Assembly: GCF_003464595.1 (NCBI RefSeq)
Contig: NZ_QRZF01000016.1
Span: 74,135 to 138,134 of the forward strand
Origin: Bacteroides intestinalis
GTDB lineage: Bacteria; Bacteroidota; Bacteroidia; Bacteroidales; Bacteroidaceae
Reading direction: 5' to 3'
Length of the DNA: 64,000 bases
The notes below the pieces were generated by a model. The model was not told where the DNA came from and ran no database searches. It saw nothing but the letters and a program-made list of their open reading frames with translations. Numbering within the stretch: position 1 is the stretch's first letter; each line of letters starts with the position of its first letter. Both the position numbers and the translations under genes were made by a program. Shown here piece after piece: positions 1-64,000 of the stretch.

Positions 1-615
1 TTTAATAGAAGGCAAATCTGCAGCAGCCTCTGCAAACTCTTTTACTACAAATTCATAGACCTCTTTTCTGGAAGCAGTCTTCGGTAAATCATTTGCATCA
101 ACTTTAGCTCCTGTAAAAAGAGGTACATTTCCGAAATAATCCATTGCATAATAATATCCATAGGCACGGAGAGCACGTGTTTCCGCAATCAAGGCTTTCA
201 ATTCATCTTTCATAGGAGAGGATTCCATACTGGCTATCACAGCATTGGCTGCACCAATACCGGGAAACAGATAAGTTCCCCAGCAAGTTTCAAGGCGTGC
301 ATTATCCGCTGTTATCTTATGTGCCATGATCTGCATATTACCTTCATCATACCATCCACCACTGGCACGACCCGGACAGAAAAATTCATCCGTGCCAAAC
401 TCTCCAATTCGCCAGCCATCACCACCTGCCCTGGACATATATGCCAGATATTGGTATACACCTACTACGGAAGAGAGAGCTTCTTCTTCTGTCTGATAAT
501 ATGTTTCGGGAGAGAGTCTACCGTATAATTCTTCATCCAGATTAAGACAACCGGACAACATGCTAATTCCAACACTACATGCAATTATGCTCTTAAATAT
601 TCTTTTTGTTTTCAT
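1..615 (-). CDS. SusD/RagB-family outer-membrane glycan-binding lipoprotein, N-terminal part
   Basis: About 205 codons are visible before the gene runs off the left edge, so the C-terminal part is missing from the window. The protein starts MKTKRIFKSIIACSVGISML and has a lipobox-like LSGC near residue 23, so it should be a lipoprotein. The following region (YGRLSPETYYQTEEEA, later ALRAYGYYYAMDYFGNVP) is typical of the SusD helical fold. SusD proteins cap the SusC porin on the cell surface and help capture oligosaccharides. The start lies 21 bases after the stop of the susC-like gene on the same strand, the usual susC-susD order, so the two are surely co-transcribed. From the neighbours the ligand is inferred to be a pectin fragment. 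Confidence 0.93.
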   Translation of the reverse strand, partial: MKTKRIFKSIIACSVGISMLSGCLNLDEELYGRLSPETYYQTEEEALSSVVGVYQYLAYMSRAGGDGWRIGEFGTDEFFCPGRASGGWYDEGNMQIMAHKITADNARLETCWGTYLFPGIGAANAVIASMESSPMKDELKALIAETRALRAYGYYYAMDYFGNVPLFTGAKVDANDLPKTASRKEVYEFVVKEFAEAAADLPSIK

Positions 616-636
616 CTTCTGATAATAAATTAAGGT

Positions 637-3630
637 TTAAAACGAAACGTTGATGCCCATTGTGAAAGTACGTGCTTTCGGATAACTCAAATAGTCTATG
701 CCCATCGGAGCTACTCCTGTTCTGGAAACCTCCGAATTTACTTCCGGGTCCAGACCGGAATATCCGGTAATGGTGAATAAATTCTGACCGGAAACAAATA
801 CACGGGCACGAGTAATACGCAACGGTTTGAAACTAAAATCATAACCTAAAGAAAGATTATCCATACGTAAGAACGAACCGTCCTCTATAAATCTGGAAGA
901 GAATACTTTGGCTTCTTCACGATTCACACCGGCGGTCACTGCCTCTTTCAATACATTTCTACCCGGTAGGTTATTCAGATAAGAGAGGTTGTTTGCCGTA
1001 CAGTTATAGACATCATTTCCTACACTACCACGCAGGTTCATGCTTAAACTCCAATTCTTATAACGCAAAGTAGTAGAAATGCCATACGTAAAATCAGGTT
1101 GTGCGCAACCTATGATTTCAGACTCGCCATTATTGGCAAACTGTTCTTTACCATCTACGATACCAATGAATTTCTTTCCATAGAAAGTTCCCAAAGGTTG
1201 TCCAGGTATTACCAACTGGGCATAAGAACCTGAAAGACCTTGGCCCTGACAAGGAGCAACTTTCATGTTTTCACCAGTCCACTTATCATTCGACAGACTT
1301 ATCAGTTCATTCTTATTCCGGCTGAAATTCAAATTCACATCCCATGAAAAGTCTTTGGTACGCAGTACACCAAATCCTAAGTCTATTTCAATACCCTGAT
1401 TCTTTACAGAACCTACATTCGCAATCTGCGAAGTAATCAAGGAAGGGGAAGGAACCGCCACGGAAAGCAATAAATCAGTCGTCTTTTTATAGTAATAGTC
1501 AATACTACCATGAATTCTTCCATTGAAGAAACCAAAGTCCAAACCTATATCTGTCTGTGCAGTCTGTTCCCATTTTATATCAGGATTAGAGTATTGTTGA
1601 GGTAATACAATAGTTACCTTCTCACCCCCTACCAAATATCCATTAGTACTGGCTCCCAGCGTATTCAGAGAATTATAGTTACCAATCTCCTGATTACCTG
1701 TGATACCATAGCTGACACGTAGTTTCAGATCTGTAAGAATATCGCTATGATAGAATTCCTCCTGAGAGATTCTCCAGGAAGCGGCTGCAGAAGGGAAAAT
1801 ACCCCATTTGTGATCGGCACCGAAACGGCTGGAACCATCACGACGTACTGTAGCGGTAAATAAGTATTTATCCCCATAATTATAATTCAGACGTCCATAC
1901 ATAGATATAAGGGTATTGCTTTCAGCAAAGCTACTTACGCTTTCCACTGTTTTTGCAGCAGCAAGGCTATACCACTTGAAGGTGTCGGACAAGAAACCAT
2001 AAGCACGGGTATGATTTCCTTCATCATAAAAATACTGGTAAGAATAACCCAGCATGGCATCAATAGAATGTTTACCAAATTTTTGATTGTATTTCAGGAT
2101 TGTTTCCAACAGTTTAGAATAATCCTGCAATTTCTGTACACTAACATAACCATCATTGCCATTACCCAGCAGATTACTCTTGGATATATAAGAGTTACGT
2201 TCGATAGAATTATAAGTATAACCCAAATTCACCTGGAACGTAAAAGGTTTATAGAAATTCCAATCAGCAGTCAGATTACCCAGGAATTTCCTGTTTTTAC
2301 GCTCATCCAGAATTTCAGATGCAAAAGATACTGGATTCACACGATAAGGAGGCACATCATAGAAATCACCTTCCTCATCATAAACCGGATAAGTAGGATT
2401 AAAAACATATGCTTCGTACAACATACTACTTCCCATCTCACTACCAACAGTATTGGATACCGGTGCCTGGTCAGCATGTGTTTCACCATAGTTCAAATTC
2501 ATATTTAACTTCAGCTTGCCATCCAGTGCTGTATGATTAATATTCACACGGGCATTGGCACTTGTCATACCAGAACCCAGCATAATACCTTCCTGGTCAC
2601 TATACCCCAAAGATGCGCGATAGTTTGTATCCTCACTTCCACTCATGAAAGAAAGGTAATGATTTTGAGAGATTGCCGTACGGAAAATACGATCTTGCCA
2701 ATCTGCATTATCGCCTTTATCATCCAAAGATAATCCTAAATCAGTTACTGCCTTACGGTATTCATCACCAGTCAGTACATCCAGCTTATTAGCTACATTA
2801 GAAATACCCAAGCTATAACTGTAATCCAATTGCTTAACACCTTTTTTCCCTTTCTTCGTAGTGATCATAATAACGCCATTAGCACCGCGGGAACCATAAA
2901 TAGCCGTAGCAGAAGCATCCTTCAAGATATTGATGGATTCAATATCATTAGGATTAATAGAAGATAATGGATTTACTGATTCCTGGTCAAAGAAGTCTGT
3001 ATTACTACCATTGGAAGCGATGTGACTGGAACTTACACCAGCAGAAGAATTGATAGGAACACCATCAATTACATATAACGGATCATTGGAAGCAGTAATA
3101 GATGTACCTCCACGAACACGGATTGTATTAGATCCACCGGGTTTACCACTATTCTGGCTGATATTTACTCCTGAAAAGGCACCTTGCATCAATTGTTGAG
3201 GGCTCAGGTCAGTACCAACTTTAAAACGATCACTACTGATGGAAGATACAGAACCTGTCAAATCGGACTTTTTCATAGTACCATAACCTACTACTACCAC
3301 CTCTTCCAAAGCCTGTGCATCATCCAGCAGTACCACATCAATTGTATTCTGTGAGCCGACTGCGATTTCCTGTGTTACATATCCTATATAAGAGAAGATG
3401 AGAGTGTTTTTTCCCGAAGAAACCGACAATGTATACTTACCATCCATATCAGTTATTGTTCCTACAGCGGAATTACCTTTTACAGTCACATTCACACCGA
3501 TCAACGGTTCTTGCTTCGAGTCAGTCACCGTTCCTGTAATCGTCTTGTTTTGTGCATACAGACATTGTGTTACTATCAATGCCAATACAAAACACAACTT
3601 TCTAAAATCAAAATGCAGTTTGTTTTTCAT
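637..3630 (-). CDS. SusC/RagA-family TonB-dependent outer-membrane transporter
   Basis: A 997-residue protein. In order: signal peptide ending around CLYAQ (residues 1-27), a carboxypeptidase-regulatory-like domain (about 28-105), a TonB-box segment EEVVVVGYGTMKKSDLTGSV (about 109-128), the plug domain, and a long beta-barrel ending in an aromatic residue (NVSF). The start at 3630 was preferred over an in-frame ATG at 3705 because it begins directly with a normal signal peptide. SusC proteins import oligosaccharides across the outer membrane using TonB energy, together with SusD. The gene is separated from the upstream esterase genes by a strong terminator at 3970-4008, so it should have its own promoter. 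No clear TAnnTTTG box was found in 3631-3969. Substrate assignment to pectin comes from context only. Confidence 0.95.
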   Translation of the reverse strand: MKNKLHFDFRKLCFVLALIVTQCLYAQNKTITGTVTDSKQEPLIGVNVTVKGNSAVGTITDMDGKYTLSVSSGKNTLIFSYIGYVTQEIAVGSQNTIDVVLLDDAQALEEVVVVGYGTMKKSDLTGSVSSISSDRFKVGTDLSPQQLMQGAFSGVNISQNSGKPGGSNTIRVRGGTSITASNDPLYVIDGVPINSSAGVSSSHIASNGSNTDFFDQESVNPLSSINPNDIESINILKDASATAIYGSRGANGVIMITTKKGKKGVKQLDYSYSLGISNVANKLDVLTGDEYRKAVTDLGLSLDDKGDNADWQDRIFRTAISQNHYLSFMSGSEDTNYRASLGYSDQEGIMLGSGMTSANARVNINHTALDGKLKLNMNLNYGETHADQAPVSNTVGSEMGSSMLYEAYVFNPTYPVYDEEGDFYDVPPYRVNPVSFASEILDERKNRKFLGNLTADWNFYKPFTFQVNLGYTYNSIERNSYISKSNLLGNGNDGYVSVQKLQDYSKLLETILKYNQKFGKHSIDAMLGYSYQYFYDEGNHTRAYGFLSDTFKWYSLAAAKTVESVSSFAESNTLISMYGRLNYNYGDKYLFTATVRRDGSSRFGADHKWGIFPSAAASWRISQEEFYHSDILTDLKLRVSYGITGNQEIGNYNSLNTLGASTNGYLVGGEKVTIVLPQQYSNPDIKWEQTAQTDIGLDFGFFNGRIHGSIDYYYKKTTDLLLSVAVPSPSLITSQIANVGSVKNQGIEIDLGFGVLRTKDFSWDVNLNFSRNKNELISLSNDKWTGENMKVAPCQGQGLSGSYAQLVIPGQPLGTFYGKKFIGIVDGKEQFANNGESEIIGCAQPDFTYGISTTLRYKNWSLSMNLRGSVGNDVYNCTANNLSYLNNLPGRNVLKEAVTAGVNREEAKVFSSRFIEDGSFLRMDNLSLGYDFSFKPLRITRARVFVSGQNLFTITGYSGLDPEVNSEVSRTGVAPMGIDYLSYPKARTFTMGINVSF

Positions 3631-3969
3631 ATTAATACATTTGGGATTAATAAATAAAGATTCAAAGTTTCTCAATAAGGCTTTATCTTTCACCTTGCCA
3701 TGCAAAGGAGAGGATTATATTGATTTTACAGGTGAAAAATATGCTCAAATCGGTTAAAAAAATAGTCCACACAGCCCAAAGCTCGTCTGGAAGGGGTTTT
3801 AAACAATTATTCCACATCTTTTCTACACCTTTTTCTCCCCCTGAAACCGTTTTTTCTACGAATCTATTCATCACTCTCTATTTATTCACATCAACCACTT
3901 TATTAAACTACTATTTCGCTACACTCATTCATCTCATTTTCTATCAAAAAAGAAAAGCTTATAAAAAAT
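3631..3969. other. Gene-free stretch upstream of susC
   Basis: About 340 bases between the susC start and the terminator of the acetylesterase gene. It should contain the susC promoter and leader, but no exact TAnnTTTG box is visible on the minus strand; the nearest match, AAACTTTG at 3671-3664, differs in one base. Nothing else was recognised. Confidence 0.4.
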
Positions 3970-4008
3970 CCTTTCTGATATATTTTCAAAGGAAGTATAT
4001 CAGAAAGG
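3970..4008 (-). terminator. Intrinsic terminator of the CE7 esterase gene
   Basis: A perfect 13-bp inverted repeat, CCTTTCTGATATA at 3970-3982 with its complement at 3996-4008, is followed on the minus strand by a run of T residues. It lies 24 bases after the esterase stop and separates that gene from susC. Confidence 0.85.
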
Positions 4009-4032
4009 AAACAGAATATAAAACGCTCTTAT

Positions 4033-5349
4033 TTACTTCAAATGTCTCAATATCCACTTCAACTGTCCATATTCCGTAGCATCAGAAGTCCAATGTTCAT
4101 TAATCGGAGTTATCAGTGCTTCTTTGGGGCAATCCAGCACATTATAAACAGCATAACTGGTAGTAGGCGGACAGGTATCATCATTATATCCCCAAGTGAT
4201 ATAAGTAGGAACTTTAATCATACGGGCGAAGTTCACCACATCATAATATGCCATCGTTTTCAGCTTATCCGAAGTATCCATACCCTCTACTCTGAAAAAA
4301 TGAGGATAACCACCTGCACGTCCTGCCTTATAGCCTGCCATATCACTCAATGCCGGATGATTGGCAACGCAAGCTGTTACACGGCTATCCAGTCCGGTAG
4401 TAATCAGTGCCAAAGCTCCTCCCTGGCTGCCACCTTGGACAATTACATTTTTACCATCCCATTCGGGCAGAGAAGTCAGGAGATCGATGCTGCGTACACA
4501 ACCCAGATAGACACGTTTCATGTAATAATTATCACGGTTCTCCAATCCGTTATTTAAATAACCGTTCTCTCTGCCATTAAAAGCATTGCTGATTTCCTTA
4601 AATTCTTCCGCACTCATCTCCGGATTCAGACCATGTATCTCGATTTCGAAACGGATACATCCTTCTTCCGCATAATATTTACGACGCAGAGGCTCCTTTA
4701 TAGTTTTAATTCCAGCTCCCGGAGGACAAAGTACAACCGGACAAGAACCTTTCACTGCATTCTTAGGATAGAAAAGATAACCATAAATGCACTGTCCACG
4801 GTTATTCAGCATTAATTTAATGAGATAACAATCAACCTTATCCGTACAATACTCCTCTGCAAGCTTTTTAGTATAAGTCAACGGATATTTGGTAGCTTCC
4901 GCTTTATTGTTTTCCCAGAATTCTTTAAAGTCTTTTGGCATCTGTGTGTAAGGTTGAATCTTTTCCGGTGAAAAGCCTACCTTCACATGATGTTTATAGC
5001 TTGTTCCATCCACGGTCGCTGTCAGACGACAATCACGGAAACCGGGTTCTTTCATTGTTCCCACAGGTATCACCGCCTTTCCTTGCTTCAAAGTAACGGA
5101 ACCGGAAGTATCCGCCGGCATCATGTCACCACCTATTTCATAAGAAACAGTTACGCCATCCTGCGGAATGCCGTATTTATAGAACTGCACCTCAACCTTA
5201 GCTTTCTCTCCGGTCTTATAAATCCAGTCAGCATGATTGGGCACGGTCACCCAAAGTACATCACTCCGGTACGGGTAGTTTTCCGCACATACAAATGACA
5301 GCGGAAAGATCAGGGCGAACAGCCATATAAACAAACTCTTTTTCATCAT
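4033..5349 (-). CDS. Acetyl xylan esterase-like (CE7, AXE1) secreted deacetylase
   Basis: 438 residues with a signal peptide (MMKKSLFIWLFALIFPLSFVCA). An N-terminal beta-sandwich-like region (about 25-130) precedes an AXE1-type alpha/beta hydrolase domain. The nucleophile elbow is GGSQGG near residue 304, the acid is in WGYNDDTCPP near 386, and the histidine is in NEHW near 416, so the triad looks complete. CE7 enzymes remove acetyl groups from sugars and short oligosaccharides. In this locus it probably deacetylates pectin fragments, working with the CE12-CE8 protein transcribed upstream on the same strand. The 148-bp gap between these two genes holds an 11-bp-period hairpin. The exact substrate cannot be read from sequence. 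Confidence 0.88.
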   Translation of the reverse strand: MMKKSLFIWLFALIFPLSFVCAENYPYRSDVLWVTVPNHADWIYKTGEKAKVEVQFYKYGIPQDGVTVSYEIGGDMMPADTSGSVTLKQGKAVIPVGTMKEPGFRDCRLTATVDGTSYKHHVKVGFSPEKIQPYTQMPKDFKEFWENNKAEATKYPLTYTKKLAEEYCTDKVDCYLIKLMLNNRGQCIYGYLFYPKNAVKGSCPVVLCPPGAGIKTIKEPLRRKYYAEEGCIRFEIEIHGLNPEMSAEEFKEISNAFNGRENGYLNNGLENRDNYYMKRVYLGCVRSIDLLTSLPEWDGKNVIVQGGSQGGALALITTGLDSRVTACVANHPALSDMAGYKAGRAGGYPHFFRVEGMDTSDKLKTMAYYDVVNFARMIKVPTYITWGYNDDTCPPTTSYAVYNVLDCPKEALITPINEHWTSDATEYGQLKWILRHLK

Positions 5350-5404
5350 TATGTTTTTAGTATTATCACATTATTTTACCAGTCACAAAGACCATCTTCC
5401 TACC

Positions 5405-5484
5405 AAGTCCGTATCAACTCCGTGTCAAAACCGTGTCAAGTCCGTAGTTATGAACACGGAGATGGTACGGAGATGATACGGTTT
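5405..5484. repeat. Hairpin built of 11-bp repeats
   Basis: CCGT recurs at 5409, 5420, 5431 and 5442, exactly 11 bp apart, within units like CCGTATCAACT. After a short loop the complement ACGG recurs at 5456, 5467 and 5478, again 11 bp apart. The two halves form a long imperfect hairpin between the CE7 gene start and the stop of the CE12-CE8 gene. It could act as an RNA stabiliser or partial terminator. There is no T-run typical of an intrinsic terminator. Confidence 0.85.
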
Positions 5485-5497
5485 TGACAGATACGGG

Positions 5498-7264
5498 TCA
5501 GCGCTTTATGCTTAATAATTCATTCCCATTTTTTACCGGATTCCAACCATCTTCTCCGATAAGTATGGAATCTATTTCATAACCTTTGAGATTTTTCAGT
5601 TGATGTGAGAAAGGTACACGTGCTTTTGGATTGGCACCTTCACCCGTGCTTTCATACTCTGCATAGAATGCGGTCTTTTCCGCTTCCTTTTTACCCCAGT
5701 TATTCCAACCGGCAGGAGCGATATGCTTGCCTAAATTGCAACGGATGAATACAGCCTGCGCATACGAACGCCAGGGACGCGACAGATAGACATCCTGTAC
5801 ACCCTCATCAGCCGTCAGTCGGCAATCATAAAATACATAACCATATTTCTGCCCCTGATCCGTAGAAGGTGCTGTCACATAGCCTCCACCTTTACTATGA
5901 ATGTGACAACGATTGAATACAGCCGTAGACCAGCCAAAGATAAAATCGACCGTACCTTCTATATAGCAATCTTCATAGTACTGGCGGCAGTTTTTTCCAT
6001 AGGTATAGAGTGTATCCTGGAAACCAAGGAAACGACAGTTTTTGAAATAAACACGATCAGCACTTACAAAACAGGCTACAGCCTGTCCCACCGGACCCGA
6101 AGAATTCTCAAATGTAATATTCTCGGCATAAAAGTCGGGAGCATAAATATAGCAGGAGGATGAACCAGAAGTTCCTTTTTCTTCACCAAAGCAATTCTTC
6201 TTCTGCGCATAATCATCATACGAAAGTATAGCACCTTCCTGACCTATCAGGGAAATATTAATTTTGCTTTCGGGTACTACGATTTTCTCTTTATACACAC
6301 CCTTACGCACCAATATCGTAGTACGGATATTCTTGCGGAAATCGGGAACAGCATCAATGGCTTCCTGTACAGTGAAAAAGTCTCCGCTACCATCCTGTGC
6401 CACTACGAAATCATAATGACGGACATACTTAGACAATTCCGGTACTTCTTTAGCAATGGCATCCATAGCCAGACCGGATACAATGCGGCCACCGTATACA
6501 TTCAGATGGGTATTATCTTCGCGTCCTTTAGGTATAGCAGCAACCTGATTGGCAGGTACCCACATGAACAGCTTTTTAGACTCTACCGGTCCCATGCCTT
6601 CTACCAGGTCGTGCGTAATCTTATTCATATCCACAAATGCAACACCCAGTTCTTTCGCTACATTTCGCGGAGAGTCCAGATAGGCTCCGTGCGTATCAAT
6701 CAGCTTGTCACCTTCAGCAATAACTGTTTGTCCCGAAGCTTCCCGTGTTGCATCCGGATTCACGCCTTTCTGTATATCATCCTGACTGATAGCCTGAGCA
6801 ACTGCATTCCCGTCCGCTGTGCCGAAGTTTCGGCGCACAATGGAGTTAAACAAAACAGGGATACCTCCCTTAGCACGTGTTTCGTTTACAAAACGTTTCA
6901 GGTTTTCATCAAAAGTACTTCCCGGAGCTGTATACCGCTTTGGGTCGGACTTCTCATCATTGTGACCGAATTGGATAAATACATAATCACCTTTCTTCAC
7001 TTGTGAGATTACCTTTTCCCAGCGCCCTTCATCAATAAAGCTCTTGGAACTCCGCCCGTTCACGGCATGATTATCCACACGTATTTCCTCGGAGAGATAA
7101 CCGGGCAACATTTGCCCCCACCCCCGTTCCGGGTTTTCACCCGTCAATGACTTATTAGCCATAGTGGAGTCTCCAATCATAAAAATCGTAATCACTGGTT
7201 TGTCAGCCTTGAAAGCAGAAAGCAGAAAAAACAACCCCAGTAATAATGTCAACTTATGTTTCAT
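5498..7264 (-). CDS. Bifunctional CE12 rhamnogalacturonan acetylesterase / CE8 pectin methylesterase
   Basis: 588 residues, signal peptide then two catalytic domains. Domain 1 (about 24-275) is an SGNH hydrolase of the rhamnogalacturonan acetylesterase type: FMIGDSTMANK (block I, near 28-38), GRSS, QFGHNDE (near 100), and DNTHLN near 250 carrying the Asp-His pair. Domain 2 (about 285-575) is a pectinesterase beta-helix with FQDTLY (near 416), VDFIFG (near 438, catalytic Asp) and RPWRSYA (near 498). The protein would remove acetyl esters from the pectin backbone and methyl esters from galacturonate. Both catalytic sets look intact. It is the first gene of a leftward unit with the CE7 esterase. 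The kdgF-like gene diverges from it. Confidence 0.93.
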   Translation of the reverse strand: MKHKLTLLLGLFFLLSAFKADKPVITIFMIGDSTMANKSLTGENPERGWGQMLPGYLSEEIRVDNHAVNGRSSKSFIDEGRWEKVISQVKKGDYVFIQFGHNDEKSDPKRYTAPGSTFDENLKRFVNETRAKGGIPVLFNSIVRRNFGTADGNAVAQAISQDDIQKGVNPDATREASGQTVIAEGDKLIDTHGAYLDSPRNVAKELGVAFVDMNKITHDLVEGMGPVESKKLFMWVPANQVAAIPKGREDNTHLNVYGGRIVSGLAMDAIAKEVPELSKYVRHYDFVVAQDGSGDFFTVQEAIDAVPDFRKNIRTTILVRKGVYKEKIVVPESKINISLIGQEGAILSYDDYAQKKNCFGEEKGTSGSSSCYIYAPDFYAENITFENSSGPVGQAVACFVSADRVYFKNCRFLGFQDTLYTYGKNCRQYYEDCYIEGTVDFIFGWSTAVFNRCHIHSKGGGYVTAPSTDQGQKYGYVFYDCRLTADEGVQDVYLSRPWRSYAQAVFIRCNLGKHIAPAGWNNWGKKEAEKTAFYAEYESTGEGANPKARVPFSHQLKNLKGYEIDSILIGEDGWNPVKNGNELLSIKR

Positions 7265-7303
7265 AGTTCATTATATATAAATAGTATTCTTAGTTTCCGG
7301 CTG

Positions 7304-7311
7304 CAATATTA
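7304..7311 (-). promoter_or_regulatory. Candidate -7 box for the CE12-CE8 gene
   Basis: The minus strand reads TAATATTG, one mismatch from the Bacteroides TAnnTTTG box, about 40 bases upstream of the start. No good -33 TTTG is present, so this is a weak call. Confidence 0.3.
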
Positions 7312-7375
7312 CCTAAAAACAGAGGGTTTTAAGGGTAAAAAAAGTCGCAATCGGTAGAAAAATTAATATTAATCG

Positions 7376-7383
7376 TATATTTG
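7376..7383 (+). promoter_or_regulatory. Candidate -7 box for the kdgF-like gene
   Basis: TATATTTG matches the Bacteroides TAnnTTTG consensus exactly and lies 29 bases before the ATG at 7413. No clear TTTG lies about 20 bases upstream. Confidence 0.5.
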
Positions 7384-7412
7384 CCGGTAAAATAATCAAT
7401 CTGACTGGCAAA

Positions 7413-7760
7413 ATGGAAAAGACAAGAAGTAACACCTTCATTCTTGAAAAAGAAATAGCATGGGAACCTGCAGGTGAAGGAGTGGTACGCCAAATCATGG
7501 GTTACGACGGACAAGTGATGCTTGTAAAAGTGAAATTCGAGCAAGGAGCTGTCGGTACACCACATACTCACTATCATACACAAACCACTTATGTGGCAAA
7601 CGGTAAATTTGAATTTACCGTAAATGGTGAAAAACAAATTGTAGAAACCGGAGACGGTGTTTACATCGAACCGGATGCGGTACATGGCTGTGTATGCCTG
7701 GAAGCCGGTATCTTGATAGACTGTTTCAGCCCCATGAGAGCAGATTTTCTGAAACGCTAA
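7413..7760 (+). CDS. KdgF-like cupin, unsaturated uronate linearisation
   Basis: A 115-residue single-domain cupin without a signal peptide, so cytoplasmic. The metal-binding motif is PHTHYHTQ (His51, His53, His55, Gln57) with a second-motif histidine in DAVHGCV (His91). KdgF proteins are small cupins that convert 4,5-unsaturated uronate monomers to the linear keto-deoxyuronate during pectin or alginate breakdown. Size, motif and location inside a pectin locus fit KdgF well, but many cupins look alike, so the function is inferred mainly from context. It is convergent with the CE8 gene at 7852, and a 22-bp-period repeat array fills the gap. Confidence 0.75.
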   Translation: MEKTRSNTFILEKEIAWEPAGEGVVRQIMGYDGQVMLVKVKFEQGAVGTPHTHYHTQTTYVANGKFEFTVNGEKQIVETGDGVYIEPDAVHGCVCLEAGILIDCFSPMRADFLKR

Positions 7761-7770
7761 ATCCTGTCTG

Positions 7771-7857
7771 CAAGGAGTTAACTTCTTGCGAACAAAAAGT
7801 TAACTTCCTGTCGACAAGGAATTAAGTTCTTGCAGGCAGGAAGTTAAGTTGTTATTT
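7771..7857. repeat. Four-unit palindromic array with 22-bp period
   Basis: The motif AGTTAA (AATTAA in unit 3) starts at 7776, 7798, 7820 and 7842, exactly 22 bp apart. Each unit is a near-palindrome such as CAAGGAGTTAACTTCTTG, and opposite units also complement each other. The array lies between two convergent genes and its end runs into the stop of the CE8 gene at 7852. It may fold into alternative hairpins that end transcripts from both sides. Confidence 0.88.
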
Positions 7858-8820
7858 AGCAGGGTTCCAATCGCTACACATTTTATAGATGTAACTCAGA
7901 TCATCATATAGTGCAGCTTCCTTTTTCGTCAATTGTTTAGCCCATTTCACACGATCAGTTATTGGAGCACCCTCTCCGGTACTTCCATATTCAGCATAAC
8001 GTGCTGTCTTCTCATTTTCTACATTTCCCCAGTTATGCCAACCTTCGGGACGAATATGTTTGCCCATTTCGCAATTGATAAATACAGTAGCAGCATACGG
8101 ACGCCAAGGACGTCCCAGATATACCTTATCCACACCGGGGTCGGCAGTCAGCCGGCAGTTCTTGAAAACATATCCCACCGCAATATCTTTGGGTGTAGAA
8201 GCCGCCGTTATGTATGAATTAGTTTTACTCCGTATCTCGCAATTCTCAAACAATGCAGTAGAAGGACCAAATATAAAATCGGTGGTTCCATCAATGTAGC
8301 AATCTACAAAATAGAGCCGTGTACCGGCAACACCTGTATAAATAGTATCCTGATTACCCAAAATACGGCAGTTTATGAATACCAGTTTATCACCTTCCGT
8401 ATGGAGTGCCACAGCTTGTCCCAGTCTGGCAGCATTATTTTCTATAGTCAGGTTCTTGAAAGTTATGCTATTCCCCTCCACTTTCACTGTGTAGGTGCGA
8501 AAAGTACCCATTTTATTAATATTGGCGTGGTCATCATACGTGATAATCGTGTTTTCCACACTTTCACCAATGAATTCTACATTCTGCAACCAGGAAGGAA
8601 TAACCACTTTTTCTTTATAAGTACCATTCTTTACCAGTACCGTCACTTTATAATCCATAAAAGCCCTGATACCTTCCATAGCTTCTGTCAAAGTACGATA
8701 GTCTCCCGAACCATCGCGGGATACAACAATCGTATCCTTCCATTGAGTTTGTGCCGACAATGGCATGATTCCCACCAGGAGAAGAACTATGCCGCATAAA
8801 TAATAAGTCAGTCGTTTCAT
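7852..8820 (-). CDS. Pectin methylesterase (CE8)
   Basis: 322 residues with a signal peptide (MKRLTYYLCGIVLLLVGIMPLSAQ). The mature protein is a single pectinesterase beta-helix with GQAVAL, NQDTIYTG (near 155), TDFIFGPS (near 179, catalytic Asp) and RPWRPYA (near 238). It hydrolyses methyl esters of homogalacturonan, releasing methanol and exposing galacturonate to lyases and hydrolases, most likely in the periplasm or on the outer surface. It follows the GH105 gene by only 4 bases on the same strand, so the two form an operon. It is a distinct paralogue of the CE8 domain in the fusion protein at 5498. Confidence 0.94.
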   Translation of the reverse strand: MKRLTYYLCGIVLLLVGIMPLSAQTQWKDTIVVSRDGSGDYRTLTEAMEGIRAFMDYKVTVLVKNGTYKEKVVIPSWLQNVEFIGESVENTIITYDDHANINKMGTFRTYTVKVEGNSITFKNLTIENNAARLGQAVALHTEGDKLVFINCRILGNQDTIYTGVAGTRLYFVDCYIDGTTDFIFGPSTALFENCEIRSKTNSYITAASTPKDIAVGYVFKNCRLTADPGVDKVYLGRPWRPYAATVFINCEMGKHIRPEGWHNWGNVENEKTARYAEYGSTGEGAPITDRVKWAKQLTKKEAALYDDLSYIYKMCSDWNPAK

Positions 8821-8824
8821 TGTC

Positions 8825-10045
8825 TTATTTTTGATTAACGATTTCTTTTACTTGCTGCAAACGCTCCCATTCCAAACTTGCCATGATAAACGGACCTACC
8901 GCTTTGGGGTCATTGCTACGGATTGTTTCATTTATATAATAGGTGTAATCGCCCATACGGTAATTCTTACCGCCTAATCCAGCAACTGCACAAGCTTTCG
9001 TGATAGTAACCACACCATCTTTATCTACTTCGATGAAGTTATCGAGGATGCCCTGGTAGCCTTTGAGGGCTACTTTCAAATATGACTTATCAATATATCC
9101 TTTACGAACCGCCTTAAACAGAGCGTAAACAAACATAGTGGAACAAGAAGACTCTACATAGTTTCCTTTCTCACCGCTTTTATCCAGTACCTGATACCAC
9201 AGCCCTGTCTTCGGATCTTGTATGCGCTTTACTTGTGCAGCAATATTATTCAAGATAACGAGCATAGAGTCACGTCCTGCCTCATGCTTCGGAATAAAAT
9301 CCAATGCATCTACAAATGCCATTGCATACCAGCCCATAGCACGTCCCCAGCTATGTTGAGACTGTCCGGTAACAGGATCTGCCCAACGTTCCTTACGACT
9401 GACGTCACAGGCATGACGGTAAAGGCCATTTTTGGGGTCATAAGTATGGCGGGCTACCGTAATAAACTGATTGACAATATCCTGATAATCCTGTACGCGA
9501 TCGTTACGGTAAGCATATTCTGCATAGAATGTAGCCCCCATATAGATGCCATCCAGCCACATCTGATTGGGATAAATCTTCTTATGCCAGAAACCTCCAT
9601 CCTCATTGCGTGGATGGGTATCGAGCTGGCTACGTAGCAGGTCTATGGCTTTCTTATATTTCTCATCTTTCGTCTGTTCATAAATACGGAACAGGAATTT
9701 ACCGGAGTTCAGACGGTCAATATTATATTCATGTAATTTATAAGTCTCGATACTTCCATCATTGTGTATCATAGTGTCCGCGTAAGCCAATGCATAGTCG
9801 AACATTTTCTTATCTCCATAGGTATCATACACATCCAGCATAGCCTGCAATTCCAGTCCATGGCAATAGTCCCATTTCAATTTCGGTTGGAAATCCAACT
9901 GCCAGGATTCCGGGCAACGAATCATCTCTGACTCTACCATACGCACAGACCAGGGTTGCTTATCACTAACTTTCTGAGCGGACAACTGGGTAGAGCAAAT
10001 CAGCGCTCCCATCACAAAAGTTTTACAAAGTAGATTATTCATCAT
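8825..10045 (-). CDS. GH105 unsaturated rhamnogalacturonyl hydrolase
   Basis: 406 residues from the chosen start, with a signal peptide MMNNLLCKTFVMGALICSTQLSAQ. The body is an (alpha/alpha)6 barrel of the YteR/GH105 type, with WLDGIYMG near residue 160 (the Asp matching the YteR catalytic Asp), and HSWGRAMGWYAMAFVDAL near 232. GH105 enzymes remove the unsaturated galacturonyl residue left by lyases at the non-reducing end of rhamnogalacturonan or homogalacturonan oligomers. An upstream in-frame ATG at 10108 is rejected because a -7 box lies at 10097-10090, placing the transcript start downstream of it. It heads the operon with the CE8 gene and diverges from exuT. Confidence 0.92.
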   Translation of the reverse strand: MMNNLLCKTFVMGALICSTQLSAQKVSDKQPWSVRMVESEMIRCPESWQLDFQPKLKWDYCHGLELQAMLDVYDTYGDKKMFDYALAYADTMIHNDGSIETYKLHEYNIDRLNSGKFLFRIYEQTKDEKYKKAIDLLRSQLDTHPRNEDGGFWHKKIYPNQMWLDGIYMGATFYAEYAYRNDRVQDYQDIVNQFITVARHTYDPKNGLYRHACDVSRKERWADPVTGQSQHSWGRAMGWYAMAFVDALDFIPKHEAGRDSMLVILNNIAAQVKRIQDPKTGLWYQVLDKSGEKGNYVESSCSTMFVYALFKAVRKGYIDKSYLKVALKGYQGILDNFIEVDKDGVVTITKACAVAGLGGKNYRMGDYTYYINETIRSNDPKAVGPFIMASLEWERLQQVKEIVNQK

Positions 10046-10089
10046 TCTATTCTTGTTTTTAGGTATATAGATTATATTAAGTAATGTGA

Positions 10090-10097
10090 CAAAGATA
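10090..10097 (-). promoter_or_regulatory. -7 box of the GH105-CE8 operon
   Basis: The minus strand reads TATCTTTG, an exact Bacteroides -7 box, about 45 bases before the GH105 start. No TTTG is seen at the -33 spacing, which often means that an activator is needed. It decides the GH105 start codon. Confidence 0.55.
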
Positions 10098-10275
10098 GCG
10101 GTTCTCACCTAAACCGTTGTGTACTTTTCGACCGAAATGGTGCATTATTTATTTTCGTCCTCTACAATCTTATTTTTTCGTGTACGAGAACGAGCGATTT
10201 CGTGCGCGATAACGAGTTTTTTTGCCATTTATTTGCATTTCGAACAAAAATTGCAGGAAATTAGACGAAAAAAGT

Positions 10276-10306
10276 ATTGATATACATCAAATAATGTGTA
10301 TTTTTG
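10276..10306 (+). promoter_or_regulatory. exuT promoter with an overlapping operator-like palindrome
   Basis: TATTTTTG at 10299-10306 is an exact -7 box, and ATTG at 10276-10279 sits 19 bases upstream at the -33 position. The -33 element is part of a perfect inverted repeat, TTGAT-ATAC-ATCAA, at 10277-10290. A protein bound there would compete with RNA polymerase, so this is a candidate repressor site for a hexuronate-responsive regulator not present in the window. Confidence 0.6.
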
Positions 10307-10346
10307 GCCCCAGAAATAAGAATTAATAATTTTAAATCAACGTATC

Positions 10347-11864
10347 ATGAGTTTAAATCAAAATGCAGTGGGAAAGATGACCAACTACAGGTGGACCATC
10401 TGTGCCATGTTATTTTTTGCGACAACAGTAAACTACCTTGACCGCCAGGTGCTGTCATTGACGTGGGATGAATTTATCAAACCCGAATTCCATTGGGACG
10501 AATCACACTATGGAACAATCACTTCTGTTTTCTCTATTGTTTATGCAGTCTGCATGTTGTTTGCAGGTCGCTTCATCGACTGGATGGGAACTAAGAAAGG
10601 TTTTCTTTGGGCTATCGGTGTATGGTCGGCAGGTGCCTGTCTCCACGCTCTCTGTGGTGTCGTAACCGAGCACTTCGTAGGTCTGCACAGTGCAGCCGAA
10701 TTAATGGGTGCTACTGGTGATGTTGTGGTAACCATTGCTACAATTAGTATGTACTGTTTCCTTGCAGCCCGTTGCGTATTGGCACTCGGTGAGGCCGGTA
10801 ACTTCCCTGCTGCTATCAAAGTAACTGCTGAGTATTTCCCTAAGAAAGACCGTGCGTATGCTACTTCAATCTTTAATGCCGGTGCTTCTATCGGTGCTTT
10901 GGTTGCTCCGCTGACTATTCCTTTGCTGGCTAAAGCATGGGGTTGGGAAATGGCTTTCATTGTAATTGGTGCTCTCGGTTTTATCTGGATGGGCTTCTGG
11001 GTATTCATGTATTCTAAACCTTCAGAAAGCAAACACGTAAACAAAGCCGAACTGGAATATATCGAACAGGACAAGCATGAAGAAGGTGCTGCTCCGGTAG
11101 TAGAAGAAAAAGACGAAAAGAAGATGAAATTCTGGCAATGCTTCAGCTATAAACAAACCTGGGCATTCGCTTTCGGTAAATTTATGACTGACGGTGTATG
11201 GTGGTTCTTCCTGTTCTGGACTCCTTCCTATCTGAATACTCAATTTGGTATCAAAACTTCCGAGGGATTGGGTATTGCTCTGATCTTTACCCTATATGCC
11301 ATCACGATGCTTTCAATCTATGGTGGTAAATTACCTACTATCATTATCAACAAAACTGGTTTGAACCCGTATGCAGCACGTATGCGTGCTATGTTGATTT
11401 TTGCATTCTTCCCGCTGGTAGTACTGTTGGCACAGCCTCTGGGGACTATCTCGCCGTGGTTGCCGGTTATCATGATCGGTATCGGTGGTGCAGCTCACCA
11501 ATCCTGGTCTGCTAATATCTTCTCTACCGTAAGTGATATGTTCCCAAGAGCAGCTATTGCAAGTATCACAGGTATTGGTGGTATGGCCGGTGGTTTCGGT
11601 TCAATGATTCTGCAGAAAGTAGCAGGTAATCTCTTCGTATATTCATCAGGAAGTACAATGGTAGATGGAAAAGAAGTAGAAATGACCCATGATTTACTGG
11701 AACAAGGCGCACAGTTTGTACGCCCTGCCATGGAGTTCATGGGCTTCTCCGGTAAACCTGCAGGATACTTCATTATCTTCTGTGTATGTGCGGTGGCCTA
11801 CCTGATCGGTTGGGTTGTAATGAAAGCTTTGGTACCTAAGTACAAACCTATCGTACTGGAATAA
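10347..11864 (+). CDS. exuT: Hexuronate transporter, MFS family
   Basis: 505 residues, about 12 predicted membrane segments. The N-terminal motif NYLDRQVLS after the first helix and GEAGNFPAAIK in helix 4 are characteristic of the ExuT/anion:cation symporter family, which imports galacturonate and glucuronate with protons. A hydrophilic loop rich in Glu and Lys (about 235-260) lies in the middle, as usual for MFS. The gene has its own promoter with an operator-like palindrome and ends in a clear terminator. It sits in the pectin locus, so galacturonate released by the neighbouring enzymes is the likely substrate. An extended loop near residues 115-130 compared with E. coli ExuT may be a local insertion. 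Confidence 0.88.
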   Translation: MSLNQNAVGKMTNYRWTICAMLFFATTVNYLDRQVLSLTWDEFIKPEFHWDESHYGTITSVFSIVYAVCMLFAGRFIDWMGTKKGFLWAIGVWSAGACLHALCGVVTEHFVGLHSAAELMGATGDVVVTIATISMYCFLAARCVLALGEAGNFPAAIKVTAEYFPKKDRAYATSIFNAGASIGALVAPLTIPLLAKAWGWEMAFIVIGALGFIWMGFWVFMYSKPSESKHVNKAELEYIEQDKHEEGAAPVVEEKDEKKMKFWQCFSYKQTWAFAFGKFMTDGVWWFFLFWTPSYLNTQFGIKTSEGLGIALIFTLYAITMLSIYGGKLPTIIINKTGLNPYAARMRAMLIFAFFPLVVLLAQPLGTISPWLPVIMIGIGGAAHQSWSANIFSTVSDMFPRAAIASITGIGGMAGGFGSMILQKVAGNLFVYSSGSTMVDGKEVEMTHDLLEQGAQFVRPAMEFMGFSGKPAGYFIIFCVCAVAYLIGWVVMKALVPKYKPIVLE

Positions 11865-11899
11865 TAATATTATAAGTTTATAATAGAATAAACAATGAA

Positions 11900-11930
11900 A
11901 AAGGTGCTCAGCGATGGGCACCTTTTTTAG
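11900..11930 (+). terminator. Intrinsic terminator of exuT
   Basis: AAAGGTGC at 11900-11907 pairs with GCACCTTT at 11918-11925 around a 10-base loop and is followed by T residues. It lies about 35 bases after the exuT stop. Confidence 0.85.
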
Positions 11931-11949
11931 TATAATATAAAAAGTATGG

Positions 11950-12080
11950 GCACAAAAAAAGCCCCTTCTCACGAAGCGACTCTCTTCTGCACTCTCCCGT
12001 TAAAACCACACAAACCTCAGTGCCCACTTTAGCAAATTACACCTCCAAACGGTTCATGAGAAATACAGGAGCGCAAAATT
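11950..12080 (-). ncRNA. Candidate small RNA ending in a GTGA-loop terminator
   Basis: On the minus strand a gene-free stretch ends in a hairpin with arms AGTCGCTTC and GAAGGGGCT around a GTGA loop (about 11959-11980), followed by seven T residues. About 90 bases upstream, AAATTTTG at 12081-12074 is one mismatch from a -7 box. No significant reading frame is present. The region could be a roughly 110-base RNA, or a downstream terminator for read-through from the helicase gene. Nothing in it matched a known RNA family by eye. Confidence 0.3.
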
Positions 12081-12089
12081 TTAAGATGA

Positions 12090-12170
12090 AAAAAAGGGAA
12101 GTCTCACGACTTCCACAATTCTTCTAACCTTAAATCTAAATCTCTATGAAAAAAACGTTCGGCAAAGATA
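12090..12170 (-). ncRNA. Candidate short RNA with exact -7 box and GTGA-loop terminator
   Basis: The minus strand has an exact -7 box TATCTTTG at 12170-12163 and, about 50 bases after the expected transcript start, a hairpin GGAAGTC-GTGA-GACTTCC (12114-12097) followed by a run of T residues. This would give an RNA of about 65 bases. Alternatively the hairpin is the terminator of the helicase gene that ends at 12256 and the box is fortuitous. The two neighbouring hairpins share the same GTGA loop. Confidence 0.35.
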
Positions 12171-12255
12171 GTCGTTTATTCCATTCGGAGATATTAATAA
12201 AAGATATAAAGATTTGAGGAACATTTAAGATTTACTAAATGGAATTGGTAAAGCT

Positions 12256-15200
12256 TTATAAAACCGTATCGAGCAGATCGGCGTAGATAGGATTTTGTCG
12301 TAACAAGTGAGGCACCCCTGTCATAAATAGCTGCTTGCGGGCACGGGTGAGCGCAACGTTTAGTTTCCGGTCAATCCATACTCCTCTTTCTTCCGTAAGG
12401 TTGGCAAGAAATTTCAGTTGATAAGTACGGTTCACACAGAAAGAATAAATAATCACATCCCTCTCACTTCCCTGGAAACGTTCTACGGTGTCCACCAGGA
12501 TATCATTCAAAACAGGAATACCCAAAGCTGCTATTTCGCTCTTTATAAGGGCTATCTGACTACGATAAGGAGTAATAACGCCTAAAGTCAAAGCAGAATG
12601 AAAGCCGGAACCGCTTGCCTCATACTGTCGGTAAACGGCAGCAGCCAACCGCGCTGTAAGTTGTGCTTCGGAATGGTTTATCTTCGCTGATTGTGAAGGA
12701 GTCTCCGGCACCGAGGGAAGAAAAGCTACCCGACTCACCAATACATCAGCAAATTCATCACTCTCCAGTCCCGGAGCAAGTACAAGTTCACCTTGCTGAT
12801 GCGGCAAACCGACCGCTTCCAGTAATCCGCCATAAAAAGCATGATTAGGGAACCGGGCTACTTCCACATTCATACGTCCCTGCCGGCAAAGCATATCGTA
12901 AAAACGCTGAGTGGTTGGTGACGAGTGATTGGCGGAGACTGTACGATAGAGACGTTCGAACAGAGAATCTTTCAGGTTATACAAACCGATACTCTGCAGG
13001 CATTCTTCACACACTTCAGATTGCGATTCGGATTGAAGAACAACGGCAGGCAGCTGTTTATGATCGCCGATAAGAATAAACTTACCGATGGCATTGTTGC
13101 CAACCACATTTCGTGCACAAAGAAGCCCTAACAGTTGTGGCTCCAATATCTGGGTAGCCTCATCCACAATAGCCACATCAAAAGTCTTCAGACGAAACAT
13201 ATCCGTTTTAGATGAGAAGGTGGCAACAGTACCAACGAAAACACGGCAACGCTCTATGCGTGCATGTACTTCACGACGTGTAGAACAAGGCTCCAGCACA
13301 TTCTCTATTAATCGGGAACGGAAAGAAGGATCACAAGAGAGCTCACTTCCGATACGAATAAAATCAATCTCAGGCGTTATTACAGAAAGGGTTTTGCAAA
13401 TCTCATCCACTGCACGATTTGTATATGAAAGCAACAGTATCTGTTTCCCTTCACGATAGAATGCTTCTACCATACCACGCAAAGCACGGGAAGTCTTTCC
13501 GGTACCCGGAGGACCTATCAAAAGAAAATAATCCCTGGCTGCCTGTGCCTTCAGGGTAATGCGGGAAAAATCATCGGAAGCAGCTGCAATACGGGCATCA
13601 AAAGAAGTATCAAATTCCGGTTCACGCTGAGACAGCAATAGATCCCGGCGATCCTTGTTAGCGGAAAGGAAAGCGGAAAGTCCCAGATACATGCTGCGGA
13701 AAGAAGTATCCATATAATCGTGCTCTATGGCATAGCAACTATCCAGAGGAAGCACAGAAGTATTTTGTTGCGAAGCACGAAGACGGATACGGATATCCCG
13801 GTCGGTGATTCGCTCTATATTCCCTTTAAATACCATCTTATTGGTTACATTGTCCGTATCTTGATTGCGTTGATAGAGGACGATGGTGTCACCCTCACGG
13901 AAATTCGGCAAAACTTGCAGAGATAAATCATTAACCGGACGTGCCAATACAAGATATGCCTTATGTATATCTGCCGCATGATTCTCTGTAATCGTCAGAT
14001 CATATAGTATCTCCCCTGCCTCACGCTTTTCTTCAAGTGTGGAAAGCCACAAAGCGGCAGCTCCTGCACGCCCTTCATAATCAATATCACCTGATTTTGA
14101 AGTGTACAATTCCTTGGTTATAAAATTGTAGAGTGTATAGAAGTAGCATTGTTCCAATGCAGTAAGCATCCGGATACGTTGTGCCACTGCATCGATGGAC
14201 GGATAGAGATAGCGTTTCCATAACGTGTTATTCAGATGACGCTCATTCAGTGTCTCCGGATTGATAGCTTTCAGGCATTCCGCCGTATAATGAGGGCTGT
14301 TACGTAATTGCATGCCATATTCATTCGCCACAATCCTGTTGCGGACATCCATCACACGCCGTACCATTGCCCACGATGGACGGGCAGGATATAACAACGG
14401 GTAACGTGTATACAGCAAATATGCCTTTACTTTGCGGTGGTCCATTCCCATAGAATATTCCAGCACTGCCTGATACAATAACATCTGTACCTTATTATTC
14501 TCTTTCGGTTCCACCTTGCCGCGGATAGAATACTCATCGGCTTTACCCGACTTCATTTCTATAAAGGAAGACATATCGCGCTGCATATAGTCCAGACGTC
14601 CTTGCAACCCCAGTGCTTCACATATATAGGTAGGTTCCAATACCGCATCTGTTTTATCCAGTTCATAACCGGGAGTCCGGAAAGTTTCAGTCACCGTTTG
14701 ACGGATATGTTCGAAGTGCCGTTTACAATCGGCAAAGAATTCCTTTTCTTTCTCCTTGTCCAACAAATCGGCACATGCAGCCAACTCTATGGAATAAGTG
14801 CGGAAAGCCTTTTTCATGCAGGATAAATAGTCCGGCTCCTCTTTCGCATAGATCCATTCATCCAGGAAAAGATTGGCAATATTACCGAGCAACAGAGGAC
14901 GTGTATTATCGGGAGATTGCAAACGCGCCAGCAGATAATTGGCCGGATGATGCCCGTAATCTTTAAAACACTCTGCCAGAGAACTGATATCCAACAGATA
15001 ATCCGGTTCTAAAATAATAAAGGAAGGTGTCAGTACGCCCGCCTCGTCTACAGCTACATCCAACAGATTGACCTGTGCATGGCGCCATAACAATTGACAG
15101 GTTTCTGCAAATTCCTCATTCACCTGCGGTACATTATATCGCACCCGTAACGGTTCATCAGCAACGGTATCTACAGGCAATACATATAAATACGTATCAT

Positions 15201-15648
15201 CGGCATATTGAAAACAAACACGCATCCGGCGTACCCGTTCTTTAGCAGGCGGAGAAACGATATAAGTAGCATCCGCACGGGGAAGCAAGCGGTAAAGTTC
15301 CGCCGGTATCTCCTCTCCCGTAAGCTTCTTCACAAAGAAAGTCAATGTCTTGATGTCTCTCAATAGATTCTCCCGTGAGGGTTCAGCCAAACGGTTCAGA
15401 ACAGCATTGGAGGTCAGGCGAAAAGTATGTAAGCGATTTTGTTCCACAACAGACAGTCCGGCTTTCGAAGCTACAAAGCTGATACGTGCAGACAAGTCAG
15501 TCATTTGCAGACTACCGTCCGGCATCTGTGTACGACAAAGACGTTCCAGAAATTCACGAAGCTGACGGTAAGCCGTTGTTAATGGAATATTTTCATCCCG
15601 GCAGACAGTAAGTAAGAAGTGATAGTATTCCCGTACCTCTTCCTGCAT
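12256..15648 (-). CDS. Dna2-like nuclease-helicase (PD-(D/E)XK plus SF1 UPF1-type helicase)
   Basis: 1130 residues, cytoplasmic. The N-terminal half has a RecB-like nuclease signature: LQGRLDYM near 351 and FIEMKSGK near 362, the spacing expected for the metal-binding Asp and the ExK motif. The C-terminal half is a superfamily-1 helicase: Walker A IGPPGTGKTS (near 708), Walker B VDEATQ (near 828), GDHKQLPAVV, TPYRSQ, VERFQGSERDVII and NVALTRARKQL. This order matches Dna2 and related bacterial proteins that process DNA ends or flaps. The cysteines that hold an iron-sulphur cluster in Dna2/Cas4 are not obvious. The start codon overlaps the tatC stop by one base, so it is translated from the tat transcript. 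A link to protein export is not implied. Confidence 0.85.
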   Translation of the reverse strand: MQEEVREYYHFLLTVCRDENIPLTTAYRQLREFLERLCRTQMPDGSLQMTDLSARISFVASKAGLSVVEQNRLHTFRLTSNAVLNRLAEPSRENLLRDIKTLTFFVKKLTGEEIPAELYRLLPRADATYIVSPPAKERVRRMRVCFQYADDTYLYVLPVDTVADEPLRVRYNVPQVNEEFAETCQLLWRHAQVNLLDVAVDEAGVLTPSFIILEPDYLLDISSLAECFKDYGHHPANYLLARLQSPDNTRPLLLGNIANLFLDEWIYAKEEPDYLSCMKKAFRTYSIELAACADLLDKEKEKEFFADCKRHFEHIRQTVTETFRTPGYELDKTDAVLEPTYICEALGLQGRLDYMQRDMSSFIEMKSGKADEYSIRGKVEPKENNKVQMLLYQAVLEYSMGMDHRKVKAYLLYTRYPLLYPARPSWAMVRRVMDVRNRIVANEYGMQLRNSPHYTAECLKAINPETLNERHLNNTLWKRYLYPSIDAVAQRIRMLTALEQCYFYTLYNFITKELYTSKSGDIDYEGRAGAAALWLSTLEEKREAGEILYDLTITENHAADIHKAYLVLARPVNDLSLQVLPNFREGDTIVLYQRNQDTDNVTNKMVFKGNIERITDRDIRIRLRASQQNTSVLPLDSCYAIEHDYMDTSFRSMYLGLSAFLSANKDRRDLLLSQREPEFDTSFDARIAAASDDFSRITLKAQAARDYFLLIGPPGTGKTSRALRGMVEAFYREGKQILLLSYTNRAVDEICKTLSVITPEIDFIRIGSELSCDPSFRSRLIENVLEPCSTRREVHARIERCRVFVGTVATFSSKTDMFRLKTFDVAIVDEATQILEPQLLGLLCARNVVGNNAIGKFILIGDHKQLPAVVLQSESQSEVCEECLQSIGLYNLKDSLFERLYRTVSANHSSPTTQRFYDMLCRQGRMNVEVARFPNHAFYGGLLEAVGLPHQQGELVLAPGLESDEFADVLVSRVAFLPSVPETPSQSAKINHSEAQLTARLAAAVYRQYEASGSGFHSALTLGVITPYRSQIALIKSEIAALGIPVLNDILVDTVERFQGSERDVIIYSFCVNRTYQLKFLANLTEERGVWIDRKLNVALTRARKQLFMTGVPHLLRQNPIYADLLDTVL

Positions 15649-16469
15649 TATTCCTCCTTATCTTCATCCGCATCTTCCGTGTCAGTTTTCTTATCCTTAA
15701 TCATAAGGATACTCAACTCATAGAGCAGATAAAGCGGAATGGAAACCACTGTCAGAGTGAAAGGGTCGCCGGTTGGCGTAATAATAGCTGCGACTATCAC
15801 AATAATCACCAGTGCATGACGACGGTACTTGCGCAGGAAAGATTTGTGCACCAATCCTAAAAGTGAAAGTAACCAGGTCACCAACGGTAATTCAAAAGCC
15901 AGTCCCATACAGAGCACCAGCATCATGAAGTTATCTATGTAAGAATTTAAAGAAATCTGATTCTCAATGGATGCACTCAGTTCGTAGGTTGAGAGAAAGC
16001 GCAACGTCAATGGGTAGACCATAAAATAGCCCAGCAGTACACCGAGGAAAAACATCACTGTACCAATGCATAAAGCTTTCTTTACCCCACGACGCTCGTT
16101 AGGGTAAAGGGCAGGACTGATAAACCTCCAGATTTCGAAAAAGATATAAGGCGTAGCCGTCACCACCGACATCCAGAACGCGGTGGACATATGAACAAAG
16201 AACGGAGCCGCCAGATTTATATTGATCAGTTTGACGTGAAACTGCTGCGTAAAGAATTCATCGTTAAGATTGAATGTTTTTCCTACGTATCGCAGCACGT
16301 CGTAAAAGATGAAATCATTGTGGCAGGGTGCCAACACCACATTATCAAATAACCACGGCATTGCAATAAAATAACCGACTGCAAATACAAACCACACGCC
16401 GAGAACGCGAAACAGTACCCGACGCAGTTCGTCCAAATGATCCCAAAAGGTTAGTTCTTTATCTGCCAT
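15648..16469 (-). CDS. tatC: Sec-independent protein translocase TatC
   Basis: 273 residues, six predicted membrane segments. The N-terminal cytoplasmic motif FWDHLDELRRVLFRV is the TatC signature that binds twin-arginine signal peptides. A conserved FEIWRFISPALYPNERR segment follows. It forms the receptor complex that exports folded proteins across the inner membrane. The C-terminus is a charged tail. It follows tatA on the same strand, with a 7-bp-repeat hairpin in the 106-bp gap, and overlaps the nuclease-helicase gene by one base (TAATG). No tatB is present, as in minimal TatA-TatC systems. Confidence 0.96.
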   Translation of the reverse strand: MADKELTFWDHLDELRRVLFRVLGVWFVFAVGYFIAMPWLFDNVVLAPCHNDFIFYDVLRYVGKTFNLNDEFFTQQFHVKLININLAAPFFVHMSTAFWMSVVTATPYIFFEIWRFISPALYPNERRGVKKALCIGTVMFFLGVLLGYFMVYPLTLRFLSTYELSASIENQISLNSYIDNFMMLVLCMGLAFELPLVTWLLSLLGLVHKSFLRKYRRHALVIIVIVAAIITPTGDPFTLTVVSIPLYLLYELSILMIKDKKTDTEDADEDKEE

Positions 16470-16482
16470 AGTAGTGAATTAG

Positions 16483-16556
16483 TAACGAGCCACAAGCTAC
16501 GGGCTACAAGTATCTGATTGTGCACCCCCTTGTAGTTCGTAGCTTGTAGCCTGTTA
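16483..16556. repeat. 7-bp-repeat hairpin element between tatA and tatC
   Basis: Left arm 16483-16510 has units like GCTACAA, right arm 16529-16556 has the complementary TTGTAGC units. The arms pair imperfectly over 28 bp around a loop containing TGATTGTGCACCCCC. It belongs to the element family described at 25066, 29783, 31477, 35853, 40450, 47676, 51838 and 53010. Confidence 0.85.
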
Positions 16557-16575
16557 CTCTTTGATCGTAACTTAT

Positions 16576-16797
16576 TTATTTTTTAGAAGCCGGCTCTTCT
16601 ATATCATCCTTTGCCTTGTTTATTTCTTCTTTCGCCTCATTCACACCGTCCTTGAAGCTCTTCACGCCTTTACCTAATCCCTTCATCAATTCGGGTATCT
16701 TCTTACCACCGAACAACAACAGGATTAGCAAAGCAATAATAACCCATTCGGAACCGCTGGGCAGAAAGCCTAATAAAAGTAAGTTTGTCATATTCAT
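16576..16797 (-). CDS. tatA: Sec-independent translocase protein TatA/TatE
   Basis: 73 residues: one N-terminal membrane helix ([22 protein letters not shown], split around the FGG hinge) followed by an amphipathic helix ([15 protein letters not shown]) and a charged tail. The F-G-hinge and the G-K-G-V pattern are diagnostic of TatA, which oligomerises to form the protein-conducting assembly with TatC. A second in-frame ATG two codons later is possible. A -7 box lies just upstream. Confidence 0.95.
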
Positions 16798-16815
16798 AGT
16801 TTTTTAAATTTGTTG

Positions 16816-16823
16816 CAAATATA
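16816..16823 (-). promoter_or_regulatory. -7 box for tatA-tatC-helicase
   Basis: The minus strand reads TATATTTG, an exact -7 box, about 20 bases before the tatA start. No TTTG at -33. It suggests that the tat unit can be transcribed apart from murF-alr, which ends about 70 bases upstream. Confidence 0.5.
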
Positions 16824-16891
16824 ATAGTTTCACTACAGATTACACGCTTTTACATGGATTAAAATGAAAAGAATAAAGGTAAAACCGAATA

Positions 16892-19420
16892 TCAGTCCTG
16901 ATAATAAACCCTCTTCACCCGTGTAGAAACGCTTGTCAATACTTCGTAAGGAATGGTTTCAAGTATATCGGAAAGCACCGTAATGGGCAGATGATCGCCA
17001 AATATCTCTACTGTATCCCCTTCTTTACATTCAATATCCGTAACGTCTATCATGCAGACATCCATGCAGATATTACCGACATAAGGTGCACGTTGCCCAT
17101 TCACCAGACAATATGCATGACCATTGCCTAAGTGACGGTTTAGTCCGTCGGCATATCCGATAGGCAGTGCAGCAATACGTGAATCACGTGTCAGATGTCC
17201 CTTGCGACTATATCCAACCGTATCTTCTTCGGGCACCTCCCGTATTTGCAGGATGGTAGTTTTCAGTGTACTTACATTATTTATAATAGTATTATCGATC
17301 GGACTGATACCATACAAACCGATGCCCAGACGTACCATATCGAACTGTGCTCCGGGGAAACGCTCAATACCTGCCGAGTTGCAGATGTGACGGAGTATTT
17401 TATGCGGAAATGCTGCTTGCAACTGCATAGAGGCAGCTTCAAACATTTCTATTTGTCCGCGCGTAAATGCATCAAACTGAGATGCATCGCTGCCTACAAG
17501 ATGAGAGAATACAGACCGTGCAATAACTGCATTCTGACTCTTCAACCGTTCTATAAGTCGTGGCATATCCTCGGGAGCAAAGCCCAGACGATGCATACCC
17601 GTATCCAGTTTTATATGAATAGGGAAGTTGGTAATGCCTTCTTTTTCCGCCTCCTTAATCAGTGCATCCAGCAAATGGAAGCTGTACACTTCCGGCTCCA
17701 GCTTATAGTCGAACATGGTCTTGAAGGCCGTCATCTCCGGATTCATAATGATAATGCTCGCCGTAATGCCTGCTTTGCGCAGTTCGGAACCTTCGTCGGC
17801 CACAGCCACAGCCAGATAATCGACATGGTGTTCCTGTAGCGTCTTGGCAATCTCATACGAACCTGCACCATACGCAGACGCTTTCACCATGCAGACCATC
17901 TTGGTTTCCGGCTTCAGTTTACTACGATAATAATTCAGATTGGCTATCATGGCTCCGAGATTCACTTCAAGAATCGTTTCGTGTACCTTCTTCTCCAGTT
18001 CTTCCGTCAAAGCATCAAAGCCAAACTGACGGGCACCTTTTATTAATATAATTTCATTTTCCAACCGTAGCTCACCACGGGAAATAGCACGCAACAATGC
18101 TTCCGTATTAGGATAGAAAGCCTTTTCAATATCAAAACGTGCAGCACACGAGGCAATCTCATTTCCAACACCGATGATGCGCTCAATGCCACGACTATTA
18201 ATCAACTGCGATACCTTCCGGTAAAGCGTCGGTGCATTCTGCCCCGTTTCCAGTATATCAGAAAGAATGAGTGTACGCTTCAACCCATTGCTTTGCGAGC
18301 GACGGTAAAGGAAATCGAGCGCAATATCCAATGAAGCGAGATCACTGTTATAACTATCATTAATCAATAAGCAACCGTTTTTGCCCTCCTTTACCTCCAG
18401 GCGCATAGCCACCGGTTCCAGTGTTGTCATGCGCTCCGTAATTTTTTCGGCGGGAAGCATCAGGTAAAGACAAGCAGCCAAACAATTCAACGAGTTTTCA
18501 ATAGAAGCATCATCAATGAAAGGTAGCATAAAAGTATTGTCCATTTCCAGGTAACGGTAAGAGATGACGGTACAATCTTCTTTCTTCTCCACCTTACTTA
18601 TAAACAGAGGACGCTCCATATCTCTCCGGCTCCATGCTATTTCACGGGCACTGAGCATGGACTTGGCCACACAATTGCTGATAAATTCATCATCACCATT
18701 ATAAATCACCACATCGCAGTTCTTAAACAGAGTCAGCTTCTCCATACATTTTTCTTGCAAAGAGAAGAAGTTTTCCTGATGAGCACCACCAATGTTAGTC
18801 AGTATGCCAATGGTTGGTTTGATAATATTCTGTAAGGCACGCATTTCCCCCATCTCCGAGATACCGGCTTCGAAGATAGCAAGCTCAGACTGTTCGTTCA
18901 TCTGCCAGACAGACAGAGGCACTCCGATCTGAGAATTATAACTGCGAGGCGAACGGACAATTACCCGTTCGGGACTAAGCAACTGATGAAGCCACTCTTT
19001 CACAATAGTCTTTCCATTGCTGCCTGTGATGCCAATCACAGGAATCTGGAATTGCTCACGATGTTGCTCCGCCAATTTCTGCAAAGCTTTCAGCGGATTA
19101 GCAACTACTAAAAAGTTGAGTTGGGGTATGAGACTTGACTGCGCATCATCACGTTGTATAGAATCATCTATAATCAATTGTCCATTTTCAATTGCCTTAT
19201 AAGTTTCTTTGCTTACCACAAAATTGCGAACGCCACGTGAATATAAATCAGATATATAGCGGGCACCGTCGTTGCGTTTGGTAGTTAAGGCAAAGAACAA
19301 AGTTTCTTCGGGGAAACTCAAGGAACGGCTATCGGTAAGTAACCAGTCTATAGTTGCCGGCGTGTCCCCCACACGTCGCGCACCAATGCGTTCGGCTATT
19401 GTTTCAATCGTATATGACAT
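16892..19420 (-). CDS. Fused MurF (UDP-MurNAc-tripeptide:D-Ala-D-Ala ligase) and alanine racemase
   Basis: 842 residues. Residues 1 to about 465 are a Mur ligase: ATP-binding GITGSNGKTIVKEW near 127, then IFEAGISEMGEM, NIGGAHQENF and NDSYNSDLAS. From about 480 to the end is a PLP-dependent alanine racemase: MVKASAYGAG near 509 with the Schiff-base Lys, HIKLDTGMHRLGF, RLGIGLYGI, and VGYSRKG near 736 with the catalytic Tyr. The fusion joins D-alanine production to the step that adds D-Ala-D-Ala to the peptidoglycan precursor and is common in Bacteroidota. Both active sites look intact. The start overlaps the GSCFA gene by 25 bases, so the genes are co-translated. Confidence 0.96.
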   Translation of the reverse strand: MSYTIETIAERIGARRVGDTPATIDWLLTDSRSLSFPEETLFFALTTKRNDGARYISDLYSRGVRNFVVSKETYKAIENGQLIIDDSIQRDDAQSSLIPQLNFLVVANPLKALQKLAEQHREQFQIPVIGITGSNGKTIVKEWLHQLLSPERVIVRSPRSYNSQIGVPLSVWQMNEQSELAIFEAGISEMGEMRALQNIIKPTIGILTNIGGAHQENFFSLQEKCMEKLTLFKNCDVVIYNGDDEFISNCVAKSMLSAREIAWSRRDMERPLFISKVEKKEDCTVISYRYLEMDNTFMLPFIDDASIENSLNCLAACLYLMLPAEKITERMTTLEPVAMRLEVKEGKNGCLLINDSYNSDLASLDIALDFLYRRSQSNGLKRTLILSDILETGQNAPTLYRKVSQLINSRGIERIIGVGNEIASCAARFDIEKAFYPNTEALLRAISRGELRLENEIILIKGARQFGFDALTEELEKKVHETILEVNLGAMIANLNYYRSKLKPETKMVCMVKASAYGAGSYEIAKTLQEHHVDYLAVAVADEGSELRKAGITASIIIMNPEMTAFKTMFDYKLEPEVYSFHLLDALIKEAEKEGITNFPIHIKLDTGMHRLGFAPEDMPRLIERLKSQNAVIARSVFSHLVGSDASQFDAFTRGQIEMFEAASMQLQAAFPHKILRHICNSAGIERFPGAQFDMVRLGIGLYGISPIDNTIINNVSTLKTTILQIREVPEEDTVGYSRKGHLTRDSRIAALPIGYADGLNRHLGNGHAYCLVNGQRAPYVGNICMDVCMIDVTDIECKEGDTVEIFGDHLPITVLSDILETIPYEVLTSVSTRVKRVYYQD

Positions 19421-20385
19421 ATTTCTTTCTCGTTTTGGAAATCTAAGTACGGGTATTTTTGGTTAAGTCGATCTATTTTTAACACAATTTGTCCTAAAAA
19501 ACGCTTATACTCCTCTGACTCCGGATGGAAAGGCTTATGAGATAGCGCTTTATTGATATTTTCACTTTCCTGCATAATCTCTAACGCATCTGCCGAGAAG
19601 CAAGTCTGCACAAACTTCTCCCATACGTAGCGTACCGCCTGGGGGGACGGATGCATCATATCGTCAGCATAAAAACGATAGTCGCGAAGCTCGTCGAGCA
19701 AGAGTTCGTAAGCCGGAAAATAAGAGACATGTTCGGGAAAAGAAGCCTGCAATTGGTCGATGGCAAGCAAAAGCGTGGCTTTGCTCAATTGATTGGCATG
19801 CATTCCATCGCGTATGTGCCGTATAGGGCTGACGGTAAGAATCACTTTCAACTTCGGGTTCCGGGCAATCAGACCGGAGAAAAGGGAAGTATAGTCGGAT
19901 ACAATCTCCTGCACACTGAGTCGGCGACGAATAAAGACAGATTCCGGCTGCTTGTGGCAGTTTGCAACAACATGCCCCGTAGTCTTCTGTTCGTACACCC
20001 AGGATGTACCAAAAGTCAACATCAGACAATCCAGTTGATGAACGCATTCGTGTGCCGCCAACAAGCGGGCATTGATGCGCTGCAAAGTTTCCTCCATTGA
20101 AGGTGAAGAAAAATCTCCATGATGCATGGGGCTATGCCAGCATTCGCGGAAGAAAAACAAATTTTCTTCCTTATATACCTTACCTGCCACCACCTCACGC
20201 AAGGCAGCCGAAATGGACAAGGGATTATAGAGAACACCAAAAGGATTTATATCCGGATGAAATTTAGCATCCGCGAGTAAGCTCCCCATGTTGGTAGCAA
20301 AACAAGACCCCATCAACAGGAGACTATCTGCCTGTACAAGAGGTGGCAAACCGGAAGGCAACTCAACGGGAGTAAAGAAATCCAT
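19396..20385 (-). CDS. GSCFA domain-containing protein
   Basis: 329 residues. The name-giving motif is LLMGSCFATNMG near residue 25, followed by NPFGVLYNPLS and LTFGTSWVYE, and a late HPSPQAVRYVWEKF. The fold is SGNH-esterase-like, with the GSC segment corresponding to block I and DDMMHPS to the Asp-His block, but no substrate is established for the family. There is no signal peptide, so it is cytoplasmic. It ends 25 bases inside murF-alr, a tight coupling that suggests a role linked to cell envelope building. Confidence 0.9.
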   Translation of the reverse strand: MDFFTPVELPSGLPPLVQADSLLLMGSCFATNMGSLLADAKFHPDINPFGVLYNPLSISAALREVVAGKVYKEENLFFFRECWHSPMHHGDFSSPSMEETLQRINARLLAAHECVHQLDCLMLTFGTSWVYEQKTTGHVVANCHKQPESVFIRRRLSVQEIVSDYTSLFSGLIARNPKLKVILTVSPIRHIRDGMHANQLSKATLLLAIDQLQASFPEHVSYFPAYELLLDELRDYRFYADDMMHPSPQAVRYVWEKFVQTCFSADALEIMQESENINKALSHKPFHPESEEYKRFLGQIVLKIDRLNQKYPYLDFQNEKEICHIRLKQ

Positions 20386-20405
20386 AGATTATGAAAATTA
20401 GTATT

Positions 20406-21128
20406 CTACATCATCATGTTCTTCCTGATCGAGAACTTCACAATTGCCATTGCCTGGATAGCTGCAAACGGCACATCCATCGGTTCATGATGCGGATTAT
20501 AGCTCACCAGCTTGATGCAACCGTCTATTTCCGAACGGTTCACATATTTCACCGCCAAATATTCGTCTCCATCGATATTGAACGAAATCAGGTACATCTC
20601 ACCATAAATGACATTGCTAAAGCTACTGATTTCTTTAAAGCCTACGATATCTCCTGATTTCAGAATAGGGTACATACTATCTCCACTGATATAGAGGGCG
20701 CCATCACACAAGGGAATGCTGGGAATCTGTATCTTACCTACTATATATTGACGTTTGTTGGCAAGCAGTGTTTTTAGATTGGCAGCAGCAGTGATGTCAT
20801 AAAGCGCTACGCTACGGTCGCCCACCGGATCGGGTGTTTTGGGATTGTGGATTATCTCTACTTCTCCCCTTGCGTACTCACTATTGCATAATTTTGCCTG
20901 ATGTACAGGACTTCCTTTTCCCAGCAATAACCAGTTGTAGTCTACGTCTTTCATTTTGCTCAACAACAACGGAAAGTCAGTACTGTTACGCGCAATCCAG
21001 TTGCTAAGTGTGGAACGCGAAACGCCCAGGTAAGCGGCCAGATCAGCATCAGTCTTAAAGTTCAGTACACGTTTGGCGCGCTTCACTATGTCCGCTACGC
21101 TAAATAAGGAATCTTTTTCTTTCTCCAT
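20406..21128 (-). CDS. S24/LexA-like repressor with N-terminal helix-turn-helix
   Basis: 240 residues from the chosen start (MEKEKDSLF). Residues about 8-65 form a CI-type helix-turn-helix (DADLAAYLGVSRSTLSNWIAR). The C-terminal half is an S24 peptidase-like domain with the nucleophile in ISGDSMYPIL and a candidate base Lys in LAVKYVNR, as in LexA and CI repressors that cleave themselves. An upstream in-frame ATG at 21179 is possible; its extra residues show no conserved look. There is a strong promoter at 21285-21254. It is transcribed toward GSCFA and murF-alr with a 20-base gap. No other phage genes are near, so it looks like a chromosomal regulator. Confidence 0.85.
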   Translation of the reverse strand: MEKEKDSLFSVADIVKRAKRVLNFKTDADLAAYLGVSRSTLSNWIARNSTDFPLLLSKMKDVDYNWLLLGKGSPVHQAKLCNSEYARGEVEIIHNPKTPDPVGDRSVALYDITAAANLKTLLANKRQYIVGKIQIPSIPLCDGALYISGDSMYPILKSGDIVGFKEISSFSNVIYGEMYLISFNIDGDEYLAVKYVNRSEIDGCIKLVSYNPHHEPMDVPFAAIQAMAIVKFSIRKNMMM

Positions 21129-21253
21129 TTGATTTGTGCTAATTAAGTTCCAATGCATTTCTTGTTCATAGATGCACACTTCTGCATTTCGTAAAACGCC
21201 TAAACTGAGGCTGATTGTTTTCTATACGAAAACCAAGCGATGCATTGCAGCAA

Positions 21254-21285
21254 CAAAAGTAATCAATTTGTTTTAAAGAGACAAA
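21254..21285 (-). promoter_or_regulatory. Promoter of the S24 repressor-GSCFA-murF/alr unit
   Basis: The minus strand has TTTG (21285-21282), 20 bases, then TACTTTTG (21261-21254): both Bacteroides promoter boxes at the standard spacing. A further exact -7 box, TATCTTTG, lies upstream at 21300-21293. Confidence 0.75.
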
Positions 21286-21300
21286 CAAAAAGCAAAGATA

Positions 21301-21459
21301 ACCCATCCTCTAATCAAAGAATAGATAAGATGCGTTGATAAATCAATTCATAACCCATCCCATTAAGCACAATGATGTTTTAACAATTTGTCAAGTTTTA
21401 TCAATAGCAGTAAGACACTTTGCAACTTTTTGATTATCAACATGATATTCCGGATCGTA
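21301..21459. other. Gene-free stretch between the divergent repressor and dxs units
   Basis: AT-rich spacer with no reading frame of note and no recognised RNA. It precedes the 22-bp-period array. Confidence 0.4.
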
Positions 21460-21547
21460 TTCAGTATACGACTGAGCCCTATTCAGTATACGACTGAATG
21501 GCATTCAGTATACGACTGAATTAGGTTCAGTATGCTACTTTTCCTTA
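21460..21547. repeat. Four-unit palindromic array with 22-bp period
   Basis: TTCAG starts at 21460, 21482, 21504 and 21526, exactly 22 bp apart. The first three units carry TTCAGTATACGACTGA, an inverted repeat TTCAGT/ACTGAA with a 5-base centre; the fourth is degenerate. The array lies in the region between divergent transcription units, so it is not simply a terminator for converging genes. Confidence 0.9.
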
Positions 21548-21659
21548 AACATTTGCTATTTGTAAATAATATGTAATGTTATTCTGTTCTTGTTTTAGTT
21601 CATTACTTTTCCGTTTTAAATTAACTACAAGCAATAAGCGCCTTTCGGAAAATAACGCA

Positions 21660-21693
21660 GCCACTTGTAGCTTGTAACCCGTAGCTCGCAACT
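21660..21693. repeat. Degenerate 7-bp repeat (CTTGTAGC type)
   Basis: Units TTGTAGC, TTGTAAC, CCGTAGC and TCGCAAC follow each other with a 7-bp period. They resemble the right arm of the tatA/tatC hairpin at 16529. A matching left arm (ACTACAAGC near 21624) is only partly preserved. Confidence 0.55.
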
Positions 21694-21798
21694 TTTCCGT
21701 TATTAAAATATAAGGTGAAATACAGATGCACGAAGGTTAAAGAAGCAAGGATTCGCATTTTTTCCCCGAAAAGGAAATGACCTTCCGTTTTCTTTTAC

Positions 21799-21806
21799 TA
21801 ATTTTG
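21799..21806 (+). promoter_or_regulatory. -7 box of dxs
   Basis: TAATTTTG is an exact Bacteroides -7 box, 24 bases before the ATG at 21831. It lies inside the only alternative upstream coding extension, which supports the later start. No TTTG at -33. Confidence 0.55.
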
Positions 21807-21830
21807 CAGTTTGTAATCCTCAGAACAGAG

Positions 21831-23735
21831 ATGAAGACAGAGACAGCATCATATAACTTGCTAAATTCTATTTCTGACCCGGAAGACCTGCGCAAACTGA
21901 GTGTTGAGCAACTTCCGGAAATCTGCAAAGAATTGCGGCAGGACATTATAAAAGAAGTTTCGTGTAACCCGGGACACTTTGCAGCCAGTCTGGGGACGGT
22001 AGAATTGACCGTCGCCCTGCATTATGTGTTCAATACCCCCTACGACCGTATTGTGTGGGACGTGGGCCATCAAGCGTATGGTCATAAGATACTGACCGGA
22101 CGCCGGGAAACATTCTCCACAAACAGGAAATTCAAAGGCATTCGTCCTTTCCCTTCTCCCGATGAAAGCGATTATGATACTTTCACCTGCGGACATGCGT
22201 CTAATTCCATTTCAGCAGCACTCGGCATGGCCGTAGCAGCAGAAGAAAAAGGAGAAAAAGATCGCCATGTGGTTGCTGTTATAGGCGACGGCAGCATGAG
22301 TGGAGGACTGGCTTTTGAAGGGTTGAATAACGCCTCGGCAAGTTCCAACAATCTTCTCATTATCCTCAATGATAATGACATGGCCATCGACCGCAGCGTA
22401 GGTGGTATGAAGCAATACTTATTCAACCTGACAACCTCGAACCGCTATAACCAACTGCGTTTCAGAATATCCAAAATGTTATTCAAAGTGGGCATTCTCA
22501 ATGAAGACCGCCGGAAAGCACTCATCCGTTTCGGTAATAGTCTGAAATCGATGGCTGCCCAACAACAGAACATCTTCGAGGGAATGAATATCCGTTATTT
22601 CGGTCCCATCAACGGGCATGATGTGAAAAATATCGCCCGTATCCTGCGGGATATCAAAGACATGAAAGGACCGAAAATCCTACATTTACATACGGTCAAA
22701 GGAAAAGGATTTGAACCGGCAGAAAAGGCACCGGGTATCTGGCACGCACCGGGTAAGTTTGATCCTGAAACCGGCGAACGCTTTACGGCAGACACTCACA
22801 ACCTGCCCCCACTCTATCAGGATGTGTTCGGTGAAACCCTTGTGGAACTTGCCGGACAGAACCCACGCATTGTCGGTGTCACTCCCGCCATGCCTACAGG
22901 ATGCTCCATGAACATGCTGATGCAGGCAATGCCCGACCGTGCCTTCGACGTAGGAATTGCCGAAGGACATGCTGCCACCTTCTCAGGAGGTATGGCCAAA
23001 GAAGGAATGCAACCGTTCTGTAACATCTATTCCTCATTTATGCAACGTGCCTATGACAACGTCATTCACGACATAGCCATACTCAAATTACCCGTTGTAC
23101 TTTGCCTGGATCGTGCCGGACTGGTAGGCGAAGACGGCCCAACGCACCACGGTGTGTTCGACTTAGCTTATTTCCGCCCCATTCCCAATCTAACTATATC
23201 ATCACCCATGAACGAGCATGAACTGCGTCACCTCATGTACACGGCACAGTTGCCGGATAAAGGACCGTTCGTCATCCGCTATCCTCGCGGACGCGGTGTG
23301 CTGATAGACTGGAAATGCCCATTGGAAGAAATACCCGTCGGCAAGGGACGCAAACTAAAGGATGGCAAAGACCTTGCTATACTCACACTTGGTCCGATAG
23401 GCAATATCGCCGCAAAAGCCATCGAACGGGCAGAAAAAGAAAAAGACATTTCAATAGCACATTATGATCTGCGTTTCCTTAAGCCACTGGACGAGGAAAT
23501 GCTGCATGAAATAGGACACTCATTTTCCCGCATCATCACCATTGAAGATGGCATACGGAAAGGCGGCATGGGTAGTGCCGTCCTGGAATTTATGGCCGAC
23601 AATGGATATACCCCACACGTACAACGCATAGGTGTGCCGGATACGTTTATAGAACATGGAACAGTACAAGAGTTGTATCACTTGTGTGGTATGGATGAAA
23701 AAGGGATATTAGAAAGTATAATAAGAGAGCGATGA
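21831..23735 (+). CDS. dxs: 1-deoxy-D-xylulose-5-phosphate synthase
   Basis: 634 residues. The thiamine-diphosphate motif begins [16 protein letters not shown] and ends [14 protein letters not shown]. Other landmarks are [59 protein letters not shown] and RYPRGRG. It condenses pyruvate with glyceraldehyde 3-phosphate, the first step of the MEP isoprenoid pathway, in the cytoplasm. The start at 21831 was preferred to 21777 because of the -7 box between them. Its stop overlaps the trkA start (ATGA), so translation is coupled to the potassium uptake genes. Confidence 0.97.
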
Positions 23736-25072
23736 AAATTATTATTGCCGGTGCCGGCGCAGTAGGCACACACTTGGCAAAATTGTTGTCCCGCGAAAAG
23801 CAGGACATCATATTGATGGACGACAATGAGGAAAGGTTGAGCACACTCAGTTCCAACTTTGACTTGATGACGGTCACGGCTTCACCTACTTCCATTCAAG
23901 GGTTGAAAGAAGTGGGGGCTAAAGAGGCAGATCTCTTTATAGCCGTCACTCCCGACGAGAGCCGTAACATGACTGCATGTATGTTGGCTACCAACCTCGG
24001 TGCTAAAAAGACTGTTGCCCGCATTGATAATTACGAATACCTTCTGCCAAAAAATAAGGAGTTCTTCAAGAAGCTGGGTGTCGATTCACTGATTTACCCG
24101 GAAATGCTTGCAGCAAAAGAAATCGTATCCTCCATACGTATGAGTTGGGTACGCCAATGGTGGGAGTTTTGTGGCGGGTCTTTGATACTGATCGGTACCA
24201 AAATGCGTGAGAAAGCGGAAATACTGGATATTCCTCTCCACCAACTCGCCGGGACGGATAAACCCTATCATGTAGTAGCCATCAAACGCGGCAACGAGAC
24301 ACTTATTCCGCGTGGTGACGATGTAATTAAACTACATGATATTGTTTATTTCACCACCACCCGTAAATATGTACCCTATATACGCAAGATAGCCGGTAAG
24401 GAAGATTATGCCGATGTACGCAACGTAATGATCATGGGTGGAAGCCGCATTGCCGTACGAACCGCACAATATGTACCCGACTATATGCAGGTAAAGATCA
24501 TAGACAACGATCTGAACCGTTGCAACCGCCTGACGGAGATTCTCGATGATAAAGTCATGATTATCAATGGTGATGGTCGTGATATGGACTTACTGATTGA
24601 AGAAGGTCTGAAGAATACGGAAGCTTTCGTAGCACTGACGGACAACTCGGAAACGAATATTCTCTCCTGCCTTGCAGCCAAACGTATGGGCGTCAGCAAA
24701 ACAGTGGCAGAAGTAGAAAATATAGATTATATAGGCATGGCAGAAAGCCTCGATATCGGTACAGTGATCAACAAGAAGATGATCACCGCCAGCCACATTT
24801 ATCAAATGATGCTGGATGCTGATGTCAGCAATGTGAAATGTCTTACTTTTGCCAATGCCGATGTTGCGGAATTCACCGTGAAGGCCGATTCTAAAATCAC
24901 CAAACATCAAGTTAAAGACCTCGGTTTACCAAAGGGAGCTACCATCGGCGGATTAATCCGCCAAGGTGAAGGTGTGGTAGTAACCGGTAATACCCAGATA
25001 ATACCGGGCGACCACGTAGTAGTGTTCTGCCTGAATATGATGATTAAAAAGATTGAGAAATTCTTTAATTAA
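23732..25072 (+). CDS. trkA: Trk potassium uptake regulatory protein TrkA
   Basis: 446 residues with two RCK units. Each has a Rossmann NAD-binding domain ([17 protein letters not shown] at residue 3, and [15 protein letters not shown] near 233) followed by a TrkA-C domain. TrkA binds NAD(H) and nucleotides on the cytoplasmic face and gates TrkH. The start overlaps dxs by 4 bases and trkH lies downstream, making a dxs-trkA-trkH operon. The stop codon sits at the edge of a 7-bp-repeat hairpin. Confidence 0.95.
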
Positions 25073-25178
25073 TTATGAATGATAAATTATGAATGATGAA
25101 TTAGCTGCGCCACACGCTTTGCTACAAAGTCCGTTCATAATTCATAATTCATAATCTATAATTCATAATTCATAATTT
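25066..25178. repeat. 7-bp-repeat hairpin element between trkA and trkH
   Basis: Left arm 25070-25102 is made of AATTATG/AATGATG-like units, right arm 25134-25178 of ATAATTC units repeated with a 7-bp period. The core between them is CTGCGCCACACGCTTTGC. The arms pair as a long AT-rich hairpin. The trkA stop lies in the left arm and the trkH start comes 7 bases after the right arm. Confidence 0.88.
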
Positions 25179-25184
25179 AATTAC

Positions 25185-26636
25185 GTGATTAATTTCAAGA
25201 CAGTCATACGGATTATTGGTATTCTCTTGTTGCTTGAAACAGTGATGCTGCTTGCCTGTTCCGGTGTTTCGTTCTATTATCAGGACGAAGCATTGGTGGA
25301 TTTCTGGGTATCGGCAGGTATCACGGCAGGCGCGGGATTACTTCTGGCAGCCATGGGCAAGGGAGGAGATCGCCAACTGACACGCAGGGACGGATATGTA
25401 CTCGTCAGCTTTGCGTGGATAGCATTTTCACTTTTCGGCATGCTGCCATTTTATATCAGCGGATATATACCGAGCATCACCAACGCTTTCTTTGAAACAA
25501 TGTCCGGCTTTAGCAGTACGGGTGCTACCATATTGGATGACATAGAGTCATTGCCCCACGGACTCCTCTTCTGGCGCAGTATGACCCAATGGATAGGCGG
25601 TTTGGGGATTATCATGTTTACCATTGCCATCCTTCCGATATTCGGTGTCAGTGGTTTGCAGGTATTTGCAGCCGAAGCCAGCGGACCGACACACGATAAA
25701 GTACATCCGCGTATAGGCATTACCGCCAAATGGATTTGGAGTATCTATGCAGGTATTACTGGTATTCTCGTTGTTTTACTGATGATGGGCGGAATGGATT
25801 GGTTCGACAGTGTTTGTCATGCATTTGCCACTACCGGCACAGGTGGTTTCTCAACCAAACAAGCCAGTGTAGCCTACTATCAATCTCCCTATATTGAATA
25901 TGTAATATCCATCTTCATGTTTATATCCGGCATCAACTTTACATTGTTGCTGCTCTTCGTCAACCGGAAATTCAAGAAAGTTATCCACGATGCCGAGTTG
26001 AAATGGTATTTCTGGTCAGTTATAATATTCACCGGTTTAATTACAGTCATACTTTACTATTCCAATTCAATAGGAATGGAAGATGCCTTCCGTAAATCAC
26101 TGTTCCAGGTTATCTCGCTGCACACCTCTACCGGGTTTGCCACAGATGACTACATGTTATGGCCTGCCGTAACATGGGGATTGCTAACCATTGTCATGCT
26201 GATGGGTGCCTGTGCAGGAAGCACGACAGGTGGTCTCAAATGTATCCGCATGGTTATTCTCGGCAAAGTAGCGCGTAATGAATTCAAACATATTCTCCAT
26301 CCGAATGCAGTGTTACCGGTCAGGATTAACAAGCAGGTTATTTCACCCTCCGTACAATCTACCGTACTGGCATTCTGTTTTATATATGCAGTTATCATTA
26401 TCATCAGTGTACTGATTATGATGGGACTGGGTATCGGTTTTGTAGAATCTGTGGGTTGCGTAGTTTCCAGTATCGGTAATATGGGTCCCGGATTGGGTGA
26501 AACAGGCCCTGCCTTTTCATGGAATGCATTGCCTGATGTAGCAAAGTGGTTATTATCTTTCCTCATGCTTCTGGGGCGTCTGGAATTATTCACCGTATTG
26601 CTGCTTTTTACCCCGGAATTCTGGAGAAGAAGTTGA
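25185..26636 (+). CDS. trkH: Trk potassium uptake membrane protein TrkH
   Basis: 483 residues with about ten membrane segments. The four P-loop filter regions typical of Trk channels are visible, for example SGFSSTGATIL, FATTGTGGFSTK, HTSTGFATDDY and IGNMGPGLGETG. TrkH forms the potassium-conducting subunit in the inner membrane, driven with TrkA. The start is a GTG immediately after the hairpin element; no good ribosome-binding site is visible. Confidence 0.95.
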   Translation: MINFKTVIRIIGILLLLETVMLLACSGVSFYYQDEALVDFWVSAGITAGAGLLLAAMGKGGDRQLTRRDGYVLVSFAWIAFSLFGMLPFYISGYIPSITNAFFETMSGFSSTGATILDDIESLPHGLLFWRSMTQWIGGLGIIMFTIAILPIFGVSGLQVFAAEASGPTHDKVHPRIGITAKWIWSIYAGITGILVVLLMMGGMDWFDSVCHAFATTGTGGFSTKQASVAYYQSPYIEYVISIFMFISGINFTLLLLFVNRKFKKVIHDAELKWYFWSVIIFTGLITVILYYSNSIGMEDAFRKSLFQVISLHTSTGFATDDYMLWPAVTWGLLTIVMLMGACAGSTTGGLKCIRMVILGKVARNEFKHILHPNAVLPVRINKQVISPSVQSTVLAFCFIYAVIIIISVLIMMGLGIGFVESVGCVVSSIGNMGPGLGETGPAFSWNALPDVAKWLLSFLMLLGRLELFTVLLLFTPEFWRRS

Positions 26637-26707
26637 TATAAGGCAAAAAAGTGCTAAAAATAAAGTACTTTGCCATCTCTATATAACAAAATAGCCAATA
26701 TTTGTTA

Positions 26708-26715
26708 TACATTTG
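26708..26715 (+). promoter_or_regulatory. -7 box of the small secreted protein gene
   Basis: TACATTTG is an exact -7 box. Transcription would start near 26722, which rules out the in-frame ATG at 26713 and supports the start at 26740. Confidence 0.55.
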
Positions 26716-26739
26716 CAGCCGAATGAAAAAAGTAGTTGT

Positions 26740-27120
26740 ATGAGACAGTGCATAAAATACTTCATGATAGTCTTGCTCGGCGTATTATTATACGACGGTG
26801 CCGCACAGGCGGCAGGTATATCATGCACTTTCATACGCAATGATGAAGAACGTTGCATCTTATCTCAGGCTCCTACTGCCCACAAACAAGATATCCGTAG
26901 CATATTATATGACCACTTCTCGTCTATACCTTTATATATGGACAATGTGGACAGTACGCAAGTACCCGGTAACAAGAGTGTCTTGCTATTGCTGAATTAT
27001 TTTCGAATGTGCTGGCTATCCGATTCTTCGATCGGTGATTCGCCTCTACATACTTCTTTCTATCCTGTACCCGACCCGCTTTCTTACTATGTATTCGGGC
27101 TGAGAAAGATTATTATTTGA
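26740..27120 (+). CDS. Small secreted protein of unknown function
   Basis: 126 residues. A signal peptide (MRQCIKYFMIVLLGVLLYDG up to AAQAAG) precedes a short mature part with two cysteines in ISCTFIRNDEERC that could form a disulphide. No known domain was recognised. It lies between trkH and nuoA on the same strand with its own promoter. It may be a lineage-specific periplasmic protein; I cannot assign a role. The 112 bases after it, before nuoA, show neither a clear terminator nor a clear promoter, so it might be the first gene of the nuo transcript. Confidence 0.6.
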   Translation: MRQCIKYFMIVLLGVLLYDGAAQAAGISCTFIRNDEERCILSQAPTAHKQDIRSILYDHFSSIPLYMDNVDSTQVPGNKSVLLLLNYFRMCWLSDSSIGDSPLHTSFYPVPDPLSYYVFGLRKIII

Positions 27121-27232
27121 TAAAAAGTCAGGTAGGCCCTATCGCTTACCAAGGTCCGTTGAAGGCAATTCAGAGGTATTGCCCAGTTCGACCAACTATC
27201 CTATTATATACATCTAAAAGTTAATTAGATTT

Positions 27233-27583
27233 ATGAACTTTACTTTGTTAGTAGTCGTCTTGCTGACGGCAATTGCTTTCGTGGGTATTGTTATCGCATT
27301 GTCAAAAGCGATATCACCCCGTTCGTACAATCCACAGAAGATGGAAGCGTACGAGTGCGGTATCCCTACCCGTGGTAAATCATGGATGCAATTCCGGGTA
27401 GGTTACTATCTGTTTGCCATCCTGTTTTTGATGTTTGATGTGGAAACAGTATTCCTGTTCCCATGGGCTGTTATCGCCCGTGACCTGGGAATAGCAGGAT
27501 TACTCAGTATCTTATTTTTCTTACTTATCCTTGTATTGGGACTTGCCTACGCATGGCGGAAAGGAGCATTGGAATGGAAATAA
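27233..27583 (+). CDS. nuoA: NADH-quinone oxidoreductase-like complex I subunit A
   Basis: 116 residues with three membrane segments. The conserved loop [39 protein letters not shown], quoted here in parts (YECG, FDVE), is diagnostic of NuoA. First gene of the complex I operon. Its end overlaps the chosen nuoB start by 10 bases. Confidence 0.96.
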
Positions 27584-28173
27584 AGAAAAAGCCCAAAATA
27601 AAATCTATCCCGTATGAAGAATTTACGGATAATGAAACATTGGAGAAACTCGTTCGCGAACTTAATGCCGGAGGTGCAAACGTCGCCCTCGGAGTATTGG
27701 ACGATTTCATCAACTGGGGACGCAGTAATTCACTGTGGCCACTTACGTTTGCAACAAGCTGTTGCGGTATCGAGTTCATGGCACTGGGTGCCGCGCGCTA
27801 TGACATGGCGCGCTTCGGATTTGAAGTAGCCCGTGCCAGTCCGCGACAGGCAGATATGATTATGGTATGCGGAACCATTACTAATAAGATGGCACCTGTA
27901 CTAAAACGCTTGTACGACCAGATGCCAGACCCGAAATATGTGGTTGCCGTAGGTGGATGTGCCGTCAGTGGCGGGCCATTTAAGAAGTCGTACCATGTAG
28001 TAAATGGAGTAGATAAGGTTCTACCGGTGGATGTGTACATCCCGGGATGTCCTCCCCGTCCGGAAGCATTCTATTATGGTATGATGCAATTGCAGCGCAA
28101 AGTGAAAATTGAAAAATTCTTCGGTGGAGTAAACAGAAAAGAGCCCAAACCGAAAGAGGAGACAGAAAAATAA
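27574..28173 (+). CDS. nuoB: Complex I subunit B
   Basis: 199 residues from the chosen start. Cluster N2 ligands are visible: the adjacent cysteines in [11 protein letters not shown], the cysteine in [12 protein letters not shown] and the one in [12 protein letters not shown]. NuoB carries the terminal iron-sulphur cluster that reduces quinone. The start at 27574 is chosen over 27553 because AAAGGAG lies 8 bases before it, a good ribosome-binding site. Confidence 0.96.
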
Positions 28174-28180
28174 TCAAAAT

Positions 28181-29773
28181 ATGGATAATATACGATTTAT
28201 AAAACCTGCGGACTTACATGCTGAAATGCTCCGTCTGTACCGCGAAGAGCAGATGGACTTCCTGAAGTGCCTTAGCGGTATGGACTGGGGAGAACCCGCC
28301 GATGGAGATGCACCGGATGCTCCACGCGGACTGGGTGTTGTCTACCTGCTGGAATCCACCGCTACCGGTAAACAAGCAGCAGTACGTACTGCTACTTTGG
28401 ACCGCAAGAATCCTGAATTACCCAGTGTCAGCGACATTTGGAAAGCAGCGGATTTCAATGAACGTGAAGTATATGACTTCTATGGTATTGTCTTCATAGG
28501 ACACCCTGATATGCGTCGTCTCTACCTGCGTAATGACTGGGTAGGCCACCCGATGCGTAAGGATAACGATCCGGAAAAGGACAACCCATTGCGCATGGAC
28601 AATGAAGAAACTATCGATACCACTGTCGAGTTAAAACTGAACCCGGATGGTACCGTGAGAAATAAAGAACTGGTGCTCTTTGGTGACGAGGAATACGTTG
28701 TGAACATCGGTCCCCAACACCCGGCTACGCATGGTGTAATGCGTTTCCGTGTATCACTGGAAGGTGAAACCATCGATAAGATAGATGCTAACTGTGGTTA
28801 CATCCACCGGGGTATTGAAAAAATGTGCGAAAGCCTTACTTATCCCCAAACGTTGGCATTGACCGACCGTCTGGATTATCTGGGTGCACACCAGAATCGC
28901 CATGCCCTGTGTATGTGTATTGAACAGGCAATGGGTATAGAAGTGAGTGACCGTGTGAAGTACATCCGCACCATTATGGATGAATTACAACGTATCGACT
29001 CTCACTTGCTGTTCTATTCCTGTCTGGCAATGGACCTCGGTGCCCTTACCGCTTTCTTCTATGGTTTCCGTGATCGTGAAAAAATACTCGACATCTTTGA
29101 GGAAACTTGTGGTGGACGCCTCATCATGAACTACAACACTATCGGTGGCGTACAGGCTGACTTGCATCCTAACTTCCAGAAACGAGTGAAAGAGTTCATC
29201 CCCTATCTGCGTGGAATCATCCACGAATATCACCAGGTATTCACCGGTAACATTATCGCACAACAACGTCTGAAAGGCGTAGGAGTGCTGAGCCGTGAAG
29301 ATGCTATCGCTTTCGGAGCCACAGGCGGCACAGGACGTGCCAGCGGCTGGGCTTGTGATGTGCGCAAGCGCCAACCTTATGGAGTATACGACAAAGTGGA
29401 TTTCAAAGAAATCGTCTATACCGAAGGAGACTCCTGGGCACGCTACATGGTTCGTATGGATGAAATCATGGAAAGTATGAATATCCTTGAGCAACTCATC
29501 GACAACATTCCCGAAGGTCCGTATCAGGAAAAGATGAAACCTATTATCCGCGTACCGGAAGGGCAGTATTATGCTGCTGTAGAGGGAAGCCGCGGTGAGT
29601 TTGGCGTCTTCCTGGAGAGTCATGGTGACAAAACTCCGTACCGCTTGCATTTCCGTTCAACGGGATTACCATTGGTAAGTACCGTAGACACCATCTGCCG
29701 CGGATCGAAGATTGCCGACCTGATAGCTATCGGGGGAACACTGGATTACGTAGTGCCGGATATTGACAGGTAA
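28181..29773 (+). CDS. nuoCD: Fused complex I subunits C and D
   Basis: 530 residues. Residues 1 to about 135 are NuoC (30 kDa subunit; FNEREVYDFYGIVFIGHPDMRRLYL). From about 160 on is NuoD (49 kDa subunit; IGPQHPATHGVMRF, CGYIHRGIEKM, DRLDYLGAHQN, GDSWARYMVRM). The quinone-site His and Tyr region is present. The C-D fusion is well known in several phyla. It belongs to the peripheral arm and contacts NuoB and NuoI. Confidence 0.96.
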   Translation: MDNIRFIKPADLHAEMLRLYREEQMDFLKCLSGMDWGEPADGDAPDAPRGLGVVYLLESTATGKQAAVRTATLDRKNPELPSVSDIWKAADFNEREVYDFYGIVFIGHPDMRRLYLRNDWVGHPMRKDNDPEKDNPLRMDNEETIDTTVELKLNPDGTVRNKELVLFGDEEYVVNIGPQHPATHGVMRFRVSLEGETIDKIDANCGYIHRGIEKMCESLTYPQTLALTDRLDYLGAHQNRHALCMCIEQAMGIEVSDRVKYIRTIMDELQRIDSHLLFYSCLAMDLGALTAFFYGFRDREKILDIFEETCGGRLIMNYNTIGGVQADLHPNFQKRVKEFIPYLRGIIHEYHQVFTGNIIAQQRLKGVGVLSREDAIAFGATGGTGRASGWACDVRKRQPYGVYDKVDFKEIVYTEGDSWARYMVRMDEIMESMNILEQLIDNIPEGPYQEKMKPIIRVPEGQYYAAVEGSRGEFGVFLESHGDKTPYRLHFRSTGLPLVSTVDTICRGSKIADLIAIGGTLDYVVPDIDR

Positions 29774-29782
29774 TTAATGATG

Positions 29783-29862
29783 AACGATTAGTGATTAGTG
29801 ATGAGCGAACTACGCTGTCACATCGCAAGATACTAATCACTGATCACTAACAACTAATAACT
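29783..29862. repeat. 7-bp-repeat hairpin element between nuoCD and nuoH
   Basis: Left arm units GATTAGT repeat with a 7-bp period from 29785; the right arm has the complementary AATCACT-type units. The core is CTACGCTGTCACATCGC, which shares TACGCT with the elements at 51838 and 53010. It begins about 10 bases after the nuoCD stop. Confidence 0.85.
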
Positions 29863-29869
29863 AAATAAC

Positions 29870-30946
29870 GTGTTTGACTTTAGTATAGTAACCAACTGGA
29901 TACACCAGACGCTGACTTCCATCATGCCGGAAGGTCTGGCAATATTCCTCGAATGTGTAGTGATAGGCGTGTGCATCATCCTGATGTATGCCGTGCTCGC
30001 CATCATTCTTATTTATATGGAGCGCAAGATATGCGCCTTCTTCCAATGCCGCCTCGGTCCGAACCGTGTGGGTAAATGGGGTAGCATCCAAGTCATTTGT
30101 GACGTATTGAAGATGCTGACCAAAGAGATATTCACCCCCAAGGATGCTGACCGCTTTCTCTATAATCTGGCACCGTTCATGGTGATCATTGCTTCGTTCC
30201 TGACCTTTGCATGCCTGCCTATTAATAAAGGTATGGAAGTACTGAACTTCAATGTAGGTGTATTCTTCCTGCTGGCTGCGTCCAGTATAGGTGTAATAGG
30301 TATTCTATTGGCAGGATGGGGTTCGAACAATAAGTTCTCACTCATCGGTGCCATGCGAAGCGGCGCACAGATTATCTCATATGAATTGTCTGTAGGACTA
30401 AGTATACTGACCATGGTAGTACTGATGGGAACAATGCAGTTCTCTGAAATTGTAGAAGGCCAAGCAGATGGATGGTTCATCTTCAAAGGACACATACCTG
30501 CAGTAATTGCATTCGTTATCTATCTGATAGCCGGAAACGCAGAATGTAACCGCGGTCCGTTCGACTTACCGGAAGCAGAAAGTGAATTGACGGCAGGATA
30601 CCACACCGAATACAGCGGTATGCACTTCGGTTTCTTCTACCTGGCCGAATATCTGAACCTGTTTATCGTAGCCAGTGTAGCTGCTACCATCTTCCTGGGT
30701 GGCTGGATGCCATTCCATATCGTAGGACTGGACGGCTTCAATGCTATAATGGATTATATTCCGGGCTTCATCTGGTTCTTTGGTAAAGCTTTCTTTGTAG
30801 TATTCCTACTGATGTGGATTAAGTGGACATTCCCCCGCCTGCGTATCGACCAGATATTGGCACTGGAATGGAAGTACCTGGTACCGATTTCAATGCTGAA
30901 CCTGATCATCATGGTACTGATTGTTGTATTTAAACTGCACTTCTAA
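29870..30946 (+). CDS. nuoH: Complex I membrane subunit H
   Basis: 358 residues, about eight membrane segments. [18 protein letters not shown] near the start and [20 protein letters not shown] in the middle are NuoH signatures that form the quinone channel with NuoB and NuoD. The start is GTG, 7 bases after a hairpin element; no alternative ATG fits the family start. Confidence 0.95.
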
Positions 30947-31001
30947 CCGGCGTAGCGCCGGAGCAAAGTTTCCCTTCGGGTAAATTAAATATAAAGAGAT
31001 A

Positions 31002-31478
31002 ATGAAAGATAAGAACGAAACATACAGTTATTTAGGCGGATTGATGCATGGCATCGGTTCTTTGCTAACAGGTATGAAAACTACCATGACTGTTTTTTGC
31101 CGCCGGAAAGTAACGGAACAATATCCGGAAAACCGTGCGACACTGGAAATGTTCGACCGTTTTCGCGGAACGCTGACCATGCCCCACAATGAGCGGAACG
31201 AACATCACTGTATAGCATGTGGACTATGTCAGATAGCATGCCCCAATGACACTATCAAAGTAACCAGTGAAATGATAGAGACTGAGGACGGCAAGAAAAA
31301 GAAGATTTTGGCGAAGTATGAATACGATCTCGGTTCATGCATGTTTTGCCAACTTTGCGTTACAGCTTGTCCGCACGATGCAATTACGTTTGCTACAGAC
31401 TTTGAACATGCAGTATTCGACCGCACAAAGCTGGTGAAGACGCTTAATCATCCGGGCAGTCACGTAATAAAAAAATGA
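31002..31478 (+). CDS. nuoI: Complex I iron-sulphur subunit I
   Basis: 158 residues. Two 4Fe-4S motifs are complete: CIACGLCQIACPND and CMFCQLCVTACPHD. They hold clusters N6a and N6b, linking the electron input side to N2. Because nuoE, nuoF and nuoG are absent, NuoI is the likely docking point for the electron donor, probably ferredoxin or a flavodoxin (inference). The stop lies at the edge of a hairpin element. Confidence 0.96.
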   Translation: MKDKNETYSYLGGLMHGIGSLLTGMKTTMTVFCRRKVTEQYPENRATLEMFDRFRGTLTMPHNERNEHHCIACGLCQIACPNDTIKVTSEMIETEDGKKKKILAKYEYDLGSCMFCQLCVTACPHDAITFATDFEHAVFDRTKLVKTLNHPGSHVIKK

Positions 31479-31545
31479 TTAACGATTAGTGATAAGTGAT
31501 TAGTGCCATGCGGCATATACCAATCACTTATCAATAAACACTAAA
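31477..31545. repeat. 7-bp-repeat hairpin element between nuoI and nuoJ
   Basis: Left arm units GATTAAC, GATTAGT, GATAAGT and GATTAGT have a 7-bp period; the right arm is partly complementary. The core GCCATGCGGCATATACC shares CATGCGGCA with the element at 40450. The left arm starts in the nuoI stop. Confidence 0.85.
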
Positions 31546-31557
31546 ACATTAAATCAA

Positions 31558-32073
31558 ATGGAAATAACCCTTGAAACCGTAGTATTCTACTTTCTGGCAG
31601 TGTTCATCACCGTGTGTTCTATTCTCACAGTGACTACACGCCGCATGGTACGCTCGGCAACGTATCTGCTGTTTACGCTTTTCGGCACAGCAGGCATCTA
31701 CTTCCTGTTAGGTTACACCTTCCTGGGATCAGTACAAATCATGGTTTATGCCGGCGGTATTGTGGTACTCTACGTCTTCTCCATCCTGCTAACCAGTGGC
31801 GAAGGAGACCGTACCATCGACAAATTGAAACGTAGCAAACTGGTGGCCGGTCTGGGAGCAACCGTAGGCGGAGCCATCATCGTACTGTTCATCACACTGA
31901 AACATAAGTTTATAGTAACCACCGATCTTGTACCATTGGAAATCAATATCAAGACTATCGGACATTCTATGTTGAGTAGTGATAAATATGGTTATCTGCT
32001 TCCTTTCGAGGCAATCAGCATCCTGTTGCTGGCATGTATCGTAGGTGGCTTGGTGATTGCACGTAAACGATAA
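31558..32073 (+). CDS. nuoJ: Complex I membrane subunit J
   Basis: 171 residues with five membrane segments. The glycine-rich third helix segment (VQIMVYAGGIVVLYVFSILL, in part MVYAGGIVVLYVF) is the NuoJ hallmark. It belongs to the proton-pumping arm and adjoins nuoK. Confidence 0.95.
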   Translation: MEITLETVVFYFLAVFITVCSILTVTTRRMVRSATYLLFTLFGTAGIYFLLGYTFLGSVQIMVYAGGIVVLYVFSILLTSGEGDRTIDKLKRSKLVAGLGATVGGAIIVLFITLKHKFIVTTDLVPLEINIKTIGHSMLSSDKYGYLLPFEAISILLLACIVGGLVIARKR

Positions 32074-32085
32074 AAACAATTGATT

Positions 32086-32394
32086 ATGATACACATGGAA
32101 TATTATCTGATAGTTTCGGCTATCATGTTTTTCGCCGGTATTTACGGGTTCTTCACCCGCCGCAACACGCTGGCGATACTTATCAGCATCGAGTTGATAC
32201 TGAATGCTACGGATATCAACTTCGCAGTATTCAACCGTTTCCTTTTCCCCGACGGACTGGAAGGGTATTTCTTTGCCCTGTTCTCCATCGCCATCTCGGC
32301 AGCCGAAACGGCAGTAGCTATCGCGATTATGATCAATATCTACCGTAATATACGAAGCATCCAGGTTAATAAACTGGACGAATTGAAGTGGTAG
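32086..32394 (+). CDS. nuoK: Complex I membrane subunit K
   Basis: 102 residues, three membrane segments with the conserved glutamates in ISIELILNATDINF and ISAAETAVAIAI that take part in proton movement. An ATG at 32086 was chosen; a TTG at 32080 and an ATG at 32095 are alternatives. Confidence 0.94.
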   Translation: MIHMEYYLIVSAIMFFAGIYGFFTRRNTLAILISIELILNATDINFAVFNRFLFPDGLEGYFFALFSIAISAAETAVAIAIMINIYRNIRSIQVNKLDELKW

Positions 32395-32435
32395 AATAAG
32401 TACAGTATCAATAATAGAATAAAAAAGAAAAGAAT

Positions 32436-34325
32436 ATGGAATATACAATCTTCATTCTCCTGCTTCCTCTCCTCTCCTTCCTGGTATTGGGGATTGGCGG
32501 CAAATGGATGACGCACCGGACGGCAGGCATCATCGGTACCACGGTATTGGCTGTGGTGGCCCTACTGAGCTATGCCACTGCCTGGCAATATTTCTCCGCT
32601 CCACGTCTGACAGACGGCACTTTCGACACAGTTATACCTTATAATGTGACGTGGCTGCCTTTCACCCCAACGCTGAGCATCGACCTGGGTATCCTGCTCG
32701 ATCCTATTTCAGTAATGATGCTTATTGTTATCTCTACCGTGTCGCTGATGGTACATATCTACTCTTTCGGCTACATGAAAGGTGAACATGGATTCCAACG
32801 TTATTATGCATTTCTCAGCCTCTTCACCATGTCCATGCTGGGTCTGGTAGTGGCTACCAATATCTTCCAGATGTATCTGTTCTGGGAGTTGGTGGGTGTT
32901 TCGTCTTATCTGCTTATCGGTTTCTACTATACGAAGCCGTCTGCTGTTGCTGCAAGCAAAAAGGCGTTTATTGTCACCCGTTTTGCCGACCTGGGTTTCC
33001 TGATCGGTATCCTCGTTTACGGTTACTATGCCGGAACCTATACTTTCCAGCCCAGTGAAATGGCATTACTGAAAGGCGGTGCGACAATGATACCTCTGGC
33101 ACTGGGACTTATGTTTATCGGTGGTGCCGGTAAGAGTGCAATGTTCCCATTGCATATCTGGTTACCGGATGCTATGGAAGGCCCGACACCTGTCAGTGCA
33201 TTGATCCATGCAGCAACGATGGTAGTAGCCGGAGTTTATCTTGTGGCACGAATGTTCCCGTTGTTCATCGGTTATGCACCGGATGTGCTGCACCTGGTAG
33301 CTTACGTCGGAGCGTTCACTGCATTCTACGCCGCTTCGGTAGCTTGTGTGCAGAGTGATATCAAGCGTGTATTAGCATTCTCTACTATTTCACAAATTGG
33401 CTTTATGATGGTGGCACTGGGAGTTTGTACTTCTGCCGATCCACATCACGGTGGCCTGGGTTACATGGCAGGAATGTTCCATCTGTTTACACACGCCATG
33501 TTCAAGGCATTGCTCTTCCTCGGTGCAGGTAGCATCATCCATGCAGTACACAGCAATGAAATGTCCGCTATGGGTGGGTTACGTAAATATATGCCTGTAA
33601 CACATATCACATTCCTGATTGCATGTCTTGCCATCGCAGGTATCCCTCCGTTCTCCGGATTCTTCTCTAAAGACGAAATACTGACTGCATGCTTCCAGTT
33701 CAGTCCTGCTATGGGTTGGATTATGACAGCAATTGCTGCTATGACGGCATTCTATATGTTCCGCCTCTATTACGGAATTTTCTGGGGTAAAGAAAACAAA
33801 GAGCTTCACTCTGAACATAAGCCCCACGAAAGCCCGCTGGCTATGACTATCCCGTTGGTGTTCCTTGCTGTTGTTACCATTGTAGCAGGTTTCATCCCCT
33901 TCGGTAAGTTCATCAGCTCCAACGGTACAGCTTACGAGATACATCTCGATTGGACAGTAGCAGGCACCAGCATCGCCATAGCCGTTATCTCCATTGCGAT
34001 TGCTACAGCCATGTATGCACGGGCCAAACAACCCGTTGCCAATGCTCTTGCCCACCGCTTCCGCGGATTATGGACAGCTGCTTATCATCGATTCTATATC
34101 GACGAAGTATATCAGTTCATAACTCACAAGATTATTTTCGGTTGCATCTCCCGCCCCATTGCCTGGTTCGATCGCCATGTAGTAGATGGCTTCTTCAACT
34201 TCCTTGCCTGGAGTGCCAACGCCACCAGCGATGAGATACGCGGTTTGCAAAGCGGACAGATTCAGCAATACACTTACGTATTCCTGTTGGGTACGCTGGC
34301 GCTGATATTGCTATTGCTGCTATAG
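32436..34325 (+). CDS. nuoL: Complex I antiporter-like subunit L
   Basis: 629 residues, about 16 membrane segments including the long lateral helix near the C-terminus. Motifs include LFWELVGVSSYLLIG, MFPLHIWLPDAMEGPTPVSALIHAATMV and LAIAGIPPFSGFFSKDE. One of three proton-pumping antiporter-like subunits, at the far end of the membrane arm. Confidence 0.96.
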   Translation: MEYTIFILLLPLLSFLVLGIGGKWMTHRTAGIIGTTVLAVVALLSYATAWQYFSAPRLTDGTFDTVIPYNVTWLPFTPTLSIDLGILLDPISVMMLIVISTVSLMVHIYSFGYMKGEHGFQRYYAFLSLFTMSMLGLVVATNIFQMYLFWELVGVSSYLLIGFYYTKPSAVAASKKAFIVTRFADLGFLIGILVYGYYAGTYTFQPSEMALLKGGATMIPLALGLMFIGGAGKSAMFPLHIWLPDAMEGPTPVSALIHAATMVVAGVYLVARMFPLFIGYAPDVLHLVAYVGAFTAFYAASVACVQSDIKRVLAFSTISQIGFMMVALGVCTSADPHHGGLGYMAGMFHLFTHAMFKALLFLGAGSIIHAVHSNEMSAMGGLRKYMPVTHITFLIACLAIAGIPPFSGFFSKDEILTACFQFSPAMGWIMTAIAAMTAFYMFRLYYGIFWGKENKELHSEHKPHESPLAMTIPLVFLAVVTIVAGFIPFGKFISSNGTAYEIHLDWTVAGTSIAIAVISIAIATAMYARAKQPVANALAHRFRGLWTAAYHRFYIDEVYQFITHKIIFGCISRPIAWFDRHVVDGFFNFLAWSANATSDEIRGLQSGQIQQYTYVFLLGTLALILLLLL

Positions 34326-34330
34326 TAGAG

Positions 34331-34368
34331 AAATGTTAATCGTAATTCGTAAATAGTAAAACGTAATA
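34331..34368. repeat. One-armed 7-bp repeat between nuoL and nuoM
   Basis: Units like TAATCGT, AATTCGT, AAATAGT and AAAACGT follow with a 7-bp period directly after the nuoL stop. No second arm or core is present, so it may be a remnant or a half element of the hairpin family. Confidence 0.6.
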
Positions 34369-34373
34369 TAAAG

Positions 34374-35855
34374 ATGAACATATTAAGTATTTTTGTTCTC
34401 ATCCCTCTGTTGATGTTGCTTGGTCTCTGGCTAAGTCGTAACATCAAGCAGATACGCACGGTGATGGTCATAGGTGCATCAGCATTGGTGCTGGCTGCCG
34501 TAGGCCTGACCATTGCTTACCTGCAAGCCCGTGCCGCCGGAGACACTGCCGAAATGCTGTTCCGTGCAGATGTACCTTGGTATCCGGCACTTAATATACA
34601 TTACTCCGTGGGAGTAGACGGCATTTCAGTAGCCATGTTGCTGCTTTCTGCCATCATTGTCTTCACCGGTACTTTCGCCTCCTGGCGTTTGCAACCGCTG
34701 ACAAAAGAGTATTTCCTCTGGTTCACCCTGCTTTCCCTGGGCGTGTTCGGCTTCTTCATTTCTACAGACTTGTTCACTATGTTCATGTTCTATGAGGTAG
34801 CGCTCATTCCTATGTACCTGCTTATCGGTGTATGGGGCAGTGGACGAAAGGAATATTCTGCCATGAAGCTGACATTGATGTTGATGGGTGGTTCTGCATT
34901 CTTGCTGATTGGTATTCTGGGTATCTACTTCGGTTCCGGTGCCACCAGTATGAACTTGCTGGAGATTGCACAACTGCACAATATTCCAATTGAACAACAA
35001 CGCATCTGGTTCCCGCTCACCTTCCTCGGTTTCGGTGTACTCGGTGCATTATTCCCGTTCCATACATGGAGCCCCGACGGTCATGCCTCTGCGCCTACGG
35101 CTGTAAGTATGCTCCATGCAGGTGTGTTGATGAAACTTGGAGGTTATGGCTGCTTCCGTATCGCCATGTATCTGATGCCCGAAGCTGCCCAGGAACTTGG
35201 ATGGATCTTCCTGATCCTGACTGGTATATCCGTAGTTTACGGTGCTTTCTCTGCTTGTGTACAGACGGACTTGAAGTATATCAACGCATACTCTTCCGTA
35301 TCTCACTGCGGTCTCGTACTCTTTGCCATCCTGATGATGAACCAGACTGCTTGTACCGGTGCTGTCCTGCAAATGCTCAGCCACGGATTGATGACTGCCC
35401 TGTTCTTTGCCCTTATCGGTATGATATACGGCCGCACTCATACCCGTGACGTACGCGAGCTCTCCGGTTTGATGAAGATTATGCCTTTCCTGGCTGTCTG
35501 CTATGTGATTGCCGGACTTGCTAACCTCGGACTTCCGGGACTCAGCGGTTTCGTTGCCGAAATGACCATCTTCAACGGTGCATTCCAGCATGTGGATGTC
35601 TTCCACCGTACGTGGACGATTATTGCCTGCACCAGTATCGTAATCACTGCAGTCTATATCCTTAGACTCGTTGGTAAGATTCTCTATGGCACTTGTACTA
35701 ACAAGCATCACCTGACATTAACCGACGCTACCTGGGATGAACGCACCGCCGTTATCATACTCATCGTTTGCGTTGCAGGTCTCGGTCTTGCTCCGTTATG
35801 GATCAGCAATATGATTGGAGAAAGTGTATTGCCTTTGATAACTTCGTTCAATTAA
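34374..35855 (+). CDS. nuoM: Complex I antiporter-like subunit M
   Basis: 493 residues, about 14 membrane segments. MFMFYEVALIPMYLLIGVWG carries the conserved glutamate and FPFHTWSPDGHASAPTAVSML the discontinuous helix. A later NLGLPGLSGFVAEM is typical of NuoM. Proton pumping subunit. Confidence 0.96.
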   Translation: MNILSIFVLIPLLMLLGLWLSRNIKQIRTVMVIGASALVLAAVGLTIAYLQARAAGDTAEMLFRADVPWYPALNIHYSVGVDGISVAMLLLSAIIVFTGTFASWRLQPLTKEYFLWFTLLSLGVFGFFISTDLFTMFMFYEVALIPMYLLIGVWGSGRKEYSAMKLTLMLMGGSAFLLIGILGIYFGSGATSMNLLEIAQLHNIPIEQQRIWFPLTFLGFGVLGALFPFHTWSPDGHASAPTAVSMLHAGVLMKLGGYGCFRIAMYLMPEAAQELGWIFLILTGISVVYGAFSACVQTDLKYINAYSSVSHCGLVLFAILMMNQTACTGAVLQMLSHGLMTALFFALIGMIYGRTHTRDVRELSGLMKIMPFLAVCYVIAGLANLGLPGLSGFVAEMTIFNGAFQHVDVFHRTWTIIACTSIVITAVYILRLVGKILYGTCTNKHHLTLTDATWDERTAVIILIVCVAGLGLAPLWISNMIGESVLPLITSFN

Positions 35856-35965
35856 AGAATGAAAGAATTAAAGAATGAAAGACCGTATAACATCAAAAGC
35901 CTAAGCCCATGCCGCAAAAGCATGATGCTGAATGCCTTTCATTCTTTCATTATTAATTATTAATT
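35853..35965. repeat. 8-bp-repeat hairpin element between nuoM and nuoN
   Basis: Left arm units AAAGAATG/AAAGAATT repeat with an 8-bp period and begin in the nuoM stop; the right arm has CTTTCATT units. The core contains GCCCATGCCGCAAAAGCATG, whose complement resembles the core of the element at 40450. The arms can form a long stem. Confidence 0.87.
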
Positions 35966-35974
35966 TTGTTACAA

Positions 35975-37414
35975 ATGGATTATTCCCAATTCCTCATTCT
36001 CAAAGAAGAGCTTTCGCTGATAGCGGTCATCGTTATCCTCTTCGTAGCCGACCTCTTTATGAGCCCTGATGCACATAAAAAGGATGGTAACCCACGACTC
36101 AACACCATGTTGCCCGTCGTGTTGCTCACGATACACACGCTGATTACGATCATACCCGGTCCGGCTGCCGATGCTTTCGGTGGTATGTACCATAATGCGC
36201 CGATACAAAGTATTGTGAAATCGATACTCAGTGTTGGTACGCTTATCGTCTTCCTGATGGCACACGAGTGGCTAAAACTGCCGGATACAATAATCAAACA
36301 GGGTGAATTCTATATGTTAACGCTCTGCACGCTGTTGGGTATGTATTTCATGATTTCCGCAGGTCACTTCCTGATGTTCTTTATTGGACTGGAAACAGCA
36401 AGTATCCCAATGGCTGCGCTGGTCGCTTTTGATAAGTATCGCCACCACTCTGCTGAGGCCGGTGCCAAATACATTCTTACAGCACTCTTCTCAAGCGGAC
36501 TGTTGCTATATGGTATTTCACTTATTTACGGCACAGTAGGCACACTTTACTTTGATGATATTCCGGCCCATCTAAACGGCAACGCCTTGCAGATAATGGC
36601 ATTTGTATTCTTCTTCTCCGGTATGGGATTCAAGCTCTCGCTCGTACCCTTCCACCTCTGGACAGCCGACGTATATGAAGGTGCTCCGAGTGTGGTAACT
36701 GCTTACCTGAGTGTAATCTCCAAAGGATCGGCTGCTTTCGTGCTGCTGACAATTCTGATCAAGACGTTTGCTCCGATGATAGATCAGTGGCAGGAAGTAC
36801 TCTACTGGGTTATTATAGCCTCTATCACCCTCGCCAACCTCTTTGCACTGCGCCAGGAAAACCTGAAACGACTGATGGCATTCTCCAGTATCTCGCAGGC
36901 AGGTTACATTATGTTGGGTGTCATTGCCGGTACACAACAAGGTATGGCATCATTGGTGTACTACATACTCATTTATATGTTTGCCAACCTCTCCGTATTT
37001 GCAGTAATCACGATTATTGCTTTGCGTGCCCAACGTTTCACACTTGAAGAATATAACGGACTGTACAGCACCAATCCCAAGCTGGCGTTCCTTATGACGC
37101 TCGCTCTGTTCTCACTGGCAGGTATTCCTCCGTTTGCAGGTTTCTTCTCGAAGTTCTTTATCTTCGCAGCAGCCTTCCAAGGTGGTTTCCACTTGCTGGT
37201 GTTTATTGCACTGGTAAACACAATTATCTCACTCTATTACTATCTGAAGATTGTGAAATCTATGTATATCAACAAGAGTGATGAGCCTATCGCTACTTTC
37301 CGTAGCGATAATTATACGCGTGCCAGCCTTGTCATCTGTACGCTCGGTATTATTGTATTGAGCCTTGCAAGCGTGGTTTATCAATCCATCGACAAGTTCT
37401 CGTTCGGACTATAA
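35975..37414 (+). CDS. nuoN: Complex I antiporter-like subunit N
   Basis: 479 residues, about 14 membrane segments. [19 protein letters not shown] and [22 protein letters not shown] are the NuoN signatures, with [17 protein letters not shown] later. Last gene of the operon, followed by a strong terminator. The ATG at 35975 is chosen over a TTG at 35966. Confidence 0.96.
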
Positions 37415-37441
37415 CGGACATTAATTCTTATTTCACTAAAG

Positions 37442-37482
37442 TGTGTACCGAGAGAATCAAATCTCCGGTACACATTTTTTTT
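37442..37482 (+). terminator. Intrinsic terminator of the nuo operon
   Basis: TGTGTACC at 37442-37449 pairs with GGTACACA at 37467-37474, extended by GAGA/TCTC pairs, and is followed by eight T residues. It separates nuoN from the convergent histidine kinase gene. Confidence 0.92.
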
Positions 37483-37507
37483 ATCGTTAGTATTAGGATA
37501 ACAATGA

Positions 37508-40294
37508 TTATACCACCGGCAGAATAAACCAGAATGTGGAGCCTTTGCCCAGTTCACTGTCCACGCCAATGGTACCTCCTAACTGTTCGATGATACTTTT
37601 ACTGATAGAAAGCCCCAGACCAGTGCCCTGTACAAATGAGTTCAGTTTCACAAAACGGTCAAATATCTGCCTGCATGCCTCAGGAGCAATGCCAATACCT
37701 GTATCCGACACATATATTCGCAGATGATTTTCATCAGGTTTGTCGTATCCGATTTGAATACTGCCTGTTGAAGTAAACTTAATAGCATTATTTACGAAGT
37801 TAGAAATAACCTGATGCAGACGATTGGGATCACTTACAATCACAAATGACGGCAAGGTAGATTCAAAGATAAGTTCAACACCCGGTTTTACACGTAACTT
37901 CATAGCACGTGCAACATCTCCACACAAAGTTTTAACATCCAGTTCCCTGAATTTAAAATCAAAAGTGCCTGCCTCTATCTTTGATAAATCCAGAATATCA
38001 GAAATCAGTTGCAACAAGAGTTCATTGTTTTCCTCCACCATCTTAGAATACTCCTGTTTTTCTGCCTTATCTTCGGTCTCCACCAGCAAACTTGAGAAAC
38101 CTACAATTGCATTCAGCGGTGTACGTATCTCATGGCTCATATTTGCCAGGAAAGCACTCTTCAGCCGGTCTGATTCTTCTGCCTTCTCCTTGGCTTCAAT
38201 CAACTTCTGTTCCGTTTCCTTTAACTCGGTAATATCATAATTGACACCGATTAATTCAATCAAGCCATTTGCCGGTTCATACCGGTTAAGTACCACATTC
38301 ATGCGTACCCAATTCCACTGATTCAATGTTCCGGGTCTTAGTACACGCATTTCACTCTTGAAACTTTTAGCTTCCCCTTGTTTAGCCTTTTCGAAGAAAG
38401 CCAGTACACGTGCTCTGTCTTGCGGATGCATCTTATTATAAACACCCACAACCTCAGCCAATGAGGTATCTTCATCTTCACCCATATTCTTATACCACTG
38501 CTTAATAGCATATCCATCACGAGTAAGCAGATTCAATTTAGCATAGCCCACTTTGGCATAATCAGAAATCAGTAGGAAAAAGTTCTCAAAATCGCGGATA
38601 CGATTAATAGAACTGATGCGTTCCGTATTATCAATATTGATAAGTACAAAACCACTACACTCGCCACAACTGTCATATATTTTACTGACCTTAGTGTATA
38701 GTTCTATTCCTCCTTTCTTCTCCGATTCATAGTAGTCACTCACATTGGCAAATTCATAATCCTGTGAAAAGTCGAATTCATCTTCTACTTTCACTCTTTC
38801 ACGGGCATCCAGCGGCACATTCGGATTTTCAAAGAAGTTCACACCAATTGTACTTGCTTTATCCTTGACTCCGAATATCTCCATATCTTTATTATTAAGA
38901 TCAATCAGTATCCCATCCTTATCATAAATCTCCACACCTACAGGAATGTTGGAGAAAATGTTACGCAGTAGTTTCTCACTATGATCAAGTGCCGTATAAG
39001 TGCGACGCATTTCCGTAATATCGATGTAGAGACAAACCAGTTCATCTGGTTCAGGTGAATAAATAATACAATGGCAAGTCTTACCTGAGTTCTCAAAATA
39101 CTCATCCAGTTCCCGATGTCCCCCATGTTTGTGTATATCTGCAAGAAGGCGAAGTTTAATATCCAATTTGTCAGGAGAATAGATTTCTGATGCAAAACGT
39201 CCTTTGTAAGCCTCTATAGGCGAACCGGATAAAACAGCGCTGAACTGATTTGCATCCGTAATGAGATAATCATAAAGTACTCCTTCGTCATTGTAAAGAA
39301 TGGAGAGCCGTACATACCCCATGGGCATATATGTATAGAGATTGGACAGAGTTTTGCGTTCCCGGTCGGCCTCATCTCTGGCAAGACGTAAACTGATACA
39401 AATATTAATGATGCTCGCTAAAGATGAAAACCATTGGTAATCCTCATTTGTCCATTTATAATGTCTGTCTACCAAGTCAATGCCAATATATCCCCATACT
39501 CGTTCAGTGTTCCGCAAAGGGACTACCATAAGCGATTTTATGTTTTGTACGGCAAGTATTTCATATACCTGATGGGCTTCGCGAGGCAGGTCTGACAAAG
39601 AACTCAATAAAATAGGTTTATCTTCCAGCATCTGCTTAAGCCACCACTCCATACCATTAGTCGGGAGAAATTGCAGCAAATCTATCTCCGGGGTCACACC
39701 ATCGGCCACTACTTCATAGGTACAACTTTGAGTACGGTACTCGGCATCATTATACTCTACAATATAGACTCGTCCGCCATGAAAAAGTTCAAGCACATCT
39801 TTCAACACTCCCGAAATCACTTCACTCAAGCTTTTATCTTTCATAAAGTTACGCAAAGAGTGGGATACCGTATGTTGCCTGAACAACAACTCATTAAATT
39901 GTTTCAGAATATCATCAGACTGTGTTTTAGGGGTATCAACCAATTGAACAATACCGAATGCTTTCGGATGTCCATCTTCTGCCAACCATTTTTCTCCTAA
40001 ACGGGAGCGAATCCAGACAATACCTCGTGTAGAATAAACGGGAAAGGTTTGTTCATAAACTTCGATTTCTTCTATCGAAAGCAACTCACGCGTAATGCGA
40101 CAACGATAATCTTCGCGAATTAATTCACCGAACTGCTGAAAAGTCATGGTATTATCTTCCAAGCCGAACAAATTACAAACATATTCGGAACAAAGATATT
40201 CCCCGGTAGCGAAATCTGCTTCCCACCAACCTATTTGTCCAACAGATGAAAGGAGCTGAAAACGTTTTGCCTCATGTGATTGGTTGTCACTCAT
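37508..40294 (-). CDS. Cytoplasmic PAS/GAF sensor histidine kinase
   Basis: 928 residues without a signal peptide or membrane helix. The order is PAS (about 10-110), GAF (about 135-310), at least two further PAS units (one begins [16 protein letters not shown] near 445), then a HisKA domain with the phospho-acceptor in [14 protein letters not shown] near 716 and an HATPase with NNAIKF, DTGIGI and GTGLGLSI. It has no receiver domain, and no response regulator gene lies nearby, so its partner must be elsewhere. The soluble multi-PAS design suggests that it senses an internal redox or small-molecule signal. It is convergent with nuoN. Confidence 0.93.
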
Positions 40295-40326
40295 ACGATT
40301 CGTGTTTTTAATATTCTAAAATAACA

Positions 40327-40334
40327 CAAAGATA
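40327..40334 (-). promoter_or_regulatory. -7 box of the PAS/GAF histidine kinase
   Basis: The minus strand reads TATCTTTG, an exact -7 box 33 bases before the start. No TTTG at -33. Confidence 0.5.
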
Positions 40335-40449
40335 ATGCTTACTTATTAATTTCTGTCCTATTCCTACTAACAAAAAAAAGAAAGTTTAAAACCAGCAGCT
40401 ACATGAGTCTAATAAACGTTTGATCATTTTTGTAGGGTTTTGAGGGAAA

Positions 40450-40539
40450 GTTGACGAGTTAACAAGTTGACAAGGGGACAAGGTTCCATGCGGCACAGAA
40501 GCATTGCGCAGCCCCTTGTTCCCTTGTCAACTCGTCAAC
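40450..40539. repeat. 8-bp-repeat hairpin element upstream of the TonB receptor
   Basis: Left arm units GTTGACGA, GTTAACAA and GTTGACAA have an 8-bp period, and the right arm gives the complement (CCTTGTCAACTCGTCAAC). The core is CCATGCGGCACAGAAGC. It is the best paired element of the family, lying between divergently transcribed genes rather than at a stop codon. Confidence 0.9.
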
Positions 40540-40626
40540 TGGTTTCCTTCCTTTCTATACAGTAATAAAGCAAATATCGGTACACTCCCCCTAACATCAC
40601 CTCACCTTGTTATCAAATTGTAACCT

Positions 40627-40686
40627 AATTGAGAATCAATTGTATGACATGTGTATTACGGTTGTAATTCCGTTGCCGCATCTTTG
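40627..40686 (+). promoter_or_regulatory. Possible promoter and operator of the TonB receptor operon
   Basis: A perfect palindrome AATTGA-GAA-TCAATT lies at 40627-40641. CATCTTTG at 40679-40686, one mismatch from a -7 box, is 26 bases before the start. The palindrome is placed about 40 bases upstream of the box, where an activator could bind. It does not match a Fur box well. Confidence 0.35.
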
Positions 40687-40711
40687 CACCGGAAACAAGA
40701 AACGATAAAAG

Positions 40712-43516
40712 ATGAGCATGAAACTGGATTTAGGAAAAGTATTTTTCTTCATTTTATTACTGGTACTTTCCACCATGACCGCCCTGGCTGGAAACATCAA
40801 AGGAACCGTTCTCGACAAGCAGACGAAAGAGCCGCTGACCGGAGCTACCATACAGATAACCGGGACAGCGCAGGGGGTAGTAGCCGACATCGACGGTAAC
40901 TATACGCTGAATGTAAAAGACGGTACATACACCATAGCCGTGAGATATATAGGATACAAAGATATCCTGCTCAACAGTGTAAAAGTTAAGGCCGAAACTG
41001 TGCTGAACTTTGAGTTGGAAAGTGATGCACAAGCATTAGGCGAAGTCTCCGTCACCGCACAAGCCAAACGGAATAACGAGGTAGCACTCATACAGGAACA
41101 ACGCCGCAGCCTTGTGGTACAGAGTGGGGTTTCCGCCCAACAAATAGCTAAAACCCAGGACAGCAATGCCTCGGAAGTCATCCGTCGCGTCCCCGGCATC
41201 AGCATCATTGATGAAAAGTTTGTAATGGTGCGCGGCCTGTCGCAGCGGTACAATAATGTATGGATGAACGGTAGTGCCGTGCCCAGTTCGGAAGCCGATT
41301 CACGCGCCTTTTCATTCGACATCATCCCCAGTTCACAACTGGATAATATGGTAATCGTAAAAAGCCCCGCCCCGGAATATCCCGCAGACTTCACAGGCGG
41401 ATTCATCCTGATAAATACCAAAGATATGCCCAGCGAAAACAGCTTCAACATATCAGTAGGAGGAGCTATCAATGACCAGACGCACTTCAAAGACTTTCGT
41501 AAAGCCAAGGGTAGCAGCATGGACTGGCTCGGCTTCGGAAACGGTTTCCGTAGTCTGGATGCCGGTATGAAAGGCACACTGAACATGTATCCCGGATATG
41601 AAACCGGAAACACAGCCCGCATAAATGTATTGAACAATGGTTTCAACAACGACTGGACACTGAAAACCATCAAACCCGTAGGGGACTTAAAACTGAATAT
41701 GGCATACAACCGCAAGTGGGAAACCGAAAGCGGACGTGCCATCGGTATGCTGGCTGCTGTGAACTACAGCAATTCCTATAAGACCTATCTCGATATGGAA
41801 AACTCTCTCTATGGTCCTTATGATACCAACAATGACAAATACGTCTATCTGCGGAAAGCAACGGACAACCAGTACAGCAATGATATCCGCCTCGGTGCCC
41901 TGCTGAATCTCACCTTCCAGCCGCGCAACAGCAACCATCGCTATGAATTCAAGAATATCTTCAACCAGATCTCCAAAGACCGCTACTCGGAACGTACAGG
42001 TTTCAACGCACAACCGGACAACATCAACAACATGGAGTATTACTACTCCAGCCGTACCACTTACAACACCCAGTTCACAGGCAGGCACAGCTTTGATGAC
42101 AGCCGTTTCGACTGGAGTGTGGGTTATGCTTACGCCAACCGTAACCTGCCGGACCGTCGCCTCATTGAACGTACCGACCGCACCAACGAAACCATGGGTA
42201 TCTACCGCATCAGCCGTGAATTCACCAAACTGGACGAGCACATCGGCTCGGCAAATATAAATTATCGCCAGGACTTCCAGTTCGGTGACATCGCCCCTAC
42301 CCTGAAAGCCGGCGCTTATGGTGAGTATCGTACACGTACCTACAACACCCGCCAGTTCCAGTACGGCTGGCAACCGAATAACAGTCTGCCTAAGGGATTC
42401 CAGTTTGACAATGATGTGGCAAACAATGTATTGATAGACTCCAACTATGGAATTGACAAGCTCTACATGCAGGAAGAAGTGAACTACATGAATAACTATG
42501 AGGGCAAAAACACTCAATTGTCCGGTTATGTCGGCATCAACGTTCCGATAGGTTCCTTCAGCTTCTACGCCGGAGCACGCTATGAATATGCCCGTCAGGA
42601 ACTGATTATGAACACCCGTTCGTATGAGGAAAGCCTGCAAAGCACTTTCTATGACTATAAAGACCTGTTCCCTTCCGTCAATGCCACTTACAAACTGAGT
42701 GAAAAGCATCAGTTCCGCCTGGCTTACGGTAAATCGGTAAACCGTCCTGAGTTCCGCGAACTGTCCACTTCCGTTTACTATGATTTCGACCTGGGAAGCA
42801 GTGTCATGGGGAATTCATCCCTGCAGGCAGCTTACATACAGAACGTAGACTTGCGCTACGAATGGTATCCCAGCAACGGTGAACAAGTTTCCATTGCCCT
42901 GTTCTACAAACATTTCGAAAATCCCATTGAATGGACCTACACCATGTCGGGAGGAACCGACCCGATCTACTCTTACGTCAACGCCAAAGGCGCCAACAAC
43001 TACGGTATCGAAGTAGATATCCGCAAGAATCTCGACTTCATCGGTATGCGTAATTTCAGTTTCTCATTCAATGGCGCATGGATCAAGAGCAAAGTACAGT
43101 TTAAAGAAGGAGGCAATAATATAGACCGTCCCATGCAGGGGCAATCGCCGTACCTCATCAACACGGGGCTCTTCTATAACAATCCGGATAAGGGATGGAA
43201 TGCCGCCGTACTCTACAACCGTATCGGAAAACGTATCATCGGTGTAGGCAACCGCTACGGCAGTTCTTCCGAAGGTGATGCACGCAACATACCAAACTCT
43301 TACGAAATGCCGCGCAACAGTATCGACCTTTCGGCAAGCAAAAAATTTGGCAAACTGGAAATAAAGGCTACCGTACGCGACTTGTTGGCCGAACGCTACT
43401 ACTTCAAGCAGTTTGAAGACGTCACCGTAAACGGACAAGCCCGCACCATTGAAGAGGTGACCCGCAGTTACAAACCGGGAAGAAGCTACAACCTAGCCAT
43501 AGCCTATAGCTTCTGA
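40712..43516 (+). CDS. TonB-dependent outer-membrane receptor with carboxypeptidase-like domain
   Basis: 934 residues with a signal peptide (MSMKLDLGKVFFFILLLVLS), a carboxypeptidase-regulatory-like domain (about 28-110), a plug (SEVIRRVPGISII, VMVRGLSQRYNNVWMNG) and a barrel ending RSYNLAIAYSF. It is not of the SusC type: there is no VVGYG segment and no SusD follows. Instead a beta-helix lipoprotein gene follows after 76 bases, a pairing seen elsewhere in Bacteroidota as I recall. The substrate is unknown. Confidence 0.93.
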   Translation: MSMKLDLGKVFFFILLLVLSTMTALAGNIKGTVLDKQTKEPLTGATIQITGTAQGVVADIDGNYTLNVKDGTYTIAVRYIGYKDILLNSVKVKAETVLNFELESDAQALGEVSVTAQAKRNNEVALIQEQRRSLVVQSGVSAQQIAKTQDSNASEVIRRVPGISIIDEKFVMVRGLSQRYNNVWMNGSAVPSSEADSRAFSFDIIPSSQLDNMVIVKSPAPEYPADFTGGFILINTKDMPSENSFNISVGGAINDQTHFKDFRKAKGSSMDWLGFGNGFRSLDAGMKGTLNMYPGYETGNTARINVLNNGFNNDWTLKTIKPVGDLKLNMAYNRKWETESGRAIGMLAAVNYSNSYKTYLDMENSLYGPYDTNNDKYVYLRKATDNQYSNDIRLGALLNLTFQPRNSNHRYEFKNIFNQISKDRYSERTGFNAQPDNINNMEYYYSSRTTYNTQFTGRHSFDDSRFDWSVGYAYANRNLPDRRLIERTDRTNETMGIYRISREFTKLDEHIGSANINYRQDFQFGDIAPTLKAGAYGEYRTRTYNTRQFQYGWQPNNSLPKGFQFDNDVANNVLIDSNYGIDKLYMQEEVNYMNNYEGKNTQLSGYVGINVPIGSFSFYAGARYEYARQELIMNTRSYEESLQSTFYDYKDLFPSVNATYKLSEKHQFRLAYGKSVNRPEFRELSTSVYYDFDLGSSVMGNSSLQAAYIQNVDLRYEWYPSNGEQVSIALFYKHFENPIEWTYTMSGGTDPIYSYVNAKGANNYGIEVDIRKNLDFIGMRNFSFSFNGAWIKSKVQFKEGGNNIDRPMQGQSPYLINTGLFYNNPDKGWNAAVLYNRIGKRIIGVGNRYGSSSEGDARNIPNSYEMPRNSIDLSASKKFGKLEIKATVRDLLAERYYFKQFEDVTVNGQARTIEEVTRSYKPGRSYNLAIAYSF

Positions 43517-43592
43517 TACCCCACCCTTTCAGTTTATAAAGTACTAACAATACCTGAACATAAAGAAGTTTAATTCCCAAATTAAGAAAAGT

Positions 43593-45107
43593 ATGAAAAT
43601 GGAAATTAAGAAGTTTGGCTGGATCATTATGATGTGTGCAGCCATTGCAATTGGAAATGTGATGTCTTCCTGTTCTGACGACACCAATGGAGAGAATGGT
43701 GGAAACGGAGGAAATGGAAACGGAAACGGCAGTACAGACCCCGAAGTGACCTATGATGGTACAACAGCCTACAGCAAAGGTGTCCTATTCAAAGATGGAA
43801 CAGAACTGGGCAATGGCGATCAACACTTCGTATTCACCGGTGATGTAACTCTGGAAAAAGGAACCTACCTGCTGAAAGGTTGGGTATATGTAGCCGATGG
43901 CGCTAAACTGAAAATTCCCGCAGGCACTATTATCAAGGGTGACAAACAGACAATGGCGGCCCTCATTATAGAACCGGGTGGATATGTAGAAATGAAAGGA
44001 ACCAAGGAAGCCCCTATTGTCATGACTTCCGAGGAGGCTCCCGGACAGCGCAGACCGGGTGACTGGGGTGGTTTAATCATTTGCGGTAAAGCTAAAAACA
44101 ACCAGGGTACACAGCAAATAGAAGGCGGGCCACGCACCATACACGGAGGCAGCAACGATGCCGACAATTCCGGTATCTTCCAGTATATCCGCGTTGAGTT
44201 TGCAGGTTATCCCTTTGAAACAGACAAAGAGATCAACGGTATTACATTCGGCTCCGTGGGTAGTGGTACCACCATCGACCACTTACAGGTATCGTACTCT
44301 AACGATGACTCTTTCGAATGGTTCGGTGGCGCAGTGAACTGCAAATATCTGGTAGCTTATAAAGGTTGGGACGATGAATTCGATACAGATAACGGCTTCA
44401 GCGGAACTGTACAATACTGCCTGTCTATCCGTGACCCGCGCATTGCCGACACATCGCAATCCAATGGCTTCGAAAGCGATAACAACGGAACAGGTGCAGA
44501 TATCGCTCCATTCACAACTGCAACATTCAAGAATGTAACGTTCATCGGTCCGATGGCTGCCAAGAACACTGATTTCCAGAACACTTCCGAATACATCACT
44601 GCCGGTGACATGTACCCGGATAATAAATCCAAGCTGGGTCTGTTCCAGTCCGCCATGCAGATACGTCGCAGCAGTAAGCTGAGCTGCGAAAATACATTGG
44701 CAGTAGGTTATCCTATCGGTCTGATTGTGGATGGCGAAAAAGGAAACACGGTTCAATATTCTAAAAACGGCGATTTCCATCTGAAGAATATCATCTTTGC
44801 CGGTATGGGTGTAGTTGGCTCGGACAATAATAAGAAATACGAAGATTATCTCTACAACAGAGAGACCGGAACGTATGATGAAAGCCAGGTTTCTTATTCA
44901 CACACTTTCTTCAAGAGTGAGGCTTCGAACAAAGTAATGACTGAAGCTGAACTGGGATTGGCTGACCCGATGAATACCGGTCAGAATTACTGCCCCGCTA
45001 CGGCTATCATGGGAACTGACGGAAACTATATCGGTGCTTTCCGCGACACGAATGATAATTGGCTGGAAGGCTGGACGAACTTCGACCCACAAAACACAGT
45101 ATATTAA
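43593..45107 (+). CDS. Surface lipoprotein with beta-helix-like fold, partner of the TonB receptor
   Basis: 504 residues. Signal peptide with lipobox VMSSC, then a flexible Gly/Asn linker (NGENGGNGGNGNGNG), then a region full of short repeated turns (LTGDWGGLIICG-like segments, DADNSGIFQYIRVEFAGY, IDHLQVSYSNDDSFEWFGG) that suggests a right-handed beta-helix. A DDSFEWFGG and WDDEFDTDNGF motif rich in acidic residues could bind metal. It probably sits on the outer face and passes a ligand to the receptor encoded just upstream. No enzymatic motif is certain. Confidence 0.8.
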   Translation: MKMEIKKFGWIIMMCAAIAIGNVMSSCSDDTNGENGGNGGNGNGNGSTDPEVTYDGTTAYSKGVLFKDGTELGNGDQHFVFTGDVTLEKGTYLLKGWVYVADGAKLKIPAGTIIKGDKQTMAALIIEPGGYVEMKGTKEAPIVMTSEEAPGQRRPGDWGGLIICGKAKNNQGTQQIEGGPRTIHGGSNDADNSGIFQYIRVEFAGYPFETDKEINGITFGSVGSGTTIDHLQVSYSNDDSFEWFGGAVNCKYLVAYKGWDDEFDTDNGFSGTVQYCLSIRDPRIADTSQSNGFESDNNGTGADIAPFTTATFKNVTFIGPMAAKNTDFQNTSEYITAGDMYPDNKSKLGLFQSAMQIRRSSKLSCENTLAVGYPIGLIVDGEKGNTVQYSKNGDFHLKNIIFAGMGVVGSDNNKKYEDYLYNRETGTYDESQVSYSHTFFKSEASNKVMTEAELGLADPMNTGQNYCPATAIMGTDGNYIGAFRDTNDNWLEGWTNFDPQNTVY

Positions 45108-45152
45108 TCACTCATTGAAATTCACACGCCGAAGCTAAGCTTCTACAAAAGC

Positions 45153-45189
45153 AACGCCGGACAGTTCTTCTGAACTTGTCCGGCGTTTA
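45153..45189 (+). terminator. Terminator of the receptor-lipoprotein operon
   Basis: AACGCCGGACAGTTC at 45153-45167 pairs with GAACTTGTCCGGCGTT at 45172-45187 around a TTCT loop. The T-run after it is short, but the stem is very stable. On the other strand it is followed by T-rich sequence, so it may work both ways. Confidence 0.75.
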
Positions 45190-45219
45190 CTAATATCAGG
45201 GAACTACAAGATCGATTTC

Positions 45220-45326
45220 TTCTCACTATAGCAAGAATATATTCTCACCGCATTGAGAATATATTCTCATCGTATTGAGTATTCTTTCTCATCGCAATGA
45301 GAATACATTCTCAACATAGTGAGAAA
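45220..45326. repeat. Five-unit palindromic array with 22-bp period
   Basis: TTCTCA starts at 45220, 45242, 45264, 45286 and 45308, exactly 22 bp apart. Each unit is an inverted repeat of the form TTCTCA-6 bases-TGAGAA, for example TTCTCACCGCATTGAGAA. The array lies between two convergent genes, after the terminator at 45153. Confidence 0.93.
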
Positions 45327-45351
45327 GCCGAGAATTCAAGAGCCTTTCGTC

Positions 45352-46605
45352 TCAATTAAGCCTTTCACGGAAATCTTCACCGGACGGTGACTGGAATACG
45401 TGCAGATCAAACTCTGAAATAATAGCCAACAGATGGTCGAAAACGTCAGATTGCAAGTCTTCATAAGGTATCCAGGATGTGGTTGCAGAAAAGAAATACA
45501 GTTCCAACGGTATACCGTGATCGGTAGGTTGAAGCTGACGCACCATACAGGTCATATCATGATTTACACCCGGATGGCTCTTCAAGTAACAATTCAGGTA
45601 AGCACGAAAGACGCCGAGATTCGTCTGGCGACGACCGTTCACAAGGATGGAGTTGTCAATATGATGCTCTTCATTATACTCCTTTATCACTTGTTCCGTC
45701 TGCTCAACGTAGTTTGCCAAGAGCTGTATCTTGCGATACTTTGCCAACATTTCGGGAGTACAGAACCGTACACTGTTCATATCGATATTGATAGAACGCT
45801 TGATGCGGCGTCCGCCACTCTCCTGCATACCACGCCAATTTTGGAAAGAGTCGCTTACAAGCAGGTAAGGAGGAATAGTAGTGATGGTCTTGTCGAAATT
45901 ACGCACCTTCACCGTGTTCAATGACACTTCTATGACGTCACCGTCCGCTCCATACTTAGGCATGGTGATCCAGTCTCCCACCTTCAGCATATTGTTGGCA
46001 GAAAGTTGCACACCGGAAACAAAGCCCATGATACTGTCTTTGAACACTAACATCAACACGGCAGCCGAAGCTCCCAGACCGGTGAGCAATACACCGGGTG
46101 AACGGTCAATCAGTATGCTGACAACGATGATACCCCCGACAAAATAAAGAATGACCTGCACTGTCTGCAAGAGTCCCTTCAAAGGGCGGTCGCGAAACTG
46201 TTCCTTCTCGCTATATACGGTATAAACCGCAGTAAGCAAAGCGCTGATAAAGCTAAGAAACATTATAATAATAAAGATGAGGCAGAAACGCATAATAAGC
46301 GCCAACGTTGCCGATCCCGCATCGGAAAAAGCCAGGGGCAGCAGGATATAAATAAGAATAGGTGCCACCATGCGGCTAAGGTGCACCATCACCTTCCGGT
46401 CGAAAACAATGTCATCCCAGGTAGCTTTTGTTTGTTTTACCAAACGCGAAACGACTTTCAGCAAGATCTTCCGGCAAATGGAATCTGCCAGATAAGCCAC
46501 CAGGAGAACTCCCAGAAATGCTATAAATTGATCTAACTGGTCGGCCAATGACTGGCTGAAACCTAAAGTCTGAAGTCCTTCGTTAATTTGTTGTACAATG
46601 CTCAT
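45352..46605 (-). CDS. Mechanosensitive channel of the MscS family, YbdG-like
   Basis: 417 residues with about five membrane segments, then a pore helix and beta domain (TGLGASAAVLMLVFKDSIMGFVSG, LSANNMLKVGDWITMP). The segment NWRGMQESGGRRIKRSI and the overall length match the E. coli YbdG (MscM-type) subgroup better than MscS itself. It would release solutes on hypo-osmotic shock. The gap to the DUF4435 gene upstream holds a degenerate 7-bp repeat. Confidence 0.9.
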   Translation of the reverse strand: MSIVQQINEGLQTLGFSQSLADQLDQFIAFLGVLLVAYLADSICRKILLKVVSRLVKQTKATWDDIVFDRKVMVHLSRMVAPILIYILLPLAFSDAGSATLALIMRFCLIFIIIMFLSFISALLTAVYTVYSEKEQFRDRPLKGLLQTVQVILYFVGGIIVVSILIDRSPGVLLTGLGASAAVLMLVFKDSIMGFVSGVQLSANNMLKVGDWITMPKYGADGDVIEVSLNTVKVRNFDKTITTIPPYLLVSDSFQNWRGMQESGGRRIKRSINIDMNSVRFCTPEMLAKYRKIQLLANYVEQTEQVIKEYNEEHHIDNSILVNGRRQTNLGVFRAYLNCYLKSHPGVNHDMTCMVRQLQPTDHGIPLELYFFSATTSWIPYEDLQSDVFDHLLAIISEFDLHVFQSPSGEDFRERLN

Positions 46606-46640
46606 GATAGTAAGGGGATTATTATTAATAAATACATCTG

Positions 46641-46680
46641 CTACTTGTCACTTTTGTAGCTCGTCTCTCGTCACTTGTTC
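46641..46680. repeat. Degenerate 7-bp repeat after the DUF4435 gene
   Basis: CTACTTGTCACTTTTGTAGC followed by TCGTCTCTCGTCACTTG shows rough 7-bp units of the CTTGTAGC/TCGTCAC type. It runs into the stop codon of the DUF4435 gene. Only one arm is visible. Confidence 0.5.
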
Positions 46681-47666
46681 AGGAAGTCTCCTATGTCTTC
46701 TTTTAACCACTGATACAAGTAAAGGTTCTTGTATCCGCTGTTCTTTTTCAACATCAGGCTGACGTTGGTCTGGCTATTCTCATAGCTGGTCAGTTCGTTA
46801 TGGAATTGTTCGTTGTGAGCAGCCAGACGTTTAATTTCCTGTTCGCGCTCACGACGCAATACGGTACATACGGGAATAAGAAGTTTCATCACAACACCGT
46901 CCATGAGGTGATGTCCCTGTATATATAGGTAAGTTGTATCAGGATTCAACCCCAGTCTTTCCAACTCCACACCTAAAGCCTCCACTGCCTTTATATTTCG
47001 CGAAAATCGCCTGCGCATCTCAGAAAGTTTCTTATCAACGGCACGCTGCACAGGATCTAACGTCCGTTCGGGATGATGCACATTTACTTCCTGCAAGCGG
47101 GTGCAGGCATTGAAATCGTACATCGGGAAAGTATATGTATCCCGTTGGCAATAGAACCAGACGTTCCACAGAAAGAGCGGATAAATAATCTGCGAATAGC
47201 GTTTCAGGAAAGCAGGAAAGTCTATCAGCATACGGTCGTTTAACGTAGCCTGTACACAAACTTCATGCAAGCTTTCAGCATAGCAATGGAAATTCTCGAT
47301 GGCATAGGCGTACGTCTGAAATATGTAGGGACTACTGTTTATCTTATGTGAAACGTTCGTTTTGCCTTGCAGCAGAAAGTCGTAGTCACTGTCCACACAA
47401 GCTATCAGGCTCTTGCCCAATTCAGTAGTGTTCAGCGTATTCATCAGCACCATCTTCTTACCTTTGGCAAGAGAAGTGGCCGAAGGCAGCATCACCTGGA
47501 AATAGTAATCATCCGTCTCGAACTCTGCCAACAATGTGCGCCAGAAAGCTACATCATCGTAACTTTCCACATATGCCACAATACGACGACGCGCCTTCTT
47601 GGGATAGAGTTTGTTGGCGGCATTGAAATAGGCGGAGGTGAGATTATGTTTTAAAGAAGTAGCCAT
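46671..47666 (-). CDS. DUF4435 (TOPRIM-like) protein, partner of the AAA ATPase
   Basis: 331 residues, no signal peptide. Near the N-terminus RIVAYVESYDDVAFW gives the acidic residue of a TOPRIM-type motif, and LIACVDSDYDFLL near 90 gives the second acidic motif. DUF4435 is the family of AriB, the nuclease-like half of the PARIS anti-phage system, and of related ATPase-linked effectors. It follows an ABC-type AAA ATPase gene with a 67-bp gap filled by a hairpin element, the same gene order as ariA-ariB. Whether it cuts nucleic acid is not known. It could also be a housekeeping pair, since nothing around it looks like a defence island. Confidence 0.8.
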   Translation of the reverse strand: MATSLKHNLTSAYFNAANKLYPKKARRRIVAYVESYDDVAFWRTLLAEFETDDYYFQVMLPSATSLAKGKKMVLMNTLNTTELGKSLIACVDSDYDFLLQGKTNVSHKINSSPYIFQTYAYAIENFHCYAESLHEVCVQATLNDRMLIDFPAFLKRYSQIIYPLFLWNVWFYCQRDTYTFPMYDFNACTRLQEVNVHHPERTLDPVQRAVDKKLSEMRRRFSRNIKAVEALGVELERLGLNPDTTYLYIQGHHLMDGVVMKLLIPVCTVLRREREQEIKRLAAHNEQFHNELTSYENSQTNVSLMLKKNSGYKNLYLYQWLKEDIGDFLNK

Positions 47667-47675
47667 GGGTATACA

Positions 47676-47762
47676 ATGAAAAAATTAAAGAATTAAAGAG
47701 TGAAAGGGCGGCGCGGTACGAGTATATAATTTTTCATTCTTTCATTCTTTCATTATTAATTC
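47676..47762. repeat. 8-bp-repeat hairpin element between the AAA ATPase and DUF4435 genes
   Basis: Left arm units AAAGAATT and AAAGAGTG, right arm units TTTCATTC, both with an 8-bp period; core GGCGGCGCGGTACGAG. The right arm extends into the ATPase gene and encodes its last residues (NNERMKE). Confidence 0.87.
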
Positions 47763-48576
47763 CCACGGATATATCGCTCACTTCCGTCACTGCATCCAGC
47801 CAGCCTTCCATGATGACGGCGGGAGAATGGGTAGTGAGTATCAGTTGCACATTGGGATTCAGTTCACGTATCATGCTGATAAGTTTCTGCTGCCACTCGA
47901 TGTGCAGGGAGGCCTCGGGCTCGTCCATAAAGAGGACACAATGGGCGTTATCGCGCACCAGCACGGTAAGCAGAATAATCAGCATCTGTTTTTCACCGGA
48001 AGAGAGTTTATAGGGCAACAGGCGTTCACCGTCCTGATAGAAGATGATTTCATTGCTGCGGCGATCTATGCTTTTGCGGGTATAACTGAACAACTGGTCC
48101 ATCAGGTCCTGAAACTTTCGCTTGGGCAAAGAGAGGGAAGCAGCTTGCGAACGCTGTTCCTCATCGCCTGAAAGAAGCTCGATCATCTTGTTGCCAATGT
48201 TAACCTGATAGTCAAGATAACGGCGTTGCAAAAGATAGAGTTGCCAGTCGAGTTCGGATTTGACGTTCGGATCAGCCATGCGGGCGGTAAAGTCGCCCAT
48301 TATCAAAGGACGGTCATAGCTGCGGATTACGTCATAAGGAATATACGTGGCATCCGGACGATCGAACGTAATACGTACTCCTTCTATCTCACCATTCTTT
48401 ATCTCACCCGAAAGCTCTTCCAGGTAGTGGACGGAACGGTTAAGGATCGTAGTCTTCCCTACTCCATTGATACCGGAAAGGATATTCACATCGGGACGCA
48501 AATCCCAGGCTATGTTGAAGCGATCCCACAACCTGTGTATCTCGATACGTTGGATATAATTGGCTTGTTCTTCCAT
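47734..48576 (-). CDS. AAA/ABC-type ATPase paired with the DUF4435 protein
   Basis: 280 residues, cytoplasmic. Walker A is SGINGVGKTTILN (near 32-44), the ABC signature is KLSSGEKQMLIIL, Walker B is VLFMDEPEAS, and the switch histidine is in LILTTHSPAVIMEG. This is the ATPase fold of OLD-like and AriA-like proteins, without the long coiled coil of SMC proteins. It is shorter than typical AriA. It would regulate or recruit the DUF4435 protein encoded next. A -7 box lies 22 bases upstream. Its C-terminus is formed by a repeat element. Confidence 0.88.
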   Translation of the reverse strand: MEEQANYIQRIEIHRLWDRFNIAWDLRPDVNILSGINGVGKTTILNRSVHYLEELSGEIKNGEIEGVRITFDRPDATYIPYDVIRSYDRPLIMGDFTARMADPNVKSELDWQLYLLQRRYLDYQVNIGNKMIELLSGDEEQRSQAASLSLPKRKFQDLMDQLFSYTRKSIDRRSNEIIFYQDGERLLPYKLSSGEKQMLIILLTVLVRDNAHCVLFMDEPEASLHIEWQQKLISMIRELNPNVQLILTTHSPAVIMEGWLDAVTEVSDISVGINNERMKE

Positions 48577-48597
48577 AGTTTTTGCTTTTAATCAAAG

Positions 48598-48605
48598 CAA
48601 ATATA
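48598..48605 (-). promoter_or_regulatory. -7 box of the AAA-DUF4435 operon
   Basis: The minus strand reads TATATTTG, an exact -7 box, 22 bases before the ATPase start. No TTTG at -33. Confidence 0.55.
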
Positions 48606-48644
48606 CGTGATTATCTTTTATTTCCACGCCCGGAAATAGAAAAA

Positions 48645-50729
48645 TCACTCCTCAGCCGGCAAATCAATGCAGAAACATGCACCATCCTGATAAGATGTAT
48701 CGAGATAAATGGAACCACCCAGGCGGGTGACAATGAGGCGACAGGAATAAAGTCCTAATCCGGTGCCGGGAACGAATTCGTCCAATTTGGTAAAACGGTC
48801 GAATATATATTCGGCCTTGTCAGCCGGAACGCCGATCCCCGTATCGCTCACCATAATACGAACTTTTCCTTCGGTACGCACCAGACTCATGCGGATAGTA
48901 CCGACAGTTGTGAACTTTGCAGCATTACCCAGGAGGTGTTCTACGACACGTTGTAAGTATCGGGCATTCGTTTTCACAAGACACTCATCCGTTCCGGATT
49001 CAAATAGCCAAGCGATTTCGGAGTTTCTAGTTCTTCCCTGGCATATATCCAGAAGTCCGGCACAAACCGGCAATATATCCACCTGCTCCATGGGGAACAA
49101 TTCCAACGAACTGCTTAAGTCCGATACTTGCAGAATATCCTCGAACAATTCGGTCAATTGATTGGAGTTCTTTTCAATGATGACCGGAAAATCTTTTTTA
49201 TCTTCCTGAGCCAAATCTTCATTCAACAACAAAGTACTGAAACCGCAGATAGCATTGAGCGGAGTACGTATCTCGTGACACATGGACTGTAGAAATTCCG
49301 TCTTCATACGGTCACTCGCCTTGGCTCGTTCACTTTCCTCAGCCACTTTCTCATTCGACAGAATCAACGCCTGCTTTGTTGCTTTCAACCGTTTCGTCAG
49401 CACGTACTGATAGAGGCTCCAGATCAAGAAAATCAGAAGCAGGACTATGAGTACAGCAAGAGCGATACGATGATAACGCGCTTGAAGTTCAGCCTGTTCT
49501 ATCTTCAGTTTATCCACTTCAAACAACGACCGCATCTCAGCCAACTGTTTATTCGTCTCTTCCACATGATTATCTTCCATCAGGTTGGTGTACTCCCAAA
49601 AAGCATCAAACCCTTCTTTGTAATGCTGTTTCCATTGGGTAACCAGGTTTATCTTCTTTGCCAGTAACTCTGTCCGCCTGTTCGTGTCGGCAGAATCCGT
49701 TTGTTCCAGCAGTTCATCAATGGTCTGCATGGCAAGGTCATACTGTGCGGTATAAAAATAGTAACGGAAAGCGGAGGGCAAAAGCCACTCTTTATTCTCT
49801 TTCGGTGTCTTGGACTGATAATATTCCTCCATACGGGAATAAATATCATCAGCCCTTTTCCTGCCTATGATATCTCCGAAATAAAGAAGCTCGCTATAAA
49901 CCCCCATACGCAAAGCTTCACGACTACGGGTACGGATATAAGTACGCCTCTTGTAGAAAGGCAATTCAAACTGATTGTCATACAGTTGTTCCGTTTGTTC
50001 CAAGGCCTCCACAGCTTTAGCAGCTTCCTCGGCCTTTCCTTCCGCACGATATATGAACTCAATGCGGGTCAGATAATACCAATCGAACTTATAACTAACC
50101 TCGAATGGCAGACCGCTAACCAACTGGTGAATATTCTTCAAATGAACAATGCGGTCTTCTGAATTGGCAACAGATGGTGAAAAGTAACTAATGCATTCCA
50201 TTGCCGAACACAGTATCATCTCCCACTGCACTTCCTGCGACTTATCCGAGAGATTTACCTTGTGACGTTTATACCGTGAGATTTCTTCATTGGCTTCATC
50301 AGGTTTCTCGGCCTCATCCATCTTGCAAACAGAAGGAAAAGCCTTGAGCCATGCCATATAAAAGTCCTTATAAGGCCCTTCCAGACATTGTTCTCCTATC
50401 CGCTGATAATAGTGCAAAGAATCCGGATCATCTTTATAACTACGACAAAGAATGTCCAGTGTTTCAAAAATATAGATCTGATCTTTCAACTGAATGGCCA
50501 GTTGCAGCGATTCGTTGATATAGGTACGCTTACTTGTCACATCGTCGGACAAGTCATACAAGTCGACATACAGTTCCATTCTCTGCTGTTTATCGATGGA
50601 ATTGTCTTGTAGTGTTTCCAGCAAGTGTTTTCTGGTCTGATCTACATCAACCTCCTGAGCTGCATAAATTTGCATACAAAAGAGAATAAACCAGCATGTT
50701 GTTACAATTTTAATCCAGTAGTTTATCAT
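48645..50729 (-). CDS. Membrane sensor histidine kinase with periplasmic helical-repeat sensor
   Basis: 694 residues from the chosen start. Signal peptide (WFILFCMQIYAAQ), a periplasmic all-helical region of about 390 residues that looks like TPR-type repeats, one membrane helix (IALAVLIVLLLIFLIWSLYQ, near 421-443), then HisKA with [15 protein letters not shown] near 485 and HATPase (NAAKFT, DTGIGVP, GTGLGLYS). No receiver or DNA-binding domain is attached and no response regulator is adjacent. A promoter with both boxes lies between the chosen ATG and an upstream in-frame ATG at 50768, which rules out the latter. Confidence 0.92.
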   Translation of the reverse strand: MINYWIKIVTTCWFILFCMQIYAAQEVDVDQTRKHLLETLQDNSIDKQQRMELYVDLYDLSDDVTSKRTYINESLQLAIQLKDQIYIFETLDILCRSYKDDPDSLHYYQRIGEQCLEGPYKDFYMAWLKAFPSVCKMDEAEKPDEANEEISRYKRHKVNLSDKSQEVQWEMILCSAMECISYFSPSVANSEDRIVHLKNIHQLVSGLPFEVSYKFDWYYLTRIEFIYRAEGKAEEAAKAVEALEQTEQLYDNQFELPFYKRRTYIRTRSREALRMGVYSELLYFGDIIGRKRADDIYSRMEEYYQSKTPKENKEWLLPSAFRYYFYTAQYDLAMQTIDELLEQTDSADTNRRTELLAKKINLVTQWKQHYKEGFDAFWEYTNLMEDNHVEETNKQLAEMRSLFEVDKLKIEQAELQARYHRIALAVLIVLLLIFLIWSLYQYVLTKRLKATKQALILSNEKVAEESERAKASDRMKTEFLQSMCHEIRTPLNAICGFSTLLLNEDLAQEDKKDFPVIIEKNSNQLTELFEDILQVSDLSSSLELFPMEQVDILPVCAGLLDICQGRTRNSEIAWLFESGTDECLVKTNARYLQRVVEHLLGNAAKFTTVGTIRMSLVRTEGKVRIMVSDTGIGVPADKAEYIFDRFTKLDEFVPGTGLGLYSCRLIVTRLGGSIYLDTSYQDGACFCIDLPAEE

Positions 50730-50765
50730 ATTTCGGACAATTTGAAGAACTTGTCTCTTTTGTTG

Positions 50766-50797
50766 CAAATATAGAATAATTTGTAGGTTAGAGCAAA
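50766..50797 (-). promoter_or_regulatory. Promoter of the membrane histidine kinase
   Basis: The minus strand has TTTG (50797-50794), 20 bases, then TATATTTG (50773-50766): the full Bacteroides promoter at the standard spacing. Confidence 0.78.
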
Positions 50798-50922
50798 TTT
50801 ATTCGTATTTAACTGTAAGTAAGAAGTCTTTCAATGATTTTGCCGTAAATATATTAAAGTAGAAAAGTCTTTTTAGTTTCAAAAAATAATCGTTCTTTTG
50901 CAGCCTCAAAAACAAAAAGAGT

Positions 50923-51837
50923 ATGAATAAGAATGTACAAGGGCATGTATTCGCCCTGACTGCCAATATTTTATGGGGCCTTATGGCTCCTATCGGCAAA
51001 TCCGCACTTATGGAGTTTTCAGCTTTATCGGTGACCACATTTCGCATGGTGGGTGCGGCAGCTTGTTTCTGGCTGTTGTCCGCATTTTGTAAGTATGAGC
51101 ATGTGGACCACCGCGATATGCTGAAGATATTCTTTGCTTCGCTCTTTGCACTGGTATTCAATCAAGGGGTATATATTTTCGGTCTTTCAATGACTTCACC
51201 CATTGATGCCTCCATTGTGACAACCACGCTTCCCATCGTGACCATGATTATTGCCGCTATCTATCTGAAAGAGCCTATCACGAATCTGAAAGTACTGGGT
51301 ATCTTTGTGGGAGCTATGGGAGCACTGACACTTATTTTAAGTAGTCAGACCGCAGGCAGTGGCAACGGTAGCATTATCGGAGATTTACTTTGTCTGGTAG
51401 CGCAAATCAGTTTCTCTATTTATCTGACTGTATTCAAGGGGTTATCACAGAAATATTCTCCCATCACACTGAATAAGTGGATGTTTATATACGCATCCAT
51501 GTGTTATATTCCATTCTCCTATCAAGATGTAGCGGGTATTCAGTGGGCAGAGATTTCCACTGCAGCATACGTACAAGTAGGTTATGTGGTAATAGGCGGT
51601 AGTTTCCTTGCTTATATATTCATTATGACTGCGCAAAGATTACTGCGCCCCACAGTGGTAAGTATGTACAATTATATGCAGCCCATCGTAGCTTCTATCG
51701 CTGCCATTATCATGGGTTTGGGAGTATTCGGCTGGGAAAAGGGAATAGCTATTGCCTTAGTGTTCCTCGGCGTATATATTGTGACGAAGAGTAAGTCGAA
51801 GGCAGACTTTGAAAAGGAAGGGAAAATTTGTGATTAA
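50923..51837 (+). CDS. EamA/DMT-family permease
   Basis: 304 residues with ten predicted membrane helices in two homologous halves (FALTANILWGLMAPIGKSAL begins half 1; IIGDLLCLVAQISFSIYLT begins half 2). The family exports or exchanges metabolites such as amino acids; the substrate cannot be told from sequence. The end of the gene adjoins a hairpin element. Confidence 0.9.
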   Translation: MNKNVQGHVFALTANILWGLMAPIGKSALMEFSALSVTTFRMVGAAACFWLLSAFCKYEHVDHRDMLKIFFASLFALVFNQGVYIFGLSMTSPIDASIVTTTLPIVTMIIAAIYLKEPITNLKVLGIFVGAMGALTLILSSQTAGSGNGSIIGDLLCLVAQISFSIYLTVFKGLSQKYSPITLNKWMFIYASMCYIPFSYQDVAGIQWAEISTAAYVQVGYVVIGGSFLAYIFIMTAQRLLRPTVVSMYNYMQPIVASIAAIIMGLGVFGWEKGIAIALVFLGVYIVTKSKSKADFEKEGKICD

Positions 51838-51916
51838 CGGTTAATGATTAGTGATTAGCAGGCTACGCTATTATACCGTATGGGCTAATCACTAATCACT
51901 CACCACTAATCACTCT
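51838..51916. repeat. 7-bp-repeat hairpin element between the EamA gene and meaB
   Basis: Left arm GATTAGT units, right arm AATCACT units, 7-bp period; core GCTACGCTATTATACCGTATGG. It starts in the EamA stop and its right arm encodes the last residues and stop of meaB. Confidence 0.88.
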
Positions 51917-53009
51917 TTCTCATTTCCCCGAAATACGTATCCAGCAAACTTTTTGCAGCAACAAATGAAGTGAGTTTACCTTGCAATACTTGCTGTTCTT
52001 TATCACCGAGCATAGCTTCTATAACCGGATTATGATAGAAACTATCGCGCAGGCGCTCATTGATACTTTCGTACATCCAGTATTTACTTTGTTCATTACG
52101 GCGGTAATCAAAGTAGCCGTTGTCCTTCACAAAAGCGACGTAATCGTAAATCATATCCCATATTTCTTTCACTCCCAAGTTATAGAAACCGGAATAGGTC
52201 ATTACCTGTGGCGTCCATCCTGATTCAGGAGCAGGGAACAAATGCAGAGCATTACGAAACTGATTTGCAGCCAGTTTTGCACGATCCAGATTATCACCGT
52301 CGGCTTTGTTGATAACAATACCGTCGGCCATCTCCATGATGCCGCGTTTGATGCCTTGCAATTCATCGCCCGTACCGGCTAACTGAATAAGCAAAAAGAA
52401 ATCTACCATAGAATGTACAGCTGTTTCACTCTGTCCTACACCTACTGTCTCTACAAATATCTTATCGAAACCGGCAGCTTCACAAAGAATAATCGTCTCA
52501 CGCGTTTTACGGGCTACTCCGCCCAAAGACCCTGCCGATGGACTGGGACGAATAAAAGATGCAGGATGAACGGAAAGTTGCTCCATACGTGTCTTATCAC
52601 CCAGAATACTGCCTTTACTACGCTCACTACTGGGGTCGATGGCAAGTACCGCCAACTTGCCTGCATATTTCTCCAATACATGCAGACCGAAAACATCAAT
52701 GGAAGTACTTTTACCTGCTCCCGGTACACCACTGATACCTACACGGATAGAATTTCCGGAATAAGGCAGGCATTTCTCAATGACCTCTTGTGCCACTGCC
52801 TGGTGTTCAACTTTCACGCTTTCCACCAAAGTCACTGCCTGGCTTAAAATGGTTACATCACCTTTTACAATACCTTCTACAAACTCCGCCACGGAAAGCT
52901 GACGCTTTCTGGGTTTAGGACGACGATAGGGATTAACAGATGAAGGTTGTTCAATGCCTGCATTGACAACCAGGCCTTTATAGGCTTCATTGTTTTCAGG
53001 ATGTTCCAT
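51906..53009 (-). CDS. meaB: Methylmalonyl-CoA mutase-associated GTPase MeaB
   Basis: 367 residues. G-domain motifs: VGISGVPGAGKSTSID (Walker A), LAIDPSSERSKGSILGDKTRM, ETVGVGQSE, and VINKADGDN (NKxD). MeaB loads and protects the adenosylcobalamin of methylmalonyl-CoA mutase, which Bacteroides uses in its succinate-propionate pathway. The mutase genes are not in the window. Its start lies next to a second hairpin element and its stop is inside another. Confidence 0.95.
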   Translation of the reverse strand: MEHPENNEAYKGLVVNAGIEQPSSVNPYRRPKPRKRQLSVAEFVEGIVKGDVTILSQAVTLVESVKVEHQAVAQEVIEKCLPYSGNSIRVGISGVPGAGKSTSIDVFGLHVLEKYAGKLAVLAIDPSSERSKGSILGDKTRMEQLSVHPASFIRPSPSAGSLGGVARKTRETIILCEAAGFDKIFVETVGVGQSETAVHSMVDFFLLIQLAGTGDELQGIKRGIMEMADGIVINKADGDNLDRAKLAANQFRNALHLFPAPESGWTPQVMTYSGFYNLGVKEIWDMIYDYVAFVKDNGYFDYRRNEQSKYWMYESINERLRDSFYHNPVIEAMLGDKEQQVLQGKLTSFVAAKSLLDTYFGEMRKSD

Positions 53010-53101
53010 GATAAGATTTATGATTTATAATTTATGATTTACGATAGGATTTATGATTTATAGGGCGATAGAATAGCGTATTATAAATCATAAATCTTAT
53101 C
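53010..53101. repeat. 7-bp-repeat hairpin element between meaB and the DUF1573 gene
   Basis: Left arm GATTTAT units (7-bp period), right arm complementary ATAAATC units; the complement of the core reads TACGCTATTCTATCGCCC, close to the core at 51838. It fills the meaB leader, and its right end overlaps the stop of the DUF1573 gene. Confidence 0.88.
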
Positions 53102-54170
53102 ACTTTGCCTTAATATTGATCTCAACCTTGGGTTGCATCGGATCATTTGTTATCATCAGAATACGCAAATGACGTTTCTTCTTTGCGATATTCTTCTTAT
53201 CTACCGTCACACGCAAACGGGTAGTCTCTCCCGGCTGCAACACACTTTTCTTAAGACTTACTCCCAAGGCAGGATTGAATACCTGCAGTTTACTTATCTG
53301 CAACGGAGAGCGTCCGGTATTGGTAAGCTGTATATCATGTTTCACTTTATTCTTCTTTGCCAATAAAGCGCTCAGGTCTATATCAGTTTCCGAGAGACGG
53401 ACTACCGGAGCATTTGCTCTATCCGTATCTGTCATACCGGAAAAGTCGGGTAAAAGGATAGCTGAAAGCGGTATTTCGTTTTCATCACTCACTTTATCTC
53501 CTGTGAAACGGGACAGGTAAACTGATGCTTGCGTTAAGCCCAAATCAGTTAGTTTCTCTGTATTGAGGGTTAATGTTATCAGCCCCCTCTCACCTTTCTG
53601 AAGTACATTGGGCTCCACTTTCATATCCAGGTAGGAAGGCAGATGCATCAATACCGGTTCATACGAACGATCCGACTGATTCACAACTCCAATCCGTATA
53701 ACAGGCTTTGCGCCACGATGGGTATCAGGGAAATCAATTTCATTCTTATCTATACGAATCTGACCAATCAGATAAGGATAAGTTTTCGTAAAGTCTTTAA
53801 TCTCGCGCACTACTTCGCCTGTGAAGTGCAAATAAGCCAGATTGGGCTGTGCATTAGAGTAAATAGCCACTGATTTATCAAAGCGGCCCAATGCCTTTGC
53901 ATCAAAATCCACGGTAATAATACCTTTATCACCGGGAGCAATGGGCGTTTGGGTCCACTGAGCTACGGAACAGGCACAGGAAGGATCTACCTCAGTAAGT
54001 ACCAAAGGTTGGTCACCGATATTGGTGATGACATACTGTACACTGACGGGATGTTTCCACTCAATCTGTCCGAAGTTGTGGGTTTCTTTATTGGATGAAA
54101 AACGCGGTTGCGCCGCAGCAGTAAGTGCTACGGCGGCAAACGCATACATACATATCAAGGTTCGTTTCAT
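53100..54170 (-). CDS. DUF1573-domain secreted protein
   Basis: 356 residues with a signal peptide (MKRTLICMYAFAAVALTAAAQ). The first domain has the DUF1573 signature: HNFGQIEWKHPVSVQYVITN, then VDPSCACSVAQW and KGIITVDFDAKALGRF. Two further Ig-like beta-sandwich domains follow. Such proteins are common periplasmic or surface proteins of Bacteroidota with no fixed function. It has its own promoter, although it follows the macroglobulin gene by 71 bases. Confidence 0.88.
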   Translation of the reverse strand: MKRTLICMYAFAAVALTAAAQPRFSSNKETHNFGQIEWKHPVSVQYVITNIGDQPLVLTEVDPSCACSVAQWTQTPIAPGDKGIITVDFDAKALGRFDKSVAIYSNAQPNLAYLHFTGEVVREIKDFTKTYPYLIGQIRIDKNEIDFPDTHRGAKPVIRIGVVNQSDRSYEPVLMHLPSYLDMKVEPNVLQKGERGLITLTLNTEKLTDLGLTQASVYLSRFTGDKVSDENEIPLSAILLPDFSGMTDTDRANAPVVRLSETDIDLSALLAKKNKVKHDIQLTNTGRSPLQISKLQVFNPALGVSLKKSVLQPGETTRLRVTVDKKNIAKKKRHLRILMITNDPMQPKVEINIKAK

Positions 54171-54191
54171 TCGTTTTCATTTTAGGATGCA

Positions 54192-54199
54192 CAAAAGTA
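54192..54199 (-). promoter_or_regulatory. -7 box of the DUF1573 gene
   Basis: The minus strand reads TACTTTTG, an exact -7 box 22 bases before the start. No TTTG at -33. Confidence 0.5.
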
Positions 54200-54241
54200 G
54201 TTTTTTTAAATGAGAGTTCCTAAAAGGGTGTTTTAAAATTA

Positions 54242-57200
54242 CTACTCTACCTCTACTTTCATGGATGCCGAATGGGCAGCATACTCGGGTGCATAAGCAC
54301 ACTGTATAGTAGCTAATCCAGCCTCATATTGCCCGCTACGAGCCACACGGTAGCTGTATTCCAGCACATACACACCTTTGCTCAGGCTGTCGAAGAAGAA
54401 ATTAGTAGAAGCATCCTCTATTTCTACATAATATCCTATTCCGCCGTTCCAGCGATAACCGGAAAGTGAATTCACCGGTTCGAAGTAAGCGCCACGCTGG
54501 TCTTTCAACTGAACGAAATCCATTGCACGGTCAAGACGTATCGTCAGACGGGAAACCACTTTATCACCCACAGCCAACTGTGTAGTAGCAGTGACTGGTT
54601 GCAGTTCCTTCTTTCCGGTAGCCAAAGTGCGTTCTACATAAAGTTTCTTTTCCACTGCCAATTCACCACCCTGCTGTTTCACATCGGAAATCGGTGAGAG
54701 GTATTGAGCATACACTGCACCCCAAGCAATACCTGCATCCCGTTTTTCTACAGTGATAGATTTAGCACGCAATTCGGGACTGCCTTGTGCAAAACTTTCT
54801 TTAATATATCCCAATCCGGGAACGGTAGTCTTAGCAGGACTATATGTTTCCAATACTTTATTACCAAGAACAATGCGCACATCACCACGGGTAACTAACA
54901 GATCACTGCCTTGGCAAAGCAATGCATAAACGGCATCCGCTGTTGCAACCGGTGAGTTCCAACTTGTAGTCTGCTTTTGTTTCAGCAACCAGAGCTTCAT
55001 TTCTTCTACCAAGGCGTCATTGCCACCTGCCAGACGTAAAGCTTCCATTACTTCCACATGAACAGGAATAGGTTGCATTCCCCAACGGAAGGGCTTTTCA
55101 TTGAAAGCAAAATAGGCTCCTTGTTCATTGGTTTGCACCAGATGTTCCTTAATGGAAGCAATAAACTCATTAGCCTCAGCCGTACGACCGGCTTTTAGTA
55201 AAATGATAGCCGACTGTGCTTTCATACCCATTTCAGCTGTGTTCAGGTTCTTGCCAACTTTGGAAAGGAAATAACTGTAAGCAGCCTCATTGGCAGCAGG
55301 CACTTTCTCACCGGAAATAGCTACCAGATAGAGATAGGTCATTGCCGGATGTGAGAGGGTAGTTATTTTAGCTCCGTCTTTCTCCGCTTTACGAATACTC
55401 TTGTATTCCTCCAATGCTTGTTGATGCAGATATTTAAAAGCTGCCTGCTGCATAGAAAGGGCATCACCGGAATTCTTTTGTCCGGTAAGTAAAGGCAAAC
55501 GAACGAGAAGTTCGGTGATATATCCCGTCATATTACGGCTACCCGACATCCCTTTATACCAGCTCCATGCACCATCGGCATCTTGCAGTTCTTTCAATCT
55601 GGTAAGAGTGGTTATATTATTATTTGCCAGGTTATTGAGATCGAACAGTGTAGCAATACGGGCTTGCTGGTCTGCTTCTGTAGTGGCCTCCAGTAACCAG
55701 GGACTTTCTTCAAGAAGGATATTCTTCACATCCTGATTCTTCTGCAACTGGCTGAGGAAAGTTTCTTTCTTACCACCTTGCATGCGCCAACTATCGAATA
55801 CAGCTTTAATGCGTGGCTGGCTATTGGCAATGTATGAAGCAAGAGAATTGGCATAATATGCGGCAGCCCAGGCAGTAGCATTATCTGTACGAGGTTGGCT
55901 CAATACCGGCAATGCTTGTACGGCATACCAGGCCGGATTTCCGGTAAACTCCACTGTCAGACGACGGTCAGTAGCCGTACGGCTGTTATTATTGAACAGG
56001 CTGTCCAGAGAGAAAGTACGGGTTTCTTCACCTCGTATCGGCATAGCAAGAGTTTCAGTGATATATTCCTTATCACTCAATACAGGCAACAGGTGTTGCT
56101 CGCCATCGCTGAATGTACCGCCATCAGCAATCATGCGTACGCCCAGCATATCCTGTTTATCCGTTACTGTGAAACGGAAACTTACAGGAACTGTTTTTCC
56201 GGCTTCTACTGTGAAAGATTGGCGTTGTGTAGAAATCACTTTATCCGTCATCGGATCAAAGAGTACAAACTTCGTGGTTCCTTTCAGAGCTTTTCCTGTC
56301 AGGTTGGTAATCGTTGCGGCAATACTGGTCTTATCCCCTACTCGTACGAAACGCGGCATATTGGGAGACAACATAAATTCTTTCACCGTGACGGTTGAAG
56401 CATCCAATTTCCCGATCATCATTCCTTTCGTATGAGAATACCCACGGAAGTTCCAACGTGTCAGGCTTTGCGGCATGGTGAAAGAGAAGGAAATCTCCCC
56501 TTGCTCATTTGTGCGAAGTTGCGGATAGAAGAAGGCTGTCTCTGCAAAGTTCGTACGCAGTTCGGGAGCATCACCAAGTTCTACGGCAGCACCGGTTTCT
56601 TCAGTTGACACCATTTCTTCTTCAAATACCATATCTGCAACATCGGCAGAAGAATCTTCAGCAACCATCTCTTTCATCCGTGGACTTGCCAATCCCCGTA
56701 CCTGAACGCTTCCGGTCATGGTGGCGTTTTTCATAGCACCATAACCTACTACCAATGCTTCCTGTACACCTTCTTCCGAATAGAAAGTATCATAGACAAA
56801 TGGAGGTACCTTCCAATCTCGCATTGGGAAATAACAGGAGTAATAAACAGAACCTGTATATCCATACGACCAGTAAATCTGAGGCACAAACCGAGAATAG
56901 TTCACATAAAAAATCTGACGATTTGGATATATCTTATCCAAAGAGGCATCGTACATAGTGGCGAGCATTTCAGCATCGGCAGGCGTACCCTGTGGTGTCT
57001 TGATGGTCAGGCGCCACTCTTCTTCTTGCCCGGGACGTAATTTGTCACGGAACACATCCCATTTCATTGTCAGTTCTTTATCCGGTCTACGCTTCTGTAA
57101 ATCCACTTTTTCGAAATAGAGTTCTCCATCCTTGACAAAAGCAAACAGGTATTCTATTCCGTCTCCATATTCTTCTTTATAAGGCACATCAAAACGGACA

Positions 57201-60001
57201 ATGGAATCGGATAATTGAAGTGTTGTACTGCTCAGGCGCTGCTTACCACTGAATATATCCAGCATCACGTAGGTATCTTTAAAGGAAGTTCCCAGACTGA
57301 ACTGTGCAGGGTGTCCGGCATCAAACTGCGTATTACGTGAATAGAACCAGACAGGCGATGTCACAGGAGGACGATTATCATTATAGGAGAAAAGCACGAT
57401 ATTTTGTTTGTAGTCAACATCCCTACCCTGATCGTCCTTTGCTGTCAGTTGCAGTTCATAAGCACCGGAAGGCAGATTCTTCCATTCCGGCAATACTACT
57501 TCCACATTGGAAGTAAACTGCCCGCTGAAACGGACTTCAGGCTTTCCATTCACAGTTTGCACCAAACGGTAATCACCTTTCACCGATACAGGCTCCATAT
57601 TCAGGTTCCGGGCTACAAAAGTCAGCCGGATGCTGTCATCCTTACAGATACGATCTTGTGTATCAACAGACAGAATCAATGAACGGTCTCCGGCAGACAA
57701 GGTCGTTACGGAAGTCTGTGTTTCACCGGCCTGATTGGTTACAGAGGCTTCTATCCGATAAGTATAGTAACCGGAAGTAACACCTTCCACACCTTGCAAC
57801 CGGACAGGAATAGAGAACATTCCGTCATCACCTATCATTACGCTACCTGAAACCAGAGAAGTAGTACTTCCATAAGCTCTCCACCACGAGAACTGGCTGC
57901 GGGTAACAGTATAATTCAATTCCAACCCCTGCAAGGGCACACCACTGAAAGAGCTTACCGTACCTTTCACCTGTACACTATCTCCTATCTGGTAAGACTC
58001 TTTCTGAGAATCGAAGACGATGTCAAATGTAGGACGTTTATATTCTTCCACTTGTACAGATGTCCAACCGTTTGCTTTTCCTGTTCTTATAGAATAAGAG
58101 CCGTTCAGGCAGGCAGTAGGAAGCACAAACTCAGTGGTAAACGAACCGAACTCATTGGTACGGACTTCTTTCTTTCCAATATTAGTATCATTCACATCGG
58201 TAAGCTCCACAGTATAAGTCTTATTGGAAAGCACCATAGCCGTATCACCACTTTGAGCATAAGCGATACCTTTTATATAAATAGTTTGTCCGGGACGATA
58301 CAAAGAGCGATCCGTCAATATCTTCACTGCTTCGGATTCTCTGTCTGTATGATTCCAGGTTCCATTAGAGTTATTATAGATATGCTGCAATGGCATTGCC
58401 GTATCAGTGCCTTTCGTGGCAACCAACGAACGGAACTGCTTATTCCACGGTAGTATCACCTTACCCGATGCATCCGTAGTTTTCTGCTCCAATACCTTGT
58501 TTTCCCTGGTTCCATAACTTGAATAGAAAGTAATCTGAACATCCGCTACAGGTTTACCGGTTTCAGCATCCAAGGTCACAACCTCATAATCTTTAGTTGA
58601 GAGAGGCATAGTCAATACTTTGAAACGAGTGAGATAAAGGTAATTCTCGGCAGTTCGCCCTTTCTTATCATCAGGTACTACCTGCACTACATAAATACCC
58701 GGTTCGTCCGGCAATAACATATGATATGTACTATCTGCCGGCAGGTAATTAGCCGGACGCAACAAAGAAAAGTGTTCCGTTTTTACTTTATGGGCATACT
58801 TCTTATAGAAAGCAGGATTAATCACCGGCATGTCCGTTGTAGTCTTCGACAGAGTAGTACGGAAGACATTCACCGTAAATCCATCCAAATTACAATGAGT
58901 AACCCTCAATTTCAGAGAATCACCGGGATAGGTAACCTTGTCTGTACTAAAGTTCAGTTGCGGCTGCAAAAGACCTTCTTTCAGCTCACGCAATGCAGAT
59001 ATCCGTTTATAGTCGGGATAAAGGTTGATGGCTTCATCACAAGTTTGCAAAGCCTTTTCATATTCACGTATATTGCGATAATAACGTGCTTTAGCTAAAT
59101 AAGCCTCTGCACACACATCACGCTTGGCATAATCTTTAATAATGCGGTCCAAGGCACGTAAATATTGGTTCGGAGCTTCACTTTCACCTTCTTTTACAGC
59201 TCGCGGACGAAGCAAAACATCTCCCTCTCTATTACGCCATTCCATATAATCCAGCATAGTCAGTACAGCAGCATCTTCCATGCCGGGCATCTTCCGATAG
59301 GTGTTTATCATCCGGTCATAAATGCCCATGATGTCTTTCTTTACCAATGAGTCCGTCTCGAACCATGAAACTTTCTGTAAAGCATCAATGGCACGTGATG
59401 CCAACAAATGATACATTTCATGATGATAGTATTCACTTGCATCCCCTAAAATTACAAAAGGAATATAAGTACGCGAAGATGTCTTCAGCAATTCTGTAGA
59501 ATCCTTCAATGCCTCTCCTGTATACTTCATCACCTGCTTCATGAAGAGGTTGCCGCTCCATTCACGAATATCTGCCGGCAAGGTTTCACCTTCCAGATCG
59601 AGCGAAGTGCGTTGCCGCAATTCCCATCGGTTATTATCTGCATAATTGGCATAGATACTTGCCACCAGTGAATTCAGTACGGCACGACTGACCGGATTTT
59701 GTTCACGCTCCGCCCATTGTTCCAGTCCTTTCAGGTTGACATAGAAACTATCAGGTGTCAGTACATTCTGAAATGTATTCCGGCACATATAGGCTTTTAA
59801 CATCTGTGGGGTATTCTTTTCCTGCTCCCCTTTCCGGAATATCTCATCCGTCAGTTTTATTACAGTTTGCGGCAAGCTCTTTTTTTGTGCTTGCTCCACT
59901 TGTTTCCACAACTTATCAAACGACTGCGCATGCAGCACGGGCATACAACCCCAAAACGCTGCTAGCAGTATTAAACTACAAATTCTTTGAATTCTTTCCA
60001 T
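54242..60001 (-). CDS. Very large alpha-2-macroglobulin-like protein with a TonB-box-like insert
   Basis: 1919 residues. Signal peptide ending near VLHAQ; a lipobox is poor. A helical N-terminal region with TPR-like segments (about 30-350) is followed by macroglobulin domains, with MG2 at ILTDRSLYRPGQTIYIKGI near 563, and an A2M C-terminal part (FFYPQLRTNEQGEISFSFTMPQ and LTRWNFRGYSHTKG near 1170-1200). Where thioester macroglobulins have CGEQ, near 1365, the sequence is QPRTDNATAW, so no thioester can form. Unusually, residues about 1075-1101 read EALVVGYGAMKNATMTGSVQ, the TonB-box pattern of SusC proteins. Bacterial macroglobulins trap proteases in the envelope; without a thioester another mode is needed. 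Function here is inferred. Confidence 0.9.
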   Translation of the reverse strand: MERIQRICSLILLAAFWGCMPVLHAQSFDKLWKQVEQAQKKSLPQTVIKLTDEIFRKGEQEKNTPQMLKAYMCRNTFQNVLTPDSFYVNLKGLEQWAEREQNPVSRAVLNSLVASIYANYADNNRWELRQRTSLDLEGETLPADIREWSGNLFMKQVMKYTGEALKDSTELLKTSSRTYIPFVILGDASEYYHHEMYHLLASRAIDALQKVSWFETDSLVKKDIMGIYDRMINTYRKMPGMEDAAVLTMLDYMEWRNREGDVLLRPRAVKEGESEAPNQYLRALDRIIKDYAKRDVCAEAYLAKARYYRNIREYEKALQTCDEAINLYPDYKRISALRELKEGLLQPQLNFSTDKVTYPGDSLKLRVTHCNLDGFTVNVFRTTLSKTTTDMPVINPAFYKKYAHKVKTEHFSLLRPANYLPADSTYHMLLPDEPGIYVVQVVPDDKKGRTAENYLYLTRFKVLTMPLSTKDYEVVTLDAETGKPVADVQITFYSSYGTRENKVLEQKTTDASGKVILPWNKQFRSLVATKGTDTAMPLQHIYNNSNGTWNHTDRESEAVKILTDRSLYRPGQTIYIKGIAYAQSGDTAMVLSNKTYTVELTDVNDTNIGKKEVRTNEFGSFTTEFVLPTACLNGSYSIRTGKANGWTSVQVEEYKRPTFDIVFDSQKESYQIGDSVQVKGTVSSFSGVPLQGLELNYTVTRSQFSWWRAYGSTTSLVSGSVMIGDDGMFSIPVRLQGVEGVTSGYYTYRIEASVTNQAGETQTSVTTLSAGDRSLILSVDTQDRICKDDSIRLTFVARNLNMEPVSVKGDYRLVQTVNGKPEVRFSGQFTSNVEVVLPEWKNLPSGAYELQLTAKDDQGRDVDYKQNIVLFSYNDNRPPVTSPVWFYSRNTQFDAGHPAQFSLGTSFKDTYVMLDIFSGKQRLSSTTLQLSDSIVRFDVPYKEEYGDGIEYLFAFVKDGELYFEKVDLQKRRPDKELTMKWDVFRDKLRPGQEEEWRLTIKTPQGTPADAEMLATMYDASLDKIYPNRQIFYVNYSRFVPQIYWSYGYTGSVYYSCYFPMRDWKVPPFVYDTFYSEEGVQEALVVGYGAMKNATMTGSVQVRGLASPRMKEMVAEDSSADVADMVFEEEMVSTEETGAAVELGDAPELRTNFAETAFFYPQLRTNEQGEISFSFTMPQSLTRWNFRGYSHTKGMMIGKLDASTVTVKEFMLSPNMPRFVRVGDKTSIAATITNLTGKALKGTTKFVLFDPMTDKVISTQRQSFTVEAGKTVPVSFRFTVTDKQDMLGVRMIADGGTFSDGEQHLLPVLSDKEYITETLAMPIRGEETRTFSLDSLFNNNSRTATDRRLTVEFTGNPAWYAVQALPVLSQPRTDNATAWAAAYYANSLASYIANSQPRIKAVFDSWRMQGGKKETFLSQLQKNQDVKNILLEESPWLLEATTEADQQARIATLFDLNNLANNNITTLTRLKELQDADGAWSWYKGMSGSRNMTGYITELLVRLPLLTGQKNSGDALSMQQAAFKYLHQQALEEYKSIRKAEKDGAKITTLSHPAMTYLYLVAISGEKVPAANEAAYSYFLSKVGKNLNTAEMGMKAQSAIILLKAGRTAEANEFIASIKEHLVQTNEQGAYFAFNEKPFRWGMQPIPVHVEVMEALRLAGGNDALVEEMKLWLLKQKQTTSWNSPVATADAVYALLCQGSDLLVTRGDVRIVLGNKVLETYSPAKTTVPGLGYIKESFAQGSPELRAKSITVEKRDAGIAWGAVYAQYLSPISDVKQQGGELAVEKKLYVERTLATGKKELQPVTATTQLAVGDKVVSRLTIRLDRAMDFVQLKDQRGAYFEPVNSLSGYRWNGGIGYYVEIEDASTNFFFDSLSKGVYVLEYSYRVARSGQYEAGLATIQCAYAPEYAAHSASMKVEVE

Positions 60002-60102
60002 AGATATTATTCTATTAGTCTTTGTACTAACAACAAAGTAAGGGAATAAAGTTTAAACAAAAGCTGATTTTTATATAAAAAAGCTTTCAAGGGGATATAA
60101 AA

Positions 60103-60141
60103 GAAGCGAGGAATACGTTTTCTGGACATACTCCTCGCTTC
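60103..60141 (-). terminator. Terminator of the small peptide operon
   Basis: GAAGCGAGGAATACG at 60103-60117 pairs with CATACTCCTCGCTTC at 60127-60141 (one mismatch), followed on the minus strand by TTTTAT. It closes the two-peptide unit before the macroglobulin gene. Confidence 0.85.
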
Positions 60142-60165
60142 ATCAAGTTTAGTTAAAATGCTTTC

Positions 60166-60258
60166 TTATTTCTTCAGGGTATAACCCATCATCAACATCT
60201 CATTCCGACCTACTTCGGCGAGAATGTTTCTCCATGTTTTAAAAATCTTTTTTTTCAT
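60166..60258 (-). CDS. Small peptide gene B, 30 residues
   Basis: Encodes MKKKIFKTWRNILAEVGR followed by NEMLMMGYTLKK. An AAGG lies about 5 bases before the start. The N-terminus (KKIFK) and a late G-Y-[ST] are shared with peptide A encoded 58 bases upstream on the same strand. No signal peptide, and no known family recognised. It is strongly basic with an amphipathic-looking helix. It could be a small regulatory protein, a signalling peptide or a leader peptide. The short length makes the call uncertain, but the ribosome site, the conserved pair and the flanking promoter and terminator favour translation. Confidence 0.6.
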   Translation of the reverse strand: MKKKIFKTWRNILAEVGRNEMLMMGYTLKK

Positions 60259-60316
60259 AACCTTAAAAATTAAACTAATACCTAAAAATCAAATACACAC
60301 AATCTAAAAGAGGGGT

Positions 60317-60394
60317 TTAGTAAATTGTTGAATAACCCCAAACATGCTTATCAGCCTCGCTGATGTGCTTAAAAATTTTCTTTAACGTTTTCAT
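60317..60394 (-). CDS. Small peptide gene A, 25 residues
   Basis: Encodes MKTLKKIFKHISEADK followed by HVWGYSTIY. A near-perfect ribosome-binding site AAGGAGGATAAC lies just before the start, far better than those of most genes in this window. The N-terminus (KKIFK) and a late G-Y-[ST] are shared with peptide B. It lies about 50 bases downstream of the predicted transcript start. No transporter, peptidase or modification enzyme is adjacent, so a modified peptide product is not implied. No known family recognised. Confidence 0.65.
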   Translation of the reverse strand: MKTLKKIFKHISEADKHVWGYSTIY

Positions 60395-60436
60395 TTTGTT
60401 ATCCTCCTTAAAAAATCTTGTTATCCTATTAAATAC

Positions 60437-60512
60437 ATGTTTTATAACACAAAAATAATACCTTTGTTTAGAACAAACAGCAATATTTGGCAGAAAAGTA
60501 TGTTTTATAACA
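60437..60512 (-). promoter_or_regulatory. Promoter and operator region of the peptide operon
   Basis: The minus strand has an exact -7 box TATTTTTG at 60457-60450. A perfect palindrome TTTGTT-CTA-AACAAA (minus-strand reading) lies at 60477-60463, between the -33 and -7 positions. An exact 13-bp repeat, ATGTTTTATAACA on the plus strand, itself nearly palindromic, flanks these at 60437-60449 and 60500-60512. The TTTG at 60477-60474 is only 16 bases from the -7 box, so its role as a -33 element is uncertain. Confidence 0.6.
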
Positions 60513-60622
60513 TATTTCTTGATCTATATCAAAAATAAGAAGATCAAACAAGGAGGGAAGTGGAAAAAATGGCAGAAAAAGGAAAGAGTGACAAGGTATG
60601 GGACAATATGACAGAAAAAGAG

Positions 60623-60651
60623 TGAGGCTGTCTCCCACTGGGGACAGCCTC
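60623..60651 (-). terminator. Second, strong terminator after the surface lipoprotein gene
   Basis: TGAGGCTGTC at 60623-60632, extended by TCC, pairs with GGGACAGCCTCA ending at 60651. On the minus strand it is followed by CTCTTTTTC. It isolates the peptide operon from the lipoprotein gene upstream. Confidence 0.85.
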
Positions 60652-60728
60652 ACACAACAACATTTTACTTTTCACGATGGTGAAAAAAAGGACTATTCTT
60701 CACAGAGTAGTTGTATCATTCCAAAAAA

Positions 60729-60755
60729 AGTATGCCCCGAAGGACATACTCTTTT
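60729..60755 (-). terminator. Terminator of the surface lipoprotein gene
   Basis: AGTATGTCC and GGGCATACT (minus-strand reading) pair around a TTCG loop, followed by seven T residues. It lies about 20 bases after the stop. Confidence 0.88.
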
Positions 60756-60773
60756 TAATTATTACTATTCTAA

Positions 60774-63692
60774 TTAGTTATTAGTGATAGTAGAGGCTAC
60801 AGGAACAGTGATGAATCCTGTCTTGATAGTACCCCAACCATAGTCTACAGTAACCTTAACATAGATGTTGAATGCAGACACCTTAGTACCGTTGTTCTTG
60901 TAGGTGATGAAACCATACTTAGAAGTCTTAGCGTCAGCACCAGTACCCATCGTCAGATTAGTGTAGTCTGCTTTCAGTTCTACTGTTACAGGAACACCTT
61001 GGCGAACACCATTCAAATCACACTCTGCATTATCTACATCAGCAGTAATCTTGAATGGGCCATAGAAATCCCAGTAGTTAGTATAATCGCTAAACTCACG
61101 ATTACGCCAGTCATAAGGAGCAATCAAGTCTTCCAGACGGATGAATGAGCCCTTTTCACCGAAGTCAACAGCATCGATAAAGTTGTCTGCTGCTTTTTCA
61201 GCGATGTTAACCGGACGGATGAAGTTAGCTTGGAAGTGATCCTTACCATCGAATGTGATAGTCACTACCTTAGTTGCGTCATCACATACACGACCTGTAG
61301 CACCAATATAAGTGTACATTGCACCTGTGTTCAACAGTTCTTTAGCAATCTTACTGTTCTTGTTATATGTAACAGTATTAGGATTAGTTGTTCCAGAATT
61401 GTCAATAGTAGCTACAGTTTCTGCTGCTGCAGTACCCACTTTTGCATATAGAGTCAAGCCATCTGCACTAGTAGTGAATGTTACGTTGATATCACCAATC
61501 TTAGTAATAGTCTTAATGTCATCAGCACAGAAGAAATATTGGATACCAGTTACAGCCTTATCAAGTTTCAATACACCCGGAGTTCCTTCTGTACTATTCT
61601 TCGGCCAAGTAGTGAACGGAGAGTTCAGGTCATTGGTAAATGTACAGTTATTAGGATCTGTATCAGATGTACTAGTCGGTACAGCAACATTAAACTTAGT
61701 ATAAGTCTTAGTATCATTCCAGTAGTTAGAAATGAAGTCAGCTTTTTCAACGTTATAAGACTTCTTGATATCATCAACCTTAGTAGTCAATAACAATTCA
61801 ACATAAGCACCAGTTTGACCTGCACCAGCATAGTATCTTACACGATGTGTCAAAGCCTTATCTGCATTAGCCCACAATACATCCTTAGCAATAGTCCACT
61901 TGATTACATGAGTAGCTTGAGTTTCAGCATCGGTAGTTTCTACACAAGAACCAAGGTCTGCCGGAGTCAGGCTTGCTCCATAATCGAAGAAGTACGGATA
62001 AGTAGTATGGAACTCATCTTTACTCATTCCAATTTCATTGTATACTTGAACGTTCATATCCTTAACGGTTGACAAGCGTTCAGCAGGAGTCATAACACAA
62101 TCGTACTTGAAGTTTTCAATAGTTAACTCATATTGATTAGTAGGAACTACCTTACCTGCAATATATACCTTAATATATGCTACTTTCACAATATTGTTAC
62201 CGTGCATCAAACGAACACGTACAATCGGAGTACGTCCGATAGCAGCAGGACCTTCTGTTTCATATACTTTCGGAGTCAGAACGCCATCAGCCAAAGTGAT
62301 AAAATCAGCCTGATCTGTAACAGGATTACCTACCTTGTAATTCTTAACTACATCGAATTCAAAATTCAAACCAAGCTTCTTCAAATCAGCAACGTTAATC
62401 TCGTCACCACCCAAGCAAGCAAGTTCATGAGCTTCAACACATCCATTCAAATCCAAAGATGAATTGTAAACTACAACTGTATCGCAAATTAGTTTAGATG
62501 CAGCCTCAGTTGATCCTTCAGACCAAACAATATTCTTATTATAAGCATTAGCATCAGCTGTACCAATAAGAGTTCTATAATGCTCATCTTTATTTGCAAT
62601 ACCTTTCTTAGCAGCTTCAGCAGCAGGATCAGCAATAGCTAAATCATTCAAATCTTTTTTGAAAACAGTAGCATAGTCAGAAGTGATATTTTCACCATTT
62701 TCCTTTTCTACATTCAAAGCAAGAACAGAAATCTTGTTACCAGTTGCAGCAATACCAGTGATATCAACTTTTACTTTCAAGATACCATCCTTGAATGAAA
62801 CGAATTCCGGAGTTGCATTAAAGTCTTTAGAAGCAGCAGCACGTGAAGTTATATAATCTACATCCTTCTTAACAATGAAAGAAAGTTTGTCTTTCAACTC
62901 TTCAACATTAGCATTAGAAGGATTTACATGATATTCAACTTCAACAACAGGATTGATCGTTGTAGCAGTAGCAGCAAGTGTAGCCTTTTCCGTCTTAGAA
63001 TCTTTGTTACCCAAAGTTAAAGCTTTGTAAGCATAAGAGTCATAAGTGAAGCCTTGTACACCATCAACGTAAACTTGAGGTATAAAAACTAAACTGCGTA
63101 AATTGTTATTCTTAGAAATGGTAACCTGTCCCATTGTTCCGTCTGCCATCTTTACATTATAAAGAATGACATCGGTACCGTTATCAACAGCAGTAATACC
63201 TGTACCTTTCCATGCAATAGTTGTATGCTCTTTGAGCGTACCATCACCATTGTAGATGTCAAAGAATCCAGTTTCAGCATTGGGAACATAGTAGCAACCG
63301 TCAGCACCAGCAGCACCTTCAGAACCATCAGAGCCATCTGCTCCATCTTTACCAACAGCCTTATAGTCTTGTTTTACATTGTCTTTGTACCAATAACCAT
63401 CGCTTCCGATAGTCCAAGCTGCAGCGTTTGTGCCATTAGTACCATTCTTAATTTCATAAGAATTGCCATTACTTAAAGTAATAGTAATGCCATCTGTACC
63501 TTTAGCAACATTTGTAATAACGCTACCGTTCGAGATCAGAGTGTTAATCTGCTCTATGGCCTTAGCGTTCTCATCAATCTGTTTCTGCAAGTTTTCGATG
63601 TCATCATCATAGTCCTTACAAGACGTAAATGTCCCCACAGAGCCAATCATTAAAGCCCCGAACAGGATTGCACTTAGAAATTTTTTGTTCAT
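60774..63692 (-). CDS. Large surface lipoprotein of the S-layer-like/PL29-N-terminal type
   Basis: 972 residues. Signal peptide and lipobox FTSCKDYDDD (Cys near 25), a short coiled coil (IENLQKQIDENAKAIEQINTL, in part KQIDENAKAIEQI), then a GITITLSNGNSYEIKNG segment and a collagen-like Gly-x-y stretch (KDGADGSDGSEGAAGADG), then about 800 residues of beta-rich sequence with Ig-like or bacterial surface-layer look. The start SCKDYDDD plus coiled coil is typical of very abundant Bacteroides surface proteins, including, as I recall, the phase-variable S-layer family of B. thetaiotaomicron. No catalytic motif is seen. It ends at a double terminator, and its upstream region reaches the window edge. 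Confidence 0.8.
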   Translation of the reverse strand: MNKKFLSAILFGALMIGSVGTFTSCKDYDDDIENLQKQIDENAKAIEQINTLISNGSVITNVAKGTDGITITLSNGNSYEIKNGTNGTNAAAWTIGSDGYWYKDNVKQDYKAVGKDGADGSDGSEGAAGADGCYYVPNAETGFFDIYNGDGTLKEHTTIAWKGTGITAVDNGTDVILYNVKMADGTMGQVTISKNNNLRSLVFIPQVYVDGVQGFTYDSYAYKALTLGNKDSKTEKATLAATATTINPVVEVEYHVNPSNANVEELKDKLSFIVKKDVDYITSRAAASKDFNATPEFVSFKDGILKVKVDITGIAATGNKISVLALNVEKENGENITSDYATVFKKDLNDLAIADPAAEAAKKGIANKDEHYRTLIGTADANAYNKNIVWSEGSTEAASKLICDTVVVYNSSLDLNGCVEAHELACLGGDEINVADLKKLGLNFEFDVVKNYKVGNPVTDQADFITLADGVLTPKVYETEGPAAIGRTPIVRVRLMHGNNIVKVAYIKVYIAGKVVPTNQYELTIENFKYDCVMTPAERLSTVKDMNVQVYNEIGMSKDEFHTTYPYFFDYGASLTPADLGSCVETTDAETQATHVIKWTIAKDVLWANADKALTHRVRYYAGAGQTGAYVELLLTTKVDDIKKSYNVEKADFISNYWNDTKTYTKFNVAVPTSTSDTDPNNCTFTNDLNSPFTTWPKNSTEGTPGVLKLDKAVTGIQYFFCADDIKTITKIGDINVTFTTSADGLTLYAKVGTAAAETVATIDNSGTTNPNTVTYNKNSKIAKELLNTGAMYTYIGATGRVCDDATKVVTITFDGKDHFQANFIRPVNIAEKAADNFIDAVDFGEKGSFIRLEDLIAPYDWRNREFSDYTNYWDFYGPFKITADVDNAECDLNGVRQGVPVTVELKADYTNLTMGTGADAKTSKYGFITYKNNGTKVSAFNIYVKVTVDYGWGTIKTGFITVPVASTITNN

Positions 63693-64000
63693 AATAAAAA
63701 AACTTTAAATTTATAAATTTAAAAAATAAAGAATAATAATAGTCTAATTAACAATGCTTATTTCATTTAACATTACCTACCTTATTTAGCCGTTACTTTA
63801 TAGGTAATAAAATCTCGTTAAATCCGTTAACATTCAAGGAATAATGGCCATAGGAAGGCTATTTGGTGGGAGATGAGAAAATGTATCAGTATGAATATGT
63901 GAGAGAAAAAAGTAGTTCCTAAAAGGAGACATGGAAAAAGGAGAAAAGAAGATTTAAAAAAAGACAAGAAGACAAAAATCGAATGTAAAACACTGATTAC
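63693..64000. other. Leader and upstream region of the surface lipoprotein gene
   Basis: About 308 AT-rich bases with no reading frame of note. A perfect inverted repeat ATTACCTA / TAGGTAAT lies at 63772-63779 and 63801-63808, with 21 bases between. No clear TAnnTTTG box was found on the minus strand, so the promoter may be beyond or of another type. Confidence 0.4.

Follow-up and report, generated by a model that had tools for sequence, protein, structure and literature searches.

The window, by which we mean the whole 64,000-nucleotide stretch of Bacteroides intestinalis DNA analysed here, holds nine two-armed hairpins, all at the places where a preliminary description had put them. The complete unit of this Bacteroides family consists of about five 7-mers (sometimes 8-mers) per arm, a 23-nt tip (CCATGCGGCATNATAGCGCAGCC) and then the matching arm, so that some 35 nt stand on each side of the tip. 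The best preserved copy, 51838 (51826..51914, minus strand), is placed between two convergent genes and has GATTAGT arms around the minus-strand tip CCATACGGTATAATAGCGTAGCC. GATTAGT arms also form the hairpin at 29783 in the nuoCD/nuoH gap (29776..29861, minus strand; reversed tip, TCTTGCGATGTGACAGCGTAGTT) and the one at 31477 in the nuoI/nuoJ gap (31477..31547, plus strand), which has the half tip CCATGCGGCAT and an arm that provides the stop codon of nuoI. The trkA/trkH gap contains the hairpin 25066 (25071..25177, minus strand), with AATTATG/AATGATA 7-mer arms and a reversed, eroded tip. At 53010 (53009..53102, unstranded) GATTTAT arms enclose the eroded tip GGGCGATAGAATAGCGTA, and the hairpin borders the minus-strand gene 53100-54170 directly at its stop. 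Arms of 8-mers were found at 35853 in the nuoM/nuoN gap (35850..35965, unstranded; AATGAAAG), where the enlarged middle (35883-35935) holds CCATGCCGCA, at 47676 (47675..47758, unstranded; also AATGAAAG) and at 40450 (40449..40540, plus strand; GTTGACAA), where the tip CCATGCGGCA...TGCGCAGCC has a longer spacer. The hairpin at 16483 (16481..16558, unstranded) has GCTACAA-type 7-mer arms (16481-16510 and 16529-16558) and a middle without a recognisable tip.

Two of the places described earlier as one-armed remnants are just that: 34331 in the nuoL/nuoM gap (34331..34366, plus strand; CGTAATT-like units) and 46641 (46641..46675, unstranded; GCTACAA-like). The third, 21660 (21615..21691, plus strand), is a degenerate element: its tip (CCTTTCGGAAAATAACGCAGCC, one base short) can still be recognised, the left arm is short, and the right arm, of GCTACAA type, is longer.

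An inverted-repeat scan of the window gave 7 repeats, five of which are elements of this family, against 0 in Markov resamples. The same scan of 400 kb of B. oleiciplenus gave 65, against 2 and 5 in two Markov resamples. A covariance model, proposed earlier as a check, was built as R1 with no window sequence, though it includes elements orthologous to sites 16483, 29783, 31477 and 51838. R1 matched eight places in the window at E<=0.0053: 51838 (63.3 bits, E 4.9e-12), 29783 (49.9 bits, E 6.9e-9), 25066 (46.5 bits, E 4.5e-8), 40450 (40.1 bits, E 1.5e-6), 31477 (36.5 bits), 21660 (31.1 bits, E 1.9e-4), 16483 (25.8 bits, E 0.0034) and 47676 (25.0 bits, E 0.0053). The match at 53010 was weak (18-19 bits, E 0.14-0.2), and 35853 was not recovered by R1 in the window. 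When genomes were searched with covariance models, rows did not equal numbers of elements, because palindromes often match both strands and scoring was limited to 37 or 150 candidates per genome.

The tip and its paired arms

With an ungapped tip profile, none of 200 shuffled loops scored as well as the real one at 29783, 40450, 51838 and 21660. The number as good was 4 at 53010, 6 at 35853, 7 at 31477 and 11 at 47676, and there was no signal at 25066 (102 of 200) or 16483 (131 of 200). The common tip is genuine, though often decayed in the window. The preliminary description had seen one element type with related cores; its observation proved to be real and to extend further than it claimed, with a 23-nt tip common to the Bacteroides family. 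With up to three mismatches allowed, we counted 30 tips each in B. nordii and genome G210, 24 each in B. oleiciplenus and G198, and 22 in G211; the reversed pattern gave 0 matches in these five genomes. Since the 98 elements of our collection were picked by tip match, conservation of the tip among them is partly built in.

The tip is predicted to have a fold of its own, TGCG/CGCA under a CCA/GCC internal loop. Among 64 elements this pairing showed 0 two-sided changes, so that covariation gives no support, and the same was true of the GC/GC pairing drawn by RNAalifold. Two of the four pairs of the predicted tip stem are broken, in 8 and 10 of the 64 elements, without compensation. We therefore rejected a folded tip.

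As described before, the arms are made of 7-mers and 8-mers: the best lag (z>3.5) was 7 in 69, 8 in 9, 14 in 3, 11 in 6 and 9 in 1 of 235 inverted repeats (L001-L101 and the window, orthologues included). In the 64-element set, which contains one chance match of another genome (L102), it was 7 in 54, 8 in 7, 14 in 2 and 9 in 1. Arm pairing in this same set was 0.76, compared with 0.49 for swapped partners and 0.536 for the highest of 200 shuffles. L102 was taken out before alignment and for later figures. In the resulting 63-element alignment, from which the tested structure was itself derived, 89.3% of the cells were paired, against 64.7% when shuffled and 31-42% when slid, and two-sided compensatory changes occurred at 17 of 17 arm pairs, in line with the covarying arms of the preliminary description. 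Pairing outside the heptads was 6.19 versus 5.66 in shuffles (maximum of 300 shuffles 6.06), part of it from unresolved heptads. The 5' arm is purine-rich.

We distinguished 11 arm families around the one tip. Several occur within a single genome, as in B. oleiciplenus and in G211. Arms were unrelated in 8 of 13 pairs of elements with identical tips, and arm type is weakly linked to tip variant (64-element set; Mantel r -0.10, p 0.0015). Outside the tip, 0 columns of A1 were invariant and four were nearly so (A20, A27, T57, T64). Flanks of 42-60 nt were unlike between copies.

Sites in sister species

When the window was compared with four sister species, one and the same site could be empty, carry the same hairpin or carry a hairpin with unrelated arms. 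At site 51838, B. timonensis and B. cellulosilyticus have identical tips in opposite orientations, and the hairpin orthologous to 16483 has good tips in both species. The search for empty sites in sisters that the preliminary description had suggested was successful in part: occupied and unoccupied sites were found, and none of the sister sites compared gave a clean pair, one empty and one filled, whose joints match exactly.

For 28 sister-site arm pairs scored by a script that overlooked two evident elements, one of B. timonensis at 51838 and one of the window at 47667, the Jaccard value was below 0.08 in 11, at least 0.2 in 14 and between these in 3. B. oleiciplenus has five near-identical copies with different flanks, and such dispersal indicates that units are copied. 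Because arms are mostly similar or unrelated and near-identical units are dispersed, most arm switches are explained more simply by replacement with a different unit. The slippage mechanism by which arms were earlier thought to be re-made in place is thus only partly supported, as whole-unit replacement fits several sites better; mixed arms, such as that of L107 with two unit types in one arm, and the weak arm-tip link speak for a partial re-making.

We found no transposase or other partner. No gene-bearing version was present in about 2.5 Mb, sought as a left arm plus CCATGCGG with its partner within 6 kb. Contig-end stretches (18 of G192 and 2 of G198) were scanned for the GATAATTTA end alone, which 2 of the 20 hold. 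A viral origin was rejected, as the exact inner tip (21 positions, one N) had 0 matches in viral contigs.

Accounts of the family

The reading that we hold to be probable, by a modest degree, is that these are short non-autonomous mobile hairpins recognised by their tip, whose arms stay paired while the heptads turn over. In its favour count the common tip, the covarying arms, the ends at stop codons, the strong predicted folds, the dispersed near-identical copies and the variation among sister sites. Against it count the tipless hairpins and, within the searches described, the absence of a transposase or other partner, of a gene-bearing version, of a target-site duplication signal and of a clean empty/filled pair. 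A putative trans-acting factor would recognise the tip and copy the unit into the short stretch that follows a stop codon, only a few bases long, in which selection may tolerate it. A new unit would sometimes land inside, or in place of, a hairpin that is already there. Slippage, together with repair that uses one arm as the template for the other, would maintain the pairing and make the heptads uniform, and new arm families could arise and spread in this way. The tip would be held constant by its putative recogniser. Tip-directed mobility, if true, would be a new way for DNA to spread. With less confidence, we suggest tentatively that the element is recognised and propagated through its tip and not through its ends. 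The 23-nt tip would be the heritable part, and the arms would be expendable, built anew by steps of 7 or 8 nt until they reach about five units. One element type could then have unrelated ends in different copies, and it could take over the loop of another palindrome.

It seems to us unlikely that the hairpins are selected RNA structures, which would sit behind stop codons and shield the ends of mRNAs or adjust expression inside operons. A site would then be kept since its hairpin is needed, and arm sequence would be free as long as pairing holds. Elements do end at stop codons: the distance between tip and stop boundary is 15-60 nt in 87 of 95 cases, in a redundant set for which the gene-context script took 87 of 98 elements and left 15 of these, inside an open frame, out of the distances. 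Placements are convergent in 31 cases and divergent in 8, as this account would have it, yet the tip takes both orientations relative to tandem genes (19 versus 14). A periodic hairpin occupies the nuoCD-nuoH gap in 13 of 51 readable loci, with unrelated arms in 63 of 78 pairs, but many relatives have a short gap without a hairpin at the same sites (at most 20 bp for trkA-trkH in 28 of 54 readable loci, and for nuoCD-nuoH in 6 of the 51). At site 37415 an element in two sisters has the position that a terminator-like hairpin takes in the window and B. stercorirosoris, and predicted folds beat shuffles by 5.5 to 11.2 sd in all eight elements tried. The elements are nevertheless not canonical terminators, and an intrinsic terminator was rejected (arm GC 0.32; of 126 strand ends, 5 have at least 6 T among the 8 nt that follow the 3' arm). 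Selection for RNA structure also leaves the dispersed near-identical copies unexplained.

The idea of a stop-codon device starts from unit lengths, 7 and 8, that cannot be divided by 3 and from the TGA, TAA or TAG inside many units. It was rejected as the main reason for the family: the 5' arm, when read inward, stops 2.24 of the three frames compared with 2.03 for shuffled arms, and all three in 35 of 63 elements, and the consensus units GCTACAA and TGTGCCAA contain no stop in the 5' arm.

Still less probable is an origin with no dedicated machinery, in which slippage would make the heptad arrays, quasi-palindrome repair would produce inverted pairs and a widespread tip motif would ride along. 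Tipless hairpins at 16483 and at B. oleiciplenus 145826 indicate that heptad hairpins can exist without the tip, and arms of mixed units agree with slippage. Plasmids held stretches of one arm alone in two records, with matches of the GATTAGT-type arm, but not of the tip, to plasmids of Bernardetia and Pseudoalteromonas, and heptad repeats are described from unrelated bacteria in the available text of two reports (PMC4679880, PMC4692102). Against this account, the tip is specific, with 0 reversed matches across 119 genomes of the genus draw, and it has paired arms on its two sides: a heptad left arm followed by CCATGCGG occurs at 74 places, redundant loci included, and a script found the partner arm at 72 of them, while at the other 2 it is visible by eye. 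Arm lengths with a mode at five units and arm families in common phase relative to the tip also count against it. If slippage and repair are all that is at work, the hairpins would be a natural record of how 7-nt repeats arise and get homogenised.

That the hairpins are MITEs of some insertion sequence, with the arms as fast-evolving terminal inverted repeats, is very improbable, and a classical MITE was rejected: size, AT-richness, intergenic location and copy number fit, as do the constant outer ends AAATGATAATTTA/TAAATTATCATTT of one subfamily, but the ends differ wholly between the 11 arm families, no target-site duplication signal was found (longest flank direct repeat 3.90 versus 4.00 in shuffles, with fuzzy arm ends), and the outer palindrome of that subfamily occurs without heptads (L117:2568) and with different interiors in relatives. 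This palindrome therefore looks like a separate or nested hairpin. Insertion into palindromes is clear for the AAATGATAATTTA subfamily alone and was rejected as a general rule, given the slight excess over shuffles of pairing outside the heptads.

The family is ready for comparative and expression tests, since its elements lie in nuo and trk clusters of gut bacteria, can supply a stop codon and vary among sisters.

Comparison with known repeats

Across the whole window, Rfam gave no match above the gathering score at the elements; at seven loci there were 12 sub-threshold matches, 11 of them to microRNA families. REPs in general lie close to stop codons. The REP/RAYT system resembles ours in its many copies of extragenic imperfect palindromes, but as far as the available text describes it, REPs combine an unvarying GT(A/G)G head with a GC-rich palindrome and a Y1 transposase (PMC2817692). 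We rejected it here. No constant GT(A/G)G head or other constant foot was seen at the hairpins, and the Y1 transposase (PF01797), present in 9 of 38 genomes, is missing from six of the eight with at least 18 tips (G243, G210, G198, G211, G227 and G274; the other two, G002 and G004, have it).

BrickBuilt MITEs of Porphyromonas gingivalis share the phylum Bacteroidota, the intergenic location and tandem repeats within the element. They differ, in the portion of the report available, by 23-nt direct repeats, a leader and tail and IS-like terminal inverted repeats (PMC4596501). The TAACTGA heptamers of Beggiatoaceae, Cyanobacteria and some Bacteroidetes are likewise intergenic 7-mer arrays, but are described in the accessible text as direct repeats (one indirect set) of a single unit, mostly before start codons (MacGregor 2015, PMC4679880). 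Our arms share the tandem intergenic 7-mers of heptameric simple-sequence repeats, without the single unit type per genome.

Similar in form are the GGGAATC heptamers of Xanthomonas, which also occur as 7-mers in inverted pairs (Rehm et al. 2015, PMC4692102). The available sections of that paper count 70 and 75 cases of inverted (convergent) pairs, place many sense-strand units within 50 bp of stop codons and some units between convergent ORFs, and describe a single or paired type that is usually the same in both species; they also note that 7-nt repeats are over-represented in many bacteria (PMC4692102). GGGAATC is one unit type, read as a G-quadruplex, and these sections make no mention of a common tip, whereas Bacteroides has 11 arm families and one tip.

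The arrangement fits none of the known bacterial repeat kinds that we compared. In the extragenic repeats known to us either the ends are constant, as in MITEs, or the foot is constant, as in REPs. In the present hairpins it is the centre that stays the same, while the ends vary: the 23-nt tip is common to the copies, and the paired arms around it can differ wholly from one copy to another.

The shared tip and its distribution

The elements form one family, and the loops at their centers share a sequence. Eight-mers such as GCGCAGCC were common to 19 of 71 distinct loops of periodic hairpins (a set that contains some orthologous loops), compared with a maximum of 4 in shuffled loops. The preliminary description was therefore right to call the cores related. 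Alignment of the loops gave the tip consensus CCATGCGGCATNATAGCGCAGCC.

Genomes were searched for the tip with up to 3 mismatches, and the tip read backwards served as control. Of the 119 genomes drawn from the genus, 25 (B. oleiciplenus counted) carried the tip in up to 30 copies, and the reversed pattern gave 0 throughout. Among 41 genomes reached via named loci, the tip was present in 22; copy numbers there were 30 in both B. nordii and Bacteroides sp. C.10_2, 24 in B. oleiciplenus (0 reversed), 19 in B. timonensis, 18 in B. salyersiae, 10 in B. cellulosilyticus, 4 in P. vulgatus and 0 in B. finegoldii and two B. fragilis genomes. Among 150 genomes of the family draw besides B. oleiciplenus, a single tip match was found in 1 and a reversed match in 1; for 295 other genomes of the phylum draw, the numbers were 3 (one match each) and 1.

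A covariance model, the search that had been suggested for these hairpins, reached wider than the tip pattern. It matched 31 of 121 family-draw genomes, B. oleiciplenus among them, and 24 of 25 genomes reached via named loci, with 0 matches in the other one. Counted as rows, not elements, B. nordii had 129 matches and B. fragilis had 6 and 5. Seven loci from other genomes of the family all had lag-7 arms. Five of them (complements counted) contained the tip start CCATGCGG with a longer or altered middle; of the remaining two, one had CCTTGCG and the other CCATCCGG.

Paired arms and the predicted fold of the tip

An inverted-repeat scan found 7 matches in the window, 5 of them elements of this family; a Markov resample gave 0. 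Scanning 400 kb from B. oleiciplenus yielded 65 inverted repeats, and two resamples yielded 2 and 5. To score the arm period, 235 inverted repeats from the window and from loci L001-L101 of relatives (orthologues counted) were picked first and the lag was determined afterwards. The best self-match lag (z >3.5) was 7 in 69 hairpins, 8 in 9, 14 in 3, 11 in 6 and 9 in 1.

Non-redundant arms were present in 64 of the 98 elements picked by tip match. Arm pairing was 0.76, and 0.49 with swapped partners. The arms covary: two-sided changes occurred in all 17 arm pairs of the 63-row alignment, and the covariation score, for a structure derived from that same alignment, was 0.661 compared with 0.226 after shuffling and at most 0.166 after sliding. 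The preliminary description had proposed one element type whose arms are re-made by slippage while pairing is kept. The excess over controls and the element type with covarying arms stand, and slippage is a step that we infer.

Grouping by shared 6-mers gave 11 arm families. Five was the commonest number of units per arm (left 23/63, right 28/63). The 5′ arm was purine-rich in 54 of 63 elements, in 66 vs 10 of 79 hairpins of a tip-independent set (3 ties), and in 69 vs 48 of 128 non-periodic hairpins. The arm families keep a common phase with respect to the tip. At two columns spaced by 7, an A-U pair is present in 57 and 60 of 63 rows, in an alignment that itself favours such a phase; the unaligned, family-weighted A frequency was 0.80 at -5, 0.81 at -12 and 0.68 at -19.

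Single-sequence folds predicted a TGCG/CGCA stem beneath a CCA/GCC internal loop, and RNAalifold predicted pairing of GC with GC further inward in the tip. No two-sided change in either predicted pairing was found among 64 elements, and the second and fourth pairs of the TGCG/CGCA stem were broken in 8 and 10 of them. The window copy at 51838 has TACG/CGTA in place of TGCG/CGCA, one double change that is suggestive of a tip stem. We regard this stem as predicted, and the tip may equally be read as double-stranded DNA.

Gene context and orthologous sites

Of 87 elements entered in the gene-context script, 72 could be assigned to an intergenic position, 31 of them in convergent, 33 in tandem and 8 in divergent arrangement. 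The median distance from tip to stop codon was 32 nt with a 10-90% range of 20-44, which puts the arm end near the stop codon. The distance to the start codon had a median of 61 and a wide range. Several window elements lie within the trk and nuo clusters, in the gaps between genes. TrkA of the window is 97-98% identical to that of B. stercorirosoris, B. oleiciplenus, B. cellulosilyticus and B. timonensis, so the window probably comes from a chromosome of the cellulosilyticus/intestinalis group of Bacteroides. The nuoI stop codon comes from the first arm unit, and NuoI is shorter than in three sisters.

We compared 31 intergenic regions in five species, some unalignable at some sites, and 11 of the regions contained periodic hairpins in one or more of the species. 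Between nuoCD and nuoH, four arm types occur across the five species. At 51838, three species have GATTAGT arms and two have GCTACAA arms. The tip of the two GCTACAA elements, CCTTGCGGCATGATAGCGCAGCT, is identical but lies on opposite strands; judged from sequence, this is a tip inversion between inverted arms. Arms were unrelated in 11 and similar in 14 of 28 scored same-site pairs.

At one B. oleiciplenus site, the outer palindrome AAATGATAATTTA/TAAATTATCATTT is kept in four relatives (B. timonensis, unreadable there, is left out). Its interior is a GATTAGT element in B. oleiciplenus. In the relatives, a GCTACAA element takes this place in two genomes, and a GAAGAAT element or a different repeat in the others; the inner hairpin has therefore been exchanged. 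B. cellulosilyticus has a bare GCTACAA element at this site, and the palindrome was found also without heptads. Rewriting of arms in place is possible. With a third of the intergenic regions occupied in one species or another, independent hits at a single site are not improbable.

Other structures were seen at such sites. At 37415-37507, between convergent genes, the window and B. stercorirosoris have a terminator-like hairpin, which a heptad element replaces in B. timonensis and B. cellulosilyticus. GC-rich stretches that carry inverted blocks resembling CCTCCTCC/GGAGGAGG lie in the gap of window 31479 in B. stercorirosoris and B. timonensis and the nuoL-nuoM gap in L002, a locus from a relative. 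These stretches occupy sites where sisters have heptad hairpins or remnants.

Unit copying, turnover and other repeats

Units are copied and turn over. Five B. oleiciplenus copies (L091/L104, L109, L111, L117, L118) are near-identical over ∼130 bases with different flanks; the right end of L117 is changed. When two element loci served as DNA queries, two relatives each gave >80 matching rows, including many partial or both-strand matches. Identical-tip pairs had unrelated arms in 8 of 13 cases. The link between arm family and tip variant was only weak (r -0.10, permutation p 0.0015), and L124 and L125 of B. oleiciplenus combine one tip, CTATGCAGCATGATAGCGCAGCT, with two arm families. On longer time scales, arms therefore change faster than tips do.

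Three results count against mobility. Element ends gave no direct-repeat signal, Y1 transposase was absent from 6 of 8 genomes with at least 18 tips (present in the other two), and a search of local DNA found no gene-bearing version. In the mechanism that we consider most likely, a trans-acting factor would read the tip and copy the unit, and copies would survive where least harmful, directly behind stop codons. Slippage and copying of one arm from its partner would keep the arms paired, and the need for a long stem would preserve them. We infer this factor, as we do any host function.

A second hairpin family has 11-mer arms of TCCGTATCAAC-like units, at 5404-5489 in the window and at 140879, 322327 and 384899 of the B. 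oleiciplenus stretch C1. Its center contains CCTATAG at 140879 and CTCTATAG at the other two B. oleiciplenus positions. Tandem 22-mer arrays with palindromic content, e.g. ATTCAGTATACGACTGAATCCC, lie at 7762-7856, 21459-21533 and 45220-45325; an array of similar look is in the B. cellulosilyticus gap orthologous to 21180. The small repeat CCGGCGTAGCGCCGG..CCCTTCGGG after nuoH (30947-31001) is doubled in B. stercorirosoris and absent there in B. oleiciplenus and B. cellulosilyticus; a similar repeat fills an outer palindrome at another site (L217). The Rfam BTnc231 sRNA at 11955-12158 is unrelated to the elements.

In searches of open-licence PMC papers, none of those listed described such an element in its title or abstract opening. 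A 35-36 base GATTAGT-type arm stretch without the tip was matched in NZ_CP147018.1 and NZ_CP032091.1, at 34 places in the record of a Bernardetia plasmid and 22 places in that of a Pseudoalteromonas plasmid. For Helicobacter pylori, PMC4692102 cites the GATTAGT heptad in the form GTGATTA.
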